The notes below the pieces were generated by a model. That model did no database searches. It saw only the letters and a program-made list of their open reading frames with translations, and was not told the DNA's origin. Of a stretch of 64,000 bases of DNA, positions 1 to 64,000 are shown one piece after another. The translations under genes were made by a program, and so were the position numbers. This DNA is from Branchiostoma floridae (Eukaryota > Chordata > Leptocardii > Amphioxiformes > Branchiostomatidae). Each line of letters starts with the position of its first letter. The first letter of the stretch is position 1. The DNA lies in contig NC_049981.1 in the NCBI RefSeq assembly GCF_000003815.2, positions 29,995,051-30,059,050 on the forward strand, read 5' to 3'.

Positions 1-251
1 AGTATCGGTTGTAAGATGTGATAACTTACTTTTTTGTCGTGTTTGCTATAGTGATGGGTTGCAAGATATGGTAGCTTACTTTTTTGTCGTGTTTGCTATA
101 GTGATGGGTTGCAAGATATGGTAGCTTACTTTTTTGTCGTGTTTGCTATAGTGATGGGTTGCAAGATATGGTAGCTTACTTTTTTGTCGTGTTTGCTATA
201 GTGATGGGTTGCAAGATATGGTAACTTAGTTTTTTGTTGTGTTTGCTATAG
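1..251 (+). repeat. 50-bp minisatellite containing a splice-acceptor-like module
   Basis: Five near-identical 50-bp units are stacked here. Each has a T-rich tract, then GTTTGCTATAG, then GTGATGGGTT. The last unit runs straight into the first visible WAPL exon, so every unit carries a pyrimidine tract plus AG (AG ends at 51, 101, 151, 201 and 251). Only the last AG leads into an open frame; the others meet an in-frame TAG seven codons later. Confidence 0.9.
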
Positions 252-3200
252 TGATGGGTTGCGAGGCGTGCCTTGGTGACGGGGTGAAGAAGCCAGATGA
301 CCCGGCCATGCTGCGGCTCAGGAAGATGGACAGGTGTCTACGGGTGCTGGAGAACGTGAGTCATGACCTTCCTGTCAATCAAATTAAACGCTAGTTCACC
401 TTTATCTGCGGGACAACCTATATCTACTGTCTTTGAAAACGGGGTACTGTAAATGTATTAAAGTTCGCAGGGATTTAATTTCGCGGTAGCGGGAAAATGA
501 ACTTTTTGCGGTGGTTTTAATTTCGCGGTAGCGTCATAGACTGTAGCCACATAATATAATGGATAAATATTCGCTGTGGATTTAAGTTCGCAGTGAAATG
601 GACACCGCAAAAACCGCGAATATAAAACCAACGCGAACATTTCTGCATTTACAGTATTTAGGGATATCAAGTCTTGATTGTCTGTGAAAAACTGCATCTT
701 CAACTCCAGGAGGTGGATAGATTATACCAGCAGGAGTTTTCATGTTTTGGGGCTTACCTGCCCAAGAAAATAACAAGAGTGAAGTAGTTGAGAGAGAGTT
801 GATAGTCATATTTACCAAGTTTCTACAGTCAAATTTGTTCTAAGTTAATCGAGGCACTAGCGTTGTTAACATGAAGATTTTAAAACGCTAGTAGAAGTCG
901 GATGCAGCTACATGGACCAATGTTTCTAGTATTGCCATTCACAAGTTTTCTCAGCCAATTAGGTCCATGTCCGGAAGTGGACCTGGACTGTATCTGTTCC
1001 TAAATTTCCTGTACACTCCCTTACGTACAAGTGTTTGGACTAAAACTCTGTGTCCGCTTCCCTTCTAGATGACCTTCATGAACACGGACAATCAGGGGTA
1101 CCTCCTGTCCTACAAGGGCGGGGAGCTGGTGGGCACGGTGGTGCGCGCGCTCCAGTCCTTCACCAGGATGTGCCAGCACTTCTCCGACGACGACTCCCTC
1201 CCGCTGAACGGGCAGCACGAGGAGGACGACAGCGTGCTCGCCACGCCGGGAACGGTCGTGCGCAGCTGTCTGCTGGCGCTACTCAGGGTGCTGCTCAACC
1301 TCACTCATGACAACGGTAGGGGAACTGGCTTAGTAGAGATATATAACCTGTTTTAATCACGTTTCTATACAGCCCCCCAACATTGCGGGGAGGGGCCAAT
1401 TACAGCCCGGACAGCAGAGTTTGTGTTACACAAACTAAGGTCATACAATGCTCATTTGCACACTTGCAAACGCAACCACATTTTGCTTGGCACAACTTAC
1501 TCTTTAACCCAGGTAGTGCAGTGCGCAACCTGAAATTTTGCAGTTACATGTAACTGGAAGAGGAGATAATGGATTAGTAGAACTGATTTTAATGAAGTAA
1601 TAACTCGGAAGTGTGGCAACCTTAAATGTTGATGGCGCAACATCTCATTCTTTTCTGTTTTTGACAATTACAGAGTGGGGTAGTACGAAGGTAGGAGAGC
1701 AGCCTGGCTTGTTGAAGACAGCTCTCCTGTGTGTCCTCCAGGCACCACAGTACCTCCCTGCAGAGCAGCGATTCGACATGCACGTACTGGTGAGCTCATT
1801 CAGCAACTAAATCCCTACCTATCTTTACTCTTGATTCACGGATCTTTTCTTGCAGAGATTTTACTGGTTCTAATTATTTGGTAACTGGGAGAACACAATT
1901 CAATCCTGGAAAGGGCTTCCACATTGGGGCTACATTTGGCTTTTGGAGCGATGTAAAATGGGGGTCCTGTGTTAAAGAGGTACCTCAAACATGTTAAAGG
2001 AGAAAGACTAGCAACCCCTCCCTGTAAGATATACCCTGCTACAGAAACAGCAAGGCAACTTGCTGCCACTAGGCACTATAAGACGAGCAAACTGAAAGAA
2101 GAAACAAACTTTACAAAAAAAGAAGGCAAATATCAGATACACAACATCTTGCCAATTTTCAAATTAGTTATTCATCACCCTCAATTCTTTATCCACAACT
2201 AGTTTTCTTTCATTGTTTTCATTACTGGTGAGTTCATTCAGAAACTAACTCTAGTCATCATCTACAAATCTACTGATATTTGTCTTGCAATGAACTTTAG
2301 TTTTACCTGACTTTCATTCCTTAATCCATGAATATTTTTTCTTGTTTTGCAATGAGAAGGAAGAATAAAAAAAGGTTAACAAAGTTAACGTATGTGGCAT
2401 CTTGCCCTCTTTTTTCCTAGGTGTTCATCGCTGTGAATACTTAATCCACAGTTACTTTCCTTGCATTGTTTTAAGTGTATGTCAAAGAAAAGGAAACATC
2501 TGGCTAGTTTTTAGCTACTATAGAATAGCACTAGTCCACAGACACTTTCTCTTGTAATGTTTTGAGATAATAATAAATCAAAATAGAAGCATACCAGAAA
2601 AGATACTATGTAGTCTGGAGACCAATCCCATGTTAAGGGCAGTGAACACTTATGGAAATCTGTATTGGCGATAATGTAAAAATAGTCAAGTTCAGGGTGT
2701 CATAATCTCATCCGTGAACATTCCAGGTCATTAGAACTCACCCCACACAGCAGCCCACTATCTCAAGTGTCCAAAACTCTGGTTTTTTAAAATTCCGCCC
2801 AGCAAAAGTCATTGCAGCTGTCAAATGTACCGCCATCTTGGCTATTCCTGAGGTCATTTTAGGGACTGACTACTTCAAATAAGGGGTCATCGAGGGCCTA
2901 AAAAATGGACCCAAACCTTGTTTTTTTGCCTAATCTGAACGTCTGCACCCTACACTGTCTCACTAATATGAAATTTCTCTTACATTTTCCTGCTACAAGT
3001 CGAAAATAGGCTAAAATACTGTATGGACTCGTTTTGGGCCTTCTGCGGCTGCATCAATTAGGGTCATTGCCCTTAAGATGCCATAAACGTTTATTTTGCT
3101 CCACCAGGGTCTGGGACTCCTCATCAACCTTCTGGAGCACAGTGCCAAGAACCGCCGCCTGCTGACGGAAACGTGGGCACCGTTTGCGTACGATTCTGTC

Positions 3201-6200
3201 GGCACAAGTCCCGAACGCCGTGCCGTGGAAACCACCGCAGTAGAGGCTTTGATAAAGGTAATGGAGTCATTAACTTTTTTGTCATTAACATAGCTAGGGC
3301 TAGCTAGTTAGAATAGGCATTAGCAAATGTTCAGTTTGTGCTTTTTTTATTGTTGTGTCATTGTTTTGTCAGTGCATTGATGGAAATTGATTCCAGATTA
3401 TTGATTTGTTTTTGTCGTGTGGAAGAAGGGATTAGAATTTGGGGAGTTGTATGACATATCTGACTTTACTTTTGGAGGTAAGAAATATTTCAATTGGTGG
3501 AATTTTTTGTTGATCTACCATTAACCAAGTGAAATAAGACAAAACTGGTAGCATAAGCCAATGTCCATTAGGAATTCTAAATTCTTCTCTGTTAAGCTGT
3601 TTAAGCTGGATGGTTTAGTGGGATGCCCTTTAGTTTATCCCTGTCCGGGCTAATCATCCTAAGTTCAGAGAAATCGATTTGTGTGCGGCATTAATAAATT
3701 CCATCGGTCCTTTGTTTGTAATTCTAAGTGGGCCGTGGTTTAGGAAGGTGAGATTTAAATCTCAGGATTTGTAGGACTGTGTTTAGTTTCAAACCTATGA
3801 GGGAGGCGTATGTTGACAAGTTTTTGTTGTGCATCTCTTCCCCAGCTATTCCTCGACAGAGAGGCGGCCGCGCGGGAGGCTGAGGGTACCACGGAGCAGG
3901 CCGAGCAGAGCGGGGAGTGGCGCGTGACGGGAGACGGACTGGAGTGGGTCAGCGGGGACAGCAAGGAGGAGCAAGAGGAGAAGGAAGAGGAAGAACCCAG
4001 CTCACAGGAGGATGAGAAGGATGTGCTCTCCAAAGGTAAACTAGAAAGGCAACAAATGAAGAATGTTTTCCTTCTAGCCTTATGTCAAGTCTCCCCATAG
4101 AATATTAGAACATTAGGCTTGTCCCAAAGTAGTGAGTGTGACTGTGAATGAAAAAAAATATTGGGGGTATCTGAGTAGCCTGACATGATAGGCACCCCAG
4201 GTAACCAGGCCTTGTGCACAGCCCAGCCTTTTCCGTACACCCTGTCTGCTGGGGATGAAAAAGAACACACCACTCCCAGCAAAACCATGATGTCAAGAAA
4301 CCTTCAGGAAAACATGATTAACTTGTCCATTTTTTGTTTTGTTTATATTGTCGTCTTGTTTGCCGTCTTTCACGAGTCATTTGTGTAAAATTGTTCTTGA
4401 CTCATGTTCTAAATGTGAGGCAAAGAAAAGGGTATCTTGACTATATTGTTTGNNNNNNNNNNNNNNNNNNNNNNNNNNNNNNNNNNNNNNNNNNNNNNNN
4501 NNNNNNNNNNNNNNNNNNNNNNNNNNNNNNNNNNNNNNNNNNNNNNNNNNNNCAAAGGCATGGCCGATTTGCATTATTCACTGATAGGCATTTCATTCAA
4601 TGTTAGTGAGTCTATCAGCAAAATTTGCCCCAGAAAGTGCAGGAAATGGCTTTTCAGAGGGTCCAGATTTCAAAATTTCCCCGGACCCGGACCTTCATTG
4701 CAACGCCTCGCGCATTTGGTGTCGGACATGGTGAAAATATGTCAGGGGAGTCGGCCTCAAAGAGTTATGCCTTTTGTAATTCCATTAAACTTAGCCAGCG
4801 AATTTTGCCCGTCAACTTGCAGGAAATGGCGTTTCAGAGGGTTAAGATTTCAATTTTTTCCGGGGGAGCATGCCCCCGGACCCCCTAGGCAGCTTGGGGG
4901 CGCCTTCGGCGTAAGTCTCGCGCCTGCGGCGCTCGATGGTCCCACAAGTACTAAAAAGAACCCCCCCAACCAAAATCCTGGCTACAGGCATGCCCTTGGG
5001 CCACACAATTTTATGAGGCACTACAGCAGGGGGCTAGTCCATTTGTAGTGGACTGCCTGTTCAACTACCACATACTTTCCCAAATGTTGAGTGCTTAGCA
5101 GAGAACGTACCATGCACCATTTTAGTCTTTGGTATGACTAGGCCGGGGATCGAACTTATGACCTACCAAAAGCAAGACAAACACTCTACCCACTTGGCCA
5201 TTGCATCATGGCTACATATAAATGTTTTTTTTTTTTTTTCTCTTTTCCCACTGCAGCACTTCATAAAGCAGGGAAGCACATGGAAGACAGCATTGTGTCG
5301 TCTTATGTAGCACTGCTGCTGGGGTGTTTTGTACAGGAGAGTGAGGTAAGAGCTAGTTTTCTTTTTTCATGTTGACTTTTGGACTGGTGATGGTAGACAG
5401 ATTGCTGTCATTGTACGCTTGACTTCAGATTTGAACTTCTGCTGTCTATCTCTAATGGTTTCCTGGGAAGTTTGTTCCACAGTCCTACCTTTGGATATAA
5501 GAGAATTCTTTTCCACAACCAGTAGGTACTTACTTGGCTTACGTTTCGATGTCCCCCAGACACCTTCCTCAGAGCTTTGTCTTATATTCACCAATCTGAT
5601 GAAATTATTTTTAGAAGTCCTACTTTTGTCGGAGTAATAACCGCAAATAAAGTATTCAACCTACGATGCACAATTTGGATTTTGAAAGTTAAAAAAAGTG
5701 TAATCTAATGGAGAAAATATGGTAACATGTACTTGTGTTTAAGTGTCTGTCTTAGTGTTTAACTGTTTGTCTATCTTGTGAGTCAGCTTACAGATGTGCC
5801 CTGTGTGGCAGAGACTGTCATTCTCGTATAGGACAGTTTAGCCACAGTCGACGCTGTAGGGCTGATATCAATTAGGATTTTACCATGGTCAATATTGACC
5901 GAAGGAGGCCATATATGTAGTTTAAGTGTTGTTGTGCCCCCTCCCCCTCTAGGGTAATGTAGAGTCAGTGAGGAAGCATCTTCCTAACGGAGACTTCAGC
6001 AGGATGGTCACCATGCTGAAAAAGTTCCTGTCCTTCATCAGTCTCACGGTAAGAGTGCTTTTTACTTATTCATGTATTTACTTTTCCCTGAATGCGTAGT
6101 AATGCGTTACAAAAGAGACTCGTAGAAGTACAACACATTACAAAAAAAAATGACTTAATGTGAAGAAATATCAGTCTACCAGTATTGTAATCAATGTTGA

Positions 6201-6314
6201 TTGAGAAAGCTTTTTAAGACCACAGAGTGAATGTTGTTACCCTTTCAGAATGCTGTTGGAAACAAAGGTGATATGAAGATAGCCCACATCATTGATGTAC
6301 TGGAGGAATGCTAG
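252..6314 (+). CDS. WAPL: WAPL cohesin release factor, C-terminal exons (5' part outside the window)
   Basis: WAPL opens the cohesin ring and unloads it from chromatin with PDS5; the C-terminal WAPL domain is the helical-repeat part. Eight exons are visible: 252-355 (start uncertain; 266 is an alternative), 1069-1315, 1674-1789, 3108-3257, 3846-4035, 5257-5345, 5953-6048 and 6249-6314. All have GT-AG borders and matching phases. Diagnostic peptides known from vertebrate WAPL are [74 protein letters not shown] and [12 protein letters not shown], ending VLEEC before TAG at 6312-6314. An acidic E-rich linker is encoded by exon 3846-4035. The promoter and N-terminal half lie upstream. An assembly gap and SINE/LINE fragments sit in the introns but no exon seems missing. 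Confidence 0.95.
387..864. mobile_element. MITE with CGCTAGTTCACC end, split by a second MITE
   Basis: The left end AACGCTAGTTCACC at 387-400 and the following ACCTATATC block match other copies at 25724, 31429 and 32040. A second MITE interrupts it at 447-654, after which the outer sequence resumes as TTTAGGGATATCAAG. The right end near 857-865 (ACTAGCGTT) is degenerate. Confidence 0.6.
447..654. mobile_element. Tc1/mariner-like MITE with CTGTAAATG termini, TA-flanked
   Basis: The element starts CTGTAAATG and ends CATTTACAG, is flanked by TA on both sides (445-446, 655-656), and has internal inverted segments rich in TTCGCGGTAGCG. Related copies are at 38555-38730 and 37706-37853, with a right half at 43940-44053. 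A TA duplication fits the Tc1/mariner group by established knowledge; no transposase is present. Confidence 0.7.
1370..1460. repeat. Dispersed repeat copy in WAPL intron
   Basis: The segment GCGGGGAGGGGCCA followed by TTACAGCC and GACAGCAGAGTTT recurs at 16519-16570, showing an interspersed repeat of unknown class. Confidence 0.5.
1790..3107 (+). other. WAPL intron, no further gene seen
   Basis: AT-rich intronic sequence between two WAPL exons. I see no conserved exon, RNA gene or complete mobile element in it. Confidence 0.5.
4453..4552. other. Assembly gap (100 N)
   Basis: Exactly 100 N within the WAPL intron between 4035 and 5257, a fixed-size scaffold gap. Flanking exons join in phase, so coding loss is not implied. 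Confidence 0.99.
4600..4960. repeat. Diverged dispersed repeat, two internal units
   Basis: Two related segments of about 170 bp share GCAGGAAATGGC and TTTCAGAGGGT followed by AAGATTTCAA or CAGATTTCAA. The second ends with the GC-rich CCGGGGGAGCATGCCCCCGG palindrome. No coding function is evident; the long frame read across the gap here is not supported. Confidence 0.55.
4975..5215 (-). mobile_element. tRNA-derived SINE, type 1
   Basis: On the minus strand the head reads TGGCCAAGTGGGTAGAG (A-box-like) and later GTTCGATCCCCGG (B-box-like), followed by a non-tRNA body. A second copy in the same orientation lies at 50815-51056 in a lipase intron, and a body-only copy at 48930-49040. Confidence 0.75.
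5780..5925 (+). mobile_element. LINE 3'-terminal fragment (C-terminal zinc-finger end)
   Basis: An open frame at 5780-5875 ends in a Cys-Cys-His-Cys finger (CALCGRDC...SHSRRC) followed by RADIN and a stop. This is the usual C-terminus of endonuclease/reverse-transcriptase LINEs of marine invertebrates. The nucleotide sequence continues in common with copies at 26010 and 63015. It lies inside a WAPL intron, 5'-truncated. Confidence 0.75.
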
Positions 6315-9150
6315 CCACTGCCGCCGTACCTGTACATATCTTTATATACATATGATAATACTCTTCTTATGGGACTTCTGTAGTATGTCCAACTACTCTC
6401 CGATATACAACAAAGAAATATGGGACCATTTTTGACTACTGGCCCTAATGATTAGTAAATGATGAGTTAGTGACAGTGTACAGACAAAAAAAACTTATAG
6501 ATCATCGTTGTTGATTTTGTAGCACGGATGACACATTCCACCCAAATGTAGAGTAACTTCACCAAACACATTTTCACTCTTGAGCACACACACAAGTTTC
6601 TTCTTTTTTTTTCTCTGACTTTCTGTTTTTGCTTGTAAACATATAAAGAAAGTAAAGTCCATTCAGGGTGAGGAAAAGTCGTAGTCAGTATCGGTATTGT
6701 CTAAATGTGGGAAACATTTCCTGGCTGGCTTCTTTTCATTTTCGGTAGTTATTTTGCCATAAATGTGAACACTTTGGATTTTTATCTAGGGCCTAGGAAA
6801 AAATGCTGTGTTTCCTATTCCCTGACTGACCAATAGTGCTGAGTACCTAAACTCGTATTCAGAATTCATCTCCAGCATTTGAGGTTCAGGTCTGGACTTG
6901 TAAGTCTGGACTATCATTGCAAGTACGGACTTGGTTCCCAACATTTAGGTTTTTTTACTTAGGCCTAAATGTTTCTACAAGTCCAGTTCCAGTTCCGGGT
7001 TTTAGGTACGCAGCACTACCGACCATAGCAAAAACCTGCCATCCCTAGCCACCCCTTGGGGAGGGGGGTGTTGCAGTGCACGACTGCTGGCAAGGGAAAT
7101 GAAATTTTCGATCTGAACCTGATATCTGAGTGATGAAATTCAAAACAGTATTTCAAAAGCTATTAAGAGTTCATGTTGTAAACATTGCATTTCTTTGTTC
7201 AGTTAGTTGATATTCATGTACTTGAGCTTGTCCAATGGATACCTGTGTGATTGTGTAATGATATGGATAAAAACAGTGTTCTGATGCATTTCAGTATTAC
7301 TGTATCTATTGGATCACTTCGGATTAACATCTTAAAAAATTTTTTAAAAAACTACCGACCTTTTTTTTTCATTACTGCACTCGAAACTTACTCCCTGTAG
7401 TCGGAAACACAGCATTAATTCCTAGGCCTAACAATTATAAAGCAGTCTGCATCCCTAATGCATTGCCAAAGAATCATGGATGGTTACAATGTCGCAGTTT
7501 CAGTAGCTACAATATTACATGGTGTTACAGTGGTATACATGTTCTAGTATATTATGAATATATATGATTGAGAATTTTTTTCGAAAGTGGCATAAACGAA
7601 TATGTGACACCTACTAGAGTTATGATAAGCAGTGTGCATGTTGTATTTCGTTTTATTACCCATTGGATTCGAACCCTAGCCCTCTAGCTTTGATGTAAAA
7701 ATACTACCAGACTTATTTGTGTTGTAGATCAAGTCATGCCTTTGATTGTGTAAACAAACGACACTTCTAACTCTAGCCAGCTTGGTGGTGTATCCCTTGT
7801 TAAAATTGACTTTGTGAGAAGGTATACTTGTACGATTTCTGGATTGTGTGGATTGGCAACGCTCTACGATGGTACACTCTTCAGAAAGAAGGCGTTGTTG
7901 TAAATAAAAGAGTAAAAAAGCAGGGTAAATTTGTAAACCATTTCACTGATTCTGGCTGAAGTGGAACCTTTCCCTGGATTTCAGAAGTTGTCATTTCAGT
8001 ACATATTTTCAACTCAATATAATGATACTGAGTGGCAGGGAAAAAGCAAACACCTGGGTGAATGTCCCCAAATTTGGCACTGTTTTGGCAAAAATTAGAG
8101 CACTATTGTGTAAACTAAATTCGCGTTCATTGTCACAGTTGTCAAGCATGCGAAAAATATGGAATAAAAGTGGTCAGGAAGGTTGAACAATAACATAACA
8201 CAGAGAATATGGTATGCCACATAATAAGATTTTTTTTTTTTCATTCTTTCGCATCTTTTGTTGACGGTGACATTAAATGGCGTTGGTATTTTTTCCGATA
8301 TTTTTTTTGCAATCTACGGCTCATTTCGTGGCTGCTTTGTACAATTTAGAGTATAGTTCAAAAATTGATGCAGGCACAATGTCATCCATATAATCAAATC
8401 AACATGGCCTAAGTTATACACGACTATAAAGCAGGTGCCTTCTTGACACCATGAAAATCTTGTTATTTGTCAATGAAAAAAACAATATCAACGCACTATT
8501 CTTGAGTTTTGTACTTAGAGAAAATATATGGCAAAGAATATGGTCTATAGATCTATTCCAGGCTACTTGTCAATATTTTAGAAAATGATTTTTACTTAGA
8601 TTTCTACATGTAATGACTGAATAGATTTCACTTGTCATCTTTGAGCAGCCTATATAGAATTCTCAATACAGACTTCTGGACTTTCAAAAAAATGTACTGA
8701 TAGTTATGACCATGAAGAATGTATATGTAGCAGATGAATTTGAAAGTAGAACTTTGTTGAACTTTGTTACAAATTCTTTGCACCAAATGAATTTATGACA
8801 TTGTGTATATTTTCTCATCCCTCACACAGACACTCACACTCACTTAAACTTCTTACACCTTCACTAGATTTGTTTTGTGGATTAAAGAGTCTAAGAAAAA
8901 TGGGCCCAAGACTATATGGAGATTAGATACTATGTAACTGTTTAATATTAAGAGTGGGCCTTTTTTCGAGATATTTTTTCTGACATTTCGTTTTTCTTCA
9001 GATACAAGTAGGACTGTGCCAGTACAGTGGTATTTGCCATGTAGGTTGGTTTGTATCCCACGCTAGGCTAATCTGTGTATTGGTCGGTCGAAAGTAATGT
9101 ATTTGTAAATCTGTGTGTACAATTTTGTCAATAAAGACTGATACAAAAAT
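6315..9150 (+). other. Probable WAPL 3'UTR with candidate polyadenylation signals
   Basis: No further exon-like sequence follows the WAPL stop. AATAAA occurs near 7903 and near 9130, the latter within GTCAATAAAGACTG and followed by a T/GT-rich stretch, so a 3'UTR of 1.6 or 2.8 kb is plausible. The extent is inferred. Confidence 0.45.
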
Positions 9151-9254
9151 ACTGGTGGTTCTGTGTTTATAATTTCTGGGACCCGGATAGGGAAAGCATG
9201 GGAGAAGAAATGGATGGATGCCAAGTTATGTTGCAATTGGCATAAATTGGAAAT

Positions 9255-9548
9255 GTATTCTTTTTAGCTTTATTATAGGAAAGTTCCCTCGCTTTGAATC
9301 TTTGTCTAGTGTTGAAAAATTCATTTTTCTTATGAGGTTTGATCGAACGACATTATACAAACACATCTCAAGCTACATATTCAACATTACTAAGAAACGA
9401 GAAGAAGCCGAACAAATGTATTAGACTAGTTTTAGAATCCATGTTTTAGAAACCATGTGTACTGCATTACTACCTTTTGTATCTATATGCCTGTACTTAG
9501 CCCGATAGGGCATGAATGTGCAATAAAGGCTATTATTATTATTATTAA
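9255..9548 (+). mobile_element. 5'-truncated LINE 3' end, copy 1
   Basis: From 9255 the sequence matches the 3' part of the copy at 15295: the last codons end KREEAEQMY then a TAG at 9422. The 3'UTR contains TTAGCCCGATAGGGCATGAA, then GTGCAATAAAGGC, and ends in an ATT microsatellite, the tail type of CR1/L2-like LINEs. Confidence 0.8.
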
Positions 9549-9673
9549 TCTCCAAGATTGACTAGCGGCATGAAACAGTTTTGAAAGTGGCACTGGGAGG
9601 TTGGACATTGCTTGGCCGGCCGGCCAGCTTTTTGATACTGTGTCATGCCACCGTTAAAGCTGCTTGGAGATTA
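9546..9673. mobile_element. MITE with TAATCTCCAAG terminal inverted repeats, diverged copy
   Basis: Begins TAATCTCCAAG and ends CTTGGAGATTA with an inner TTTTGATACTGTGTCATGCCA motif related to the family's TTTTGATACTATCTTATGC block. It directly abuts the LINE tail, so it probably inserted into or beside the ATT repeat. No clear target duplication. Confidence 0.75.
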
Positions 9674-9679
9674 GAAAGG

Positions 9680-10400
9680 TATGTTTGTATTGGATACCCG
9701 GTAAACGCACCAGGTTTGTACACTTAGTACAAGCTGCACGTCTGAACAGGGTATCTGTCCCCAAACCTTGCAGTCTGTTCTGGTTGACATCTTGAAACGG
9801 TGATCGTAACCTGTTATGTTAATCCACCAATGTGGTAATACTTAATAAATATGGATAGTTATGTTCAATCCACTCACACTGGGAAGGACCCCCACTCTCT
9901 TCGATAAGTGTGGCAGGTTCTTTTACATGGTGAAGGTGTGGCTCTCCTCAAAGTCAAACATGGGACCCCCATTCAACGTACTCATCTGAGGGACGGCCCA
10001 AGCCGAAGCTAGGTACTCATACTCATCTGAGTGAAGTGAATTCATGCAAACTGTCCTTCCCAAGGGCACAACATCAGGATATGTGAGGTGCATGCGGTCC
10101 ACTTTCATAATTTTAAAAGAGCTTGGATGTTGAAAAACAAATTTGTAAAGTTTCCTCTTCCCTATAATTTAGGTACCGTTATGACACAATATGATGTAAT
10201 TATGATGTAATTGTTTTTACTGGCTAAAACTGTAAATAGGGGAATCCCATCCCCCCCATTCGAGACCAATGTGATTTTGATCTGAATAAACCTGGTGGTT
10301 GGGAGTTTCCTTTCTAAACCCCGGGATATTGGGCTTTGTCTCTCAAGCATTTTTCTTTGTGTTCTCAATCTACCTTTTTCAAACCACACAACAAGAAAAA
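9680..10400. other. Intergenic stretch between WAPL and the DDIT4-like gene
   Basis: Contains only a minus-strand fragment of SINE type 2 at about 9870-9975 (the reverse of the GGTCCCGTGT...GGAGAGCCA...TTAAAGAACCC body). Nothing coding is recognised. Confidence 0.5.
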
Positions 10401-10419
10401 AGAATTCCGTTTAATGGTC

Positions 10420-13400
10420 TTTATTCGGAAAATCAGTGAAGAATCTCTCTCTTGCCCCTCACAGTTCAAGTCTGGATTCCACTCAAGAAAACAGCTCCAA
10501 CCAAACATGGGCTTCCTTTGCATACGTACTTGGTATATATATATATATTGCCAAGGAGGTTGGATGCACCTTCCTTGATATTGCTAGCAAAACCTGAGCT
10601 TCCTAACAACATAATCAAGTAACACAAGCTCACAATAAGGCTTGGAATACATATATCAAGCCCAAATCTATGGCACCGAGCAAAATTAAGATTACAAAAA
10701 CTTTTAGCAGCATATATACTTGTAAACGAACTGTAATCGTAATCATTTATTTGCTATAACATCTAGTAACCAAAATATGCTATATAAACTCTGGGTAAGT
10801 CCCTTTTCACATATTCTATGTCTAAGTCATCAGACATGTACATAGACACAGAAAACATGAGGACGGCATCACCCAAGGTGCTGTGACAGGCACTTGGAAC
10901 CAGCCAAGTTTTCAGCCCTGCACCTATAAATATCTTAACTCTATCTTGAGCTTCTCCACACAAACTTAAACAGTCATTTGTATGAATTCGAGGGGCATCG
11001 TCACTGCTGTGACCAAGTTAACCATCCTCGTAAGAACAAAATGTACTGTTACAACTCGCTTGTGTTTCGTTTTGCTTGAAGTCCCAGCTTCATATCTAAC
11101 AAGCGTTCAACAACTCTGGAATGGCTACTTAACTGTCAATAAGGTAACAGAACAAACATAAACAAAGGTTCGTAAAAAAGGGTCACATAGTGACATAGAG
11201 CCCTCAGAGCTTAGAATTCCACTGAGAACTACCAACATGTGGCAATATTGCAAGTATTTTTGTTGGCAGTGTAGATACCATATTGCCTTGTATTACTTTG
11301 TGAAGTTGTAAGAAGTTTTACCTCAACACTTTAATGTTGACATCTTGTTCGAGCCATCACACAAGTATTTAACACTGTTTTGGCAGTTTGCACTCTTATG
11401 TAATAATAGCTGCCCTGTTTACTTGCCATTTCTCGGACCAGAGCAACAGCAAATATTGCAATCATCAACGCTTAGTTATTATTAGTCACCAGAGACCCTT
11501 CCCCTTTGACGGGTACATCTTGACCAAATCATCGAGTTCTTTCAGCTGCCTCTCAAAACTCCCTTCACAACCTTAACCAAGCATTTCCCGATCAGGCCAA
11601 ATTGGCTGATACCATTCACAGCCTTTTCAATTGTCCAATCACAGTCACTTTTAGCTCCTTGGTCCAATCGCTGCCTTTTGCATTGTCCCATCGCTATCTT
11701 TCAGATTGTCCAATCAGCGTCTTTCCCATGGTGTTACCGTGGATACTCGATGACCTCGCTTCTCTTGTCGCTGAGGCGATACAGCTTCTTCTTGACCAGC
11801 CTGTACCCGGAGCTGAGCGTGACCGTTTTCTGTCCAGAGCAGCCGGAGAACGGGAGCAGCGCCTGGAGCGCATTCAGCCACGCGGCCCGGTCTCTCCTCA
11901 GGGTCAGCGTCAGCTCGAAGGTGTTCACCGTGTCCGGGTCGTAGTTCACCTTCCCGACCTGCTTGGATACGCCACTGGAGTCTTCGTACACGGTGTGGAT
12001 GAGGCAGCCGCGCAGCCCGCAGGGCTCGTTGTCTGACATCCGCAGGACGTCCCTGGCGATCTGTTGATTTGATTTATACAATTGAACACAAATGATAAAT
12101 AGAATGAAAAGAAAACATGCAGGGGGCGTGGGGCACAGAAGCCCATGCGGCTTTTCATGGCTCCCCCTCAGAAACTTGGTATGAATGAAACCTAATATAC
12201 ATAATCTAAATAACGATAAAACAATAATATGCATAATCAAGGCTCAATAATAATAACAAGAAATGAAATTAATTGAAACTACACATAGAAAATCATAACG
12301 CTGCAAGTGAGCATAACTAAACAATCTACAGAATCATTAAAAAAATAAGTCGAAACTAGAATCTATTTAGTTAGCAAATACCAAAGGAAATACAGAATAT
12401 CAAAGCAGGGTATGCAAACAAATCAGCACTATAAGTACAATGTATAATACATAGATTCCAACCTGTTGTGTGAGATTGTCCGGCACCACCAGGTTGCACT
12501 GGAGGTATCTTTGCCGCGCCCTCCGCAGAGCGTCCTGCAGCTTGTTGGAGAGCCGCTCGCACGCGAAGTGATCCATCGCGTCGTCACACGCCCAGTCCAG
12601 TCGCAGGAGGGACAAGTCTGGAAAATATGAAGGGAGAACACAACGTTAACATGTTGGTCAAGACTGATCTGTTGGATTTTCCAATAATGATATTAAAAAC
12701 TTCAATAATGACATTAAATTATCATTATCATGTGAGATATAGTGATATTGAATAAAGTAAGTCCACTCTGGGCTTTCAAGTACATGTTCCTCCACACCTT
12801 CATAAAATTTCACCACGTCTTTCTAAGAAATCTGAACTTCATTTAGGACTGTCTCTTGGGGAGTCATTCCTTCATGAATTTTCACGAAAAATGTCCCTCC
12901 AATCCAAGAAATCTGAACTTCATGTCATGAAATTAATGAAAAAACAACAGATTTAAGAACGAAAATAAACAACATGGACTCCCAAACAATGAGAGGGAAT
13001 ATGGAAAAAATTAAACAGGAGACAGCTTTGAGCTCATTCAAAGCAATATTAGAGAGGCTTTGGAAACCCCCAATCAAAACTTATGCACCTTCCCAACCAG
13101 TTGTTTTTTTGTGTTCTGTGCTTTTGAGCTAGTAGTTTTCAACACTCTCTTAGCAGATGTTGGGCTAAGGCTTATTTTGAATAGGTGGAGAAAAGAAGCC
13201 AGACAAAAATGCATTATAACAGGTCAAAAAACAAGCCGAACTCTAGAACATTTGCTTGTAGAGCTGTTTTCAAGATTTGAAATGCCCATTGTGGTATGGA
13301 ACCAGCTGGGTTCCATTGTCATGTGACCCCCCAAGAGGCTCTCCAGTGGGGGAATGTGGCACCATGGTAACAAGATCTGCTGAGCTAGCAGACAGCAATC

Positions 13401-16400
13401 CTCAACACACACTGGGAGATACCAATAACAATGCATTTTGAGGATGGAAAAGACATTCTTGATTTCTATTGCATACTTCAAATTACAGAGTGAAAATTAA
13501 GGTTTCTTATACATAAATAACAGTGCTTTGTATAGTATATGTCTTGTATTACAATCTAATCGATGATACGAGTTCACAACAAAGCATGATTCTGATAGCT
13601 ACCACCACCCCTTTGTAAAATGGTATGTTCTAATAGGGCAGAAAAAAATAGGACAAGCCCCCAGCAACAGCAGCAGCTATCACTGAGCAGTAGGGATTAG
13701 TAGTCTGTAGGGATGGTAGAGTCTGTACCAATCATCCATCTCCAGGGGTGGTAACTACATAAAGGGTTAATAGTGATGGCAGTAGAATGAATATTGATGG
13801 ATATTTTTGGTCCGTTTACAACGCTGTAGCAGTGCAGGTAAAACAGCAGTTAACTGCAAACATTTTCAATAATAAGATTTTTATTCCCTGTAATTTTTTC
13901 TTTCTTTTGAGTTTGACTTTGCTGCAGCATGATTGTTTATTAATTATTTTACATCATTTGACAACCAAAAACAAGCCAAAGATAAAATATATCTCATTTG
14001 GGTCATCAAATTGTGTCACCTAGGGTCATTGGACTCTACTCGAGTCAACGACCTGACCAAGTCCAATAAAAGACTCGAGCCACATCACCCTAGTATATAG
14101 AGTGCAACTCAAACACACCCCATCAAACAACACGCTATGTTCACTTCATAGTAATCAATCAACACACAAAACCTGCAGAATCAGCTTTGCCTAAAATGTT
14201 TGTTTAAACACTTAAACCACCACGGAAACCTTTCCACTGACCATCTGTCTACCGTGCAAAGTAGACCTGATTGGTGGACAACATAGGCTAAACTAACTTC
14301 AGAGTATTAATTATCAACATACAAAAACTGCAGAATCAGCTTTGCCTAAAACGCTTAAACCACCACTGAAGCCTTTCGCTGACCATCTGTGTAACATGCA
14401 AAGTTGACCTGATTGGTGGACAAAATAGGCTAAACTAACTTCAGAGTAATCAACATTCAAAACCTGCAGAATCAGCTTTGCATAAAATGTTTAAACGCTT
14501 AAACCACCACTGAAGCCTTTCGCTGATCATCTGTCTACCGTACAAAGTAGACCTGATTGGCGGACAATATATTATAGGCTAAACTAACTTCAGAGTAATC
14601 AACATACAAAACCTGCAGAATCAGCTTTGCCTTAAATGTTTGTTTAAATGCTTAAACCACCATTGAAGCCCTTTGCTGACCATTTGTCTACCCTGCAAAG
14701 TTGACCTGATTGGCGGACAAAACAGGCTAAACTAACACACCGACACCTGTCTCAACCTCACGTGGATGTCCCCAGGTAAAAGGTGTTTACCTATCTAATA
14801 TTTGATTGGCTGAGTGACGATCTTGGCGTGTAAAATGCTTGGTTTGTGCAAAAAGACTGACAATTGATTCAATTAAGAGATACCTTAGCAAAAAAAGGTC
14901 TTCTTGTAGGTAAAAGCATGAAGCTTGCATATGTGAATCAAATCTTAACACAATTGGTCAGGTGTGCAAATCATTGATAATCTTATCTAGCCCAGGGCAC
15001 TAGTGTTTATGGGTACTTTATCTCAGATTACATAAAGAACAGTTGAATGAGATTTTCTCCAGTTGAACCCATTGTTCTTTTGCACCTGTGCTGAGTCAGC
15101 AATAGTATGCCCTCTAGGCTAGGTGATAATGATATATACGAGTCACATGACTTTTTACAATGAGAGTCACTGCTGTGACTACAAAAAGTGACCTAAGGTA
15201 ACCTGGATGCTACCAACAGAACTTCACATGCACTGGGCTTCATTCACAACTATGCATTTAGACTCTTTCACTACCTTGCATTTTGCCTTTTTAAATTAGG
15301 AACAAATTACGCTCATACAGACTGTTCAAATCCACCTACAACGAAGAAGAGTACCTTAAAATTCCGAACGAACGTCAAAGATCTATTATCACCAAACTAC
15401 GAATTAGCTGCCACAAACTCCGTGTTGAATCAGGGAGGCACAACCGCACACCTCTGGAGCAAAGAATTTGTCAGTTCTGTAACCTGAACAAGGTCGAAGA
15501 TGAAACCCACTTTTTATTAGATTGTAGTTTATATAGTAACGATAGAAGTATTCTTTTTAGCTATATTATAGGAAAGTTCCCTCGCTTTGAATATTTGTCT
15601 AGTGTTGAAAAATTCATTTTTCTTATGAGTTTTGATCAGACGATATTATACCAACACATCTCTAGCTACATATTTAACATTACTAAGAAACGAGAAGAAG
15701 TCGAACAAATGTATTAGACTAGAGTTAGAATCTATGTTTTAGATTAGTATTAGAAACCATGTCTACTGTATTACTACCCTTTGTATCAATATGCCTGTAC
15801 TTAGCCCGATAGGGCATGAATGTGCAATAAAGGCTATTATTATTAAAATTTCATAACCTACGAATCGCATTATACTTTCTTCAACCGGCAATTACACCAG
15901 CCTATGACCACTTCCTCACCTGTTCCAGGTAACTTCTACCTGGCAGGAAGGACAAAGGTTGCATGTCCCACCTGTGGACACCTGTCAAATACCTGTAAGT
16001 GTAAGTACCCCTAACTTATTATGGCCACTTAGCCAGTCTGGCAGATACTCTGACTCTATACACTCCTACCTGGCTGAAAAGATTCTACTCTACTCTATAA
16101 CTAACAAGTTTCTCATGTTACATACCTTCCATCCTTGGCGACTCATTCATGCAGACAGCAAATACAACCCATATAAAGTAACTGATGCATATTTTGTAAT
16201 GTTGAAATAACCACATGACAATTGTACATGGAACATGTGATTGCGAATGAGTCATGAACCCCATCAAAGCCAGGTGTGTGGTCACAGGTACCTACTGGAA
16301 GTCGGAAGGATGTGGCTACGCCACGCTGCCCTACCCTATATTCATCTAGCCTGGGGTTATAACGGTTATACAGAGTATAGTAGCAGTACACAATGCAGAC

Positions 16401-18427
16401 TCAAGTCTCAAAGAAAATAACCCTTCATGCAGAAAGGGTAAAGCACAATGTAAAATATCCACACCTCAACATGGTATTTACTCTTTAACCTGATTGAATT
16501 TCACATCCGTCAGCCTCTGCGGGGAGGGGCCAGTTACAGCCCAGACAGCAGAGTTTTGTGGTTCACAGACTACTTACTGTTATACTTATAGGTGATTTTT
16601 GCTTGGTCAGACAAAAAAAAAAGGGGACAAAAATAGATATTGCAAACAAATGTCAGGTCAGGGTGACCCCGAGATAGGTTGTTGGACTTTACCTGGTGCA
16701 AAGTACGAAGTTACCTGCGTGCACAGGTATGTATAACTGTTAAGTAGGACATCCTGACACTCTTCTGAAATTTGATACTCTAGACTTACCTCACCTGCAT
16801 GACCAAATAAAGCAGTGGGGAAATCCTCTACTTCCATTAGCTTTTTCCTGCTATCTGTAAGTTTTTTTTTACACAGAGAGGTAGAGCTAACCTTAGCACT
16901 ATTGCAAACTATTTATAGCATCATACAGTTGCCATGTTAGTAACGCACATATAAGATGCCTATTCCATTTACAAGAAAAATGTTAGTAGAGTAGATTGTG
17001 GGCATCAACGGGAAGAAGAAGAAGTAGAGATCTTCGGTTAAGTAGGAGTCTCGCTCCAGTTACTAGTAGTTATTAGTGGGTGGAAGAAAAAAAGGACATA
17101 ACATTGTCCTTTTTCATTATTTAGTAGTGCAGTTTTGCCTTGGCTCACACAATAATATTCAGCCATGTACACCGGGTCACCCCTACTCTTCTTGATAAGT
17201 GGGTTCTTTTACGTGGTTTGATGTCGTTAGGTCCCCCACACACAGTGTAACAAAAATCATTGAATTGTTCTGGTTGTGCGAGTCTAAGGAGGTTAGAAAA
17301 GAACCTCCTTCGTGAGTTCAAACATTTTCACTGGTAGGAAAATGCAAGACCATGGTTTAAAATGGACCTACCCGTGGAACCCATATGCAATGCCCTAGCA
17401 ACAGCACAGGATGATAATTTTCTTTTCTCACTGGGGAGTAGGGCCCAGCAAACCACATGGGACCAAATACATGTACCATGTTGCATCATGCAAAGAAAAT
17501 CACATGGCTGGAACTCATCAAGCTACATGCATGATTTACAAAAGAACAAGACTGATCTACAGAAAAACTAATATAAAAATTCCAACACTGAACCCAAACT
17601 ACAAGTTACAACTATGGAAATATCTTAGTAAATGTTTCCATTACAATTTCCAAACAGGGGGCTGTATCGACAGTGTGAGCATTTTGCACTTTAAAAACCC
17701 ATTAAAAGGGTGTGGATTATTCCTTTGACAGGATTGACATACAAATTACAAAACTGTAAATGTCATAGAAAAACACGATTTATCATGAGTGTTGACAGAA
17801 CTCGGGTGCCAACAGCAGGGATTCAGATTTAAATGCCTCCAACAATGGACATGGCTACCCAGGGGAGCTCAGCACCCAACTAACCCTCACTCCAGGGCGG
17901 CAATATCCCTAAGGTAAGCAAAATTATAGCTTTTGTTTAAATTGTGGTTTACATAAAGAAAATCTCTCATTTTCGTACAAAAACTCTGGTGCTTTCGGTA
18001 GGAATATATAATTCTAAGCAAAAAATGAAGTTTGGATAATTTTAGGTGCAAGCTGCAACATGTTTTCTTCTTTTGCACCAAGTAACTGGAGACCGGACAA
18101 AGAAATTGCGCAACGCCTTCCTTCCGATTCTAAGAAACAGTTCCAGAAAGTGTACCCACCTTCTGCGTTCTCAGTGCTCTTGTATCTGACTTGAGGGTAG
18201 TTTTCTCTCCTGTCGACGTCTTTTCTGCAGTCTCTCTCGAAGACGGAAGAAAGGGGTGGGCTGGTTTTGGGGTCGAAAATGTCTCCCAACTTCGTAAAGA
18301 GTTTCTGCAGCGCGGCGAAGAATCCGTCCCCGCTGTCGGTAACAACTTCTTCCCTGACCGAGACCTGCTCCTCCTGTTCCCGAGACGGTACGTTCGGGCC
18401 CATATTGGCGACGTCGCACTTGCACAT
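10420..18427 (-). CDS. DDIT4: DDIT4/REDD1-like stress-response inhibitor of mTORC1
   Basis: REDD1 is a cytosolic stress-induced protein that restrains mTORC1 through TSC1/2. Three coding exons on the minus strand fit by phase: 18427-18160 (ATG, start MCKCDVANMG), 12617-12463 and 12060-11734 (stop), 750 nt in total, 249 aa against 232 in human REDD1. The C-terminal half carries the family hallmarks PDNLTQQIARDVLRMS, NEPCGLRG and YRLVKKKLY, matching the two conserved surface segments needed for REDD1 function. The N-terminus is divergent and acidic, as in the family. Intron 1 is 5.5 kb and repeat-rich. The span down to 10420 includes the likely 3'UTR, with AATAAA signals (minus strand) at 10751-10746 and 10425-10420. 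Vertebrate DDIT4 and DDIT4L may be co-orthologues. Confidence 0.92.
10552..10577. mobile_element. Ultra-short palindromic insertion, copy 1 (TSD ATATTGC)
   Basis: A 26-bp segment begins CAAGGAGGTT and ends CTTCCTTG, an imperfect hairpin. ATATTGC immediately precedes (10545-10551) and follows (10578-10584) it, a perfect 7-bp direct duplication. It lies in the putative DDIT4-like 3'UTR. Confidence 0.85.
11590..11733 (-). repeat. Degenerate 27-30 bp repeats with ATTGTCCAATC core
   Basis: Just downstream of the DDIT4-like stop, on the plus strand, ATTGTCCAATC, TTGGTCCAATC, ATTGTCCCATC and ATTGTCCAATC recur at irregular 25-35 bp spacing with CTTTTxxATTG between. They would lie in the 3'UTR on the coding strand. 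Confidence 0.55.
12065..12180 (-). mobile_element. LINE-type 3' tail fragment abutting the DDIT4-like exon 3 acceptor
   Basis: On the minus strand this reads GAGGGGGAGCC...GGGCTTCTGTGCCCC...GCATGTTTTCTTTTCATTC and ends in ATAAATCAAATCAACAG, and is homologous to 31690-31830 (plus), which ends in AATAAATCAATA. The last bases are the splice acceptor of exon 3. Confidence 0.6.
14165..14735. repeat. Four-copy tandem satellite, about 135-152 bp per unit
   Basis: Four units start near 14165, 14318, 14453 and 14602 with AAAACCTGCAGAATCAGC, and each continues through CTTAAACCACCA, GACCTGATTGG and GGCTAAACTAAC. Units differ by indels of a TTTGTTTAAA segment. Confidence 0.9.
15295..15848 (+). mobile_element. 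LINE 3' end with C-terminal zinc-knuckle frame, copy 2
   Basis: A continuous frame from 15295 to the TAG at 15715-15717 encodes about 140 residues. It includes RICQFCNLNKVEDETHFLLD, the Cys/His motif at the C-terminus of CR1/L2-like reverse transcriptases. The 3'UTR and ATT tail match the copy at 9255-9548. The reverse-transcriptase core is absent (5' truncation). Confidence 0.85.
17286..17311. repeat. Short hairpin related to the palindromic insertions
   Basis: TAAGGAGGTT is followed by seven bases and then AACCTCCTT. The flanks GCGAGTC and GTGAGTT only roughly match, so a target duplication is not proven. Confidence 0.5.
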
Positions 18428-18554
18428 GAGGACAGTGGATGACGGTATGATGTTATAAGAAAGGAAAGGTTTTGTGTTTCCACCTCTCTCCCGACCGCGG
18501 ACTAGACAGTGGTGACCCACACGTTGCTCACGTCGGCCTTATCAGCTGAGACGG

Positions 18555-18590
18555 TGGGCGGGGCTTAGCAAAGCTGCCCTTATATGGCAT
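18555..18590 (-). promoter_or_regulatory. DDIT4-like proximal promoter: GC box and CArG/TATA-like element
   Basis: On the minus strand CCATATAAGG at 18587-18578 is a perfect CC(A/T)6GG CArG box that also contains a TATAA-like core, with a GGGCGGGGC GC box nearby at 18555-18565. It sits about 150 bp upstream of the ATG. CArG boxes bind SRF (established); a role here is inferred. Confidence 0.5.
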
Positions 18591-18827
18591 GATCAGCTTG
18601 GCATGATTGCACTGTTGTTTTTTGCAATTTTGTCGACGTAGCGTAAGATTAAACCACGCAGATACAATCTCTAGTTAAAACAGAGCAATTTGCCGTTACA
18701 CTAATCTGTTCATGGCAAGAGATTAGTTTTATTTTTTCATTTATCGTAAAAACATGTTGTAGGAATCGGAGGAGACGAATTCTCTACTCGACTTCTTCTG
18801 TCTGCCTTCTTGGAAATTTCCAGCGCT

Positions 18828-18890
18828 CCGACCAATCAGATCGCTCTATTTGGGGGTGTGCGCCGATATGTAAATGTATGCAAATATCCC
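18828..18890. promoter_or_regulatory. CCAAT box and octamer upstream of the DDIT4-like gene
   Basis: ACCAATCAG at 18831-18839 and ATGCAAAT at 18878-18885 (POU octamer) lie 40 bp apart, about 280 bp upstream of the predicted core promoter. They are motif matches only. Confidence 0.35.
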
Positions 18891-18899
18891 GACGTCTCG

Positions 18900-19650
18900 T
18901 CTGGATGCAAAAGCCCAGCTCCAGCCGCGTTCAGAATTTAACATATTAAAAAACCATTTCTAGCAGCTTTTTGACCCATTTCTTTCTGCTGCTATGTTGT
19001 AAGGGTCCAATTTTCTGTAACATTGCCTTCTAGCGCGGTAACTATGAGAAAATAGCACGTAATCGGCCTCAAATCGCCGTTGTTTACGTACTAATCCCCT
19101 GGAGTCATGTGAGAGCGCTACGTCAACAAAATGTACGTGGCAAAACGCTCGCAAGCTCCAAGTGCACTCCCGGTCAGAACCTTGAGTTGTCATTTGGAGC
19201 AGTAGCGGGGACAATGATATAATATGTCAGCCAGCTTTTCAAAGTCGAAAACAAGGCTTCCTGTAGAGGTGTTTTTCTACTGTTTTTGTTTGTCTTTTTT
19301 TTTTTTTGTATACTATTAAAGCTCTTTTTCCCCACTGATCTTCACAAATAGTTTAGTTGTTTCATCTGATTACTTTGTTGATATAACGTTAGGTACTGTA
19401 TATCGTTAGGTTCATGCTTTGCTATGCTGGACTCTAGAGAATCGGCTAAGTTTTGATAGCAGTGAAGTTACGTAGATTACAGCTAGAATTTTTATTCAGT
19501 CTGCTTCTTATCAAGTAAAAAAGGAAAAAAAAATATTGCCCTGTCTTATGAAGGATAAATGTCAGTATCCACAGATTTGTAACCATTATGCGCAAAACTG
19601 AAGTTTCACATTGAAAGTACAAGTATCCTCATGCGTTTTAGTTTTACTTA
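18900..19650. other. Intergenic, nothing recognised
   Basis: AT-rich sequence; no conserved coding segment or structured repeat is visible. Confidence 0.4.
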
Positions 19651-19658
19651 ATTTATCT

Positions 19659-19683
19659 CAAGGGCCTTTTCAAAAGCTCCTTG
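19659..19683. mobile_element. Ultra-short palindromic insertion, copy 2 (TSD ATTTATC(T))
   Basis: A 25-bp hairpin begins CAAGGGCCTTTTC and ends AAAAGCTCCTTG. ATTTATCT precedes (19651-19658) and follows (19684-19691) it. The arms carry GCTTTT rather than the GGTTAT of most copies. Confidence 0.85.
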
Positions 19684-19864
19684 ATTTATCTGGATGCTAT
19701 CACTGTATGTTACGTAGTATAAGTCTAAAAGAAAATTAAATATAAAGAACCCTACCTACCGATCCTCATTTATTGAAACATTGAAACAGGAAACACGACA
19801 TTTTTCCCTGGGCCTAACATGAAAGGGGTAAAGGCAGTGCAAAACAATATAGTCAGTGTCTACT

Positions 19865-19901
19865 CAAGGAGCTTTTAAAAGGAGCTTTTAAAAGCTCCTT
19901 G
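19865..19901. mobile_element. Ultra-short palindromic insertion, copy 3 (TSD GTCTACT)
   Basis: A 37-bp element with arms CAAGGAGCTTTTAAAA and TTTTAAAAGCTCCTTG around GGAGC. GTCTACT occurs directly before (19858-19864) and after (19902-19908) it. Confidence 0.9.
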
Positions 19902-20329
19902 GTCTACTCTATGCTTACTCTAGATTATCAAGTTGGTTTGACTTCATTTCCGAAGACAGTGGAATACGAAAGATCCCACCTTTTCTATCATGAATCTGTA
20001 TCATGATATCAGCACACTTCAATATTGCATACTAGTACATGTATGTAGGGCTGGCATATAAGTAACGTTATCGTGTGACGCTGGGACACAGGATACATAT
20101 TTGCCAGAAAGACCGCGGCAGTGTCAAATCTCGAACTGAGTACAAACTGACACTGAAATATGGTCCGGCTCAATGTACTGCAGTAACATACCGCACACTG
20201 CGCATATAGTCTCTACCAGACTCCCGCCTGACCGAAAATAGGGGAATTTGGCCAAGTTTAATGTATTAAATAGGAATACTGAAAGTGGGACTAGGATTTA
20301 TTTGGCCTAGACTAGTTGTAGTGAATTGT

Positions 20330-20470
20330 TCGGCCGCTGAGCTGGATATTCTGCAAAATTTTGCCAAAAGCCTGACTGAAAACCCATAGTAACTTATTTG
20401 TCCCTATTTCATTTGGCCAAATTCTTCTCTTTTTTCCTCCTCCAGCTGACACGTCTGCCTGTTAAATCTC
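20330..20470 (-). mobile_element. MITE relative with TCTCCAAGCAG-type end
   Basis: The reverse complement (GCAGACGTGTCAGCTGGAGG ... AGAATTTGGCCAAATG ... GACAAATAAGTTACTATGGG) matches 24437-24560 on the plus strand, indicating a dispersed element. It abuts the MITE starting at 20463. Confidence 0.55.
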
Positions 20471-20636
20471 CAAGCAGATCCTACGGTAGCATAAGATAGT
20501 ATCAAAAGCTGCCAGAGGAGTGAAGCCAGCATATGAGTGTGTTTGGCTACATGACAAATGTACACCTCTTGGCTGACTACACTCCTTGGTCAGTTTAGTA
20601 CTATCTTATGCCATCGTATGATCTGTTTGGAGATTA
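20463..20636. mobile_element. MITE with TCTCCAAGCAGATC terminal inverted repeats
   Basis: Begins AATCTCCAAGCAGATCCTAC and ends GATCTGTTTGGAGATTA, with subterminal ATAAGATAGTA blocks. CACGTCTGCC and AACGTCTGCC occur just outside both ends, a probable target duplication with a few extra bases. Confidence 0.85.
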
Positions 20637-20639
20637 TAT

Positions 20640-21530
20640 AACGTCTGCCCAAGGAGGTTATTGCCTGAAGACTACTGCGCATACAAGATCCTTCTAGAAG
20701 CGCCTGGAAACAGGTGCTATTACCGGGGCCGCTCACATGACCGCTCATGTGACCCAGAGGGCGTTGACTTGCCTCGGGCCAATATTTCGTGTTGTATGCT
20801 TGCTCGAGTAGACAATAAACTACACGATGGAACGTGACGACCAGGTAATAAAGTAATACAGCTGACAGAGCATTACTACGGTGATAATAAGAAATGACAA
20901 ATTTATAATGTTGCGTGTAGATATGAATGTCTAATTTTGTGAGGCGTTACACACCAATCATAGATATGTCATCAGCCAAGTAAAGCCCTGTATTATCATA
21001 TAACCCAGGGGCTTGATAAAAACGTCTTTTTTAACCTGAATCAAAAATTTTATAGCATATAAATTATACTGCTCTTGTCCAAGGCGGCTTTATGCCTTCC
21101 CTGAATATACATAGGCGCTGCAGAAAAGCGTGGTGTTATGAGAAGATTAAAGATTATAAGAAGTTTATTTGCAACTTCGTACCCGAGGGCTAATTGCAAG
21201 TACATGGTATAAACATAGTGACAATGGACAGTAATAAAGAATATTCTACTCTAGTAATACAGTAATACTATGTACTAGTGTTGGCTATTTCTAACCAGGT
21301 GCAAACGTACTATGAATAATGAATGTATAGCGTCACAGCTAGTTTTAAAACTTGAATAGAGCAAGGAGGTTTCATTTTCTAACCTCATTGAATACTAGTA
21401 TTGCAAGGAGGCTCAATTCAATCGCGTTTTGCATATTTTGTCGCCTTGTTGGGGGGATACTTTTGATTAGAACACGGCCATCTTTCCTCAGCCAATCAGG
21501 AGCGAGTATTTCTTGTGACTAAATCCACAT
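20640..21530. other. Intergenic, fragments of short hairpins only
   Basis: Contains CAAGGAGGTTATTGCCTG at 20647, and at 21362-21390 a hairpin with arms CAAGGAGGTT and AACCTCATTG, both related to the palindromic insertions but without clear target duplications. No gene is seen. Confidence 0.45.
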
Positions 21531-21536
21531 AGTATG

Positions 21537-21683
21537 GTGTCCCTAGGGGTAGGGGTGTACTAAGTAACGAATAAATTGACTAAGTTGGAGACGCCCACCA
21601 TTGAACTGAATGGTCTCCCTAGGGGTAGGGGTGTACCAACCAACGAATAAATTGACTAAGTTGGAGACGCCCACCTTTCTCAT
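21537..21683. repeat. Two-copy tandem duplication, about 75 bp
   Basis: ATGGTGTCCCTAGGGGTAGG and ATGGTCTCCCTAGGGGTAGG start two units that both continue through AACGAATAAATTGACTAAG and TTGGAGACGCCCACC. Confidence 0.9.
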
Positions 21684-21867
21684 GCAAATAGAAGCAATTA
21701 AAGAATTAACAAAAAGGGAAACAGCAAATCAACCTATGTTACTGAACATCTTTATTCATAACATAAACAAAGGAAATTCTAACGATCATGAAAGAAAGTC
21801 AGAAAACGAACAAGACAATAATAAAGAGTTTCTTGTAACAAGAAAATACATACAAACAGCGTTACAT

Positions 21868-21903
21868 CAAACTTTCAAAGACATGAAAAATATAACCTCC
21901 TTG
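21868..21903. mobile_element. Ultra-short palindromic insertion, copy 4 (TSD GTTACAT)
   Basis: A 36-bp segment begins CAAACTTTCAAAG and ends ATAACCTCCTTG. Perfect GTTACAT repeats lie on both sides (21861-21867, 21904-21910). Read on the minus strand the element starts CAAGGAGGTTAT and the TSD is ATGTAAC, so it sits in the reverse orientation with one arm degraded. Confidence 0.8.
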
Positions 21904-21924
21904 GTTACATCAAGCTAGGGAACA

Positions 21925-22620
21925 GGCTCCAAGATAGTAAAGAAAAACTAGTAGAGATGCTACATAAAAACATGCGAGTTAAATTGATCAAAACGATCAA
22001 TACTTCCATAAACGAGAAACAAACTAAAAATGCAGGAAGATAATGCATGATGTGGTCTACCAGGAACGGGTCAAACTGGGAACAGGACAGCTCGTCAGAA
22101 CGGTTGCTCCAGCAGGGCGAATGAAATGGGGGAGGAGGCAGCGACATCGGCCGGTCTGTCTGGCAAGAACTGGTCAGGATCAAAACTACAGAACAGTTCG
22201 GCAGAGATGCCACCATGCCGCAGCAAAACGTTTTACACCAGCTCGAGCTGGAACTCAGACATGTCGGGTTGTGTACGGAACTCGCCTGAACAATTACTGT
22301 GAAAACGGCTGAACATACTCGAGAAAATGGGCCTCCAAGACATGCCACGTCCTGCTCATTTGAGGTCAGGTTGGGAACTGGGATTGATCTGACATACACC
22401 CACAGAACAATGGCATTGTGGTGCAAAAAAGTGTTGTAAAACCAGACATGAATTTCACACAAGCCTCATGAGGAATGGTGTGAGGCGCCATCACCATGGT
22501 CATGAATGGGAAATAGGAGAAGAATATAGCCTGTCTGTTCGCTTGCTAGGAAACAAACTGCATGTTTCTATTGACTAAAAAAGTGTATTTTGCTTCGGAT
22601 AGATGGCCATGTTCTAAGTC
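21925..22620. other. Intergenic, no gene recognised
   Basis: Open frames on both strands here overlap one another, lack recognisable domains and have no supporting splice or family signal. Confidence 0.4.
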
Positions 22621-22624
22621 AGAT

Positions 22625-22724
22625 NNNNNNNNNNNNNNNNNNNNNNNNNNNNNNNNNNNNNNNNNNNNNNNNNNNNNNNNNNNNNNNNNNNNNNNNNNNN
22701 NNNNNNNNNNNNNNNNNNNNNNNN
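22625..22724. other. Assembly gap (100 N)
   Basis: Exactly 100 N, a placeholder-sized gap in a repeat-rich intergenic stretch. Confidence 0.99.
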
Positions 22725-22767
22725 TGTGAATCTTCCATTGTCCTGTGAAACTCTGTGTGATTGCCAA

Positions 22768-23636
22768 CCCAGACCTACCGATCGTCAAGCTTGCCGACAA
22801 ACAAAGGACATTTGTCAAACTGGCGTCCTTTTTTTACCGACGTTAGGTGTGTGTATTCAAGGAGGTTTCAAACTCCCTTGGTGTATTATAAAAATCTGTT
22901 TGTGTCTACAGTTATGATGGAAATGAGATGCCGACTGTCTTTGTCTTTAGGATATGCTTTTTTTGTCTTTTTTTTTCAAAGAGGTTTGAAAGATTAGCAT
23001 TTGATGCTATGGACATGTACGAAAGACCACCGGTAGACAAAACGGCATCTCGCTCAGAGTAAAAGTTGATAATGATAATGATAAATGATAACCCGGACCT
23101 ACCGATCGTCAAAGCTTGCCGACAAACAAAAGACATTTGTCAAACTGGCGTGGCGTTTTTACCGACGTTAGGTGTGTGTATTACAAAAACCTGTTACTGC
23201 CTACAGTTATAATGAATGAAGACCTTTATTGCACATTTTTGCCCCACTGGGCTAAGTACAGGTCACACGGTAAGAATCAATCATACACATCTATATATGC
23301 AGATGTGCGTCTAATCTATTCTATGACATTCGACTTCCTCTCGCTTCTTGGTAATTGCATAAATGTAGCTAGCTGTATGGTTGGTTAGAGTTGGTTTATC
23401 AAAAGCTGTCAGGAATATAAATTTCTCTTTACTGTTCAAGTGTCTGAAGTGGGGATATTTACTTAACACATAGTCAAATAAAATGTTCCTATCGCTATCA
23501 TGGAAATGAGATGCCGACTGTCTCTGTCTTTTAGGACATGCTTTTTTTGTCTTTTTTCAAAGAGGCTTGAAAGGTTAGCATTTGATGCTATGGGCATGTA
23601 CGAAAGATCACCAGTAGACAAAACGACGTCTCAGAG
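22768..23636 (+). repeat. Duplicated A-B repeat blocks
   Basis: Block A (22768-22912) recurs at 23093-23212 and shares ACCTACCGATCGTCAA, GACATTTGTCAAACTGGCGT and ACCGACGTTAGGTGTGTGTA. Block B (22913-23065) recurs at 23497-23636 and shares GGAAATGAGATGCCGACTGT and TTAGCATTTGATGCTATGG. About 280 bp of unrelated sequence, including a LINE-tail-like TTTATTGCACATTTTTGCCC, splits the second A-B pair. Confidence 0.85.
22858..22880. mobile_element. Ultra-short palindromic insertion, copy 5 (TSD GTGTATT)
   Basis: A 23-bp hairpin begins CAAGGAGGTTTC and ends AAACTCCCTTG, flanked by GTGTATT at 22851-22857 and 22881-22887. The paralogous block at 23171-23190 reads GTGTGTATT then ACAAAAA without the element and with one GTGTATT only: an unfilled site. 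Confidence 0.93.
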
Positions 23637-23660
23637 TTGGAAATAAATGTGTGTTCCCCA

Positions 23661-23793
23661 TAATCTCCAAGCAGATCTTGCGGTGGCACAAGAGAAGTTT
23701 CATACGCTTCGCGGTGGCTTGCCGGCTAAACTCCTTCCCCAGTTTATGATACTACTAGTATCTTATGCCACCACAAGATCTGCCTGGAGATTA
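23661..23793. mobile_element. MITE with TAATCTCCAAGCAGATC termini and extended inverted flanks
   Basis: The ends are TAATCTCCAAGCAGATCTTG and AAGATCTGCCTGGAGATTA. Complementarity extends outwards into TGTTCCCCA (left) and TGGGGGAACA (right), unlike the other copies. Confidence 0.85.
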
Positions 23794-24068
23794 TGGGGGA
23801 ACACATATTGTTTTATGTGGTAGGGGACCAAGTTAGCAAATTTTGAAAGTGCCGAAATACCAGCTAGTGGGCGATAGGCGGCGCTTCGAATCGAAATAAA
23901 TTTTGTAAGCCGTTCCAAGGACATTTGATATATGTTGTTAGGTGTCATTGGTCGTTCATTGCAATTCGTATGCAAAGAAGTGCTACTGCCCGCCCCCGAC
24001 AAGTGTATAGTTTCGGGTTGTTTTTGTGGCTGATTTGGCTCAATTTCTGCGTTTCAGTTCAGTTTAGC

Positions 24069-24099
24069 CAAGGACGTTATATCTGATATAACGTCCTTG
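24069..24099. mobile_element. Ultra-short palindromic insertion, copy 6 (TSD GTTTAGC)
   Basis: A 31-bp perfect palindrome with arms CAAGGACGTTATATC and GATATAACGTCCTTG. GTTTAGC flanks it at 24062-24068 and 24100-24106. Confidence 0.93.
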
Positions 24100-24436
24100 G
24101 TTTAGCCTTCATGCTCAGTTAGGGTACTAGTAACCAGGGCACCCAGTCAGTGCGTAGCCCGGCAGACCTCTGCTTTGGGCTGTAATTCACAAAGCCGCCA
24201 TAGGAGGCGCACAAACAAGTGCGCCAAATCCCCAAATGAATGAGTACGAAAAAGGCTGACCTGACTAAAATCGCGCCCCTAGCGGTCGGCCTTCCTCCTG
24301 CCAGCGAGAGATAATGTATTAAACAGTATACGAAAAGCCACACTGTGACGAAAGGTCAATAGCACACAGTGGCGTTCCTCTCCGCTCACCCGCATTGGGC
24401 TGTGCTCACCACATGGTCTGTTTTGTGTGCTTGCGT

Positions 24437-24560
24437 AGTCTCCAAGCAGTCGTGTCAGCTGGATGAAAAAAGAAGAATTTGGCCAAATAGACGACAAATA
24501 AGTTGCCATGGGATTTCAGTCAGTCTTTTGCAGTCTATCCAGCTAAGATACAGCTGTCCG
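24437..24560 (+). mobile_element. MITE relative, plus-strand copy
   Basis: Starts AGTCTCCAAGCAGTCGTGTC and continues AGCTGGATGAAAAAAG, AGAATTTGGCCAAATAG and GACAAATAAGTTGCCATGGG, homologous to 20330-20470 in reverse and more distantly to 32434-32530. Confidence 0.55.
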
Positions 24561-24659
24561 CCCATCAAATTTTGGCCGTTTTTGATGATCCCTCGTGATG
24601 ATGGTTTTTTTTTTTTTTTCATTTCACGGAGTGCATTTATCGGATGACACAAAAAGTAC

Positions 24660-24900
24660 TTTTAGAATCACATACTACTACTACTAGACTCGAAATCGTG
24701 TTTTCACACATTGTTCAATCCACATATTGAAATTCTGTATTAAAATCAATTTACTACAATAGCCTCTAAGCACAAGTATAATGTGGCTGTGTTCTTTGGT
24801 GTCATTTTGTACGGCTTTCTAATGACCCTGGGGAGGGGATATCGGGAATAGACAAGGTAAGCTAGAGAATGTTAAGATTTCCTCCCAACATCTGCTTGAA
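24660..24900. other. Intergenic, nothing recognised
   Basis: AT-rich sequence without identifiable features. Confidence 0.35.
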
Positions 24901-24902
24901 GA

Positions 24903-25588
24903 TTGACGTCACCACCGATGACGTGTCTATCGTTATCATTGACCTTTAATACGTTCAAGCGGAAAGCGTACAACTGACTGGGGATCATATTCATATATAT
25001 CGACACCAATTTTTTTTTTTTTACTTCTGATTACATTTATTAAAAGTAGCCATAGCGTGTAACAATAAATATGACAAATAAAGATATTATCCTTTGACCT
25101 ATGCTAGTGTATAGTGTTGTTTAGTCACCTTTAAAACCTTTTATTCAACCTTGCCTGGAGGTTGGAATGACGTCATGACCGATGACGTGTCTGTTCAGGT
25201 CGTCATCATTGACCTAACGTTCAGGTGAAAAGGGCACATACGAGATTGGGGAGGGTATGTTTATATAGAGAGAGATTATTGACGCAAAGACAGAAAAAGG
25301 GTCAACGTACACAAATTTGATATTTGAAAATCTCCTTTGAAAATCCAAATTGTCTTCAGCTTGACTTTGGCTTAGCTTTGGAATCCAAATTGTCTTCAGT
25401 CTGAAGTGTCTTACAACCTTTCCTATTGGACATCTGGAATGACGTCATGACCGATGACGTGTCTGTTCAGGTCGTCATCATTGACCTAACGTTCAGGTGA
25501 AAAGGGCACACACGAGGTTGTGGAGGGTATGTTTATATAGAGAGAGATTATTGACGCAAAGACAGAAAAAGGGTCAACGTACACAAAT
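24903..25588. repeat. Three spaced copies of a CRE-containing segment
   Basis: Copies at 24903-24960 (diverged), 25166-25318 and 25437-25588 each carry TGACGTCA (or TGACGTCACC), then GATGACGTGTCT and ATCATTGACCT. The last two are nearly identical over about 150 bp and contain GTTTATATAGAGAGAGATTA. Spacing is about 265-270 bp. No gene is attached to them in the window. Confidence 0.85.
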
Positions 25589-25723
25589 GCATACGTATAA
25601 ACATACGTCTATCGATACATTTTTAGCCATTGCGTCAATCAAAGACATTACACTTACATGTAAGTCATGTAATGCTGGTCGTGATCCCAAAAAAGAACTT
25701 TGCAAACAAACAAAAAACAGGAC

Positions 25724-26009
25724 AGCTAGTTCACCTTTATCCGCGGGGCAACCTATATCCGTTGCTTTTTTTTATAAAACGGTACCTAGGGGTATCGAGT
25801 CAACGGACTGTGGCTTCAAACTGTAATACACTTGTATTTTGAAAATATTGTAATTTTTTCAAACACATGTATTGGAATTTCAAATCTACGTCCGTCGACT
25901 TTAGATTTCTAGATACATGTACCTTGTTATTTTTTCAAAACAACGGATATAGGTTACCACGCGGATATAATGACAATGATCTTTTTTTTATATAGGTGAA
26001 CTAGCGTTA
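25724..26009. mobile_element. MITE with CTAGTTCACCTTTATCC terminal inverted repeats, full copy
   Basis: Left end GCTAGTTCACCTTTATCC and right end TATATAGGTGAACTAGCG are inverted, with subterminal CCTATATCCGTTG and CAACGGATATAGG. The internal part is AT-rich and non-coding. Confidence 0.8.
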
Positions 26010-26125
26010 CAGATATGACTTGTGTGTCAGAGACTGTCAGTGTCATTCGCAAACACAAAATAGCCGATGCTGTGAATTAGGACTTTGCCATGGCCAATAT
26101 ATTGACTGATGGAGGCCATATGACG
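26010..26125 (+). mobile_element. Diverged LINE 3' fragment
   Basis: TGTCAGAGACTGTCA ... TAGCCGATGCTGTGAATTAGG ... TTGCCATGGCCAATAT ... GGAGGCCATAT tracks the LINE 3' end at 5790-5925, with deletions. Confidence 0.6.
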
Positions 26126-26158
26126 TTAATAATAGGGTTAATGCCGGGGTAACTTATA

Positions 26159-26258
26159 NNNNNNNNNNNNNNNNNNNNNNNNNNNNNNNNNNNNNNNNNN
26201 NNNNNNNNNNNNNNNNNNNNNNNNNNNNNNNNNNNNNNNNNNNNNNNNNNNNNNNNNN
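26159..26258. other. Assembly gap (100 N)
   Basis: Exactly 100 N; it removes the left half of a MITE copy whose right half (GATATCCCTAAATACCC to CAAGCGTTA) follows at 26260-26403. Confidence 0.99.
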
Positions 26259-26259
26259 A

Positions 26260-26403
26260 AACAGGATATTTAGTCAAATTGCTATACTTAAAAAATATTG
26301 CAGTTTGAAATCACAGTTTGACGATTTGATATCCCTAAATACCCTGTTTTTAAATTCAACGGATATAGGTTACTCCGTTGATGAAGGTAAACAAGCGTTA
26401 TAT
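26260..26403. mobile_element. Right half of a CTAGTTCACC-type MITE
   Basis: Reads TTTGATATCCCTAAATACCC, then CAACGGATATAGGTTACTCC, and ends GGTAAACAAGCGTTA, matching the reverse complement of family left halves. Confidence 0.7.
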
Positions 26404-26486
26404 CACCACCTTCGCCGTATATCATGATCAGCTAGCGTTCGCTGAGGCGGGCCGACATTGTTTCCACACTTTTATATGCATGTAAC

Positions 26487-26508
26487 CAAGGAGGTTATAA
26501 CCTCTTTG
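26487..26508. mobile_element. Ultra-short palindromic insertion, copy 7 (TSD ATGTAAC)
   Basis: A 22-bp hairpin with arms CAAGGAGGTTA and TAACCTCTTTG. ATGTAAC flanks it directly at 26480-26486 and 26509-26515. Confidence 0.93.
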
Positions 26509-26921
26509 ATGTAACAATATCCGCGACAAGTAGAAATATTAATTTCTGACCTGTGCTATTTGATGTGGTCACGTCAGTAAAATATAATACCAGTGAATCG
26601 TTCTGAAAATCTTTTATTACAACAGTACAAAGAACATTTTGCAAAATGTACAGCTACAAATACCCAGCTAAGTATATCCGCAAGTTATATATAGTGCAAG
26701 CACAAGCTAGCCACAGAGTGCTCTAATATAGAGCTAAGAGATATTGAGTACTTCAGTCCACAAACCACATACTTTTGTACAGTGCAGGTACATGTGATTG
26801 AATAAACATAGTCCTAGTTTTGGGGTAAGAAAGCATGAAAAGGACTACAGACAATAGTTCGTAGGTATTCTCGTCAAGACGAGGGTAACCATGGCGACCG
26901 TGAGGAAGTGACATTTGTTGA

Positions 26922-27085
26922 GTTGAAGCACTGTTGACTGGTAACTAGGATGTGACGATAGAAATAAAACAACGCTAGACACAAACTTCAACCAAGGCGT
27001 ATAACCTCCTTTGTCGACGTTTGTCTCTAGGGTTGTCTTATTTTTTACCGACACATCCTAGTTACTTGTCAACAGTATTTTCAAC
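26922..27085. mobile_element. Fold-back element with arms of about 33 bp and long internal palindrome
   Basis: The left arm GTTGAAGCACTGTTGACTGG then TAACTAGGATGTG pairs with the right arm CACATCCTAGTTACTTGTCA then ACAG...TTCAAC. Inside, AAATAAAACAAC/CTAGACACAAAC pairs with GTTTGTCTCTAG/GTTGTCTTATTTT. A small CAAGGCG...CCTCCTTTG hairpin lies at the centre (26993-27013). Confidence 0.75.
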
Positions 27086-27099
27086 AGGGTTGAAGCAAG

Positions 27100-27700
27100 T
27101 AGTCATACATACACTTTATCAAGTGCTGACAGCTTATTTCCCCATAGCGGCTACGTTATGGAATTTGTTTATCACCCCAACAAATTAGAGGCTCACCTAT
27201 CTTACCCCCCGTAACTCAGGGTGGGGTTGTAGACTTTATAACAGTCTTTGTTCTCAGTTCGTTTGTCCATACAAACATATATACAAACTACATTTGGTAC
27301 GTTACCCCCCCATCCCACAACTCAGGGTGGGGTTGTATACCTTAAAACATTCTGCACACGAGTTCCTATACCAACACACCTCCGAATGCGCAGTAGCATC
27401 GCAATGACGTGCAGTTTAAAACAAGGTATTAACGTTACATGTACATCGTGACTTTTAACAATGCGAAATACGTCAAACTATTTTCCACGCCTTTGATACT
27501 ATTGTACTACGGCCATTGTGCCATGTAACAAAAGCTTGGCATCTTGGACTTAGCAACCCACAACGCGTCACATCATTAATTTCAAATTATACATAACGCT
27601 ATATACATGCTTCGGTTACCATGGCAATGCCTGTATACCTGTACATGGCTCCTTGCCAGCGTTAACACAGTCACAAGCATGCTTCTTACGTAAACAACTT
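27100..27700. other. Intergenic, nothing firm
   Basis: Two short related segments (ACCCCCCGTAACTCAGGGTG near 27205 and CCCCATCCCACAACTCAGGG near 27306, both followed by GGGGTTGTA) suggest a local duplication. No gene is recognised. Confidence 0.4.
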
Positions 27701-27707
27701 CCTCTGA

Positions 27708-27851
27708 TTTGTATGCCTCTATTTATAGTTTATTGCCTTATTTTTACCCAGTTATTGCCTATTGTAAAAAGGGTGTGGGTCATAAATTGATAAAACAATA
27801 GCACAATAAACTAAAAATAGCGACAATAAACTAAAAATAGAGGCATACAAA
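27708..27851. mobile_element. Fold-back MITE with terminal inverted repeats of about 28 bp
   Basis: Left end TTTGTATGCCTCTATTTATA then GTTTATTG; right end CAATAAACTAAAAATAG then AGGCATACAAA. The right arm itself is partly duplicated (CAATAAACTAAAAATAGCGA). No target duplication is clear. Confidence 0.8.
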
Positions 27852-28134
27852 CTACACAAGCCTGACTTAACTTTTGCTAGAACCAGCTAGCATTGAATGA
27901 ACTTACGGCTTACTAGTATTACGAACAAAAGTATGTACAGCGTTACTCAACTAGGAATTTAGTTGTGTGTAACGATATCGATCTATATACAAATGACACC
28001 CCCCACATCTCTCCTCAAACAAAGTCTAGACAAAATTGGCCACTTATACGCGACAGTGATTGTGATTGTGCAAGTCATGATGGTCTTAAGGTATGTGAAG
28101 CATTTTTTTTAGCCGAACGGGCAGTCTGTCTAGG

Positions 28135-28157
28135 CAAGTGAGGTTATAACCTCCTTG
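28135..28157. mobile_element. Ultra-short palindromic insertion, copy 8 (TSD GTCTAGG)
   Basis: A 23-bp hairpin with arms CAAGTGAGGTTA and TAACCTCCTTG. GTCTAGG flanks it at 28128-28134 and 28158-28164. Confidence 0.93.
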
Positions 28158-28179
28158 GTCTAGGACACAGTATTGTAAA

Positions 28180-28470
28180 GCGAAGCCCATCCCTCTCCTT
28201 CCACCACCGCTTGCCTTCACAACCGAAGTCATGTGTCAATTTTGCACCTGTATGAGGTGAGGAAAATCGACTACAATGCCAAGGACACACCGTCTAGCCG
28301 GGAATACCAGGATTCGAACCCATGATCACTCGATTTCGTGTCCGCTTGGCGGACCCCATAGAAATAAATACATAGATCATAACTTAACAAATCGGTCTTA
28401 CAAACCCATGGCCACATGCCCAGTCCCTTGCCAGTCCGTAACCAAACCACTAGGACGACCGTGTGACACA
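28180..28470 (-). mobile_element. tRNA-derived SINE, type 3
   Basis: On the minus strand a GGTCGTCCTAGTGGTTTGG head is followed by GGTTCGAATCCTGG (B-box) and a body through GTAGTCGATTTTCCTCACC. A diverged copy lies at 51180-51370. It sits downstream of the secreted-peptide stop, probably in its 3'UTR. Confidence 0.65.
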
Positions 28471-28513
28471 AATACATGGACCAATTCATTCCACCAGACC
28501 TTTGTTTAAAGCG

Positions 28514-30296
28514 CTACTGCAAGTCGGTCGTACAGACCCACATGTCCAGTCCCCTCCCAAAGAAGTCTGTGACCGCCTTCTTCTTGTCGCAGCCGAACCC
28601 GCACTGGTTGCACTCGTCCCCGAACCTGTCCAGTAGGTTGCCGTTGTCAGTTCTTGAAATGGCCGCTACCAGCCCTTCACAGCCGTTACACTGGTGTTAC
28701 GGGAGAGATAAGGAGAGAGAAATGTCATTTAAAACGACGCGACAGACATAGTGGTGGCGCACTCAAATTAGCAAACTTCTGTTAGCGCCTCTACTATACA
28801 TATAAGAGACATAACGTAATGTAACAGAATATGGGCACAACTCAAAACAGGTATGATTGAAAAAATGTATGACATAAAGTAATTGAAAGCGCATCAACCC
28901 CATACCATAGGGACAAAAAGAATCTTACAAAGTAAAAGATTCGACGTGACAAACTCCAGAAAAGTTCCAATATACCTAAATCTACATTTACAACGACAGA
29001 GCAGTTTTGTGTTATACTTTGACAGTACGGTTACATACACTGTACATGTTCGCAAGTAACAAGATCGTTCCTACAATTGAGAGTTGATATTTCGGATATT
29101 ATTAGCGGTTTTGAATCTCTTCAGGTATGTTAAATTTTACTAAGCTATTACATACTCTTTGTAACGATATCGTGTTGCCCTACCTGTACTTTATCGTTGT
29201 TGTTTTTTTTCGCAAAAACGCATGATCCTAAAACAAACCATACGAAATGAAGACATATGATAGATTTAGTACGTATTTCGCCTTACCGATCGTTCTGGCG
29301 TGTTTCTTCTTAAGCGGCGGATGACAGTGTTCTGTACAGGTACCGGTACAGCCTGGCACCGCATGAGCAGGAACTCTGAAGAGAGCATGGCGACAAGCAC
29401 AACAGCTACGGTCGTCTTCATGTCTGGATGTGTCTGAAACGATGCGAAATGAAATGTTAGTATTTCCTGTCGCATGAAGATGGTTGAATTATAGATTATC
29501 TTCCACTTTTAGCCGTCGGGATGAAAAAGGATCATATGCTTGTCTTGGTTTGCTTACGGTAACTTAATTTTAGCAACTTTTAAGTAGCGGTCATGTCCTC
29601 ATCGCATTGATCTCTGACAGAAACTTCTTATCGACGCCGTTAACTACTCCCTTTCTTCTCAACTGTTAAAATTAACGAACGCAATATTTCATGCATTTGC
29701 AGTATTCGATCGTCTTCCGTGACTTGTGCACATCGATTCCTGTGACGGGCTTTAGTTCCGAAGCAGCGGTCGGTAGGGAAATTGTGACCTTCTTCTTACA
29801 TGCCCTGTTTTCTGTTCGCAATCCCCACCAACCTCTGCTTGGAGAGAGTATGGAGGGATAGGCACTCCACGATCTCTAGGTTGTTGCACTTGTGACCCCC
29901 GCACCCTTCTCAGTACTTTATCTTTTACTCGATTTGCTGTCATAACCACATCCTGCGCCGAATATTCATATATATATGATATAATAGATAGATAGATACG
30001 ACTATGGCCATTTAGACCAACATGATTTAGAAAAGAATAGCGCCGAGACATTCGTCGATTCCGGGACCGACTTACTTCAAACCAGAAAAAAAAAATTAAG
30101 AAAAAAGTCTAAAAATGCAACAAGTTCGTAGAAAACTACTTCTTCACGTGAGAAAGACGATATCGTGGTATTGGTAACATATAGGAGCAATAGTATTCAA
30201 TATATTGGAAAGTGCTGGTTTACCTTTCGCTAAGTGAAGATCGGCACTACTCTGAAGATTTCTGTCCGTTCTCCCGTCGATCCAAACTTCAAGTGT
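28514..30296 (-). CDS. Unrecognised small cysteine-rich secreted peptide precursor
   Basis: I do not recognise the family. The gene model on the minus strand has a 5'UTR exon at about 30296-30224 (donor GCGAAAG|GTAAAC), exon 2 at 29432-29287 (acceptor TCGTTTCAG; ATG at 29421) and exon 3 at 28690-28514 (stop TAG). All phases fit, giving 103 aa. Residues 1-24 form a signal peptide (MKTTVAVVLVAMLSSEFLLM...). A basic stretch IRRLRRN at 34-40 could be a propeptide cleavage site. The mature part of about 63 residues has six cysteines spaced C-x2-C-x22-C-x2-C-x3-C-x18-C. Role might be host defence, signalling or structural; the sequence does not decide. An additional exon between exons 2 and 3 cannot be excluded. 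Confidence 0.7.
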
Positions 30297-30320
30297 GCAG
30301 GGTGGGAATCCTCGGGCCCA

Positions 30321-30326
30321 TTTATA
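30321..30326 (-). promoter_or_regulatory. TATA box of the secreted-peptide gene
   Basis: GGTATAAATGGG on the minus strand lies about 25-30 bp upstream of the predicted start of the 5'UTR exon. It is the only TATA motif close to that exon. Confidence 0.6.
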
Positions 30327-30339
30327 CCTTACGTCTCGC

Positions 30340-31425
30340 CATATATAGTCATTATTTTTAGCTCATTATCTTTTCGATCAGCCGTACCCACGTGTGCTTG
30401 ATGGGTGGAAGGATAGGGTTATTTCCCTGAAAGGTGAGGGGTGACAAACGTCCGCGTCGTTTGTTTATTTTTTTAAACCCGGAAGCAACGCGCGGTCGCC
30501 AGGCAAGGCCACACCTAGCTCCTTCACCGTACGCCAAATATTGTCTTTTGTTACTCACGACTACCGTAAAGGTATGTAGGGCGACTTTTACGGCTAAGAA
30601 AGTCTTCTTAACGCCAGGGCAGAAAGTTTCTCCCCTTTTATTGCCGAGTGGGGTCGTTCATGGCTTGGGGTCGTTCGCGTCGTGTCTAGCCTTACAGACC
30701 ACCGAGCATTAGCTATCTGTGTGGGAAGGATACTAGTACACACCCAATCATGTCCCCAAGCTATCCTCTACGTGACAACTTTACTCGGGAATTGAAGAGC
30801 AGGGATTTAAACTTTCATGGAAAAAAGATTAGAGAACAAACTTCGTCACGAGCCGCAATCTTCCTCTCTCGTCTAAGGGGTTAAGCAAACAATTAGAGTA
30901 CTCAGTTGTAGATACTTTTGTGTTATCCGTGTGACGTCACATCGTGGAAACCCCCATACAATACTGCATCTATTAGGTATTAGTCTATTTTTAGATGAAG
31001 GTTACCACTTCCGTTTGGCCCAATGAGCATACGTCACCTACCTACCATATATGGAATGTGTATGCAATGTTACGTATTTACGTCTTTTTACTATTTATAG
31101 GATTTTCGGATTTTCTACCACTTTTCTGCATGCGAATTCAAAAAGTCAAAAGGACAAAACATTCTTCAAGGTCATTCAACAAAAGTTATTATCACTATAT
31201 CAGTCACGCGGATGTCTGATTCTTTTTTGGGTCAAATTTCAAAGTGCGCCTCCGTGATTTCCCACCGTTACACACCTGAGTACACGTCACTTGAGCAAAG
31301 TTTGTTTGATTTCCGCAGCAACACCACGTGATAAAGACATTTTTGGCCATGCTGTAAGATCTTACTTATGTGGTACACTAATGACACTTCTAACAACAGA
31401 TTTCATGTGTTGTTTACCTTAGATT
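30340..31425. other. Intergenic, nothing recognised
   Basis: Short open frames only, overlapping on both strands, with no family signature. Confidence 0.4.
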
Positions 31426-31428
31426 ATG

Positions 31429-31664
31429 TAACACTAGTAACCTTACATCTTTATCCGGGGCCGGGGGTAACCTATATGCGGTGTTTTAAAAACAGAGTAT
31501 TTAGTGGTATCAAGGAGGTCAAGTGGACGGGAGATTATTCAAGACTGGAATACTTTTAAAATATATCAATTTTAAAACCACCGTCCGTCGACTATATATC
31601 CCAAAATAACCTGATTAAAAAACCCACGGGATTAACCCGTGGATTAAGATGAACTAGCGTTATA
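31429..31664. mobile_element. CTAGTTCACC-type MITE, full diverged copy
   Basis: Starts TAACACTAGTAACC and ends GAACTAGCGTTATA. Inner blocks GTATTTAGTGGTATCAAGG and ACCGTCCGTCGACTATAT follow the family order. The right part also contains an AACCCACGGG/CCCGTGG hairpin. Confidence 0.75.
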
Positions 31665-31689
31665 TTACGTACGTTTCATTATTATCTAG

Positions 31690-31830
31690 TTTCTGAGGTG
31701 GACCCAAAAAGCCTATGGGCTTCTTCTCCCCTCTGCCCTGTATGTTTTCTTTTCATTCTGTATTGTCATTTGTTTTTAATTGTTGAATATGCGCGGCTTA
31801 TGCGCTCATAAATAGATCAATAAATCAATA
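31690..31830 (+). mobile_element. LINE-type 3' tail fragment
   Basis: Homologous to 12180-12065 (minus) and ends in ATCAATAAATCAATA. The presumed LINE body is absent. Confidence 0.5.
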
Positions 31831-32039
31831 CTGTTAACGTTCGCAAGGTATTCGGAGTTAGCGGTCAGATTTAATTTCGCGGAAGGGAGTAAGTTAAGAA
31901 CGAACGTATCCGCGGTTTGCAGAGAATACTAATAGGTCACCGAAACAACGCGCAACGTTACATGAAACGAACCCCCGTCCATGTTACAACCAAGGACATA
32001 CATGATCATATACTAGTAATACGCTTGGTACAGCATAGC

Positions 32040-32135
32040 AACGTTAGTTCACCTTTATCCATGTGGGAACCTATATCCGTCATTTACTTACATGGTATTT
32101 AGGGATATCAAGTCGACGGACGGCGGTTTCAAAGT
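32040..32135. mobile_element. Left half of a CTAGTTCACC-type MITE
   Basis: Reads GTTAGTTCACCTTTATCC, CCTATATCCGTC, GGTATTTAGGGATATCAAG and GACGGACGGCGG, then loses similarity. Confidence 0.65.
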
Positions 32136-32781
32136 GCCTATGTGCCCTGGTATATACATAGATATACACGGAGTGGTAGAAACATATGAAATATACAGTT
32201 ATTGACATAACTTGAACTGCGACAAGTGGCTAATTCAAAAACTAGTATTGGCTGTATCTAGACGAATTAAGTTTGGATTTTTTTAAGCAGATGAAGACGA
32301 AAAGTCTTCTTCTATCCCCAGCACAGCTAGCTAACCATGGTTCGATTCATTCGCCTCGACCTGTGTCATCCAAAGCGACACTCAGCGGCCACGCTTATAT
32401 TGCAACCAGAAAGACGACAACGTAAAAAAACTGGCAGAAGAACTTGTAGTCCTGTCAGGCTCACTGGAAAAATATAGTAGAATTTGGTCAAGTAGACAGA
32501 TAAAATGCCAAAAGTTAGCCAGCTAAAGCCTCCGTCTCGTTAGCTGTCTATTTAGCCCATCATTTACTGTTTCACATAGACCAATGGATTTACTACCATG
32601 GCTTCTGGCATACATAGACAGTGTTTTCAGATATAATCTTTATACTAATCAAGTAAGTTGACTTTATCCCTGACTGTGCGACCTTCAAATCATTGTTTGA
32701 TTATCAAGAAACGGCAAGTAGAGATGCCTTCTTACTTAATTTTATCCGTGCAATTTACTACAGTTTGTTAGCCTGGTATCC

Positions 32782-32918
32782 AGCCGTAATATTTATTTAT
32801 TTATATATAGCTCCCAAGTCTCTTCTCTCCTCTTCGCAGCCGTAATATAGCTCCCAAGTCTCTTCTCTCCTCTTCGCAGCCGTAATATAGCTCCCAAGTC
32901 TCTTCTCTCCTCTTCGCA
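32782..32918. repeat. 40-bp tandem repeat, three copies
   Basis: AGCCGTAATATAGCTCCCAA followed by GTCTCTTCTCTCCTCTTCGC is repeated exactly with a 40-bp period. The first copy is interrupted by a TTTATTTATTTATATA insertion. Confidence 0.95.
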
Positions 32919-32929
32919 ATTAAATAGTC

Positions 32930-33345
32930 TCAGTCAGACTCACTTGGCTGTCAAAGATTTAAAAAATTGTATAACATGTGCAAACCGTTATTTGCCATGA
33001 CGCCTGAGGGGTTACAACCGAATTTCAACATGAAATTTCGTCTAAAATCAATAACAAACATGTTGATCAGAACATTGGCCATTGGTGCAATGCATTTCTA
33101 AAGGCAGGTGGCCTAAATTAAACTGAGGAACAATGCTTGAACAGATGTTTTTGTTTTCATTTTTTTAATGAATGTGTGAATGATATTCATACATTCCGAC
33201 TACATTCATAAGCTTTTCTTTGACATGTAGGTTTTTGTAGTTTATATGTGTACCATAACATGTATTTCTAAATTAGATAAACTAGCCTATTTTCCTTTGT
33301 CAATGCCATATCATGCAATACCTTGTAACATTACGTGCCATTCCT
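32930..33345. other. Intergenic upstream of H2A.Z, nothing recognised
   Basis: AT-rich with no recognisable gene or repeat. Confidence 0.4.
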
Positions 33346-33349
33346 AATT

Positions 33350-33446
33350 TGTGATTGGCCAATTCAAAACGTACACGCGCGTTGATTGGTCCAGCTGGTA
33401 GCGTCATCGCCCAAGCTTATAAATACCCCAGCATGCATTTGGCGGG
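33350..33446 (+). promoter_or_regulatory. H2A.Z core promoter: two CCAAT boxes, TATA box, E2F-like site
   Basis: GATTGGCCAAT near 33353-33363 and TTGATTGGTCC at 33382-33392 give CCAAT elements on both strands. TATAAATA at 33418-33425 lies about 70 bp before the ATG at 33495. TTTGGCGGG at 33438-33446 resembles an E2F site just downstream of TATA. Arrangement and position fit a histone-variant promoter. Confidence 0.7.
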
Positions 33447-33494
33447 CCATCAGTGGCGTTGCTTTGTTGTGCAGAGAAGACAGTACAAATCAAG

Positions 33495-36186
33495 ATGGTA
33501 GGTTGTTGCAGAATCCGCCCAATCCTTCAAAAATCCTTTGCCATCCATTTTTTATTTTATCAAAAATGCATTTTTAAGGATGTTACGTGCATGCAAAACA
33601 AATATTGTATGTCGATGTTATGTTTTTAATGAGAATTTCGACCTTTGTTTTGTAGGCTGGAGGCAAGGCAGGAAAGGACTCTGGAAAGGCAAAGGCGAAG
33701 GCGATCTCCCGCTCAGCAAGGGCAGGACTACAGGTAAAAATGATCCATACATCAATAACAACCACCTTTGTACACGTTTTGCGAAGTATTTGTGTAGTTG
33801 GCGCGTTAAAATATCGATGTTTGGCCAATGTTTTGAACCGGCTCTTCTCCCTTCGCCCCTCCCCATTACAGTTCCCGGTCGGCCGTATCCACAGGCATCT
33901 GAAGAACCGTACGACCAGCCATGGCCGTGTGGGCGCCACAGCCGCCGTCTACAGCGCAGCTATCCTCGAATATCTGACCGCTGAGGTGAGAATTTCTTCA
34001 AAATATGCTCAAATCGCCGAGAAATCCCAATTTGTAGTCGTAGTAAAAACATAATTCGCGCCCTTGTTGCGACCCCCCGCGATGAAAACAAAACCTCCCA
34101 TTTGCTCCTAACCCTTTATTCGTTTCCGTTTCTAATTCAAACTGAACCATCGCCAAAATGTACAAAAAATATGCATATCTACGTTTTAAACTCGTATTCC
34201 GAGAATTTGTTAGTATAATTTTGGCGGGATGCCCATCTGCAGGCTTTCAAAATTTGGCGGGATTTTGCTGTGTTCCCGCTCAAAATCGTTCGCGCAGACA
34301 ACACAGCGTCCCACTCCACTCGGCATTCATATTTATATTTCCTGACGTAATTATAACAACTGGGCAACCATTATCATGTAGAAAAGCAACCTGGTGTGGC
34401 ACAAAAGAGCTTCTTCATTAGATATTCTGGGTACGAAATAGGTGGATGTTGTCTGCCACGTAACGAGGGCACTAGAGGATGTGCTTTGTTGATATACCTT
34501 TGGGGAGGGGGGCACTCGCATGAGAAAAAAATTCCCTTTTAAGTTTAGGTAGCGTTAAAGGAGCAAAAATACTGATTTGTTCGTCGCACTTTGCCTTGAC
34601 AAGGGATTAATTTTATTTTCCTAATACTTCTGACTTTGTACACAAATTTTTCACAGCTAAAGATAATTGTTTTTTTTCAGGTATGGTTTGTGCAAAGGTA
34701 AATGTATTCAGCGCTAAGTCCCTTTTTTGGGGCCAAGGTTGAATGAATGCCACATTTTTGTGTGCAATGAAAAATCTTCTCAAATTTAGGTCAATTCGTT
34801 GTATACACATGTTTTTCACACATTTTTGTTTAAAAGACATGCAAATACTTGTGAAGTGCTAAGGGATACTGAGTAAATGTGTGCTTAGTGATGAAATTTG
34901 TGTAAATAATTACCTCCTGTTGGTTCTGGTCATCCCAGCTTTGGAGACATGCGTAATAGTCTTAAGCACAAAAAAACAATCTCCTTGCTAAGAATAGCTT
35001 TAACTCTGCAAGCTACGAGAGAACATGCTTTTATTATACAAGTTATAAATTATAACATTCCAAAAAAGTTTTAGTAATTTAGCCTCGTACATGCAGGTAT
35101 CTGATTTGCTGTGTACACCTTCAAACTCATTTGCCATTTTTTTTTGCTGTTGTCTTGACAGCTTAAAAATCAAGCATTTATAACTTGATTTGGATGTGCA
35201 TTGCTTCCTATAGAAGCATTGAGTAATATTTTACAGTGTACAAAATACCTTTCTGGCAACCTGGGGCAAAAACTAGGTTGCACAACTTGATTTCAAGTTG
35301 CACCACCTATAATTCACTAATTTCTGGAGAGAAAAAAGGGTACAATACATACATGCTTGACTAATATGAAACAGAGCTGCCTCTGTCCACTTATTTCTTC
35401 CAAGTAAATTGACGACAAAATCTAGTTCTGAGGCTCAAAATCTAAGTTGCACCCTGTGCAACCTGAGTTTAGAAACAAGTTGCACCAAGCAAAAAGTGGT
35501 TGCAGTGTGCAAGTGGGTATTTTGCACGCTGTTTTACAGCATGCTCACACTGTCTTTCTCCATCATCCACAGGTGCTAGAGTTGGCGGGAAATGCCAGTA
35601 AGGATCTGAAGGTGAAGCGTATCACGCCTCGTCACTTGCAACTGGCCATCCGTGGGGACGAGGAGTTGGACTCCCTGATCAAGGCTACCATTGCTGGTGG
35701 TGGTAAGTCATCTTATGAGCCACTTTCCTATCTGTTCATTCAGAACTTGTGTTGTGGCTGTTTATTTTACTTTGTTGATTGGCTATCCAGGCCTGGAAAA
35801 TCGAGTGTACAGAAATTGTACAAAGGCGTATAGTTACCTTAACTTTGAATTATGGCTGAGGAACTTTGGTTTTACTTTGTATGAACTTGGTAGGATGTTG
35901 CAGTTGGCAGAAATTTAATTTCTTGACCCCAGAAAAGAAACAGCCTACTAGCACTCTGGAATAAACAGACAATACAGTACAAGCATAGAATTCAAAAGTG
36001 GGTTGCATGCGGAAGCGAAGGGCAAGTTGTATATTTTAATGTTCCAGGAATTCCCGGAGACCAGGGCTATGCCCTGGGTGTGTATATCTTGTTAAAATTA
36101 ATTGCATTTCTTGTTGCATTGCAGGTGTGATCCCCCACATCCACAAGAGTCTGATCGGGAAGAAGGGATCTCAGAAGGCCACATAA
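33495..36186 (+). CDS. H2AZ1: Histone variant H2A.Z
   Basis: H2A.Z replaces H2A in nucleosomes near promoters and is deposited by SRCAP/p400 complexes. Five exons: 33495-33497 (ATG only), 33656-33733, 33872-33985, 35573-35702 and 36125-36186, total 387 nt, 128 aa, the same length as human H2A.Z. Peptides [71 protein letters not shown] and [14 protein letters not shown] are essentially those of vertebrate H2A.Z, including the extended acidic patch; the C-terminus ends SQKAT. An ATG-only first exon is also the vertebrate arrangement. Polyadenylation signal AATAAA at 36602-36607. Confidence 0.98.
34219..34262 (+). promoter_or_regulatory. Two E2F-like TTTGGCGGGA sites in H2A.Z intron 3
   Basis: TTTGGCGGGAT occurs at about 34220 and again at about 34253, 33 bp apart, on the same strand as the site in the promoter. 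Motif matches only. Confidence 0.4.
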
Positions 36187-36625
36187 GCTGTACCATTCCA
36201 CGTCTACGATGTCCTTTATGATTCCAAGCTTCTACGCTTTTCTTGTATCTAGCCGATAGTCGCCATTTCCGCCTCCTGTCATCGTCTTGATATGCTGTAT
36301 AGTAGTAGCATCGTTTTAGACCCAAAAGAAAAAGGAAAAAAAATCAAAAGCAATTGATAGATGAAGTAGTCGCTAAGCTGTGTGTAGCCTGTCATCACAA
36401 GCCTGTATATCTGGCAGCATAGTGCGAGGGACTCTAGTCTCGTACATAACAGTAAGGTATCCTAATTTTTCCAGTGACCATTGTAGTAGTATGTACTCGT
36501 GTGTGTTTGCTTGCTTTTATTGTTGGTTTGCTTTCGAATTTTGTATTCCAGTAGTGGTGGTAGGATCCCCGTCATGTGACCATGGAACACACACACCATA
36601 CAATAAAATGGAGTTACTTTTATAC
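36187..36625 (+). terminator. H2A.Z 3'UTR and polyadenylation signal
   Basis: AATAAA at 36602-36607, about 415 nt after the stop, is the only good signal before the next repeat-rich stretch. Confidence 0.65.
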
Positions 36626-36639
36626 ATACATTTTGCGTG

Positions 36640-38500
36640 ATTCATTCCCTTGATTAGATCATGCGACAATAATGTAGAGTTATTGTGCTAGAAATAATGT
36701 AGCAAGTTCCAACTTACTTGTCCCTGGCACACTATTGTGCATTCATAGTCTCTAAGTAAGTCAACTTGCTTGGACCTGGGTGTTTGAATCTACAACAAGT
36801 TTTGATGTGTCCAAAGGCAACTGTTGAAAAGATGGTTATGTTAGAGCAAGAGCAGCTGCGAATAAAACATTAACACTAACAGTGTCCATGAAAAACATGG
36901 CGTGTCCTTGAAACTAGAGAATTTATTGGCAAGCCAGACAATGGTCACATGTTCAGTATGACTAGTAAATAGTTAATAGAAAATTCTTGCCGGAGGGCTA
37001 ATAGCAGGTACAATGTTACATGAATGGCGACAAACAGTGTAGAACAATATAGAGAATATATACTGTTTTACTTTTAGGTTGTTTGGTATTATATTTGGGA
37101 ATGGTGTAGTCCACAAAGGTTCCTGAAGCTCTCTTTGATGCCAGATGCCACCTAGTGGACAGAAGAAGTACTACAGTCAAATTTGGGTGTGGCACCAGTT
37201 GACCCTGTGTGACAGGCACACTTGATGCACGGACACAGCATTGAGATTGCCATTTGTTAACTGGCCTTGGTTTTTAAGAAGTGACGTGCTGAAGTACAGT
37301 CCATATCAAAGGCCTTACCCAGACTGGTCTTTTTTTGGAGAGAGATTTTTTTTGCAGAGTTTATGTTTGCTGCAACTGGGGCAATATGAATGATTTGTGT
37401 TCAGGCTGCCATTACAAAACCTTGCAATGTAGTCCTGCCAATTGCAAGTTCCTTGCAATTCAGCCCCTGGCTACAAGGAGTAGTCGGTCCACCCAATAAC
37501 ATGAAGCTTAACAATGACCTGCACTTGATAAAATATCACTTCATTGTGCAGTTGTGTACATTTGGTTTTGGCGTTGAAAAAAATAGATTCAGAAACCTAG
37601 CAAGAACATTGTTACACTGGCTAGTAGTATCGATACGTCCAGATGTACGTGCAGGTGTTTTTGTGTACTATGCAAACAAAGGTGCGCAGATAAGGCAAAG
37701 GAGTACTGTAAATGCGGAAACTTTCCCGGTGGTTTAATTTTCGCGGCAGCCGCCTCACCGCGAATTTAAAACCACCGCGAACATTTTTCCGTAACAATAA
37801 GAGACTACAGTGCATGGTGCTACCGCGAAATTAAAACCAACGCGAGAAGACAATTGTCTTCTTAAAAAGGAATGAAAACAGAAGGACTATTTTGGGGATG
37901 CAGTTTATCGTCATTTATCACCAGTTTGACCGGCCAAAAACATTGTACAGCTTATAACAACAGGATGTACTCCCCAAAAGAAAACTGACCCATTTAGCTT
38001 GCATTTCTTACAGACAGTATAGCAAAGGTGTTGTTTGCAAAACTAATTTCAGCTGTAATTTTCGCATTACATTTACTAGTATTTCTGCAACTTACCTGCA
38101 TATAAAATAGGATGCTGTATGGCAAGTATCTGAAGCTATTGTGGCAAAATATGCATATTGGTCTTTTTGATAGATTTTTCTTAAAAATTTTTGGATGGTA
38201 TCTCAGTATGGTATACAGTACTACCCAAAGTATTTGAACAGGCAAATAGAACCTCAAATCATGATGTTCAAGAATGATGTATGCATCACCACCTGGAGCC
38301 TAGAATTCACACTGCACCACAACAAATCTGCTGCGTCATCATTGCATCATCCTTTGCATAACATATGGTCAGTATCTGCCATCTAGCAGCACAAGGTGGA
38401 ACTGCAGCAAGGCACAGATCAGGCCAGCTCACTGATATCAATCAAAATCAGACTCCATTGCCTGGAACTTCTATTATGATATGAAACATGCAGTTTTCTT
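36640..38500. other. Intergenic with one MITE
   Basis: A TTGCCGGAGGGCTAATAGCA segment near 36987 recurs in diverged form at about 21183 (dispersed repeat), and a Tc1-like MITE copy lies at 37706-37853. No gene is recognised. Confidence 0.5.
37706..37853. mobile_element. CTGTAAATG-type MITE, partial copy
   Basis: Begins TACTGTAAATGCGG and contains TTTAATTTTCGCGG, ACCGCGAATTTAAAACC and TACCGCGAAATTAAAACC. The right terminus is lost. Confidence 0.65.
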
Positions 38501-38554
38501 TTTAGTCGATGATTCTTTTTGATACAAACAATGATCTGTCAGTATTAAAATGTA

Positions 38555-38730
38555 CTGTAAATGCATTTAAGTTTTTGGGGATTTAATTTCGCGTTTGCGG
38601 GAAAATGGAGTTTTCACAGTGGTTTTAGGTTCGTGGTAGCGCAAAAACCATAATGGAAAAATATTCGTGGTGGTTTTAAAAGTGGCTACCACGAAAACCG
38701 CGAAAATAAGACCACCGCAAACATTTACAG
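38555..38730. mobile_element. CTGTAAATG-type MITE, full copy
   Basis: CTGTAAATGCATTTAAG at the left and CATTTACAG at the right, flanked by TA on both sides; internal TTTAATTTCGCG and CGCGAAAATAAGACC. It lies just downstream of lipase gene 2 and may be within its 3'UTR. Confidence 0.8.
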
Positions 38731-38916
38731 TATCCCACAAACTTACTGTTGGCTCATAAAGGTTACACAGCTTTGATATTGTTTTGGCATCTAAAATGTT
38801 TATAATGTGTTGATTTATGACAGGATTCCCCATCATAACAATGGACTGGCCCAAAGATATAACAATACTGATAGTAATCCAGAAGTAACTACTTGTAAGT
38901 AGGGGTGGACAGGCTG

Positions 38917-41900
38917 TCACCCTTTCTGCTTCTTGATGATGTCTATTATGTCCTTGTAACATTTCTGGGGAGCGTCCATGCCCCAGATGAAATCGAGGTG
39001 TTGCCATTCTGGTATGTCCTTCACATAGACCTTGTTTTTCAGCCTGGGAAGGAGGGTGGCCACGTCTTTCGGGTCGGCGAGCCAGTCCTGTTCTCCTGTG
39101 AACAGGGCCACCGGGACTGTCATGTTCTCCGGGTAATACTTCGGTGGGGTCGCCTGTGGAGAAGTAAAAAATTCAGGCAGAGAACTTCTATGCCATGAAG
39201 TTCTAAATCAAAGTTTTGATGTTTGTTCTTGGTCTGCAGGGTGTTCGATTCATAACCCACTCAGAGGTTCTGGGTTCGAATCAGTTCATCTTGTGCCACC
39301 GATCTTGTGCCCGCCTGGGAAAGACACTTTTCATGACTTTCCTCCCTTTGCTCATGTGAAAATTAGTACTTAAATTCGGTTAGGGCTGTCCGTCAGATCA
39401 AAGATGCTACTAGTATATATAATGTACTTGCTCAGATTTGACATTAAATGCAGGTCCCGTGTTTGAGGAGAGCCATGTTAAAGAACCCACCACACTTATC
39501 GAAAAGAGTAAGGGTACTTCCCGGGTGAGTGGATCAAATAAATCTGCCCAGACATACAGCTTGTACTGTTCAGTACAAACCTGGTGTATTATGCCATATG
39601 GCAGTTTACCGGTTATGCAAAACAAACATAACAAAGAAACAAAATCACAGTTTGTGGCTTACCTGATTATACTTCAGCAGGTTTTCCACCAGACCATAAT
39701 CATACATCTGGAACTTGTGGTCCTTCACTGCCTGGAGGGATGAATCATCAACAACATGGTTCACATTCACGAGTAATTGTCTATTCTGCATATGACCTCT
39801 GTCAATCAGTATAAGCCCTTTCACAGAGATCAGAACGCATTTGCGGCAACAGGAATTCTCACTAGGTACAGGCCTGGAAAAAGAAAACATAACCCGCCAG
39901 GGCCTTTACCTTTGACATATTACCTAGAATTCCTCTCGCCACACATGCGTTCTAGTTTAATTGTTTAAATGAATGTTTTATCCATAACCCCAGGGTTAAA
40001 TTTACCTGTGTGTAATGTACCATGTTCTGTACAGAGGTGCCGGCAGGGGAGTGGCTCACGTACACAGGGATCCTGGACTGGGATTAGATACAACAATCTA
40101 CAGTAAGTTTCTTGGATACACATCATACAGTACACGTACATGTACATGTTCATGTAGCTGAAATCTCCAAGCAGATCTATCAGTGTCAGAATAGTGTCTA
40201 TGAGCCCAGTTCCAACTGGACAACAGTCATGACAGTCACCAGGCAACGGGATACTGTTGGCCAGATAACTCTGTCTTGTCCTATGGACACTGTCTGGGAG
40301 CATAGCAATCTTTCTAAAATGTTTCTAGCATATGTCAAAGTCTGATAGAAATGAATGTATGAAAATGCACTAAATCCTTGATTTTTACTCTCAAGGTTTA
40401 TTTCTCTCAGTCTGTTTTTTTGTGTGTGTTTGATGATGCCAGCATAATGCGACAAGTTGTAAATGGATCTTCATGATATTTGGCTTGTGGGTATGGATGG
40501 ACAAAAGGAAGATCATTAATGCTAGAAAGGGACTCCTAGCTGCATCAATTCTATGGTACTGTACCAGAACCTCTGGTTTTCATATATCCTTAGGAACCTG
40601 TCTGAGACCTGCTTTGGTATTTATTTTACATTGTGTGTTTTATATTGTAGATAATAATATATTGCAGCCTTGAATTTATGGACCAGGTCTACAATGCCCG
40701 GGTGTGAGTCAGTAAAGGTGATCACACCTGTTGTCCCAACTTCCACCTGTGCGCTGAATTTTGATAAACAAATAAACAAAGGTTTGCCTGGTTTATTTAC
40801 TCACGATGTTTGTGTTTCCGTAGTTGAACCCGCCGATGAGGAAGAGAACGTTCTCGCACACGACATCCAGTACAGGTTGGTCGCACACGTCTTGTCCGAG
40901 GAAATGCATAAAGTCAGAGCTGGGGGAGAACTCGTGGGTACCCAGAACGTCAAACAGCAGCTGGAAGGGAACATGTCAACGTCTTAATCATCTGTTGTTA
41001 CAGACTGAAGCGATTGTATTACTTATGCAGTAAGACAAGAATACAACAGCTAGCTAGAAGAAAGAAAAGGTGATACTATTAGCATAGGACAAGGTGATAG
41101 TCACTTGTTATGTCAAATTCCTACCACAACTGTGGTAAACCTCAATAAATAAATAGATGTTCGACCCATTAGGTTTTGCCACTTGTTCGGCAGCAAAAAT
41201 TGTCTGTCTTCACCATTTTGGGTTCACTGATGCCTACCTTTCTTTATTCAGGTTGTAACAAGACAATACACTGTGAGCACTAGGCAGCATGGCTGGTATC
41301 GTGGCCACAGACATATAAATATACAATACAAGATGAACATGTATATACAGTAATAGAATAAAATAGTTGTCACAATAAAAGCAGGTAAAGCTAACACTTA
41401 TGCCTGACTAGCTAAAATTTACTAGACAGTGGCACGGCTGGAAGAGAATCTTTTGGTAGATATCATGTACACACACAGTGCTTCTGAAAGCTGTCTATTG
41501 ATGACAGGGTCATGGTCAGGTGAGCCGTCGAGCAGTAGTGAAACAGTAGGCCGTTGTCGTACAAGGCATTCAACAGTGGTGGTGAGTTTGCTACGCTGCT
41601 CAGAGTACAGGGGGCAATGTAGTAGGTAGTGTTGGACTGTTTCAGAAGAGGCCCCACAGACACATTGTTTGCTCTTGATGTTCATTTTGTGCAAGGTACT
41701 GTTCAGTTGACACCAACCCATGCGTAGCCTGGCAGCTTGGATGTTGCTCTGCCTTGGGCTGAGTCGTCGGTAAGTTTGGTGGTGCCTTGCGGTGAACAGG
41801 TGCTTTTTGCTCACTCTCTTAAAATCAGCGAGGCTACGGGCGTCTCTGACTGTCTGCGGTAGCTGGTTCCAGAGTGAAGACGTGAAGGGAATAAAACTGT

Positions 41901-44900
41901 TTTTGAAGGTCTGTGTCCGGCAACGAGGAGCATGAAGGTGAGTGTTGTTGCGTAGTTGTAGACGTGTTGTAGACTGGGCGCCTCTTGTTGACGGAGTGAG
42001 CAGCTGTAAATGTGGGGGTACAAGTCCGTTTGTCATTTTGTACATGATGGTGAGTGAGTTGAGCTGTCGTCTGGTGGCTAGAGAGTCCCATTCCAGTTCC
42101 TACAGTAGGTTAGACTTTGGGGTACCCTTCATCGCCCCTGTGACGAGAAGGCCTGCTTGGTACTGGACCTGTTCTAGCATCCTGCTAGCTGAGCTTGCCA
42201 AGTCACCCAGTAGCGCTGACGCGTACTCCAACTTGGGTCAAACTAGAGCAAAGTATGCTGTTTCTAAGGCCTGTCTTCCAAGTTTGCCACTGACTTTGCG
42301 CAAGAGGCCTAGCAGTTTTCTACTTTTGCTCGTGGCCCTTTGTACGTGCTCTGTCCATCTGAGGGATTGGTGGATGGTGGCACCTAGATGACTGTAGAAA
42401 GGCACTTGTTCCACAATCTTCCGAGTAGGTAGATAGGAGGTAGCTGGACATTGTTACGATTAGATTTGATGCAGACCACCTTACACTTATCAGGGTGTAG
42501 ACTTAGGCCCCAGTCCGAAAACCAGTGGGATACAAGTTGTAGATCTGCATTTGTGGTGACTGCCACTTCCTGCACTGTCTTGGCTGAGTTGTAGAGAGAT
42601 GTGTCATCTGCAAAGCAATTTAGTGATGACTTGCATGGGAGGCTCATCAGATCATTTAAGTACAGCAGGAACAACAACGGTCCCAGTATACTGCCTTGAG
42701 GTACTCCCGCTGTTGTTGTTCCCCAGGTTGAGGCGACACCGTTTATGACGACTCGTTGTTGCCTCCCCGTCAAGTAGCTGTCAAACCAGCGGACCAGCTG
42801 CCCTCCCACTCCGTAACGAGTCAACTTGTAGGTGAGTCCTTGATGCCAGACCGTATCAAACGCACGCTTTACGTCGAGAAAGACGGCTGCTGTGCAAGAG
42901 ATGTCCGGATCTTCGATGGACTTGGCCCAGTCGTCGACTAGTCGGATCAGCTGCAGGACGGTGCCGTCCCCTTTTCGGAAGCCACACTGATTTTTATGCA
43001 GAAGGCGGTTCTCTTCAAGGTAGGTATACAGATGGTTGTGGACCAGTCTTTCGAGCACCTTAGCTACTGTTGGTAGCAAGGATATAGGTCTATAGTTGAA
43101 GGGATCAGTTCTGTCGCCCTTTTTGTATACAGGGGTTACGTTGCTCTGCTTCCACTCCGTAGGGAATAGTCCAGTCGCCAGAGAGTAGTTGAATAGACAC
43201 CGTAGCGAGTCGCAGATTTCAGGCGCAGCCTCCCTGAGTAATCTGTTTGGGATGCCGTCAGGTCCCGGAGCTTTGTTCACTTGGAGACTCTGTAGTACGG
43301 TTAGTACCTCCTCTGAAGTGACTTGGAGTGATGTAAACTGCTTGGAGGTAAGTCTGCTGATGCCTAATTTACTACATGTAGCTTGTAATTCCCTGAATAA
43401 CAAATTACCATTAAGTAACTTTAAGTGTAATACAGTACTTATGTATAATATTATCACCAAAATCTTGGCATCAGCCAGGCCCTCTTATAGAATATAGCTT
43501 CAACGGGCAAATACTGTCAAGGTAAAAATTCATGTCTTATTAGTAAAGCAGAACAAATTATTATAATATTAGAGTTATAGGAAGAGATTACAACTACATT
43601 GAATCATTTAACTGAATTGAATCCAAAACTGGTTTCACCTCAATAGGATCCACATAATTAGCCAGTTGCCTGATGGGCGACTTGATGTCCCCCACCGTCG
43701 TCACGGGAGCCAGCGCGAAGAAGGTCTTGACTTTCCTGGCCAGCTCCTGGTTCCTGGAGAACTCTGCGAACCCGATCATGGTCCCCTGGGAGTGGCCCAC
43801 GTAGTACAGCTGCGTCTGGTTGGTCACGCTCAGCGCGTGGGTCAGCATCTTGGGAAGGTCGTACCTCGCCATCTCATCCCAACTGTGGAAGTTAGGACAA
43901 AGAACAGTCTGATTACAGTTAATTCTTGTAATTTTCACTGTGTTTTGTTTTTGCTGTATTATTTGTCTGTAGTGCTATCTGAACTTAAAACCACTGTGCG
44001 AACACTCCATTTTCTCCCAACCCCAAAAATCAAATCACCGCATTTACAGTACAGCAAATACAATTAACTCAAAAGGGACACTGATTAATATGCATACTAA
44101 CGTAGATCAAGGATGGTGGTGCTTGCACCCCACTGTTACATTCATATGAGTCATAATATTTGTCTTCAAAGCCATCTTTAAGACCCTAAGTAAGTGTCTT
44201 CATTACTTCTGTAAGAGTGGTACTTTTACATGGAATGTTTTCAGGTCAGTTTTTGAAATACAAAATGCGTACTTAGGATATGTACGAAAGAAATTTTTAT
44301 GTTGTCAATGTCTCACCTCCATGCCCAGAACTTGGCCTCGCTGGGTTTCAGCGAGGTGTGATTTCTGGAGTACGTGTTTCCGCGTACGTTCCCCAGCCAC
44401 ACCTCACATCCGGAATCCGCCAGGATGAACGCCAGGCTCTCATTGGCTAGGTTGGTCAGGAAGTTGGTGGATGCTCCCAGAAGTCCATGTTGCAGGAAAA
44501 CAACGGGCCTCGTCTCTGCGTGGAAAAAGAAGTACACAAATATCTGCTGTCAGAGACAATCAATCAATCAATCAATCAATCGATCAATCAATCAATCAAC
44601 CAATCAATCAATCAATGACCTTTATTTATACTGGTAATGCCCTGTCGTATTCAGACAAAAATGAATGAAGTTCAATTTCTTTTCCAACTGTAGATACATT
44701 ATATAATATACTACATATTAAAATACATTCCATAGCTGAACAATTTGGCAGTACAAAATTTGTTTCCACCATTGCATCATTTAATTGTATAATGTTACAC
44801 GAGTCTGTTTTATAGAGACTGATTTTTCATAACAAGTGAAATATTTCAGTTACACATATTTTATATCTAAGCATGCAAGTATCATTGACCCCCCAATTTT

Positions 44901-46069
44901 GTTCCTATATATATATATTGATAATCAATAGCAAAGCAAGTTGGATGCATCTAATATAAGTCCTCATTGGACTGTCCATCCATCTGTCTGTCCATCCATC
45001 CATCCATCCAACCGTCTATCCATACATTCATTATATTATATAGATCTGTCAATAAAACATGTGAGATTGCGTAGCATAATCGGCAGCACTTTGGGTTCAG
45101 GCCCAAGAGTTCCCGAGTTCGAAACCCGTCATGTCACCGATCTTGTGCCCTTGGGAAAGGCACTTTACACGAGGTACGCATACCATGATTTACATCTTTG
45201 ACCAGACTTATTAATCTCCAAGCAGATCCTACAAAGGCATAAGATACCAAACTGGCTCAAGGAGTGTAGGTAGCCAAAAGGTGTACATTTGCCATGTAGC
45301 CAAACAAACCCCTAAGCTGGCTTCACTCCTCTGCCAGCTTTTGATACTATCTTATGCTAAAATAGGATCTGCTTGGAGATTACAGACTCATAATCTAATG
45401 ACATCTAGTGCACCTGTGCTGTCTGGTGCATTCCTTCCATGTGGGATTCTCTGCATGTTGAGGATGAAGCCGTCATCTGTAGTGACATAGTGGTCCTCAC
45501 AGGGGTAACCTTTACTGGTGATGAGCTGGGTCTGTATGGGGGGAGAGAACAGGGGGTCTGTATGGGGGGAGAGAACTGGGTCTGTAGTGACATAGTGGTC
45601 CTCACAGGGGTAATTAACCCTTACTGGTGATCTGAGCTGGGTCTGTATGTGGGAGAGAATAGGGGTCTGTTAAAATGACATAGTGGTCTCCTCCATTGAA
45701 GCAGAGGTTTCAGTTAAGGGAATACTAGTAGTAGACTTAAGACTGCCTCCTTGCCACTACTAAATTACTACTCCCCCCGCTGAAACTGTTTGGTGAAAGG
45801 AGGCAGCAGTATTTAATAAAGAATTCCCTAGCATTTAATACTCTTCCCCTGACTGAAACCTCTGCTTGGAGAATACATGCCGGTGTCATGTCTTCTTCCG
45901 GGTCTCTCCTTCCAAGCCTTGTAGTAGGTAAAGGTGTTGTCCTGTCACTTTCGGTCACCGACCCGTGCGGCGGATAAGGCACGGACCCCACTTCAGCAAG
46001 AACTGCAACCGCGACCATCCAGCACAGAAGGACGAATTCCCGGGACAGCTGAGTGCACGTGTGTGCCAT
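38917..46069 (-). CDS. Acid lipase (LIPA/LIPF family), gene 2
   Basis: A secreted or lysosomal alpha/beta-hydrolase cleaving cholesteryl esters or triglycerides at acidic pH. Eight exons: 46069-45860 (or ending near 45878), 45531-45414, 44515-44317, 43882-43639, 40960-40805, 40077-40006, 39731-39663 and 39153-38917; 434 aa by this model (human LIPA 399). Visible: signal peptide, [17 protein letters not shown], oxyanion-side FLQHGLLG, nucleophile GHSQGT, acid GEQDWLAD and histidine EWQHLDF, so the triad is complete. Exon lengths 199, 244, 72 and 69 equal those of gene 1. The exon 1 donor is disturbed by a MITE end, exon 2 is partly duplicated upstream of itself, and a LINE fills intron 4. Whether it makes a normal transcript depends on the exon 1 donor. 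Confidence 0.88.
39235..39580 (+). mobile_element. tRNA-derived SINE, type 2, diverged copy
   Basis: GGTTCTGGGTTCGAATC (B-box), GATCTTGTGCCCG, GGGAAAGACACTTTTCATGA, CAGGTCCCGTGT, GGAGAGCCATGTTAAAGAAC follow the order of the full copy at 46463-46952. It lies in lipase 2 intron 7, opposite to the gene. Confidence 0.75.
40155..40325. mobile_element. Diverged MITE relative with one TCTCCAAGCAGATC end
   Basis: AAATCTCCAAGCAGATCTAT is followed by a core unlike the other copies; a matching right end is not clear. Confidence 0.45.
41245..43460 (-). mobile_element. 5'-truncated CR1/Jockey-like LINE with reverse transcriptase
   Basis: The minus-strand frame 43460-42384 encodes the reverse-transcriptase core: [65 protein letters not shown] and catalytic CFADDTSLY. 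The C-terminal part continues in another frame at 42045-41422 and ends with [20 protein letters not shown]; the segment between is frameshifted. The endonuclease domain is missing. The 3' end is CAACCTGAATAAAGAAAGG near 41245. It lies in intron 4 of lipase 2 in the same orientation as the gene. Confidence 0.9.
43940..44053. mobile_element. CTGTAAATG-type MITE, right half
   Basis: GAACTTAAAACCACTGTGCG, AATCAAATCACCGC and CATTTACAGTA match the right half of the family. Confidence 0.55.
44557..44619. repeat. CAAT tetranucleotide microsatellite
   Basis: About fifteen CAAT units with two variant units, in lipase 2 intron 2. A second, CATC, run lies at about 44980-45010. Confidence 0.95.
45060..45200 (+). 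mobile_element. tRNA-derived SINE, type 2, partial
   Basis: TGCGTAGCATAATCGGCAG (A-box region), GAGTTCGAAACCCG (B-box), GATCTTGTGCCCTTGGG and AAGGCACTTTACACGA match the 5' part of the full copy at 46463. Confidence 0.75.
45211..45382. mobile_element. hAT-like MITE with TCTCCAAGCAGATC ends and near-perfect 8-bp duplication
   Basis: TTAATCTCCAAGCAGATCCT to GGATCTGCTTGGAGATTA. CAGACTTA (45203-45210) and CAGACTCA (45383-45390) flank it. An 8-bp duplication is typical of hAT transposons. It sits 32 bp from exon 2 of lipase 2. Confidence 0.88.
45540..45690 (-). repeat. Partial duplications of lipase 2 exon 2
   Basis: On the plus strand GTAGTGACATAGTGGTCCTC then ACAGGGGTAA and CTTACTGGTGAT recur at 45581-45628, repeating 45480-45521 of exon 2. 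A third, degenerate copy (AATGACATAGTGGTCTCC) is at 45673-45690. Three copies of GGGTCTGTATGGGGG- or ATGTGGG-like acceptor sequence accompany them. Confidence 0.85.
45694..45875. mobile_element. MITE with AAGCAGAGGTTTCAG terminal inverted repeats at the lipase 2 exon 1 border
   Basis: Left ATTGAAGCAGAGGTTTCAG; right CTGAAACCTCTGCTTGGAGAAT; inner GACTGCCTCCTTGCC pairs loosely with AAAGGAGGCAGCAG. The outermost TCTCCAAGCAG at the right links it to the hAT-like family. Its right end touches the coding end of exon 1. Confidence 0.8.
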
Positions 46070-46404
46070 CGTCGACAACTCACGGTTGAGCGTAACCAGA
46101 GGTGTGGTTCAACTGTTGATAGGAGAGTACTGTTCTATTCAAGTTCTATAGTTCTATGGACATGTAATACGGATCTCGAGTTTACGAATGTGACAAACTT
46201 TTCAACAGTAGAGCGTACCACCACAATGCACTGTAATGAGAACTAATGAACGTGTTATAGCATGAGCTTTACCCTTCAGTAGTTCTGTCAATGCTGTTTT
46301 TGTCCAGTATTAATTGTTGATGACCAAAGTAGGTGGATCAAGGTCCAAAGTTTGGCTGTCAGCTGATGACTTTACCTGTCACATGATGTCTGTCCCCTGG
46401 ACAG

Positions 46405-47062
46405 AACCAAACTCCTTACGGGGGGGACTGAACCATACTCCTTACGGGGGGGACTGAACATTGTGGGGCCGCGTAGCACAGTGGTAGTGTATTCGGCCCG
46501 TGACCGAGAGGTCGCCGGTTCGAATCGGCCTGCCGTGTTGCCGGTCTTGTGCCCTTGGGAAAGGCACTTTACACGACTTTCCTCACTTTACTCAAGTGAA
46601 TAATGAGTCGTCCCTCGGATAGGACGTTAAATGGAGGTCCCGTGTATGGGGAGAGCCATACCCTATGCACGTTAAAGAACCCGTCACATGTGCGAACATC
46701 CACCCGAGCGGATTAAACCATTCCGGCCAAAATAGGGGTAGGGAATCTCCCGAGCAGCCCTCGTAACCCCTGCTTCGCCTATTGGGTCAGTTAGTCCTCA
46801 CTCATAGTGAGCAATTGGGCTGGTCTCAATCATGATGTTTCTGACCTAGGGCGAAGAGTTGCTGTTACAGTTCCAATCATGTAACGTTAACCCGTAACCT
46901 TTAAGTGGCCTTCAGGCCTTGCTACGTGGTGACCATTGAGTAAAAAAAAAAAACAACCACACCCCTTACGGGGGGGACTGAACCACACCCCTTACGGGGG
47001 TGGACTGAACCACACCCCTTACGGGGGTGGACTGAACCACACCTCTTACGGGGGGGATGGAG
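46405..47062. repeat. 27-bp minisatellite interrupted by a SINE
   Basis: CTCCTTACGGGGGGGACTGA and CCCTTACGGGGGTGGACTGA units recur at 46405-46458 and 46955-47062, with a complete SINE in between. Confidence 0.9.
46463..46952 (+). mobile_element. tRNA-derived SINE, type 2, full-length
   Basis: GGGGCCGCGTAGCACAGTGG (A-box) and GCCGGTTCGAATCGG (B-box) form a tRNA-like head. The body contains TTGTGCCCTTGGGAAAGG, CTTTACACGACTTTCCTC, TAGGACGTTAAATGGAGG and GGAGAGCCATACCC and ends in an A12 tail. Fragments of the same family are at 45060, 39235, 49480, 17160 and 9870. Confidence 0.9.
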
Positions 47063-47064
47063 TA

Positions 47065-48290
47065 AGCCGCAGAATTATGGCCCAAACTCGATGAATATCA
47101 GTGCTTGCAATTTTAACACAGGCGCGCATACAGAAGAGATTTGGGGCTAAAAGTCTCCTTTGGCAAATTATTCATTAACCGTGGCCGATCGCCATGAACA
47201 AAGCCTTAATTACTGAGATACCACCGGTAAACACCGAGTGCTTAAGGGGGACTTTGTTTAGGCAAGGAGGTCCTGAAAGGTCAAGGGGTAAACAAACTCC
47301 CTTATATTGAATGACCAGGGGATGACCTAGCCTCGTTTTGGTACAAGTAACACCTTTATCCATGGGGTAGCCTAGATGTATTCAACGGTTGTATGTAACA
47401 GGTTATTGTCACGATTTGCAGGTGGTAGATAGGTCTTGTGCTCAGGAAGAAGTGACCCCTAGCAGCTAGTTTTGGGATAGCAGGGCCATTTTGGTCAAAA
47501 ATTTCTGAAGAGGATAACTCAAGAAAGGAACAACAGATTTTCATGATTTTTGGTATGTAGGTACCTTAGACAATGTTGCATAAAATACTAATCATGCAAA
47601 ATAGCATAATTCATGAGCATATTCTATCATAGCAATTTTTTTAATGTATCTCTTGTCCCCGACATGCTATGGTCTTGACATTTGGGTTGTAGATAGCTTT
47701 TAGTATGGTGACAAAGTGGGGCAAGTTTCAGCCCCCTAACAAGTAATTATGGAATTTTTGTTAAGACATTTCAAAGAGGATAAATGCAGGAGGGAACAAC
47801 AGGCATCATTTTATGCATGCAGGTTGCTTAGGCAAAGATGTTCATTATTAAATGAAATACATGTTATGCAAATGGGGACTTCATTTGCATAATTATTGAG
47901 GAAATAGTATAATTCCATTGTCGGTTTTCCATAATTGGACTTCAATAAATGTCTGGACCTGAACCTGTACCTCAACTTCAACTTGCTCAAGTAAAAGTTG
48001 ATCTTCAATAAGGATAGAAGCATGTTTGATCCAATAAAAATGTGTTTAATTGAGACACATGATGCAACAAAATTTTACCCATACAAAATTATTGTTTTTT
48101 CCTATGGTAATTTCACGGTAATTTTATCTGTCAAAGTGGCCATCCTCTGACCTGCCTGACTTGCACTTATTAGACACAGGTCCAGTACCTGTACACCAGG
48201 GTTCTGGTATTTTGGACCTGTACCTCATCGATTGTACTGGTACTGTATTGGTACAGTGTGCTGGTACACAGCTCTAGCTATGTTGTCTCC
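47065..48290. other. Repeat-rich stretch between the lipases, no gene
   Basis: Contains CTGAAGAGGATAACTCAAGA, TTTTGGTATGTAGG and related text typical of dispersed repeats, and a CAAGGAGGTCCTG hairpin fragment at 47265. Nothing coding is recognised. Confidence 0.4.
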
Positions 48291-48296
48291 ACCATT

Positions 48297-48352
48297 CTTA
48301 TATCTTCTCTTTGCTCTTGATGATTTGAATGATGTCTGCGTAGCACCTCCGT
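48297..48352 (-). pseudogene. Duplicated fragment of the lipase 1 terminal exon
   Basis: On the plus strand the segment repeats 48572-48627 of exon 8 almost exactly (GCTCTTGATGATTTGAATGA, TGTCTGCGTAGCACCTCCG). On the minus strand it encodes the last residues [13 protein letters not shown] with small changes, without the upstream catalytic His region. Confidence 0.8.
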
Positions 48353-48568
48353 GTAGCTATTTCATAACTGTACTAAACAGTCTGGTAAAGGCCCCATTGA
48401 TGTATTAGTAAAGAAATAAGCATGGAGATTATTTTTAGATAGAAGATTACAATAGACTTTTTTGGCACCTTCCTGTATTGTGCATTGTATGAGGCAATTT
48501 AGTCTTCGGACTACCATCTTGTACTTTGTTTGTGTTGTTGTTATCTACATAAACCATCTCTCTCTCCC

Positions 48569-51500
48569 TCACATCTTCTCCATGCTCTTGATGATTTGAA
48601 TGATGTCTGCGTAGCACCTCCGCGCAGCGTCCATACCCCATATGAAGTCCAGGTGTTCCCACTCAGGTAGAACCTTCTTGTGAGTGATGTTTGGCAGCTC
48701 CCCCTCCAGTATGGCCACATCCTTTGGGTCTGCAAGAATGTCGTGGCCCCCTGAGAACATGGCCACGGGTAGCGTGGCATTCTTTGCGTTGTACTCCGGT
48801 GCAGTTGTCTGAGAAGTAAAATAAAGTATTTTCATATATAAAATGCTTAAATACATCAACTTTGTACTTGTGTCAAGTTAAACTTTTCCCACACCTTTCA
48901 GTACATAGAGGCAGTGTATATGTCCTACATGTACTATACTGCCATTGGGCAGTGGATTGTGTTCAACTCCCATACTCATTCTTGTAAGTTCTGAGTGCTT
49001 AAAACAGAGAAAGCCTTATGCTCTGAGCGGCTCCTGCAGGCAAAACAAAAAAATACACCAGACTGGATAAAATTTAGAATGACTTTTGCATAGATAGAGA
49101 AATATTGTAGAGAAAAACTACTCATCATAAGGAAAAAAGGGCTAAAATTCTTCAAAACCTGGCTAAATGCAAGAAATTTTGTCACATCACATTGAAATTA
49201 AGAAAAAAAAATCTGACAAAATTGTATCTTATTGCACACAATCTCTACTGGACATTTGTATTGTACCTACCTGATTATACTTGATCATGTTGCCCTGTGG
49301 TCCATAGTCAAACATCTGGAACTTCCCAGTCTTGACTTGCTAACAGGGTATGAAGAGAGTATTGTAAGATGTTTGGATTATTATTAATATTCTTAATACC
49401 TGTATATAAAAGCAACAGATATAGGTGGCCATAGGTGACCCCACAGATGAAGGTATACAAGCATTTCCAATGTGATGTTAAGCCAAAGGTTCAGCACTTG
49501 AGGAGATCTTACACCTTAAAGAACCCACCACACATATTGATACAAGTAAGCAATTTACTAGTTTGTGACATATAAACAATATAATTCTTTATTGGAAATG
49601 TTTAAACTTTGTTCCAACACTAAAAGAAACTCACCATAAATTTAGTAAATTTTATATAGTTCTTACCTGGGCATAGTGCACCATGTTCTGGACAGAAGTC
49701 CCTGCAGGATTGTGGCCGGTGTACACAGGGATACGAGACTGCAAGGACAACATATATTTTGAAAAGTTCAAGACAAGATACATTTTATAAAGTACATTAA
49801 TCCTGATCATAACGACAGGGTCTGTGAACCACAAAAGATGAAAAAAGGTCTTTAGAGCAAAATGTTATACTAAACAGGACAGAACATTGTTCCAAATGTA
49901 GGAACTAGGACAGGGCTGTAGCCAGCTTTTTAAAGTTTTGTTTCCATCTCGCTCATTGTTAGGAGCCTATGTCATTAATTGCTGTTATATATGCCTTTTC
50001 AAGCTTAGGAAAGTACATTTTTATCAATTTCTAGTCATAAGTTTCAGATTTTTTAAATGCATGGTTCTTTTTTCCTGTCCCAACAAGCATATTTCCTTCC
50101 TGGAATAGAGACCTGTAGACAGCCCTCAGCTAGTGTTTCAAAGTTCTTAAATGTCATTTGTATCACATTCATGTTGCCATAAACCACAGCAAATGAATAA
50201 GGACTTCCAAGCAAAATGTTTCACTCTGCAGGGCAGAATACGGTAGTTTCAAAATGTAGGAGCTTTTTTTGCTGCAAATCTCTGAAATGTTACGTACCAC
50301 ATTCGTATTGCCATGAACAATAAAAGATGAGTTGGGACTTCCAAGAAAAATCTTATTCACATTGCAGGGCAGAATAGTTTATAATGGGATTTACTTTGCT
50401 GCATGTTTCTTAAATGTCACATACCGCATTCAAGTTGCCATGAACCATAACAGATAAGTAGAAAAATCTTGTCTGCAAGGCAGAATAGTTTCCGGTTGTG
50501 GGATCTACTTTGCCCTTACAATAGTTGTGCCTATATCACTTACTACAACACACCAAGAAATCTGGACCCCCTATAATAAAATCCTCGCTAAATGCCTGCA
50601 CATACCACATTCAGGTTGCCATAGTTGAACCCTGCGATGAGGAACAGCACGTTCTCACAGAAGACGTCCAGTACTGGCTTGTCACAGACCTCCTGGCCCA
50701 GGAAGCGGATAAACTCGCTGGTGGGCAGGAACTCCCCCTTCCCAAGGAGAGAATAGAGCTGCAGAACAAAACAAAAGTTAAAGTTGCCCGTACATCTGTG
50801 CAGATGCTTAGGGGTGGCCTCCATCTCCATTTCGAGTAGCCCTTGAGCCACACATTTGTGCAAGCCACTAAAGCAGGGGACTGGTCCGCTGGTAGTGATG
50901 TGTGTTTGACTTCCATAGTCTTCCTCATTAGTGCTGAGTGCTAAGCAGAGAAAGCAGCATGTACCATTTTTTAAGTCTTTGCTATGACTTGGCCGGGGAT
51001 CAAACTCACGGCCTACCGAATGCAAGGCAAACACTCAACCCACTCGGCCATTGCACCAGTTGCAGAACAAAGGGACATACAAATTGTTTCAGAGCTAATG
51101 CACCATTTGATTTAAAAACTACCCCTTACAGAGATGGGTACAGGAAAAGGTAGGCACAGGACAACCCTTTTTGATCCTGTAGGTTGTGTCTAGGGTATGG
51201 TACTAAAAGATCAGGAGTCCATCCCTCTCCTCCCAATGCCTTTTACCTCCCAAACTGAAGTAGCCGATTTTTGCATCTGGGTGGATTGAGGAAAGCAGTA
51301 CAAACTAACTTTCCCAAGGCAAAGACACTACATGTACATATAGCAAGGATTTCCAGGAATAAAACCCATGACCATGATCTTGAGTCAGCCAGCCTTGTCT
51401 ATTGGCTATTTGATGTTCTCTAACAAGTCATTAGCTGATATTGCTGCTTAACCTAGCTACTTGTGAAGCCAGAATATGGACTTTAATCTGATAGTACAGA

Positions 51501-54260
51501 AACAGATGAGGTACCACAGTTGGGTCCAAAACCTCTGACAGGAATCTGAGGGGAGACTCCATGTTTCCCAGATGTGCAACAGGAGCCAGCGCGAAGAACG
51601 TCTTGACTTTCCTGGCCAGCTCCTGGTTCCTGGAGAACTCAGCAAACCCGATCATGGTCCCCTGGGAGTGGCCCACGTAGTACAGCTGCGTCTGGTTGGT
51701 CACGCTCAGCGCGTGGGTCAGCATCTTGGGAAGGTCATACCTCGCCATCTCATCCCAACTGTGGAAGTTTAATGCGACAATGAATAGTTATTTTATGGAA
51801 AATGCAAACACAATGTGGATAAGTCGATGTACGTAAGACACCCAGGTATAATCTCCAAGCAGATCCTACAATGGCATAAGATAGTACCAAACTGGCCAGG
51901 AGATTGTCAGCCAAGAGGTGTACATTTCCCGGGTAGCGAAACTCACTTCTAAGCCAGCTTCACTCCTCTGCCAGCTTTTGATACTATCTTATGCTACCGT
52001 AGGATCTGCTTGGAGATTACCCAGGTAATGAGATACGCCAAAAAGTAGTTACTCAAGCAACTGGATATGGTTTTGGAACTGGACATGGTTTTGAAACTGG
52101 ATATGGTTTCCAAAAATTCCAGTTTCTTGAGTAACTACTTTTTGGAATTATTACATTAGTGGATAATATTAATATGCTTGCCTGCCTCAGAATAAAGAGA
52201 CTCTTTTTATACGATTGCTTTATTCTTACCAACGTTTCGGTGACTGTCTGTCGCCTTCTTCAGGGTAATTCTGACTGGTTCACATTGTACTGTAGGACAC
52301 GTGTCGCTGCTCAGGGGCAGTCACAAAACGTTTTACATATGTGAACCAGTCAGAATTGCCCTGAAGAAAGTGACAGACGGTCACCGGAACGTTGGTGACA
52401 ATAAAGCAATGGTTGTGTAAAAATGGTCTCTTTATTCAGTAACGAACCTTATATTACCTGATGAAACGATTCACGGTTGCCTACCTACAGTATGTGTCAC
52501 TAGGCACTGCAAGGGTGCTGACAAACGAATCTAAATCAGATGTGAATGTTAGTTCATCTGTGACTGTAGTCAACATTATGTTACAATTTTAAGAACCTTA
52601 TATCCGTACACAAAATAAAGCGCTTACCAAAAAGCTTTCGATTAGTCCTCTGATCCTTATCAAGTTGAAATGACCCAAAGTTGCCAAAGCCTAAGTCACA
52701 CATCTGGACCGGAAGTGTGACATCAGCAAAGGGTCAAAGGTGCTTGGCAGTTGGTCAAGAGAGTGAAACTGAAAGAGGCCATTTACATCAGAGCCCACAA
52801 ACCTTCCCTCAACCGAGGCGGGGGCCGATACCAAGTGCCAAGCACCTTAAATAAGATGTGGTATCAAAACATTGACAGAATGCAATGTCATGTAGTTTGC
52901 TCCTGGGTAAGTTTTCGATCACAGGTCAACTATTTTACCTCCAAGCCCAAAACTGCTCCTGAGAAGGCTTCAGCTTGACGTGCCGTCTGGAGTAGGTGTT
53001 TCCGCGAATGTTCCCCAACCAGACTTCAAACCCTGCATCGGCCAGGATGAAACCGAGGCTCTCGTTGACCAGATTCTCGATCCACTGGGTGGACGACCCG
53101 AGCAGCCCGTGCTGAAGGAACACTATGGGTCGCGGGGCTGTGGAGAGGCAAGTAGTAGTATCCATTATTAGATTATACTGCTGCTGGGGTCCCTGACACA
53201 CGGGTAGACAGTAGTTGGATAGTCTTCACACCGCGCTTCCATGCGGCTCTGTCCAGCGGGTTATTACCTCCATTCATGGAGGGTATATTTTCACTAGCAT
53301 TTGTGTGTGTATGTCTGTCTGTCAACAAGATAACTAAAAAATGGCTGAATGGATTGGTTTTATACTTGGTGTGTTGGTGAAGTGTGATGAAAGCTGGAAA
53401 TTCGTAGATTTTGGGCCTCCTAGCGTTTTTCCCTGGTACTACAGCAGAACTTCATGTTTTGATATCTTGTTTCCTGAACAAGCTATGGTCACAATATTTG
53501 GGTATTAGATAGCTCTTGTGCTAGGGATAAAGTGACACAAGTTTGANNNNNNNNNNNNNNNNNNNNNNNNNNNNNNNNNNNNNNNNNNNNNNNNNNNNNN
53601 NNNNNNNNNNNNNNNNNNNNNNNNNNNNNNNNNNNNNNNNNNNNNNCACTCACCCACTCATTCACTCACTCACATTCATTGTTATAATTAAATGACAAAA
53701 TTATGCTGGCAATTATTCTCTCATTTTGCCAAACTAAATTAGCAACTGCCATAGCCTTTGGAGATGAATTTACAGACTCCGCACCAGAGATGTTACCAAA
53801 AAAACATAATACAATAGGCCAGGAAAAGAGCATGGCAATGCTCAGAGATGAAGAGAGAAAAAATCTTGTTAATGATCAATGATGCATCAATTAAGAGCAT
53901 TACCTTAATTAAAGTAATTAAACCAGCTGACAGGCTGCTTAATAACTCTTTAGCCAATGAAGTAATGGATAATCATATAATGTTCGCTGTGAAAATAACA
54001 TTTTAAGACATCAGCGCGTTAATCATTAATTAATCAATTCATCAAATAGAACTCACAGCATTCATTTTCTCCTCCGGATCCACAGTCACCCCTTCTGAGT
54101 TCCATGGAATGTCTGACCCATGGAGGACCTGGGCTGCCCACTGCACAAGGTTGGTGGAAACTGCATAGTGCTGCTCCTCGGCAGAGAGAACACGGGCCTC
54201 CGCAAGGACAACAGAAGCAACCAGGAGAACAAAAACACTTGGGGAAAAACAGACTTTCAT
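48569..54260 (-). CDS. Acid lipase (LIPA/LIPF family), gene 1; exon 2 not found (probably in an assembly gap)
   Basis: Exons on the minus strand: 54260-54057 (signal peptide [20 protein letters not shown], ending DPEEKMNA), 53137-52939, 51758-51515, 50758-50606, 49738-49667, 49339-49271 and 48808-48569 (stop). Motifs: [17 protein letters not shown] (nucleophile), GGHDILAD (acid), EWEHLDF (histidine). The exon encoding the YWGYP...EDGYIL region should lie between 54057 and 53137; phases require a length of 3n+1, as in the 118-bp exon 2 of gene 2, and a 100-N gap at 53547-53646 sits there. The product is probably secreted or lysosomal. Gene order and equal exon lengths show a tandem duplication with gene 2. 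Confidence 0.9.
49430..49560 (+). mobile_element. MITE end and SINE type 2 fragment in lipase 1 intron
   Basis: ACAGATATAGGTGGCC...GATGAAGGTATACAAGCATT resembles a CTAGTTCACC-type MITE right end, followed by a SINE type 2 body fragment (TTAAAGAACCCACCACACAT). Confidence 0.45.
50815..51056 (-). mobile_element. tRNA-derived SINE, type 1, second copy
   Basis: The minus strand gives TGGCCGAGTGGGTTGAGTG (A-box), GTTTGATCCCCGG (B-box) and the same body as 4975-5215. It is in lipase 1 intron 4, in the gene's orientation. Confidence 0.75.
51849..52019. mobile_element. hAT-like MITE with perfect 8-bp duplication CCCAGGTA
   Basis: TAATCTCCAAGCAGATCCTA to TAGGATCTGCTTGGAGATTA. CCCAGGTA is present at 51841-51848 and 52020-52027. 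It is the best preserved member of the family in the window. Confidence 0.93.
52046..52146. repeat. Hairpin with internal 16-18 bp repeats
   Basis: CCAAAAAGTAGTTACTCAAG with AACTGGA pairs with TCCAGTTTCTTGAGTAACTA with CTTTTTGG. Three AACTGGAtATGGTTTT-type units lie in the loop. Confidence 0.85.
52190..52442. mobile_element. Fold-back element with arms of about 100 bp
   Basis: The left arm (ATAAAGAGACTC ... AACGTTTCGGTGACTGTCTG ... CTTCAGGGTAATTCTGACTG) is the inverted counterpart of the right arm (CAGTCAGAATTGCCCTGAAG ... CGGTCACCGGAACGTTGG ... GTCTCTTTAT). Confidence 0.85.
53547..53646. other. Assembly gap (100 N) inside lipase gene 1
   Basis: Exactly 100 N, positioned where exon 2 of lipase 1 is expected. 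Confidence 0.99.
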
Positions 54261-55037
54261 CTTGTCCTCTTGTTGCTGGCTTCTTCAGTATAAAACTCTC
54301 TGCTCAGAGAATAAATCCTGCGGAGTCTACATAACGTTAAGTCTGGTTGCTTATAATCATCTGGTTATCTTGAATAGGGCAAACAAACACAGACTGCTTA
54401 TTTGTAAACCATGAAGGCCTGTTACACCAATCAGCTGTTGGTTGTCACATGCTTATCTGGAGTTTTGGAGTCATGACACAGACCAGAGGGGGTCAAAGTC
54501 TTGTTGCCTAAAAAAACATTTGGCACTGGGTTTGGGGGACTGTTATATAGTGGTCTGCCAGCTAAGGACCATAAATATAAGCTAAATTCCCTTGAAAACC
54601 CGTTCATGCTCCATGGCCATCAACATTTGGACAAAATTTATCTATTTCTACAGAAACTTTTGGAAGTGCTGCAAAACCCAAATGTTCCGGAGTGTCCGGA
54701 AATTTCCGGAAATTACCGATGTTAGTTCGACGTCATCGTTTGGATTAGAAGATATCATTTGGGATAGAGGTGTGNNNNNNNNNNNNNNNNNNNNNNNNNN
54801 NNNNNNNNNNNNNNNNNNNNNNNNNNNNNNNNNNNNNNNNNNNNNNNNNNNNNNNNNNNNNNNNNNNNNNNNNNAATTACTCAATTAGAGCAAAAGTAAT
54901 GCAGAACTAAACTGAGGTGTATGTAGTATGATCAGAAGAGCAAAAAATTATTTTTGTTTCTTAAATTCGATGTCTTTTCCATAGAAATCGACTATTCCAA
55001 AAGTGACGTAGTTGGCCGGTGACATGGAAAATCCAAG
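54261..55037. other. Divergent intergenic region, lipase 1 / DNAJB-like
   Basis: 777 bp separate the two divergent start codons, including a gap. CRE-like GACGTCATCG near 54729 and TGACGTA near 55003 are present; no clear TATA box for either gene. Confidence 0.45.
54775..54874. other. Assembly gap (100 N)
   Basis: Exactly 100 N between the divergent lipase 1 and DNAJB-like starts. Confidence 0.99.
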
Positions 55038-55170
55038 ATGGAGGTGAACAGAGATGAAGCGGAAAGATGTATCGATATAGCAGAAAAATACATCCGAGCA
55101 GGGGATCGGGAGAAGGCCGTGAAGTTCCTGTACAAAGCTGAGAAGTTATACCCCAGTCAGAAGGCACAAG
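55038..55170 (+). CDS. DNAJB12/DNAJB14-like ER J-protein, first exon only
   Basis: The exon encodes [39 protein letters not shown] and SQKAQ and ends in phase 1 at AAG|GTACCG. This N-terminal helical hairpin (DEAERC, REKA..FL.KAEKLYP) is diagnostic of DNAJB12 and DNAJB14, ER-membrane J-proteins that recruit HSC70 for degradation of membrane proteins. The J domain, DUF1977 region and membrane segment are not in the following 8.8 kb, so they must lie beyond the window, or the sequence is a retained fragment. Kozak context AAGATGG is good; an overlapping uORF begins at 55024. One pro-orthologue of both vertebrate genes is likely. Confidence 0.85.
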
Positions 55171-56350
55171 GTACCGCTAATACTCGTTTTTGTGTATATT
55201 ATGAGTGGATAATCTCAGCCTGTCACGCCGGTCGCCATGTTGGATAATTTGATCTGAATCTGTCGCAGTTGTTCTTTCTATTTTTGGCGACCTCTGGTGG
55301 CCTCACGTCTGGTCTACTGCGTTAAGGTACCAACCACATACCCGGGGAAAACAGAAGGTACGACTTCTAGGCCATCTTCTGCGGTAATCTAGCCTTTAAT
55401 CAAAATGAAGAATGGGTGAATTTCTGATCATGGCCCTTTAAAACAGGGAAACCCAACCCTGCAAAATTGCGATTGGATTTTCTCCAATTTTCACCAAAAT
55501 GTTGTAAGTCTTGTGCTGTGTCGAAAACAAAAATGCAACTGATGTGGATTTTTCTGTTCGTTTGATTCTATAGAAAGTAGTGAAGATGTGTCACTGAAAC
55601 TAGGAAGATGATTTGATAATTCTTACGCAAATTATTCATATCATTTCTCCATCAAAGTTTAACTGTTTTATCAACTTACTGCGACCTAAAAATGATTGTT
55701 TTTGCTGTTGATGTTCTTTTAACAGTTTCTCTTGGTCTCAGAGAACTGATGCTTTTTTAAAAACTTTTTTATTTGCTTTATCAAAATCAAATTGGAAGTG
55801 ATGTGAATTAAGATCCGAGATGATTGTCATGTTATTACCATTGGAATACATATACATATTTTGTTGTCTGTCAGAAACAGACAATTCCTCAGCTCAGTTT
55901 TTTTTTCTAGTGGCCAAGTGTCAAAAACTGAAAAAGTCCTTTTCCTCACTCTAGCTTTAAAAGAAAAACTTGTCAGAGATGAAAATATTTGACCTAAACT
56001 ATTGAAGTGACCTACTAGTACAACAAGTGACCAGTAAACTGCCCTTTTGTATTGTAAGGGCCACCAAGTTAAGAAAGCTATCTTCCTCTGCATGCAGTCG
56101 CTGTACATCTTGTATAATTTATGTTGCACAATGTCCAGATTGTACGTACATACAATTACGTGTAGTTACATGTAGCTACTGCTGTCATACTTGGTACATT
56201 GTTATGTTAATGGCATGGTCACCCGTCAGCGTAGGTCACTGTACAATTAATTGTTTTGATGCCGTAGAATTTTGAAGCAGGCTGTGACAGAACCAACCGA
56301 CAGGGATCTAATATATTCTAAGACAGCCCTTTTCTGCAAAAGAACAGCAG
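55171..56350 (+). other. Presumed DNAJB-like intron 1, no exon seen
   Basis: No J-domain or other conserved exon found; AT-rich sequence. Confidence 0.4.
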
Positions 56351-56359
56351 AATTTGTGC

Positions 56360-56640
56360 TACACATGCAGGGTTGGACAAGTTTTCAAAATTCACTTGTC
56401 CTATCTGGAAATACATAAAAAAAATTACTTGCCCGAACCAACTTTTCACTTGCCCAAAATTTATATGACATTTTCAATAATTTTTTTGCCTTCTTGGTGG
56501 CAATAATACTGGCAGTGAACCAAGGGAAAACAATAACAAAAACATCAGCACATGGAACTGGCAAGAACTGTAGTGGGAGATAGGTGCTCTCATGGAAAAA
56601 TCTTACTTGCCCGTTCGGTCAAGTGGGATTGGACATTTAC
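56360..56640. repeat. Dispersed repeat with ACTTGCCC motifs
   Basis: AAAATTCACTTGTCCTATCTG, TTACTTGCCCGAACCAAC, CACTTGCCCAAAAT and TTACTTGCCCGTTCGGTCAA recur within 260 bp, a pattern of a dispersed repeat rather than a gene. Confidence 0.45.
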
Positions 56641-57230
56641 CTGAATTTACCTGAACCGCAGAGACTCCGTGGTTTGTCTCTGCAGTCAGGAGCTGGAAGG
56701 CTGGTAGCCCATTGCCGCTCCTCCAACGATCTCGGCCTCTATGTATCTGTCCATCTTATTCTTGAAACCGTTCACTGTGGTCTGGGTAACTACCTCAGAC
56801 GGAAGTTTATTCCAGGCTTTTACTACTCTTACAGCGAATGATCTTCTCCGGATTTCCAGCTTGGTACTGGGTATTGACAGTCTCAGATGGTGTCCCCTGG
56901 TGTTGTAAGGTGTTCGTAAGGGTGTGAAGAGCGTGGTTCTGTCTATCCCTTCTAGTCCCTTCATAATCTTGAAAACTTCTAACATATCCCCTCGGAACCG
57001 CCTTACTGCCAGCGTAGTTAGCTTCATCTTTCGGAGCCGTTGACTGTATGTTAAGTCTTGTAATTCAGGGATCATTTTACTTGCTCTCCGTTGTACGGCC
57101 TCGATCAACTTAATATCCTTTTGAAGCCAGGGCGACCATGCTTGTACACAGTATTCCAGATGTGGACGAACGAGTTGCTTGTAAAGGCGAGTTATGACTT
57201 CTGTCTTTTTGGCGACGCCTCAGGGGCGGA
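56600..57230 (-). mobile_element. LINE C-terminal fragment (CR1/L2-like)
   Basis: The minus-strand frame reads TRLYKQLVRPHLEYCVQAWS, LIEAVQRRASKMIPELQDLT, then LRRMKL-type text, RGDMLEVFKIMKG, RGHHLRL and VVKAWNKLPSEVV. This is the region just after the reverse-transcriptase core in CR1/L2-like LINEs. The 3' end shows TTCAGGTAAATTCAGGTAAA repeats near 56640. Confidence 0.85.
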
Positions 57231-57234
57231 GGCA

Positions 57235-58230
57235 TTTTCTACAGTATTACGATCGCTTTGAAAGAATTTTGAAAATTCCACGAATGCATTCCCTTGGGAA
57301 TTGATTTTTTGCTAAACCACAGGGGTGTCGTCCATACAGTGGTCATTGAAGACTATTCTAGCTGTTATTTTTCCTTTGTTGAGGCATTCTTTGTTTTCAG
57401 GATTAATGATTTAAGGGAACGGTCTTTTCACATAGCCGGAAGTGACTGCACTCCTTGCATATCATAAGCCGTACACACAGATTATTACGATGTTTCGCAT
57501 GCTTTATGAATTTGCAATGGCAACCAATATGTCCCAGCTTTTTGCCGTTATGTCTTTTATAAGCCTGTGCTTTTTACAATATAGAATGAAATGCTGTCAA
57601 GTGGTTATCGTTCGGAGTCATAGAGAGCCTGATTTTGAGTGGTAGAAAAATAAGATGGTTTAAAGAAGACAAGACCAATATAGCACAACTTTTGCCAATA
57701 TCTTCTGAGCTTTGCTTTTCTAAGGTGGGATAATATGCTTCACGAGGTCAAAAAAATATAGAAGACCAATGTGTCAGATTTTTGTCGATATCTTTTTATG
57801 AAATATGAAATGTTGCGCTTTCAGGTGGTTGTCGTTTTGAATTGAAGCTGGTGTGTTACGCCGAAGGACTGTTATACCAGGTTATACCGGCTATATAGAT
57901 ACAGGTTACGTAAAGCCTGATTTTGAAAAGTTAATAAGTCACATGTTTCAAACAAGCCATGAAACCAATGGGTTTCAATTTGTTTAGATTCTGCTTTGAA
58001 GACTAGCATAGCTAGAATAAAGGAAGGACGCAGAGACAAGGTTTTCCGTACACTGGGCACGGGAGACTGTTAAGATGGTTTGACGTTACTATATACTAGT
58101 AATGCTGGCCTCGCTAACCTCGTTCTTAGCTGCGGATCTCTCTTTCTCTTCTGAACTATACTCTCTGACTCTCTGTCATACAAATACATTATATCTCGTG
58201 GTCACATTTTGGCGTATCAAACAGACAGGT
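57235..58230. other. No gene recognised
   Basis: Short diverged internal similarities (ATTTTTCCTT, GATATCTT) only. Confidence 0.35.
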
Positions 58231-58239
58231 CTTGTCACA

Positions 58240-59420
58240 CCAAAAAACAACGGTTATTTCATCTACGGTCTATTCATATACATATAAAATCAACTACTAC
58301 AATGTATACACTAAAATACATATTCGTGATATAAACAGTCAGTCAATCAGTCAATCCGTGAATTCTATAACTGGTGTCATGCCAGGTTATCTATACATGT
58401 ACAAGTATGATCGCAATCTATCGGCTGTACATCTTGGCTCTGCTACTGGCCTCTACTTCCCTCATGTTGCCCTCCTTCTGTAGATGGCGCTGTTCTGGAT
58501 GTTGTGTGCCCCCCTCTGTTCAGAATTTTCAAGCCGCACAAATGTATATTCTGGCTCCTCCCAGCGATGACCACTTCTGCATATTCTTATGTTGGTTTTC
58601 TTCATTAGTACATTCACCTCCGGTTTGATTAGGTCCGTCGTCGCTGTGGGAAAATTATGTACGGTTCTTTGTTGTACATATAAAATCCACTATTATAATA
58701 TATACACATTATATATACATATTCATGGTATAAATCAGCCAAAACCAGCCCGTGAATTGTCTAACTAGTTTTAGGTTTTCTGTGGTTGTGGCAGTGCAAT
58801 CGATTTGCTGCTCCAGATCTGCTACTGTTCTGGCATTCCTTAGGCCCTCTCATTGTCTTCCTTCTGTGGACGGTGCGGTTCTGGGTGATGTGTAGCTCCT
58901 TCCCGACTTTATAAGGTGCACAGACGTCTATTCCGGTCCCTCCAGTGATACAGCTCGTCTCAGCGACTTGCAGTGGAAGGACTCGACTGACTTTGTGACG
59001 GAACTGTTTCGTCCTGATGGACACAGGTACGGGTGTCAGGAACATCTCGTCGTTGTCGCTCTTGTCCTGTATGGTTAGTCTGTTGGGATCGAGAGAGAAC
59101 ACAAAAATGACATCGCCCGTTTCATATACTATACGAATATACTGATACTGACACTAATGGTTTATTCCAAAGTCACCCATAACTTTGTCATCGTCGTTGT
59201 ACGTTTATTTGGGTGCTCGTCACAGCTATTAAAGATATGTTGTAGGAGCTGATGTTGAGATATCACAAATAAAGAAAGATGAGTCACAGTGTGTGGCGTG
59301 GCGGTGTTGTGGAGTCCAAGTGGACATCGTCATCATTGCTCTTGTTAAGTATGGTCGGCCTGTAAATGGATCGAGGGAGAACACACACACACACACACAC
59401 GCACGCAATGTTATAAACCA
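58240..59420 (-). pseudogene. Tandemly duplicated exon-like segments of an unrecognised gene
   Basis: On the minus strand, segments at about 59355-59265 and 59080-58990 both follow TTCTC(C/T)CTCGATCC...ACAG acceptors and encode PTILNKSNDDDVHLDSTTP and LTIQDKSDNDEMFLTPVPV. A further segment (58950-58770, GGTGIDVCAPYKVGKELHIT...) is repeated in degenerate form with stops at 58600-58390. The only long frame runs 59102-58761. I do not recognise the protein. Confidence 0.45.
59382..59405. repeat. AC dinucleotide microsatellite
   Basis: About ten AC units followed by GCACGC, next to the exon-like acceptor at 59355-59380. Confidence 0.95.
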
Positions 59421-59688
59421 TAACAACATAAATGACAGGACTGTTGAGTGGGCATCACAGAAGTTTTAGACAAGGACGCAAGTCTGGGGACGTATGCAGA
59501 GCAAATGACTGGGAGCTAGACACAAGAATCCACGGATAAATCCCATCAAATTTCCTGTCCGATCACTAAGGTCGTTGTCTTCCCGTTCAACATAACCTTT
59601 CACTTAACTTAACTAAACATAACTAAGTCGACTTAAACCAGAGCAGCACAACGGGCATACTCACCTGAGGAGAAATTCATACATAATC

Positions 59689-60492
59689 TCATAGGCGATT
59701 AGTTACTCGAATCCTCAGCATCCGGCCATTTGTCTCCATTTTGCAAGTCCATGTCAGTCGAACCAGTCCATGTTTCTTTTGAAACAGTCCAAGGTCGTCG
59801 TCATGTTGACTGGAACATTTCTGGCCGGGGCTAAAAATACACCAAATGTGAAGCCAACTGGCGATTGAAGTAATTGAAAAAAAAAAACTAACAAAACAAG
59901 CCTTCAATTGGGAACAATTTGAAGAGAATGGCTCAGAAAAATGCCGTTCAGAAACGAAATAGTTAGGGTTTTTCTGCCACAGCTTTGCGTGGTACCATCT
60001 GTGAACGCATGGGGTAGTGTCGACGAGGGGGCGAAACTCGGTACGGAAATCATGGATGCGTGAGTGGAAGTCCGGCATGTTACAGGGGGATTTCAATCGC
60101 CAGATTGGTTCAACTAGAATCGCCTGTCGAACTGAATGGATTTCAGAGATTTTGCGTGCCAAAGCTACTAAATCACGAGCTATGGTTTCTGGAGCCCATT
60201 GACGTCTACATATATCGTTGTGCCCTAGCTCTACGTACACAATGTGAGGACTGGTTTGCTGCAGAATAGAAAGCACACTAGCGTAATATTTTGGGATAGT
60301 GCAACCCGGCACGCCATGAAACTGAATGTCTACGTTAGATACCCCAAAATTAGGACAAATTGCTCGTCGGATTCTGTCGTAGTACGACACCGAACAAATG
60401 ACTTCTGTCGGGATACAAAAGAGTGTCTGGTAATGGCAATGTTGATAGTTGAAGTATCCATGAAAGGACAAGTTTGTAACAAGATACAACAA
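59689..60492 (-). pseudogene. SGNH-hydrolase-like domain, decayed
   Basis: The minus-strand frame contains VDIQFHGVPGCTI, VYVELGHNDICRRQ (block III-like GxND) and ILVEPIWRLK, the layout of SGNH/GDSL-hydrolase-like domains common in amphioxus uncharacterised proteins and some retrotransposons. The expected block I (xSFVRR) is present as KSFVRC only in another frame, so a one-base frameshift separates it; the C-terminal catalytic Asp-x-x-His is not clear. A proline/arginine-rich frame at 60918-60715 upstream may be its N-terminus. Likely a mobile-element-linked relic. Confidence 0.5.
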
Positions 60493-60959
60493 TATGGCAG
60501 CTCACCGTGGAGTTGAGTTCGGTCACTGAAGAAAGGTTCGGCTAGTTGATCGGTGTTGACCGGATGTTCGCCTCTCTAAGCTGAAGACGGGTCAGGAAGG
60601 GTCAGGAAGTCAACAGTCTGGGAGTACGTTGTCAAAGCACTGTCCAAGCAATGCCGCCGGGTATGTACGAACAAGTTCGGAGGAAATCCGGCTTGAGACC
60701 GCGAAAGTTGTGTCCTATGTTAAGGGCCTCGCAAGGGCTCTGTAGGGAGACACCGGAACGGGGACGTGATTGACCGGTACCGAAGAATGATCCGACGGAG
60801 ACCTAGCTGACTGGCTCCGGGGACGGGCCGACGTTTTAATACGGGGTCTTGGCGCGCTGGCTCCGCTGAAGGGGAAGCTGTTTCCGCCGACGGGGCGTAT
60901 ACGTGGTGGCTTGGCCATGAAACTAGGGACAAGCGTGTTCAAATCGTCCGACAAGGTTA

Positions 60960-61310
60960 GAGGAAAGACTTAAGCGAAAACTCGAGAAATTTCAGAGCGA
61001 AAAGTCTGTGATGCACACGCCACGAGATGCGCTGCTGTAATGACCGCTTTAGCGCACGGTGTTTAGCGGTACCGTGGCACCTTGCCGTGCCAGCGGCCGG
61101 GCCACATACGGAGTTCTGTCGGTAATAAACAAAGGGATGTTTTTGGCATTGATTAGCACGGCGGCATTTCGGCTCAGATCAATTAGGGATGTCACCGATT
61201 ACTAAGAAATTCCGACATCACCAAGACAATGACGCCGACCCCATGTGGCCATGGTCTGGCTAACATCCCGAACTGAGATGAATTACAAAGGGGCGCCGCA
61301 ATGAGTAAAA
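60960..61310. other. GC-moderate intergenic, nothing recognised
   Basis: No coding or repeat signature. Confidence 0.35.
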
Positions 61311-61455
61311 CTTTTGTCACTTAGGTCGGCTCTCATTCATTCCATTCAAAACATTGTATTCGCGCTGATGTCATCCACAATAGCTACTTACTGTGGCCTA
61401 ATACTAGGTGAGGTGAAAGGGTCAACACAATATTGGATAAAAGATTTGCCAAAAG

Positions 61456-61559
61456 AATTAATAAATCTCTCAAACAAGATCTTCAACAGCTCCTCAAAAA
61501 TAAGGGGAATTAATAAATCTCTCAAACAAGATCTTCAACAGCTCCTCAAAAATAAGGGT
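61456..61559 (+). repeat. 52-bp direct tandem duplication
   Basis: AATTAATAAATCTCTCAAAC followed by AAGATCTTCAACAGCTCC and TCAAAAATAAGGG occurs twice in a row with a 52-bp period. It changes the frame of the overlapping open frame, which I do not regard as a gene. Confidence 0.95.
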
Positions 61560-61629
61560 AATGTTACGGTCACATTTCCAAACGGGAACCGACCAGGCAA
61601 CTTTCGCTCCTCAAGCTGGGGGTAGTTTT

Positions 61630-62560
61630 ACGGTAACAGTGCCAACCCGGGGTCCGATTGGGCAGCTCTCGTGAACAAATTAGAAGTATGTAGAGGGCCT
61701 AAAACACACAAAGTGCAAAGAAAATAAGTAATGGCCATAATTTGTGAACTGATAAACGACCATAAACAGCTTTACTTTTTAATTTGGATGTCTATCCTTC
61801 ATAAATGTAGCTTTATTTTTTTTTTATTCCGGTAACTTCCGGTTGGGAAATGTGACCGTAACATAAGACATTCATGATCATTCTTAGGTAGCCTTATTAG
61901 CAAGTTCACAGGTACCAGTTTTGTTGATGCCAAAATGCCTAAGAAAAAGGCGAACACGTTCAAAAAATATGTCAAGTCTATTCTTTTTACTTTGCCGGAC
62001 AGACTGAGACAGATAAGATAAAAGGCGTATAGAGTATCTGTACCAGACGTTTATGTTACTAGGTAACTAGGCTATTTTAGGAATAGGACACGTGACTACA
62101 CCATATATGGAAGTTCATTTGAATGTAGCATTGACCAATGACTGGGGAGAACAGCTATGAGTAATTGGTAGAGCGCCAAGTTTGAACTGCCCAAGACGCT
62201 GCCAATGCTCTGAGAGCTACTCTTGTATGTAGTAGTATGATGTATGAAATATGATGTAGTATAGCGCATGCTTCCGTCTGTAATTACCATATCTGTGGAG
62301 TAAGACATGGTTAGGCTTATGTACACAATTGTGCAGACTTGGATAGTATAGACTGCATAGTACATGTAACATATGTGTCAGCCAGGTTCTGTCTGGCTGT
62401 AGGTGGTATCAAATCATCAAACGTAGATCCTGTTGGCTCCACCCGCTGTTGTTAATGTTTTCGGCTTTGTCCTCACGTGCATCGTAAGCCACTTCTAGCT
62501 ATTTACCAGGACTTGAGGTGGCTCGTGACTGTTCGATTTTAGCTGGAGGGGAAAAGCAGG
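61630..62560. other. No gene recognised
   Basis: AT-rich; no conserved segment is visible. Confidence 0.35.
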
Positions 62561-62649
62561 TGTTTCAGGGTCTCTTTGGGGGGGGGGGGGGGGGGCGTGA
62601 TCTTTGGGCCTCCTTCCCAAGGGTGTACCATCGGGCATGCATTTTGTAT

Positions 62650-62812
62650 GCGGAAGCTTGACCTGAAAACTACGAAGGCTCAGAACTACATTAACCATAT
62701 TTTTCTCTGTACTAATAATACTTTGTACAAACATACTGTTGAAGATGATCTACACTTTTTATTATCATGTCCCTCGTTTATATTGAGGAAAGACAGGAGA
62801 TTATGGACGTAA
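62650..62812 (+). mobile_element. LINE C-terminal fragment
   Basis: The frame reads TTKAQNYINHIFLCTNN and VEDDLHFLLSCPSFILRKDR, the C-terminal (VED..HFL..C) motif of CR1/L2-like LINE proteins, followed by a stop. It is heavily 5'-truncated. Confidence 0.65.
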
Positions 62813-62950
62813 TTACCATGTATATTGTGCATCCTATAATCCGTCTTCTTATGGACCGAACCGGTCAGATAATGTCACATAGTCCTTAATCTTTAATTCT
62901 TTGGAATTCTACATTATTGTTATGGTTATCTTCTTTATGAGAAATCAGGA

Positions 62951-63150
62951 GAAACCAGACTGATGCGTATGGCAGAAGGAAAGCGGATCCTGCGAAAAGA
63001 ACTCTACAACAGACCTGAGTCAGCTTGCAGATGTGCCCTATGTGGCAGAGAACGTAATGCTCGTATAGGGCTGTTTAGCCACAGTCGACGCTGTAGGGCT
63101 GATATCAATTAGGATTTTGCCATGGTCAATATTGACCGAATGAGACCATA
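62951..63150 (+). mobile_element. LINE 3' end with C-terminal zinc finger
   Basis: The frame 62951-63112 encodes ETRLMRMAEGKRILRKELYN, then CRCALCGRERNARIGLFSHS and RRCRADIN before TAG. It is homologous to 5780-5925 and 26010-26125; the 3'UTR contains TTGCCATGGTCAATATTGAC. Confidence 0.85.
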
Positions 63151-63751
63151 TATAGATTGAAGCCGTCAGTTGCAGTAGCAATTTAAGTCCTTAATTTTTA
63201 ATGCTTTAAATCTCTCTATTATTGTTATGGGAAGTTCTTGATACAAGTCTTGAAGTTTTGTACATGTACTGTTTTAGATCTTGTTTGCACTTGTTGCAAT
63301 CGATTGAAGGATCGATCGACTGACAATTCGGACTGTAACCAAAGTCAAAGATAATGTCATAATAAGAAAATTGCCTGTGTAATAGTATCAGAAGTTCAGA
63401 ATATTTTCGCCCCTCCTTAAGGCCACTTTTGCCCCCCCCCCAAGGAACCAACCCCGCACAAACAAGATACCCCCCCCCCCCCTCAAGCTCACCATATACA
63501 CCCCGGGGCGGGTCAGTAACATTAAAATGCGTCGCCTATAGGTGTCTTTTTTAGACACCTTTACTTGTTGTACTTGATGTTTCTTTTGATGATACCCAAG
63601 ATTTTGTTTGCTTTTTTAACTGCATACGCCACGTGGTGGGCTGGTTTTATAGATTTAGCAATATGTACATGCGCTTGTCCGAACGGCTCTTGTCTTGCTG
63701 TCAACATGGTACACGTGTTGTTGATATGTTTCTTTTAACTTACTTACCGCT

Positions 63752-64000
63752 TACCGGTCCCTTGACCGGGGGTGGTCGTGGGGGCGCTTTTCTGCTGACC
63801 ACACTGCCTCCCTCCATCTCTCCCTGTCGTAAGCCAGCGCTTGGGTGCTGGCAAGGGGCAGGCCAGCCCATTCTTTAATGTTGTCGTCCCATTTGTTTCT
63901 CTGTCTGCCTCGTCTTCTCTTCCCTTCAACTGTTCCTTGCAGTATGACCTTTGAGAGGCCTTTGCTTCTTGTCCCGTGGCCGCACCACCTTAGCTTCTTT
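63752..64000 (-). mobile_element. LINE endonuclease/reverse-transcriptase C-terminus, continuing past the window
   Basis: The minus-strand frame from the window edge reads KKLRWCGHGTRSKGLSKVIL, QGTVEGKRRRGRQRNKWDDN, IKEWAGLPLASTQALAYDRE and RWREAVWSAEKRP to a TAA near 63753. This is the classic C-terminal WxGHxxR...GxRxxGRQRxxWxDxIxxW motif of these LINEs. Confidence 0.9.

What the first reader, a model, noticed from the sequence alone, without database searches (positions are those of the whole stretch)
10545..28164. A family of 22-37 bp palindromic insertions with 7-bp target duplications
Seen: eight hairpins at 10552, 19659, 19865, 21868, 22858, 24069, 26487 and 28135 have ends CAAGG(A/G).../...CCTTG and are each flanked by a perfect direct repeat: ATATTGC, ATTTATC(T), GTCTACT, GTTACAT, GTGTATT, GTTTAGC, ATGTAAC and GTCTAGG. 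Oriented by the better-conserved arm, all fit RTNT and seven fit RTNTA. Inference: these are the smallest possible fold-back transposons, two terminal inverted repeats with almost nothing between, mobilised by an unknown transposase that makes 7-bp duplications. Established knowledge: 7 bp is uncommon (hAT gives 8, Tc1 gives 2, Harbinger gives 3; Dada gives 6-7). I know of no described family this short.
Basis: partly seen in the sequence, partly recalled or inferred. Interest (0 to 1): 0.85.

Follow-up and report, generated by a model that had tools for sequence, protein, structure and literature searches.

The report
Palindromic scars of departed P-type transposons
The tiny palindromes are most likely not the world's smallest jumping genes but scars left where a larger jumping gene, related to the fruit-fly P element, was cut out and the break sealed, so the genome keeps a natural record of where the enzyme cuts and how the breaks were repaired.

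Summary
All eight hairpins lie at the stated places; seven have perfect adjacent 7-bp repeats, one (19659) has 8 bp. Genome-wide, strict patterns find 1,403, 185 and 377 such palindromes, reversed controls 0; 59 of 78 fetched sites have perfect 7-bp repeats.
The interpretation changes. I found parents: two transposons, 8,684 and 8,442 bp, with such ends and perfect 7-bp duplications, encoding a transposase with P-element (TNP-like) RNase H domains, and shorter derivatives of about 1.2 kb (14 of 15 checked end pairs have 7-bp duplications). Of 75 palindromes compared with known parental ends, 50 are two truncated prefixes joined head to head, and in 73 no arm exceeds 21 nt although the ends continue to 31-38 nt. 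Published P-element excision junctions look the same. Empty-site paralogues support insertion.
Best reading: excision footprints of a P-type transposon, not mobile micro-elements. New aspects: a RAG1-N-like zinc domain where known P proteins have THAP; inferred 17-21 nt tails; in one family 377 footprints against at most 42 intact elements.

The parts
10545..10584 (.). palindrome 10552-10577 (26 bp) with 7-bp duplication ATATTGC on both sides
19651..19691 (.). palindrome 19659-19683 (25 bp) with 8-bp duplication ATTTATCT; right arm of CAAGGAGCTTTT type, matches 12 nt of the 8,442-bp element's end
19858..19908 (.). palindrome 19865-19901 (37 bp) with duplication GTCTACT; both arms match 13 nt of the 8,442-bp element's end, with an internal copy of the end (looks like a templated filler)
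21861..21910 (.). imperfect palindrome 21868-21903 (36 bp) with duplication GTTACAT
22851..22887 (.). palindrome 22858-22880 (23 bp) with duplication GTGTATT
24062..24106 (.). palindrome 24069-24099 (31 bp) with duplication GTTTAGC; CAAGGACGTT variant end
26480..26515 (.). palindrome 26487-26508 (22 bp) with duplication ATGTAAC
28128..28164 (.). palindrome 28135-28157 (23 bp) with duplication GTCTAGG
17278..17318 (.). additional decayed palindrome 17285-17311 (27 bp), 7-bp flanks with 2 mismatches
21355..21397. additional decayed palindrome 21362-21390 (29 bp); flanks no longer match (3 mismatches in 7, by eye)
39392..39437 (.). weak additional candidate 39399-39430 (32 bp), ends with 3 and 2 mismatches, 7-bp flanks with 1 mismatch

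Best explanation
The palindromes are excision footprints (donor-site scars) of cut-and-paste DNA transposons with P-superfamily-type catalytic domains. A transposon of about 1.2-8.7 kb inserts at a palindromic target (TNN-GTNWNAC-NNA) and duplicates 7 bp (shown: two long elements and shorter ones with these ends and duplications; the motif was measured at footprints). When it leaves, the transposase cuts one strand at the element's tip and the other about 17-21 nt inside each end, so that both flanks keep single-stranded tails of the terminal repeat (inferred from arm lengths and from P-element biochemistry). The tails are trimmed, filled in and joined, so the site keeps duplication + piece of left end + piece of right end (reversed) + duplication, a 20-46 bp palindrome (joins shown in sequence, repair pathway inferred). 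Longer arms (24, 28 and 54 nt) probably come from partial gap-repair synthesis before joining (inferred). At least one scar was copied further inside another repeat.
For: Parents: a search for the P-transposase domain PF21787 hit three places. At two, complete elements were found: C11:17071456-17080139, 8,684 bp, 38-bp identical terminal repeats, duplication AAGTCAT; C19:10308832-10317273, 8,442 bp, 31-bp identical terminal repeats, duplication CTCTAAC (coordinates). Transposase domains: PF21787 8.6e-22 and 6.5e-21, PF21789 3.3e-7 and 3e-8 in downstream frames. Shorter elements with the same ends: 4 of 5 end pairs checked have 7-bp duplications (1,217-1,220 bp; the fifth pair looks like an inverted duplication); of 74 ends of the second type 32 pairs form, 27 of them 1,178-1,190 bp apart, 10 of 10 checked with 7-bp duplications. 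Footprint anatomy: complete list of 25 GAAAG-type palindromes (arms of at least 15 nt required): 20 are exactly two prefixes of the 38-nt terminal repeat in either of two variants, 18 have unequal arms, longest arm 15-21 nt in 23. Of the 377 CAAGGAGCTTTT-type ones the 50 listed were compared: 30 are two prefixes with 0-2 nt overlap, against a mean of 3.5 for decoy terminal repeats (3 of 2,000 decoys reach 30); longest arm 19 or less in 49, 21 in one. L083, 66 bp with duplication GTCTGTT, has 54 nt matching the tip of the 8,684-bp element (5 mismatches, 1 gap), then 2 nt and 10 nt of another end. 20 of 20 CAAGGAGCTTTT-type sites fetched have perfect 7-bp duplications. Published P-element junctions have the same plan (PMC2895639 section 7 with Table 1). 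Empty sites: of eight fetched paralogues of a repeat, three lack the palindrome and one copy of the duplication, four have both like the query, one has a different interior at the same site.
Against: No parent was found for several arm families (AAAGAATCAC/AAAGAAAGAG, ATATTCAG, AAAAATCAC); one exact 22-nt probe hit only a footprint. At the third PF21787 hit (L088, 7 kb) no matching pair of ends was seen. 20 of 50 and 5 of 25 palindromes are not simple two-prefix joins. 19 of 78 fetched sites lack a perfect 7-bp duplication. Some palindromes recur at several loci (8 of 50 identical), which mobile micro-elements would also predict; Drosophila junctions recur too (14 isolates of one short-microhomology junction). 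The same Drosophila table also has 20 isolates (14+4+2) of long-microhomology joins that lose nearly all of the ends and would leave no palindrome. Microhomology is suggestive at most: overlaps of 0/1/2 nt in 14/11/5 of 30 joins with one terminal repeat, expected 0.70/0.15/0.15, and 7/15/8 with three variants, for which no expectation was run. In the GAAAG family the footprints (25, long arms only) do not outnumber the long ends (32). The window's own eight palindromes match the known terminal repeats compared over 13 nt at most, so their assignment rests on the class as a whole. No excision was observed; the cut position is inferred.
Confidence: 0.93

Rival explanations
1. The palindromes are themselves mobile micro-elements (22-37 bp fold-back transposons) moved by the transposase of the long elements.
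For: Perfect 7-bp duplications at most fetched sites and some identical palindromes at several loci.
Against: Sequences are diverse: 33 distinct of 38, 20 of 20 and 13 of 20. Arms are unequal prefixes of longer terminal repeats in 18 of 25. Drosophila P needs at least 138 bp and 216 bp of its ends, and Anopheles P-MITEs carry less than 100 bp of P sequence at each end (PMC1562414 passages); the palindromes compared nearly all lack sequence beyond about 21 nt. Two ends 20-40 bp apart could hardly be paired by a transposase (general knowledge).
Confidence: 0.04
2. They are internal-deletion remnants made by replication slippage or palindrome instability of elements with inverted repeats, not by transposase cutting.
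For: Deletion between terminal repeats would also leave palindromes inside the duplications; rarer cases have arms of 24 and 28 nt and one of 54 nt.
Against: Arms stop at 21 nt or less in 23 of 25 and at 19 or less in 49 of 50 although the terminal repeats continue to 31-38 nt; slippage has no reason to stop there. A similar cap is seen in two families.
Confidence: 0.03

Closest known systems
Drosophila P element excision junctions (P{wa}, Chan, Yu and McVey 2010, PMC2895639 Table 1)
   Same: Target duplication + up to 17 nt of each terminal repeat + optional filler + target duplication; unequal arms; recurrent junctions (section 7 read).
   Different: 8-bp instead of 7-bp duplication; 17-nt tails instead of an inferred 17-21; recovered in a laboratory assay instead of at natural sites; part of the Drosophila joins lose nearly all of the ends.
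Galileo and 1360 (P superfamily, Drosophila)
   Same: 7-bp, in Galileo occasionally 8-bp, duplications at a palindromic GT...AC target (PMC2775673, PMC4168063, PMC3276498 passages); related catalytic superfamily.
   Different: The target motif here is TNN-GTNWNAC-NNA; Galileo's transposase has a THAP domain (title of PMC3688188 in the listing), none found here.
Zebrafish Pdre2 / THAP9
   Same: P-type transposase, terminal repeats, target duplication (PMC10983969 passages).
   Different: 13-bp terminal repeats of another sequence, 8-bp duplication; no RAG1-like N terminus mentioned in the passages seen.
P-MITEs of Anopheles gambiae
   Same: Non-autonomous elements sharing the ends of P transposons, comparable to the 1.2-kb elements here (PMC1562414 passages).
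   Different: 8-bp duplications; the palindromes here are far shorter.
RAG1 N-terminal / Chapa-domain transposons (Chapaev, TransibSU, N-RAG-TP)
   Same: The N terminus of the transposase matches PF12560 RAG1_imp_bd; N-RAG-TP and the Chapa domain are described in passages of PMC8355894 and section 6 of PMC4411706. That PF12560 and the Chapa domain are the same thing is my inference.
   Different: Here it sits in one open frame with a P-type RNase H domain; [quoted passage not shown]

Membership tests
P superfamily of DNA transposons (parent elements) | TNP-like RNase H domain, N-terminal and C-terminal parts | tested here: met
   PF21787 8.6e-22 / 6.5e-21 and PF21789 3.3e-7 / 3e-8, all above curated cut-offs
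P superfamily of DNA transposons (parent elements) | Terminal inverted repeats and 7- or 8-bp target duplication | tested here: met
   Two long elements, 4 of 5 end pairs of the 1.22-kb class (the fifth is not an element by its flanks) and 10 of 10 of the 1.19-kb class with perfect 7-bp duplications
P superfamily of DNA transposons (parent elements) | Palindromic target motif with GT...AC half-sites | tested here: met
   TNN-GTNWNAC-NNA over 50 and 59 footprint sites; measured at footprints, not at the long elements
P superfamily of DNA transposons (parent elements) | THAP zinc finger at the N terminus of the transposase | tested here: not met
   No THAP hit in the frames scanned and no C2CH signature (recalled pattern) in six frames of either element; a THAP domain split by introns is not excluded. 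I therefore call the elements P-type by catalytic domains, not P elements in the strict sense
P superfamily of DNA transposons (parent elements) | GTP-binding insertion domain | tested here: inconclusive
   Not reported by the Pfam scans of the frames given; exons between the two RNase H parts were not assembled
P-type excision footprints (the palindromes) | Target duplication kept on both sides, with prefixes of both terminal repeats joined head to head | tested here: met
   Duplication perfect at 7 bp in 59 of 78; 50 of 75 compared are pure two-prefix joins, the other 25 have fillers or unknown variants
P-type excision footprints (the palindromes) | Arms end near a fixed cut position inside the terminal repeat | tested here: met
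   Longest arm 21 or less in 23 of 25, 19 or less in 49 of 50
P-type excision footprints (the palindromes) | Same site seen as occupied, footprint and empty | tested here: inconclusive
   Footprint and empty states shown among paralogues of one repeat; a long element at the same site was not seen
MITE / fold-back transposon (the palindromes) | Multi-copy mobile unit with a shared full-length sequence and the ends needed for transposition | tested here: not met
   33 of 38, 20 of 20 and 13 of 20 sequences distinct; in 73 of 75 compared no arm exceeds 21 nt
hAT superfamily | 8-bp duplication; excision that leaves flank-derived, not terminal-repeat, sequence (recalled) | tested here: not met
   Duplication is 7 bp in 59 of 78 and 8 bp in 1; scars consist of terminal-repeat pieces
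Dada superfamily | Dada transposase, 6-7 bp duplication | not tested
   No Dada protein search was run; parents with P-type domains account for the ends

The most novel reading that the evidence does not exclude
These are the scars of an undescribed lineage with a P-type catalytic core whose transposase uses a RAG1-N (Chapa-like) zinc domain in place of THAP, cuts its donor up to about 21 nt inside the end, and carries a convergent accessory gene (C2H2 finger plus a conserved region of about 355 aa). Its scars form a genome-scale natural archive of germline double-strand-break repair, and the lineage is a further possible source or recipient of the RAG1 N terminus.
Probability: 0.55. Interest if true: 0.75.

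Novelty: new variant of a known kind. Interest (0 to 1): 0.62.

Why it matters
Short palindromes with target duplications could be read as exotic micro-transposons or missed altogether; here they can be read as records of transposon departure. Because terminal repeats, duplications and junctions are all visible, hundreds of natural repair junctions in a chordate genome can be analysed without an experiment (377 of one strict type; 1,403 and 185 of others): cut position, trimming, filler and microhomology become countable. The parents also join a P-type transposase core to a RAG1-N-like zinc domain, a combination that a 2015 paper did not know (PMC4411706 section 6), which bears on where the N terminus of the V(D)J recombinase came from.

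Tried and rejected
Rejected: chance hairpins (controls 0); hAT origin (scar anatomy and duplication length); mobile micro-elements (diverse, unequal, truncated arms). Tried without result: a probe for the parent of the AAAGAATCAC arm family hit only a footprint; the single ends in the sampled loci did not pair into long elements; the third P-domain hit (L088) showed no matching ends in 7 kb; a 3.2-kb repeat first suspected to be the parent (L025/L026) turned out to be another repeat that carries footprints; no match of one transposase frame to solved structures at E 0.01; the end sequence is in 184 papers, of which the ten listed looked unrelated by title, and the listings for amphioxus, MITE, 7-bp or footprint terms showed no description of this. 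This is weak evidence of absence, because Repbase and most subscription journals are not held. A first check for shared flanks read one strand only; repeated on both strands it shows that two of the 78 sites, L069 and L070, are copies of one larger repeat, all others unrelated at this level. Not done: haplotype or sister-species comparison (no other assembly held), structure prediction, a Dada protein search.
Full report
What was checked. The eight hairpins were read back at their coordinates. Seven have perfect adjacent 7-bp repeats, 19659 has 8 bp. It has 513,431,437 bases in 431 contigs and the window is C3:29995051-30059050, a size that fits B. floridae as I recall it.

Abundance. The pattern CAAGGAGGTT-N0..20-AACCTCCTTG has 1,403 exact sites, control 0; with gaps of 21-51 only 185, some of them compound; CAAGGAGCTTTT-N0..25-AAAAGCTCCTTG has 377, control 0. 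In 20 stretches of 10 kb taken at round positions, 3 structures passed a looser test with a perfect 7-bp duplication, which extrapolates to about 7,700 in the genome (95% interval about 1,600 to 22,500).

Target duplications. I fetched 78 sites with 40-bp flanks: 38 that follow in order in the listing (sites 5 to 42 of the 50 listed; two with the larger compound boundaries), 20 chosen by eye from the 50 listed, and the first 20 of the 50 listed. Perfect 7-bp duplications: 26 of 38, 13 of 20, 20 of 20; one further site has 8 bp; 70 of 78 have at most one mismatch in 7. The first four sites (L001-L004) were outside this count: one perfect at 7 bp, one at 8 bp within a short repeat, two with one mismatch. 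Control pairings match in 3 of 6,006. Two of the 78 (L069, L070) are copies of one larger repeat; no other pair shares a 15-mer in the flanks on either strand. The reconstructed target is a palindrome T-N-N-[GTNWNAC]-N-N-A (50 sites; 59 sites), so the one-sided RTNTA of the finding was a small-sample effect. Palindromic targets that reach beyond the duplication were reported for all TIR and LTR families in a Drosophila survey, where 1360, of the P superfamily, has a modal duplication of 7 bp with GTTNAAC (PMC3276498 passages).

Parents. The P-transposase domain PF21787 has three hits in this genome. Around two of them I found complete elements: 8,684 bp at C11:17071456-17080139 with 38-bp identical terminal repeats beginning CAAGGAGGTT and duplication AAGTCAT; 8,442 bp at C19:10308832-10317273 with 31-bp identical repeats beginning CAAGGAGCTTTT and duplication CTCTAAC. 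At the third, a partial hit, no matching ends were seen in 7 kb. In both elements a long frame has PF21787 and a downstream frame has PF21789. The 767-aa frame of the second element also contains a RAG1_imp_bd match (7.1e-8); in the first element that match (7.2e-10) lies in a separate, overlapping frame. The two transposases are 47% identical over 577 positions. A second, convergent frame is 54% identical between them with no Pfam match; short C2H2 frames on the same strand are matches below or just below the cut-off. Whether these frames form one gene is inference.

Non-autonomous relatives. The 38-nt repeat occurs 32 times with up to 3 mismatches. Five end pairs were checked: four, 1,217-1,220 bp apart, have perfect 7-bp duplications, and the one read whole aligns at both ends to the 8,684-bp element; the fifth, 9,709 bp apart, has reverse-complementary flanks and identical same-side ends, so it looks like an inverted duplication and not an element. 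The 31-nt repeat occurs 74 times with up to 3 mismatches, forming 32 pairs, 27 of them 1,178-1,190 bp apart, with 10 ends unpaired; 10 of 10 checked pairs have perfect 7-bp duplications. Thus for this family 377 strict palindromes stand against at most 42 long elements; for the GAAAG family the 25 strict palindromes do not exceed the 32 long ends.

Footprint anatomy. For the GAAAG family I have the complete strict list of 25 palindromes (the pattern requires arms of at least 15 nt): 20 equal prefix + reversed prefix of the 38-nt repeat (two variants seen), 18 have unequal arms, and the longest arm is 15-21 nt in 23, then 24 and 28. For the other family 50 of 377 were listed and compared with three variants of the 31-nt repeat seen: 30 are two prefixes with 0-2 nt overlap, the rest have fillers or unknown variants; decoys with shuffled interiors average 3.5, and 3 of 2,000 reach 30; the longest arm is 19 or less in 49 and 21 in one. 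L083 holds 54 nt matching the tip of the 8,684-bp element (5 mismatches, 1 gap), 2 nt, and 10 nt of another end, inside duplication GTCTGTT. The arms thus stop well inside a repeat that continues, as expected if a tail of limited length is left at the donor site.

Comparison with experiment. In Drosophila, P transposase leaves 17-nt 3' tails (PMC7776569 and PMC2895639 passages). Repair junctions in flies lacking Rad51 include many with the 8-bp duplication, 16-17 nt of each terminal repeat, and none, a few or about ten filler bases; others (20 isolates of long-microhomology joins) lose nearly all of the ends (PMC2895639 section 7 with Table 1). The palindromes here follow the first plan with a 7-bp duplication; scars of the second kind would not have been seen by my patterns.

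Empty sites. A 211-bp piece of a repeated sequence that carries CAAGGACGATAACGTCCTTG between two copies of GAACTTGC was searched in the genome (41 matches); eight of these places were fetched. Three lack the palindrome and one copy of the duplication, four have them as in the query, one has a different 25-bp interior at the same place. This scar has an 8-bp duplication, as three Galileo copies do (PMC4168063 passages).

What is shown and what is inferred. Shown: the parents, their ends, the duplications, the target motif, the prefix-join structure, the arm cap, the empty sites. Inferred: that transposase cutting about 17-21 nt inside produced the tails, that fill-in and end joining sealed them, and that longer arms reflect partial gap repair. 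The eight palindromes of the window match the known terminal repeats compared only over 13 nt on both arms (19865), 12 nt on one arm (19659), and 11 nt or less elsewhere, so they are assigned as members of the same class.

Membership and novelty. The elements meet the catalytic-domain, terminal-repeat, duplication and target criteria of the P superfamily, but no THAP domain was found, although a paper on Anopheles P elements states that all known P proteins contain one (PMC1562414 passage). I therefore describe them as P-type by catalytic core. Excision scars of P elements are known, so the kind is known; natural accumulation on this scale, and the RAG1-N-like domain on a P-type core, I did not see in the listings and passages of my ten paper searches.

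Noticed in passing
L086:2392-4692 (+); L087:5851-6609 (-) and 4200-6233 (-): RAG1_imp_bd (PF12560)-like zinc domain at the N terminus of a transposase with P-type RNase H domains; in L086 both lie in one 767-aa frame without stops. No THAP found.
   Followed up: partly
L086:7377-8462 (-); L087:143-1195 (+): A second, convergent frame of about 355 aa, 54% identical between two elements whose transposases are 47% identical, without Pfam match; short C2H2-like frames (MARPGDDDF...) on the same strand near the element end.
   Followed up: partly
L025:176-3402 and L026:184-3406: A 3.2-kb repeat, 99.5% identical between two copies; a 211-bp piece of it has 41 matches in the genome. It carries several scars of this kind and has a hairpin near one end (Helitron-like by recollection).
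   Followed up: partly
G000 C3:4867539-4877247 (L118, L119): Two identical same-side transposon ends 9.7 kb apart with reverse-complementary flanks (GTCCTAC/GTAGGAC), as if a locus had been duplicated in inverted orientation.
   Followed up: no
L082, L053, L002, L004, L040, L029: Scars with two different arm types (AAAGAATCAC and AAAGAAAGAG) suggest a further parent with slightly different left and right ends; one exact probe did not find it.
   Followed up: partly
L069 and L070: A 67-bp structure with the same ends found at two places with one base difference; the flanks are also shared (reverse orientation), so it is part of a larger repeat.
   Followed up: partly
L128 compared with L025, L125-L127, L130: At one repeated site a 25-bp interior instead of 20 bp, either a second independent excision or later change of one scar.
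   Followed up: no
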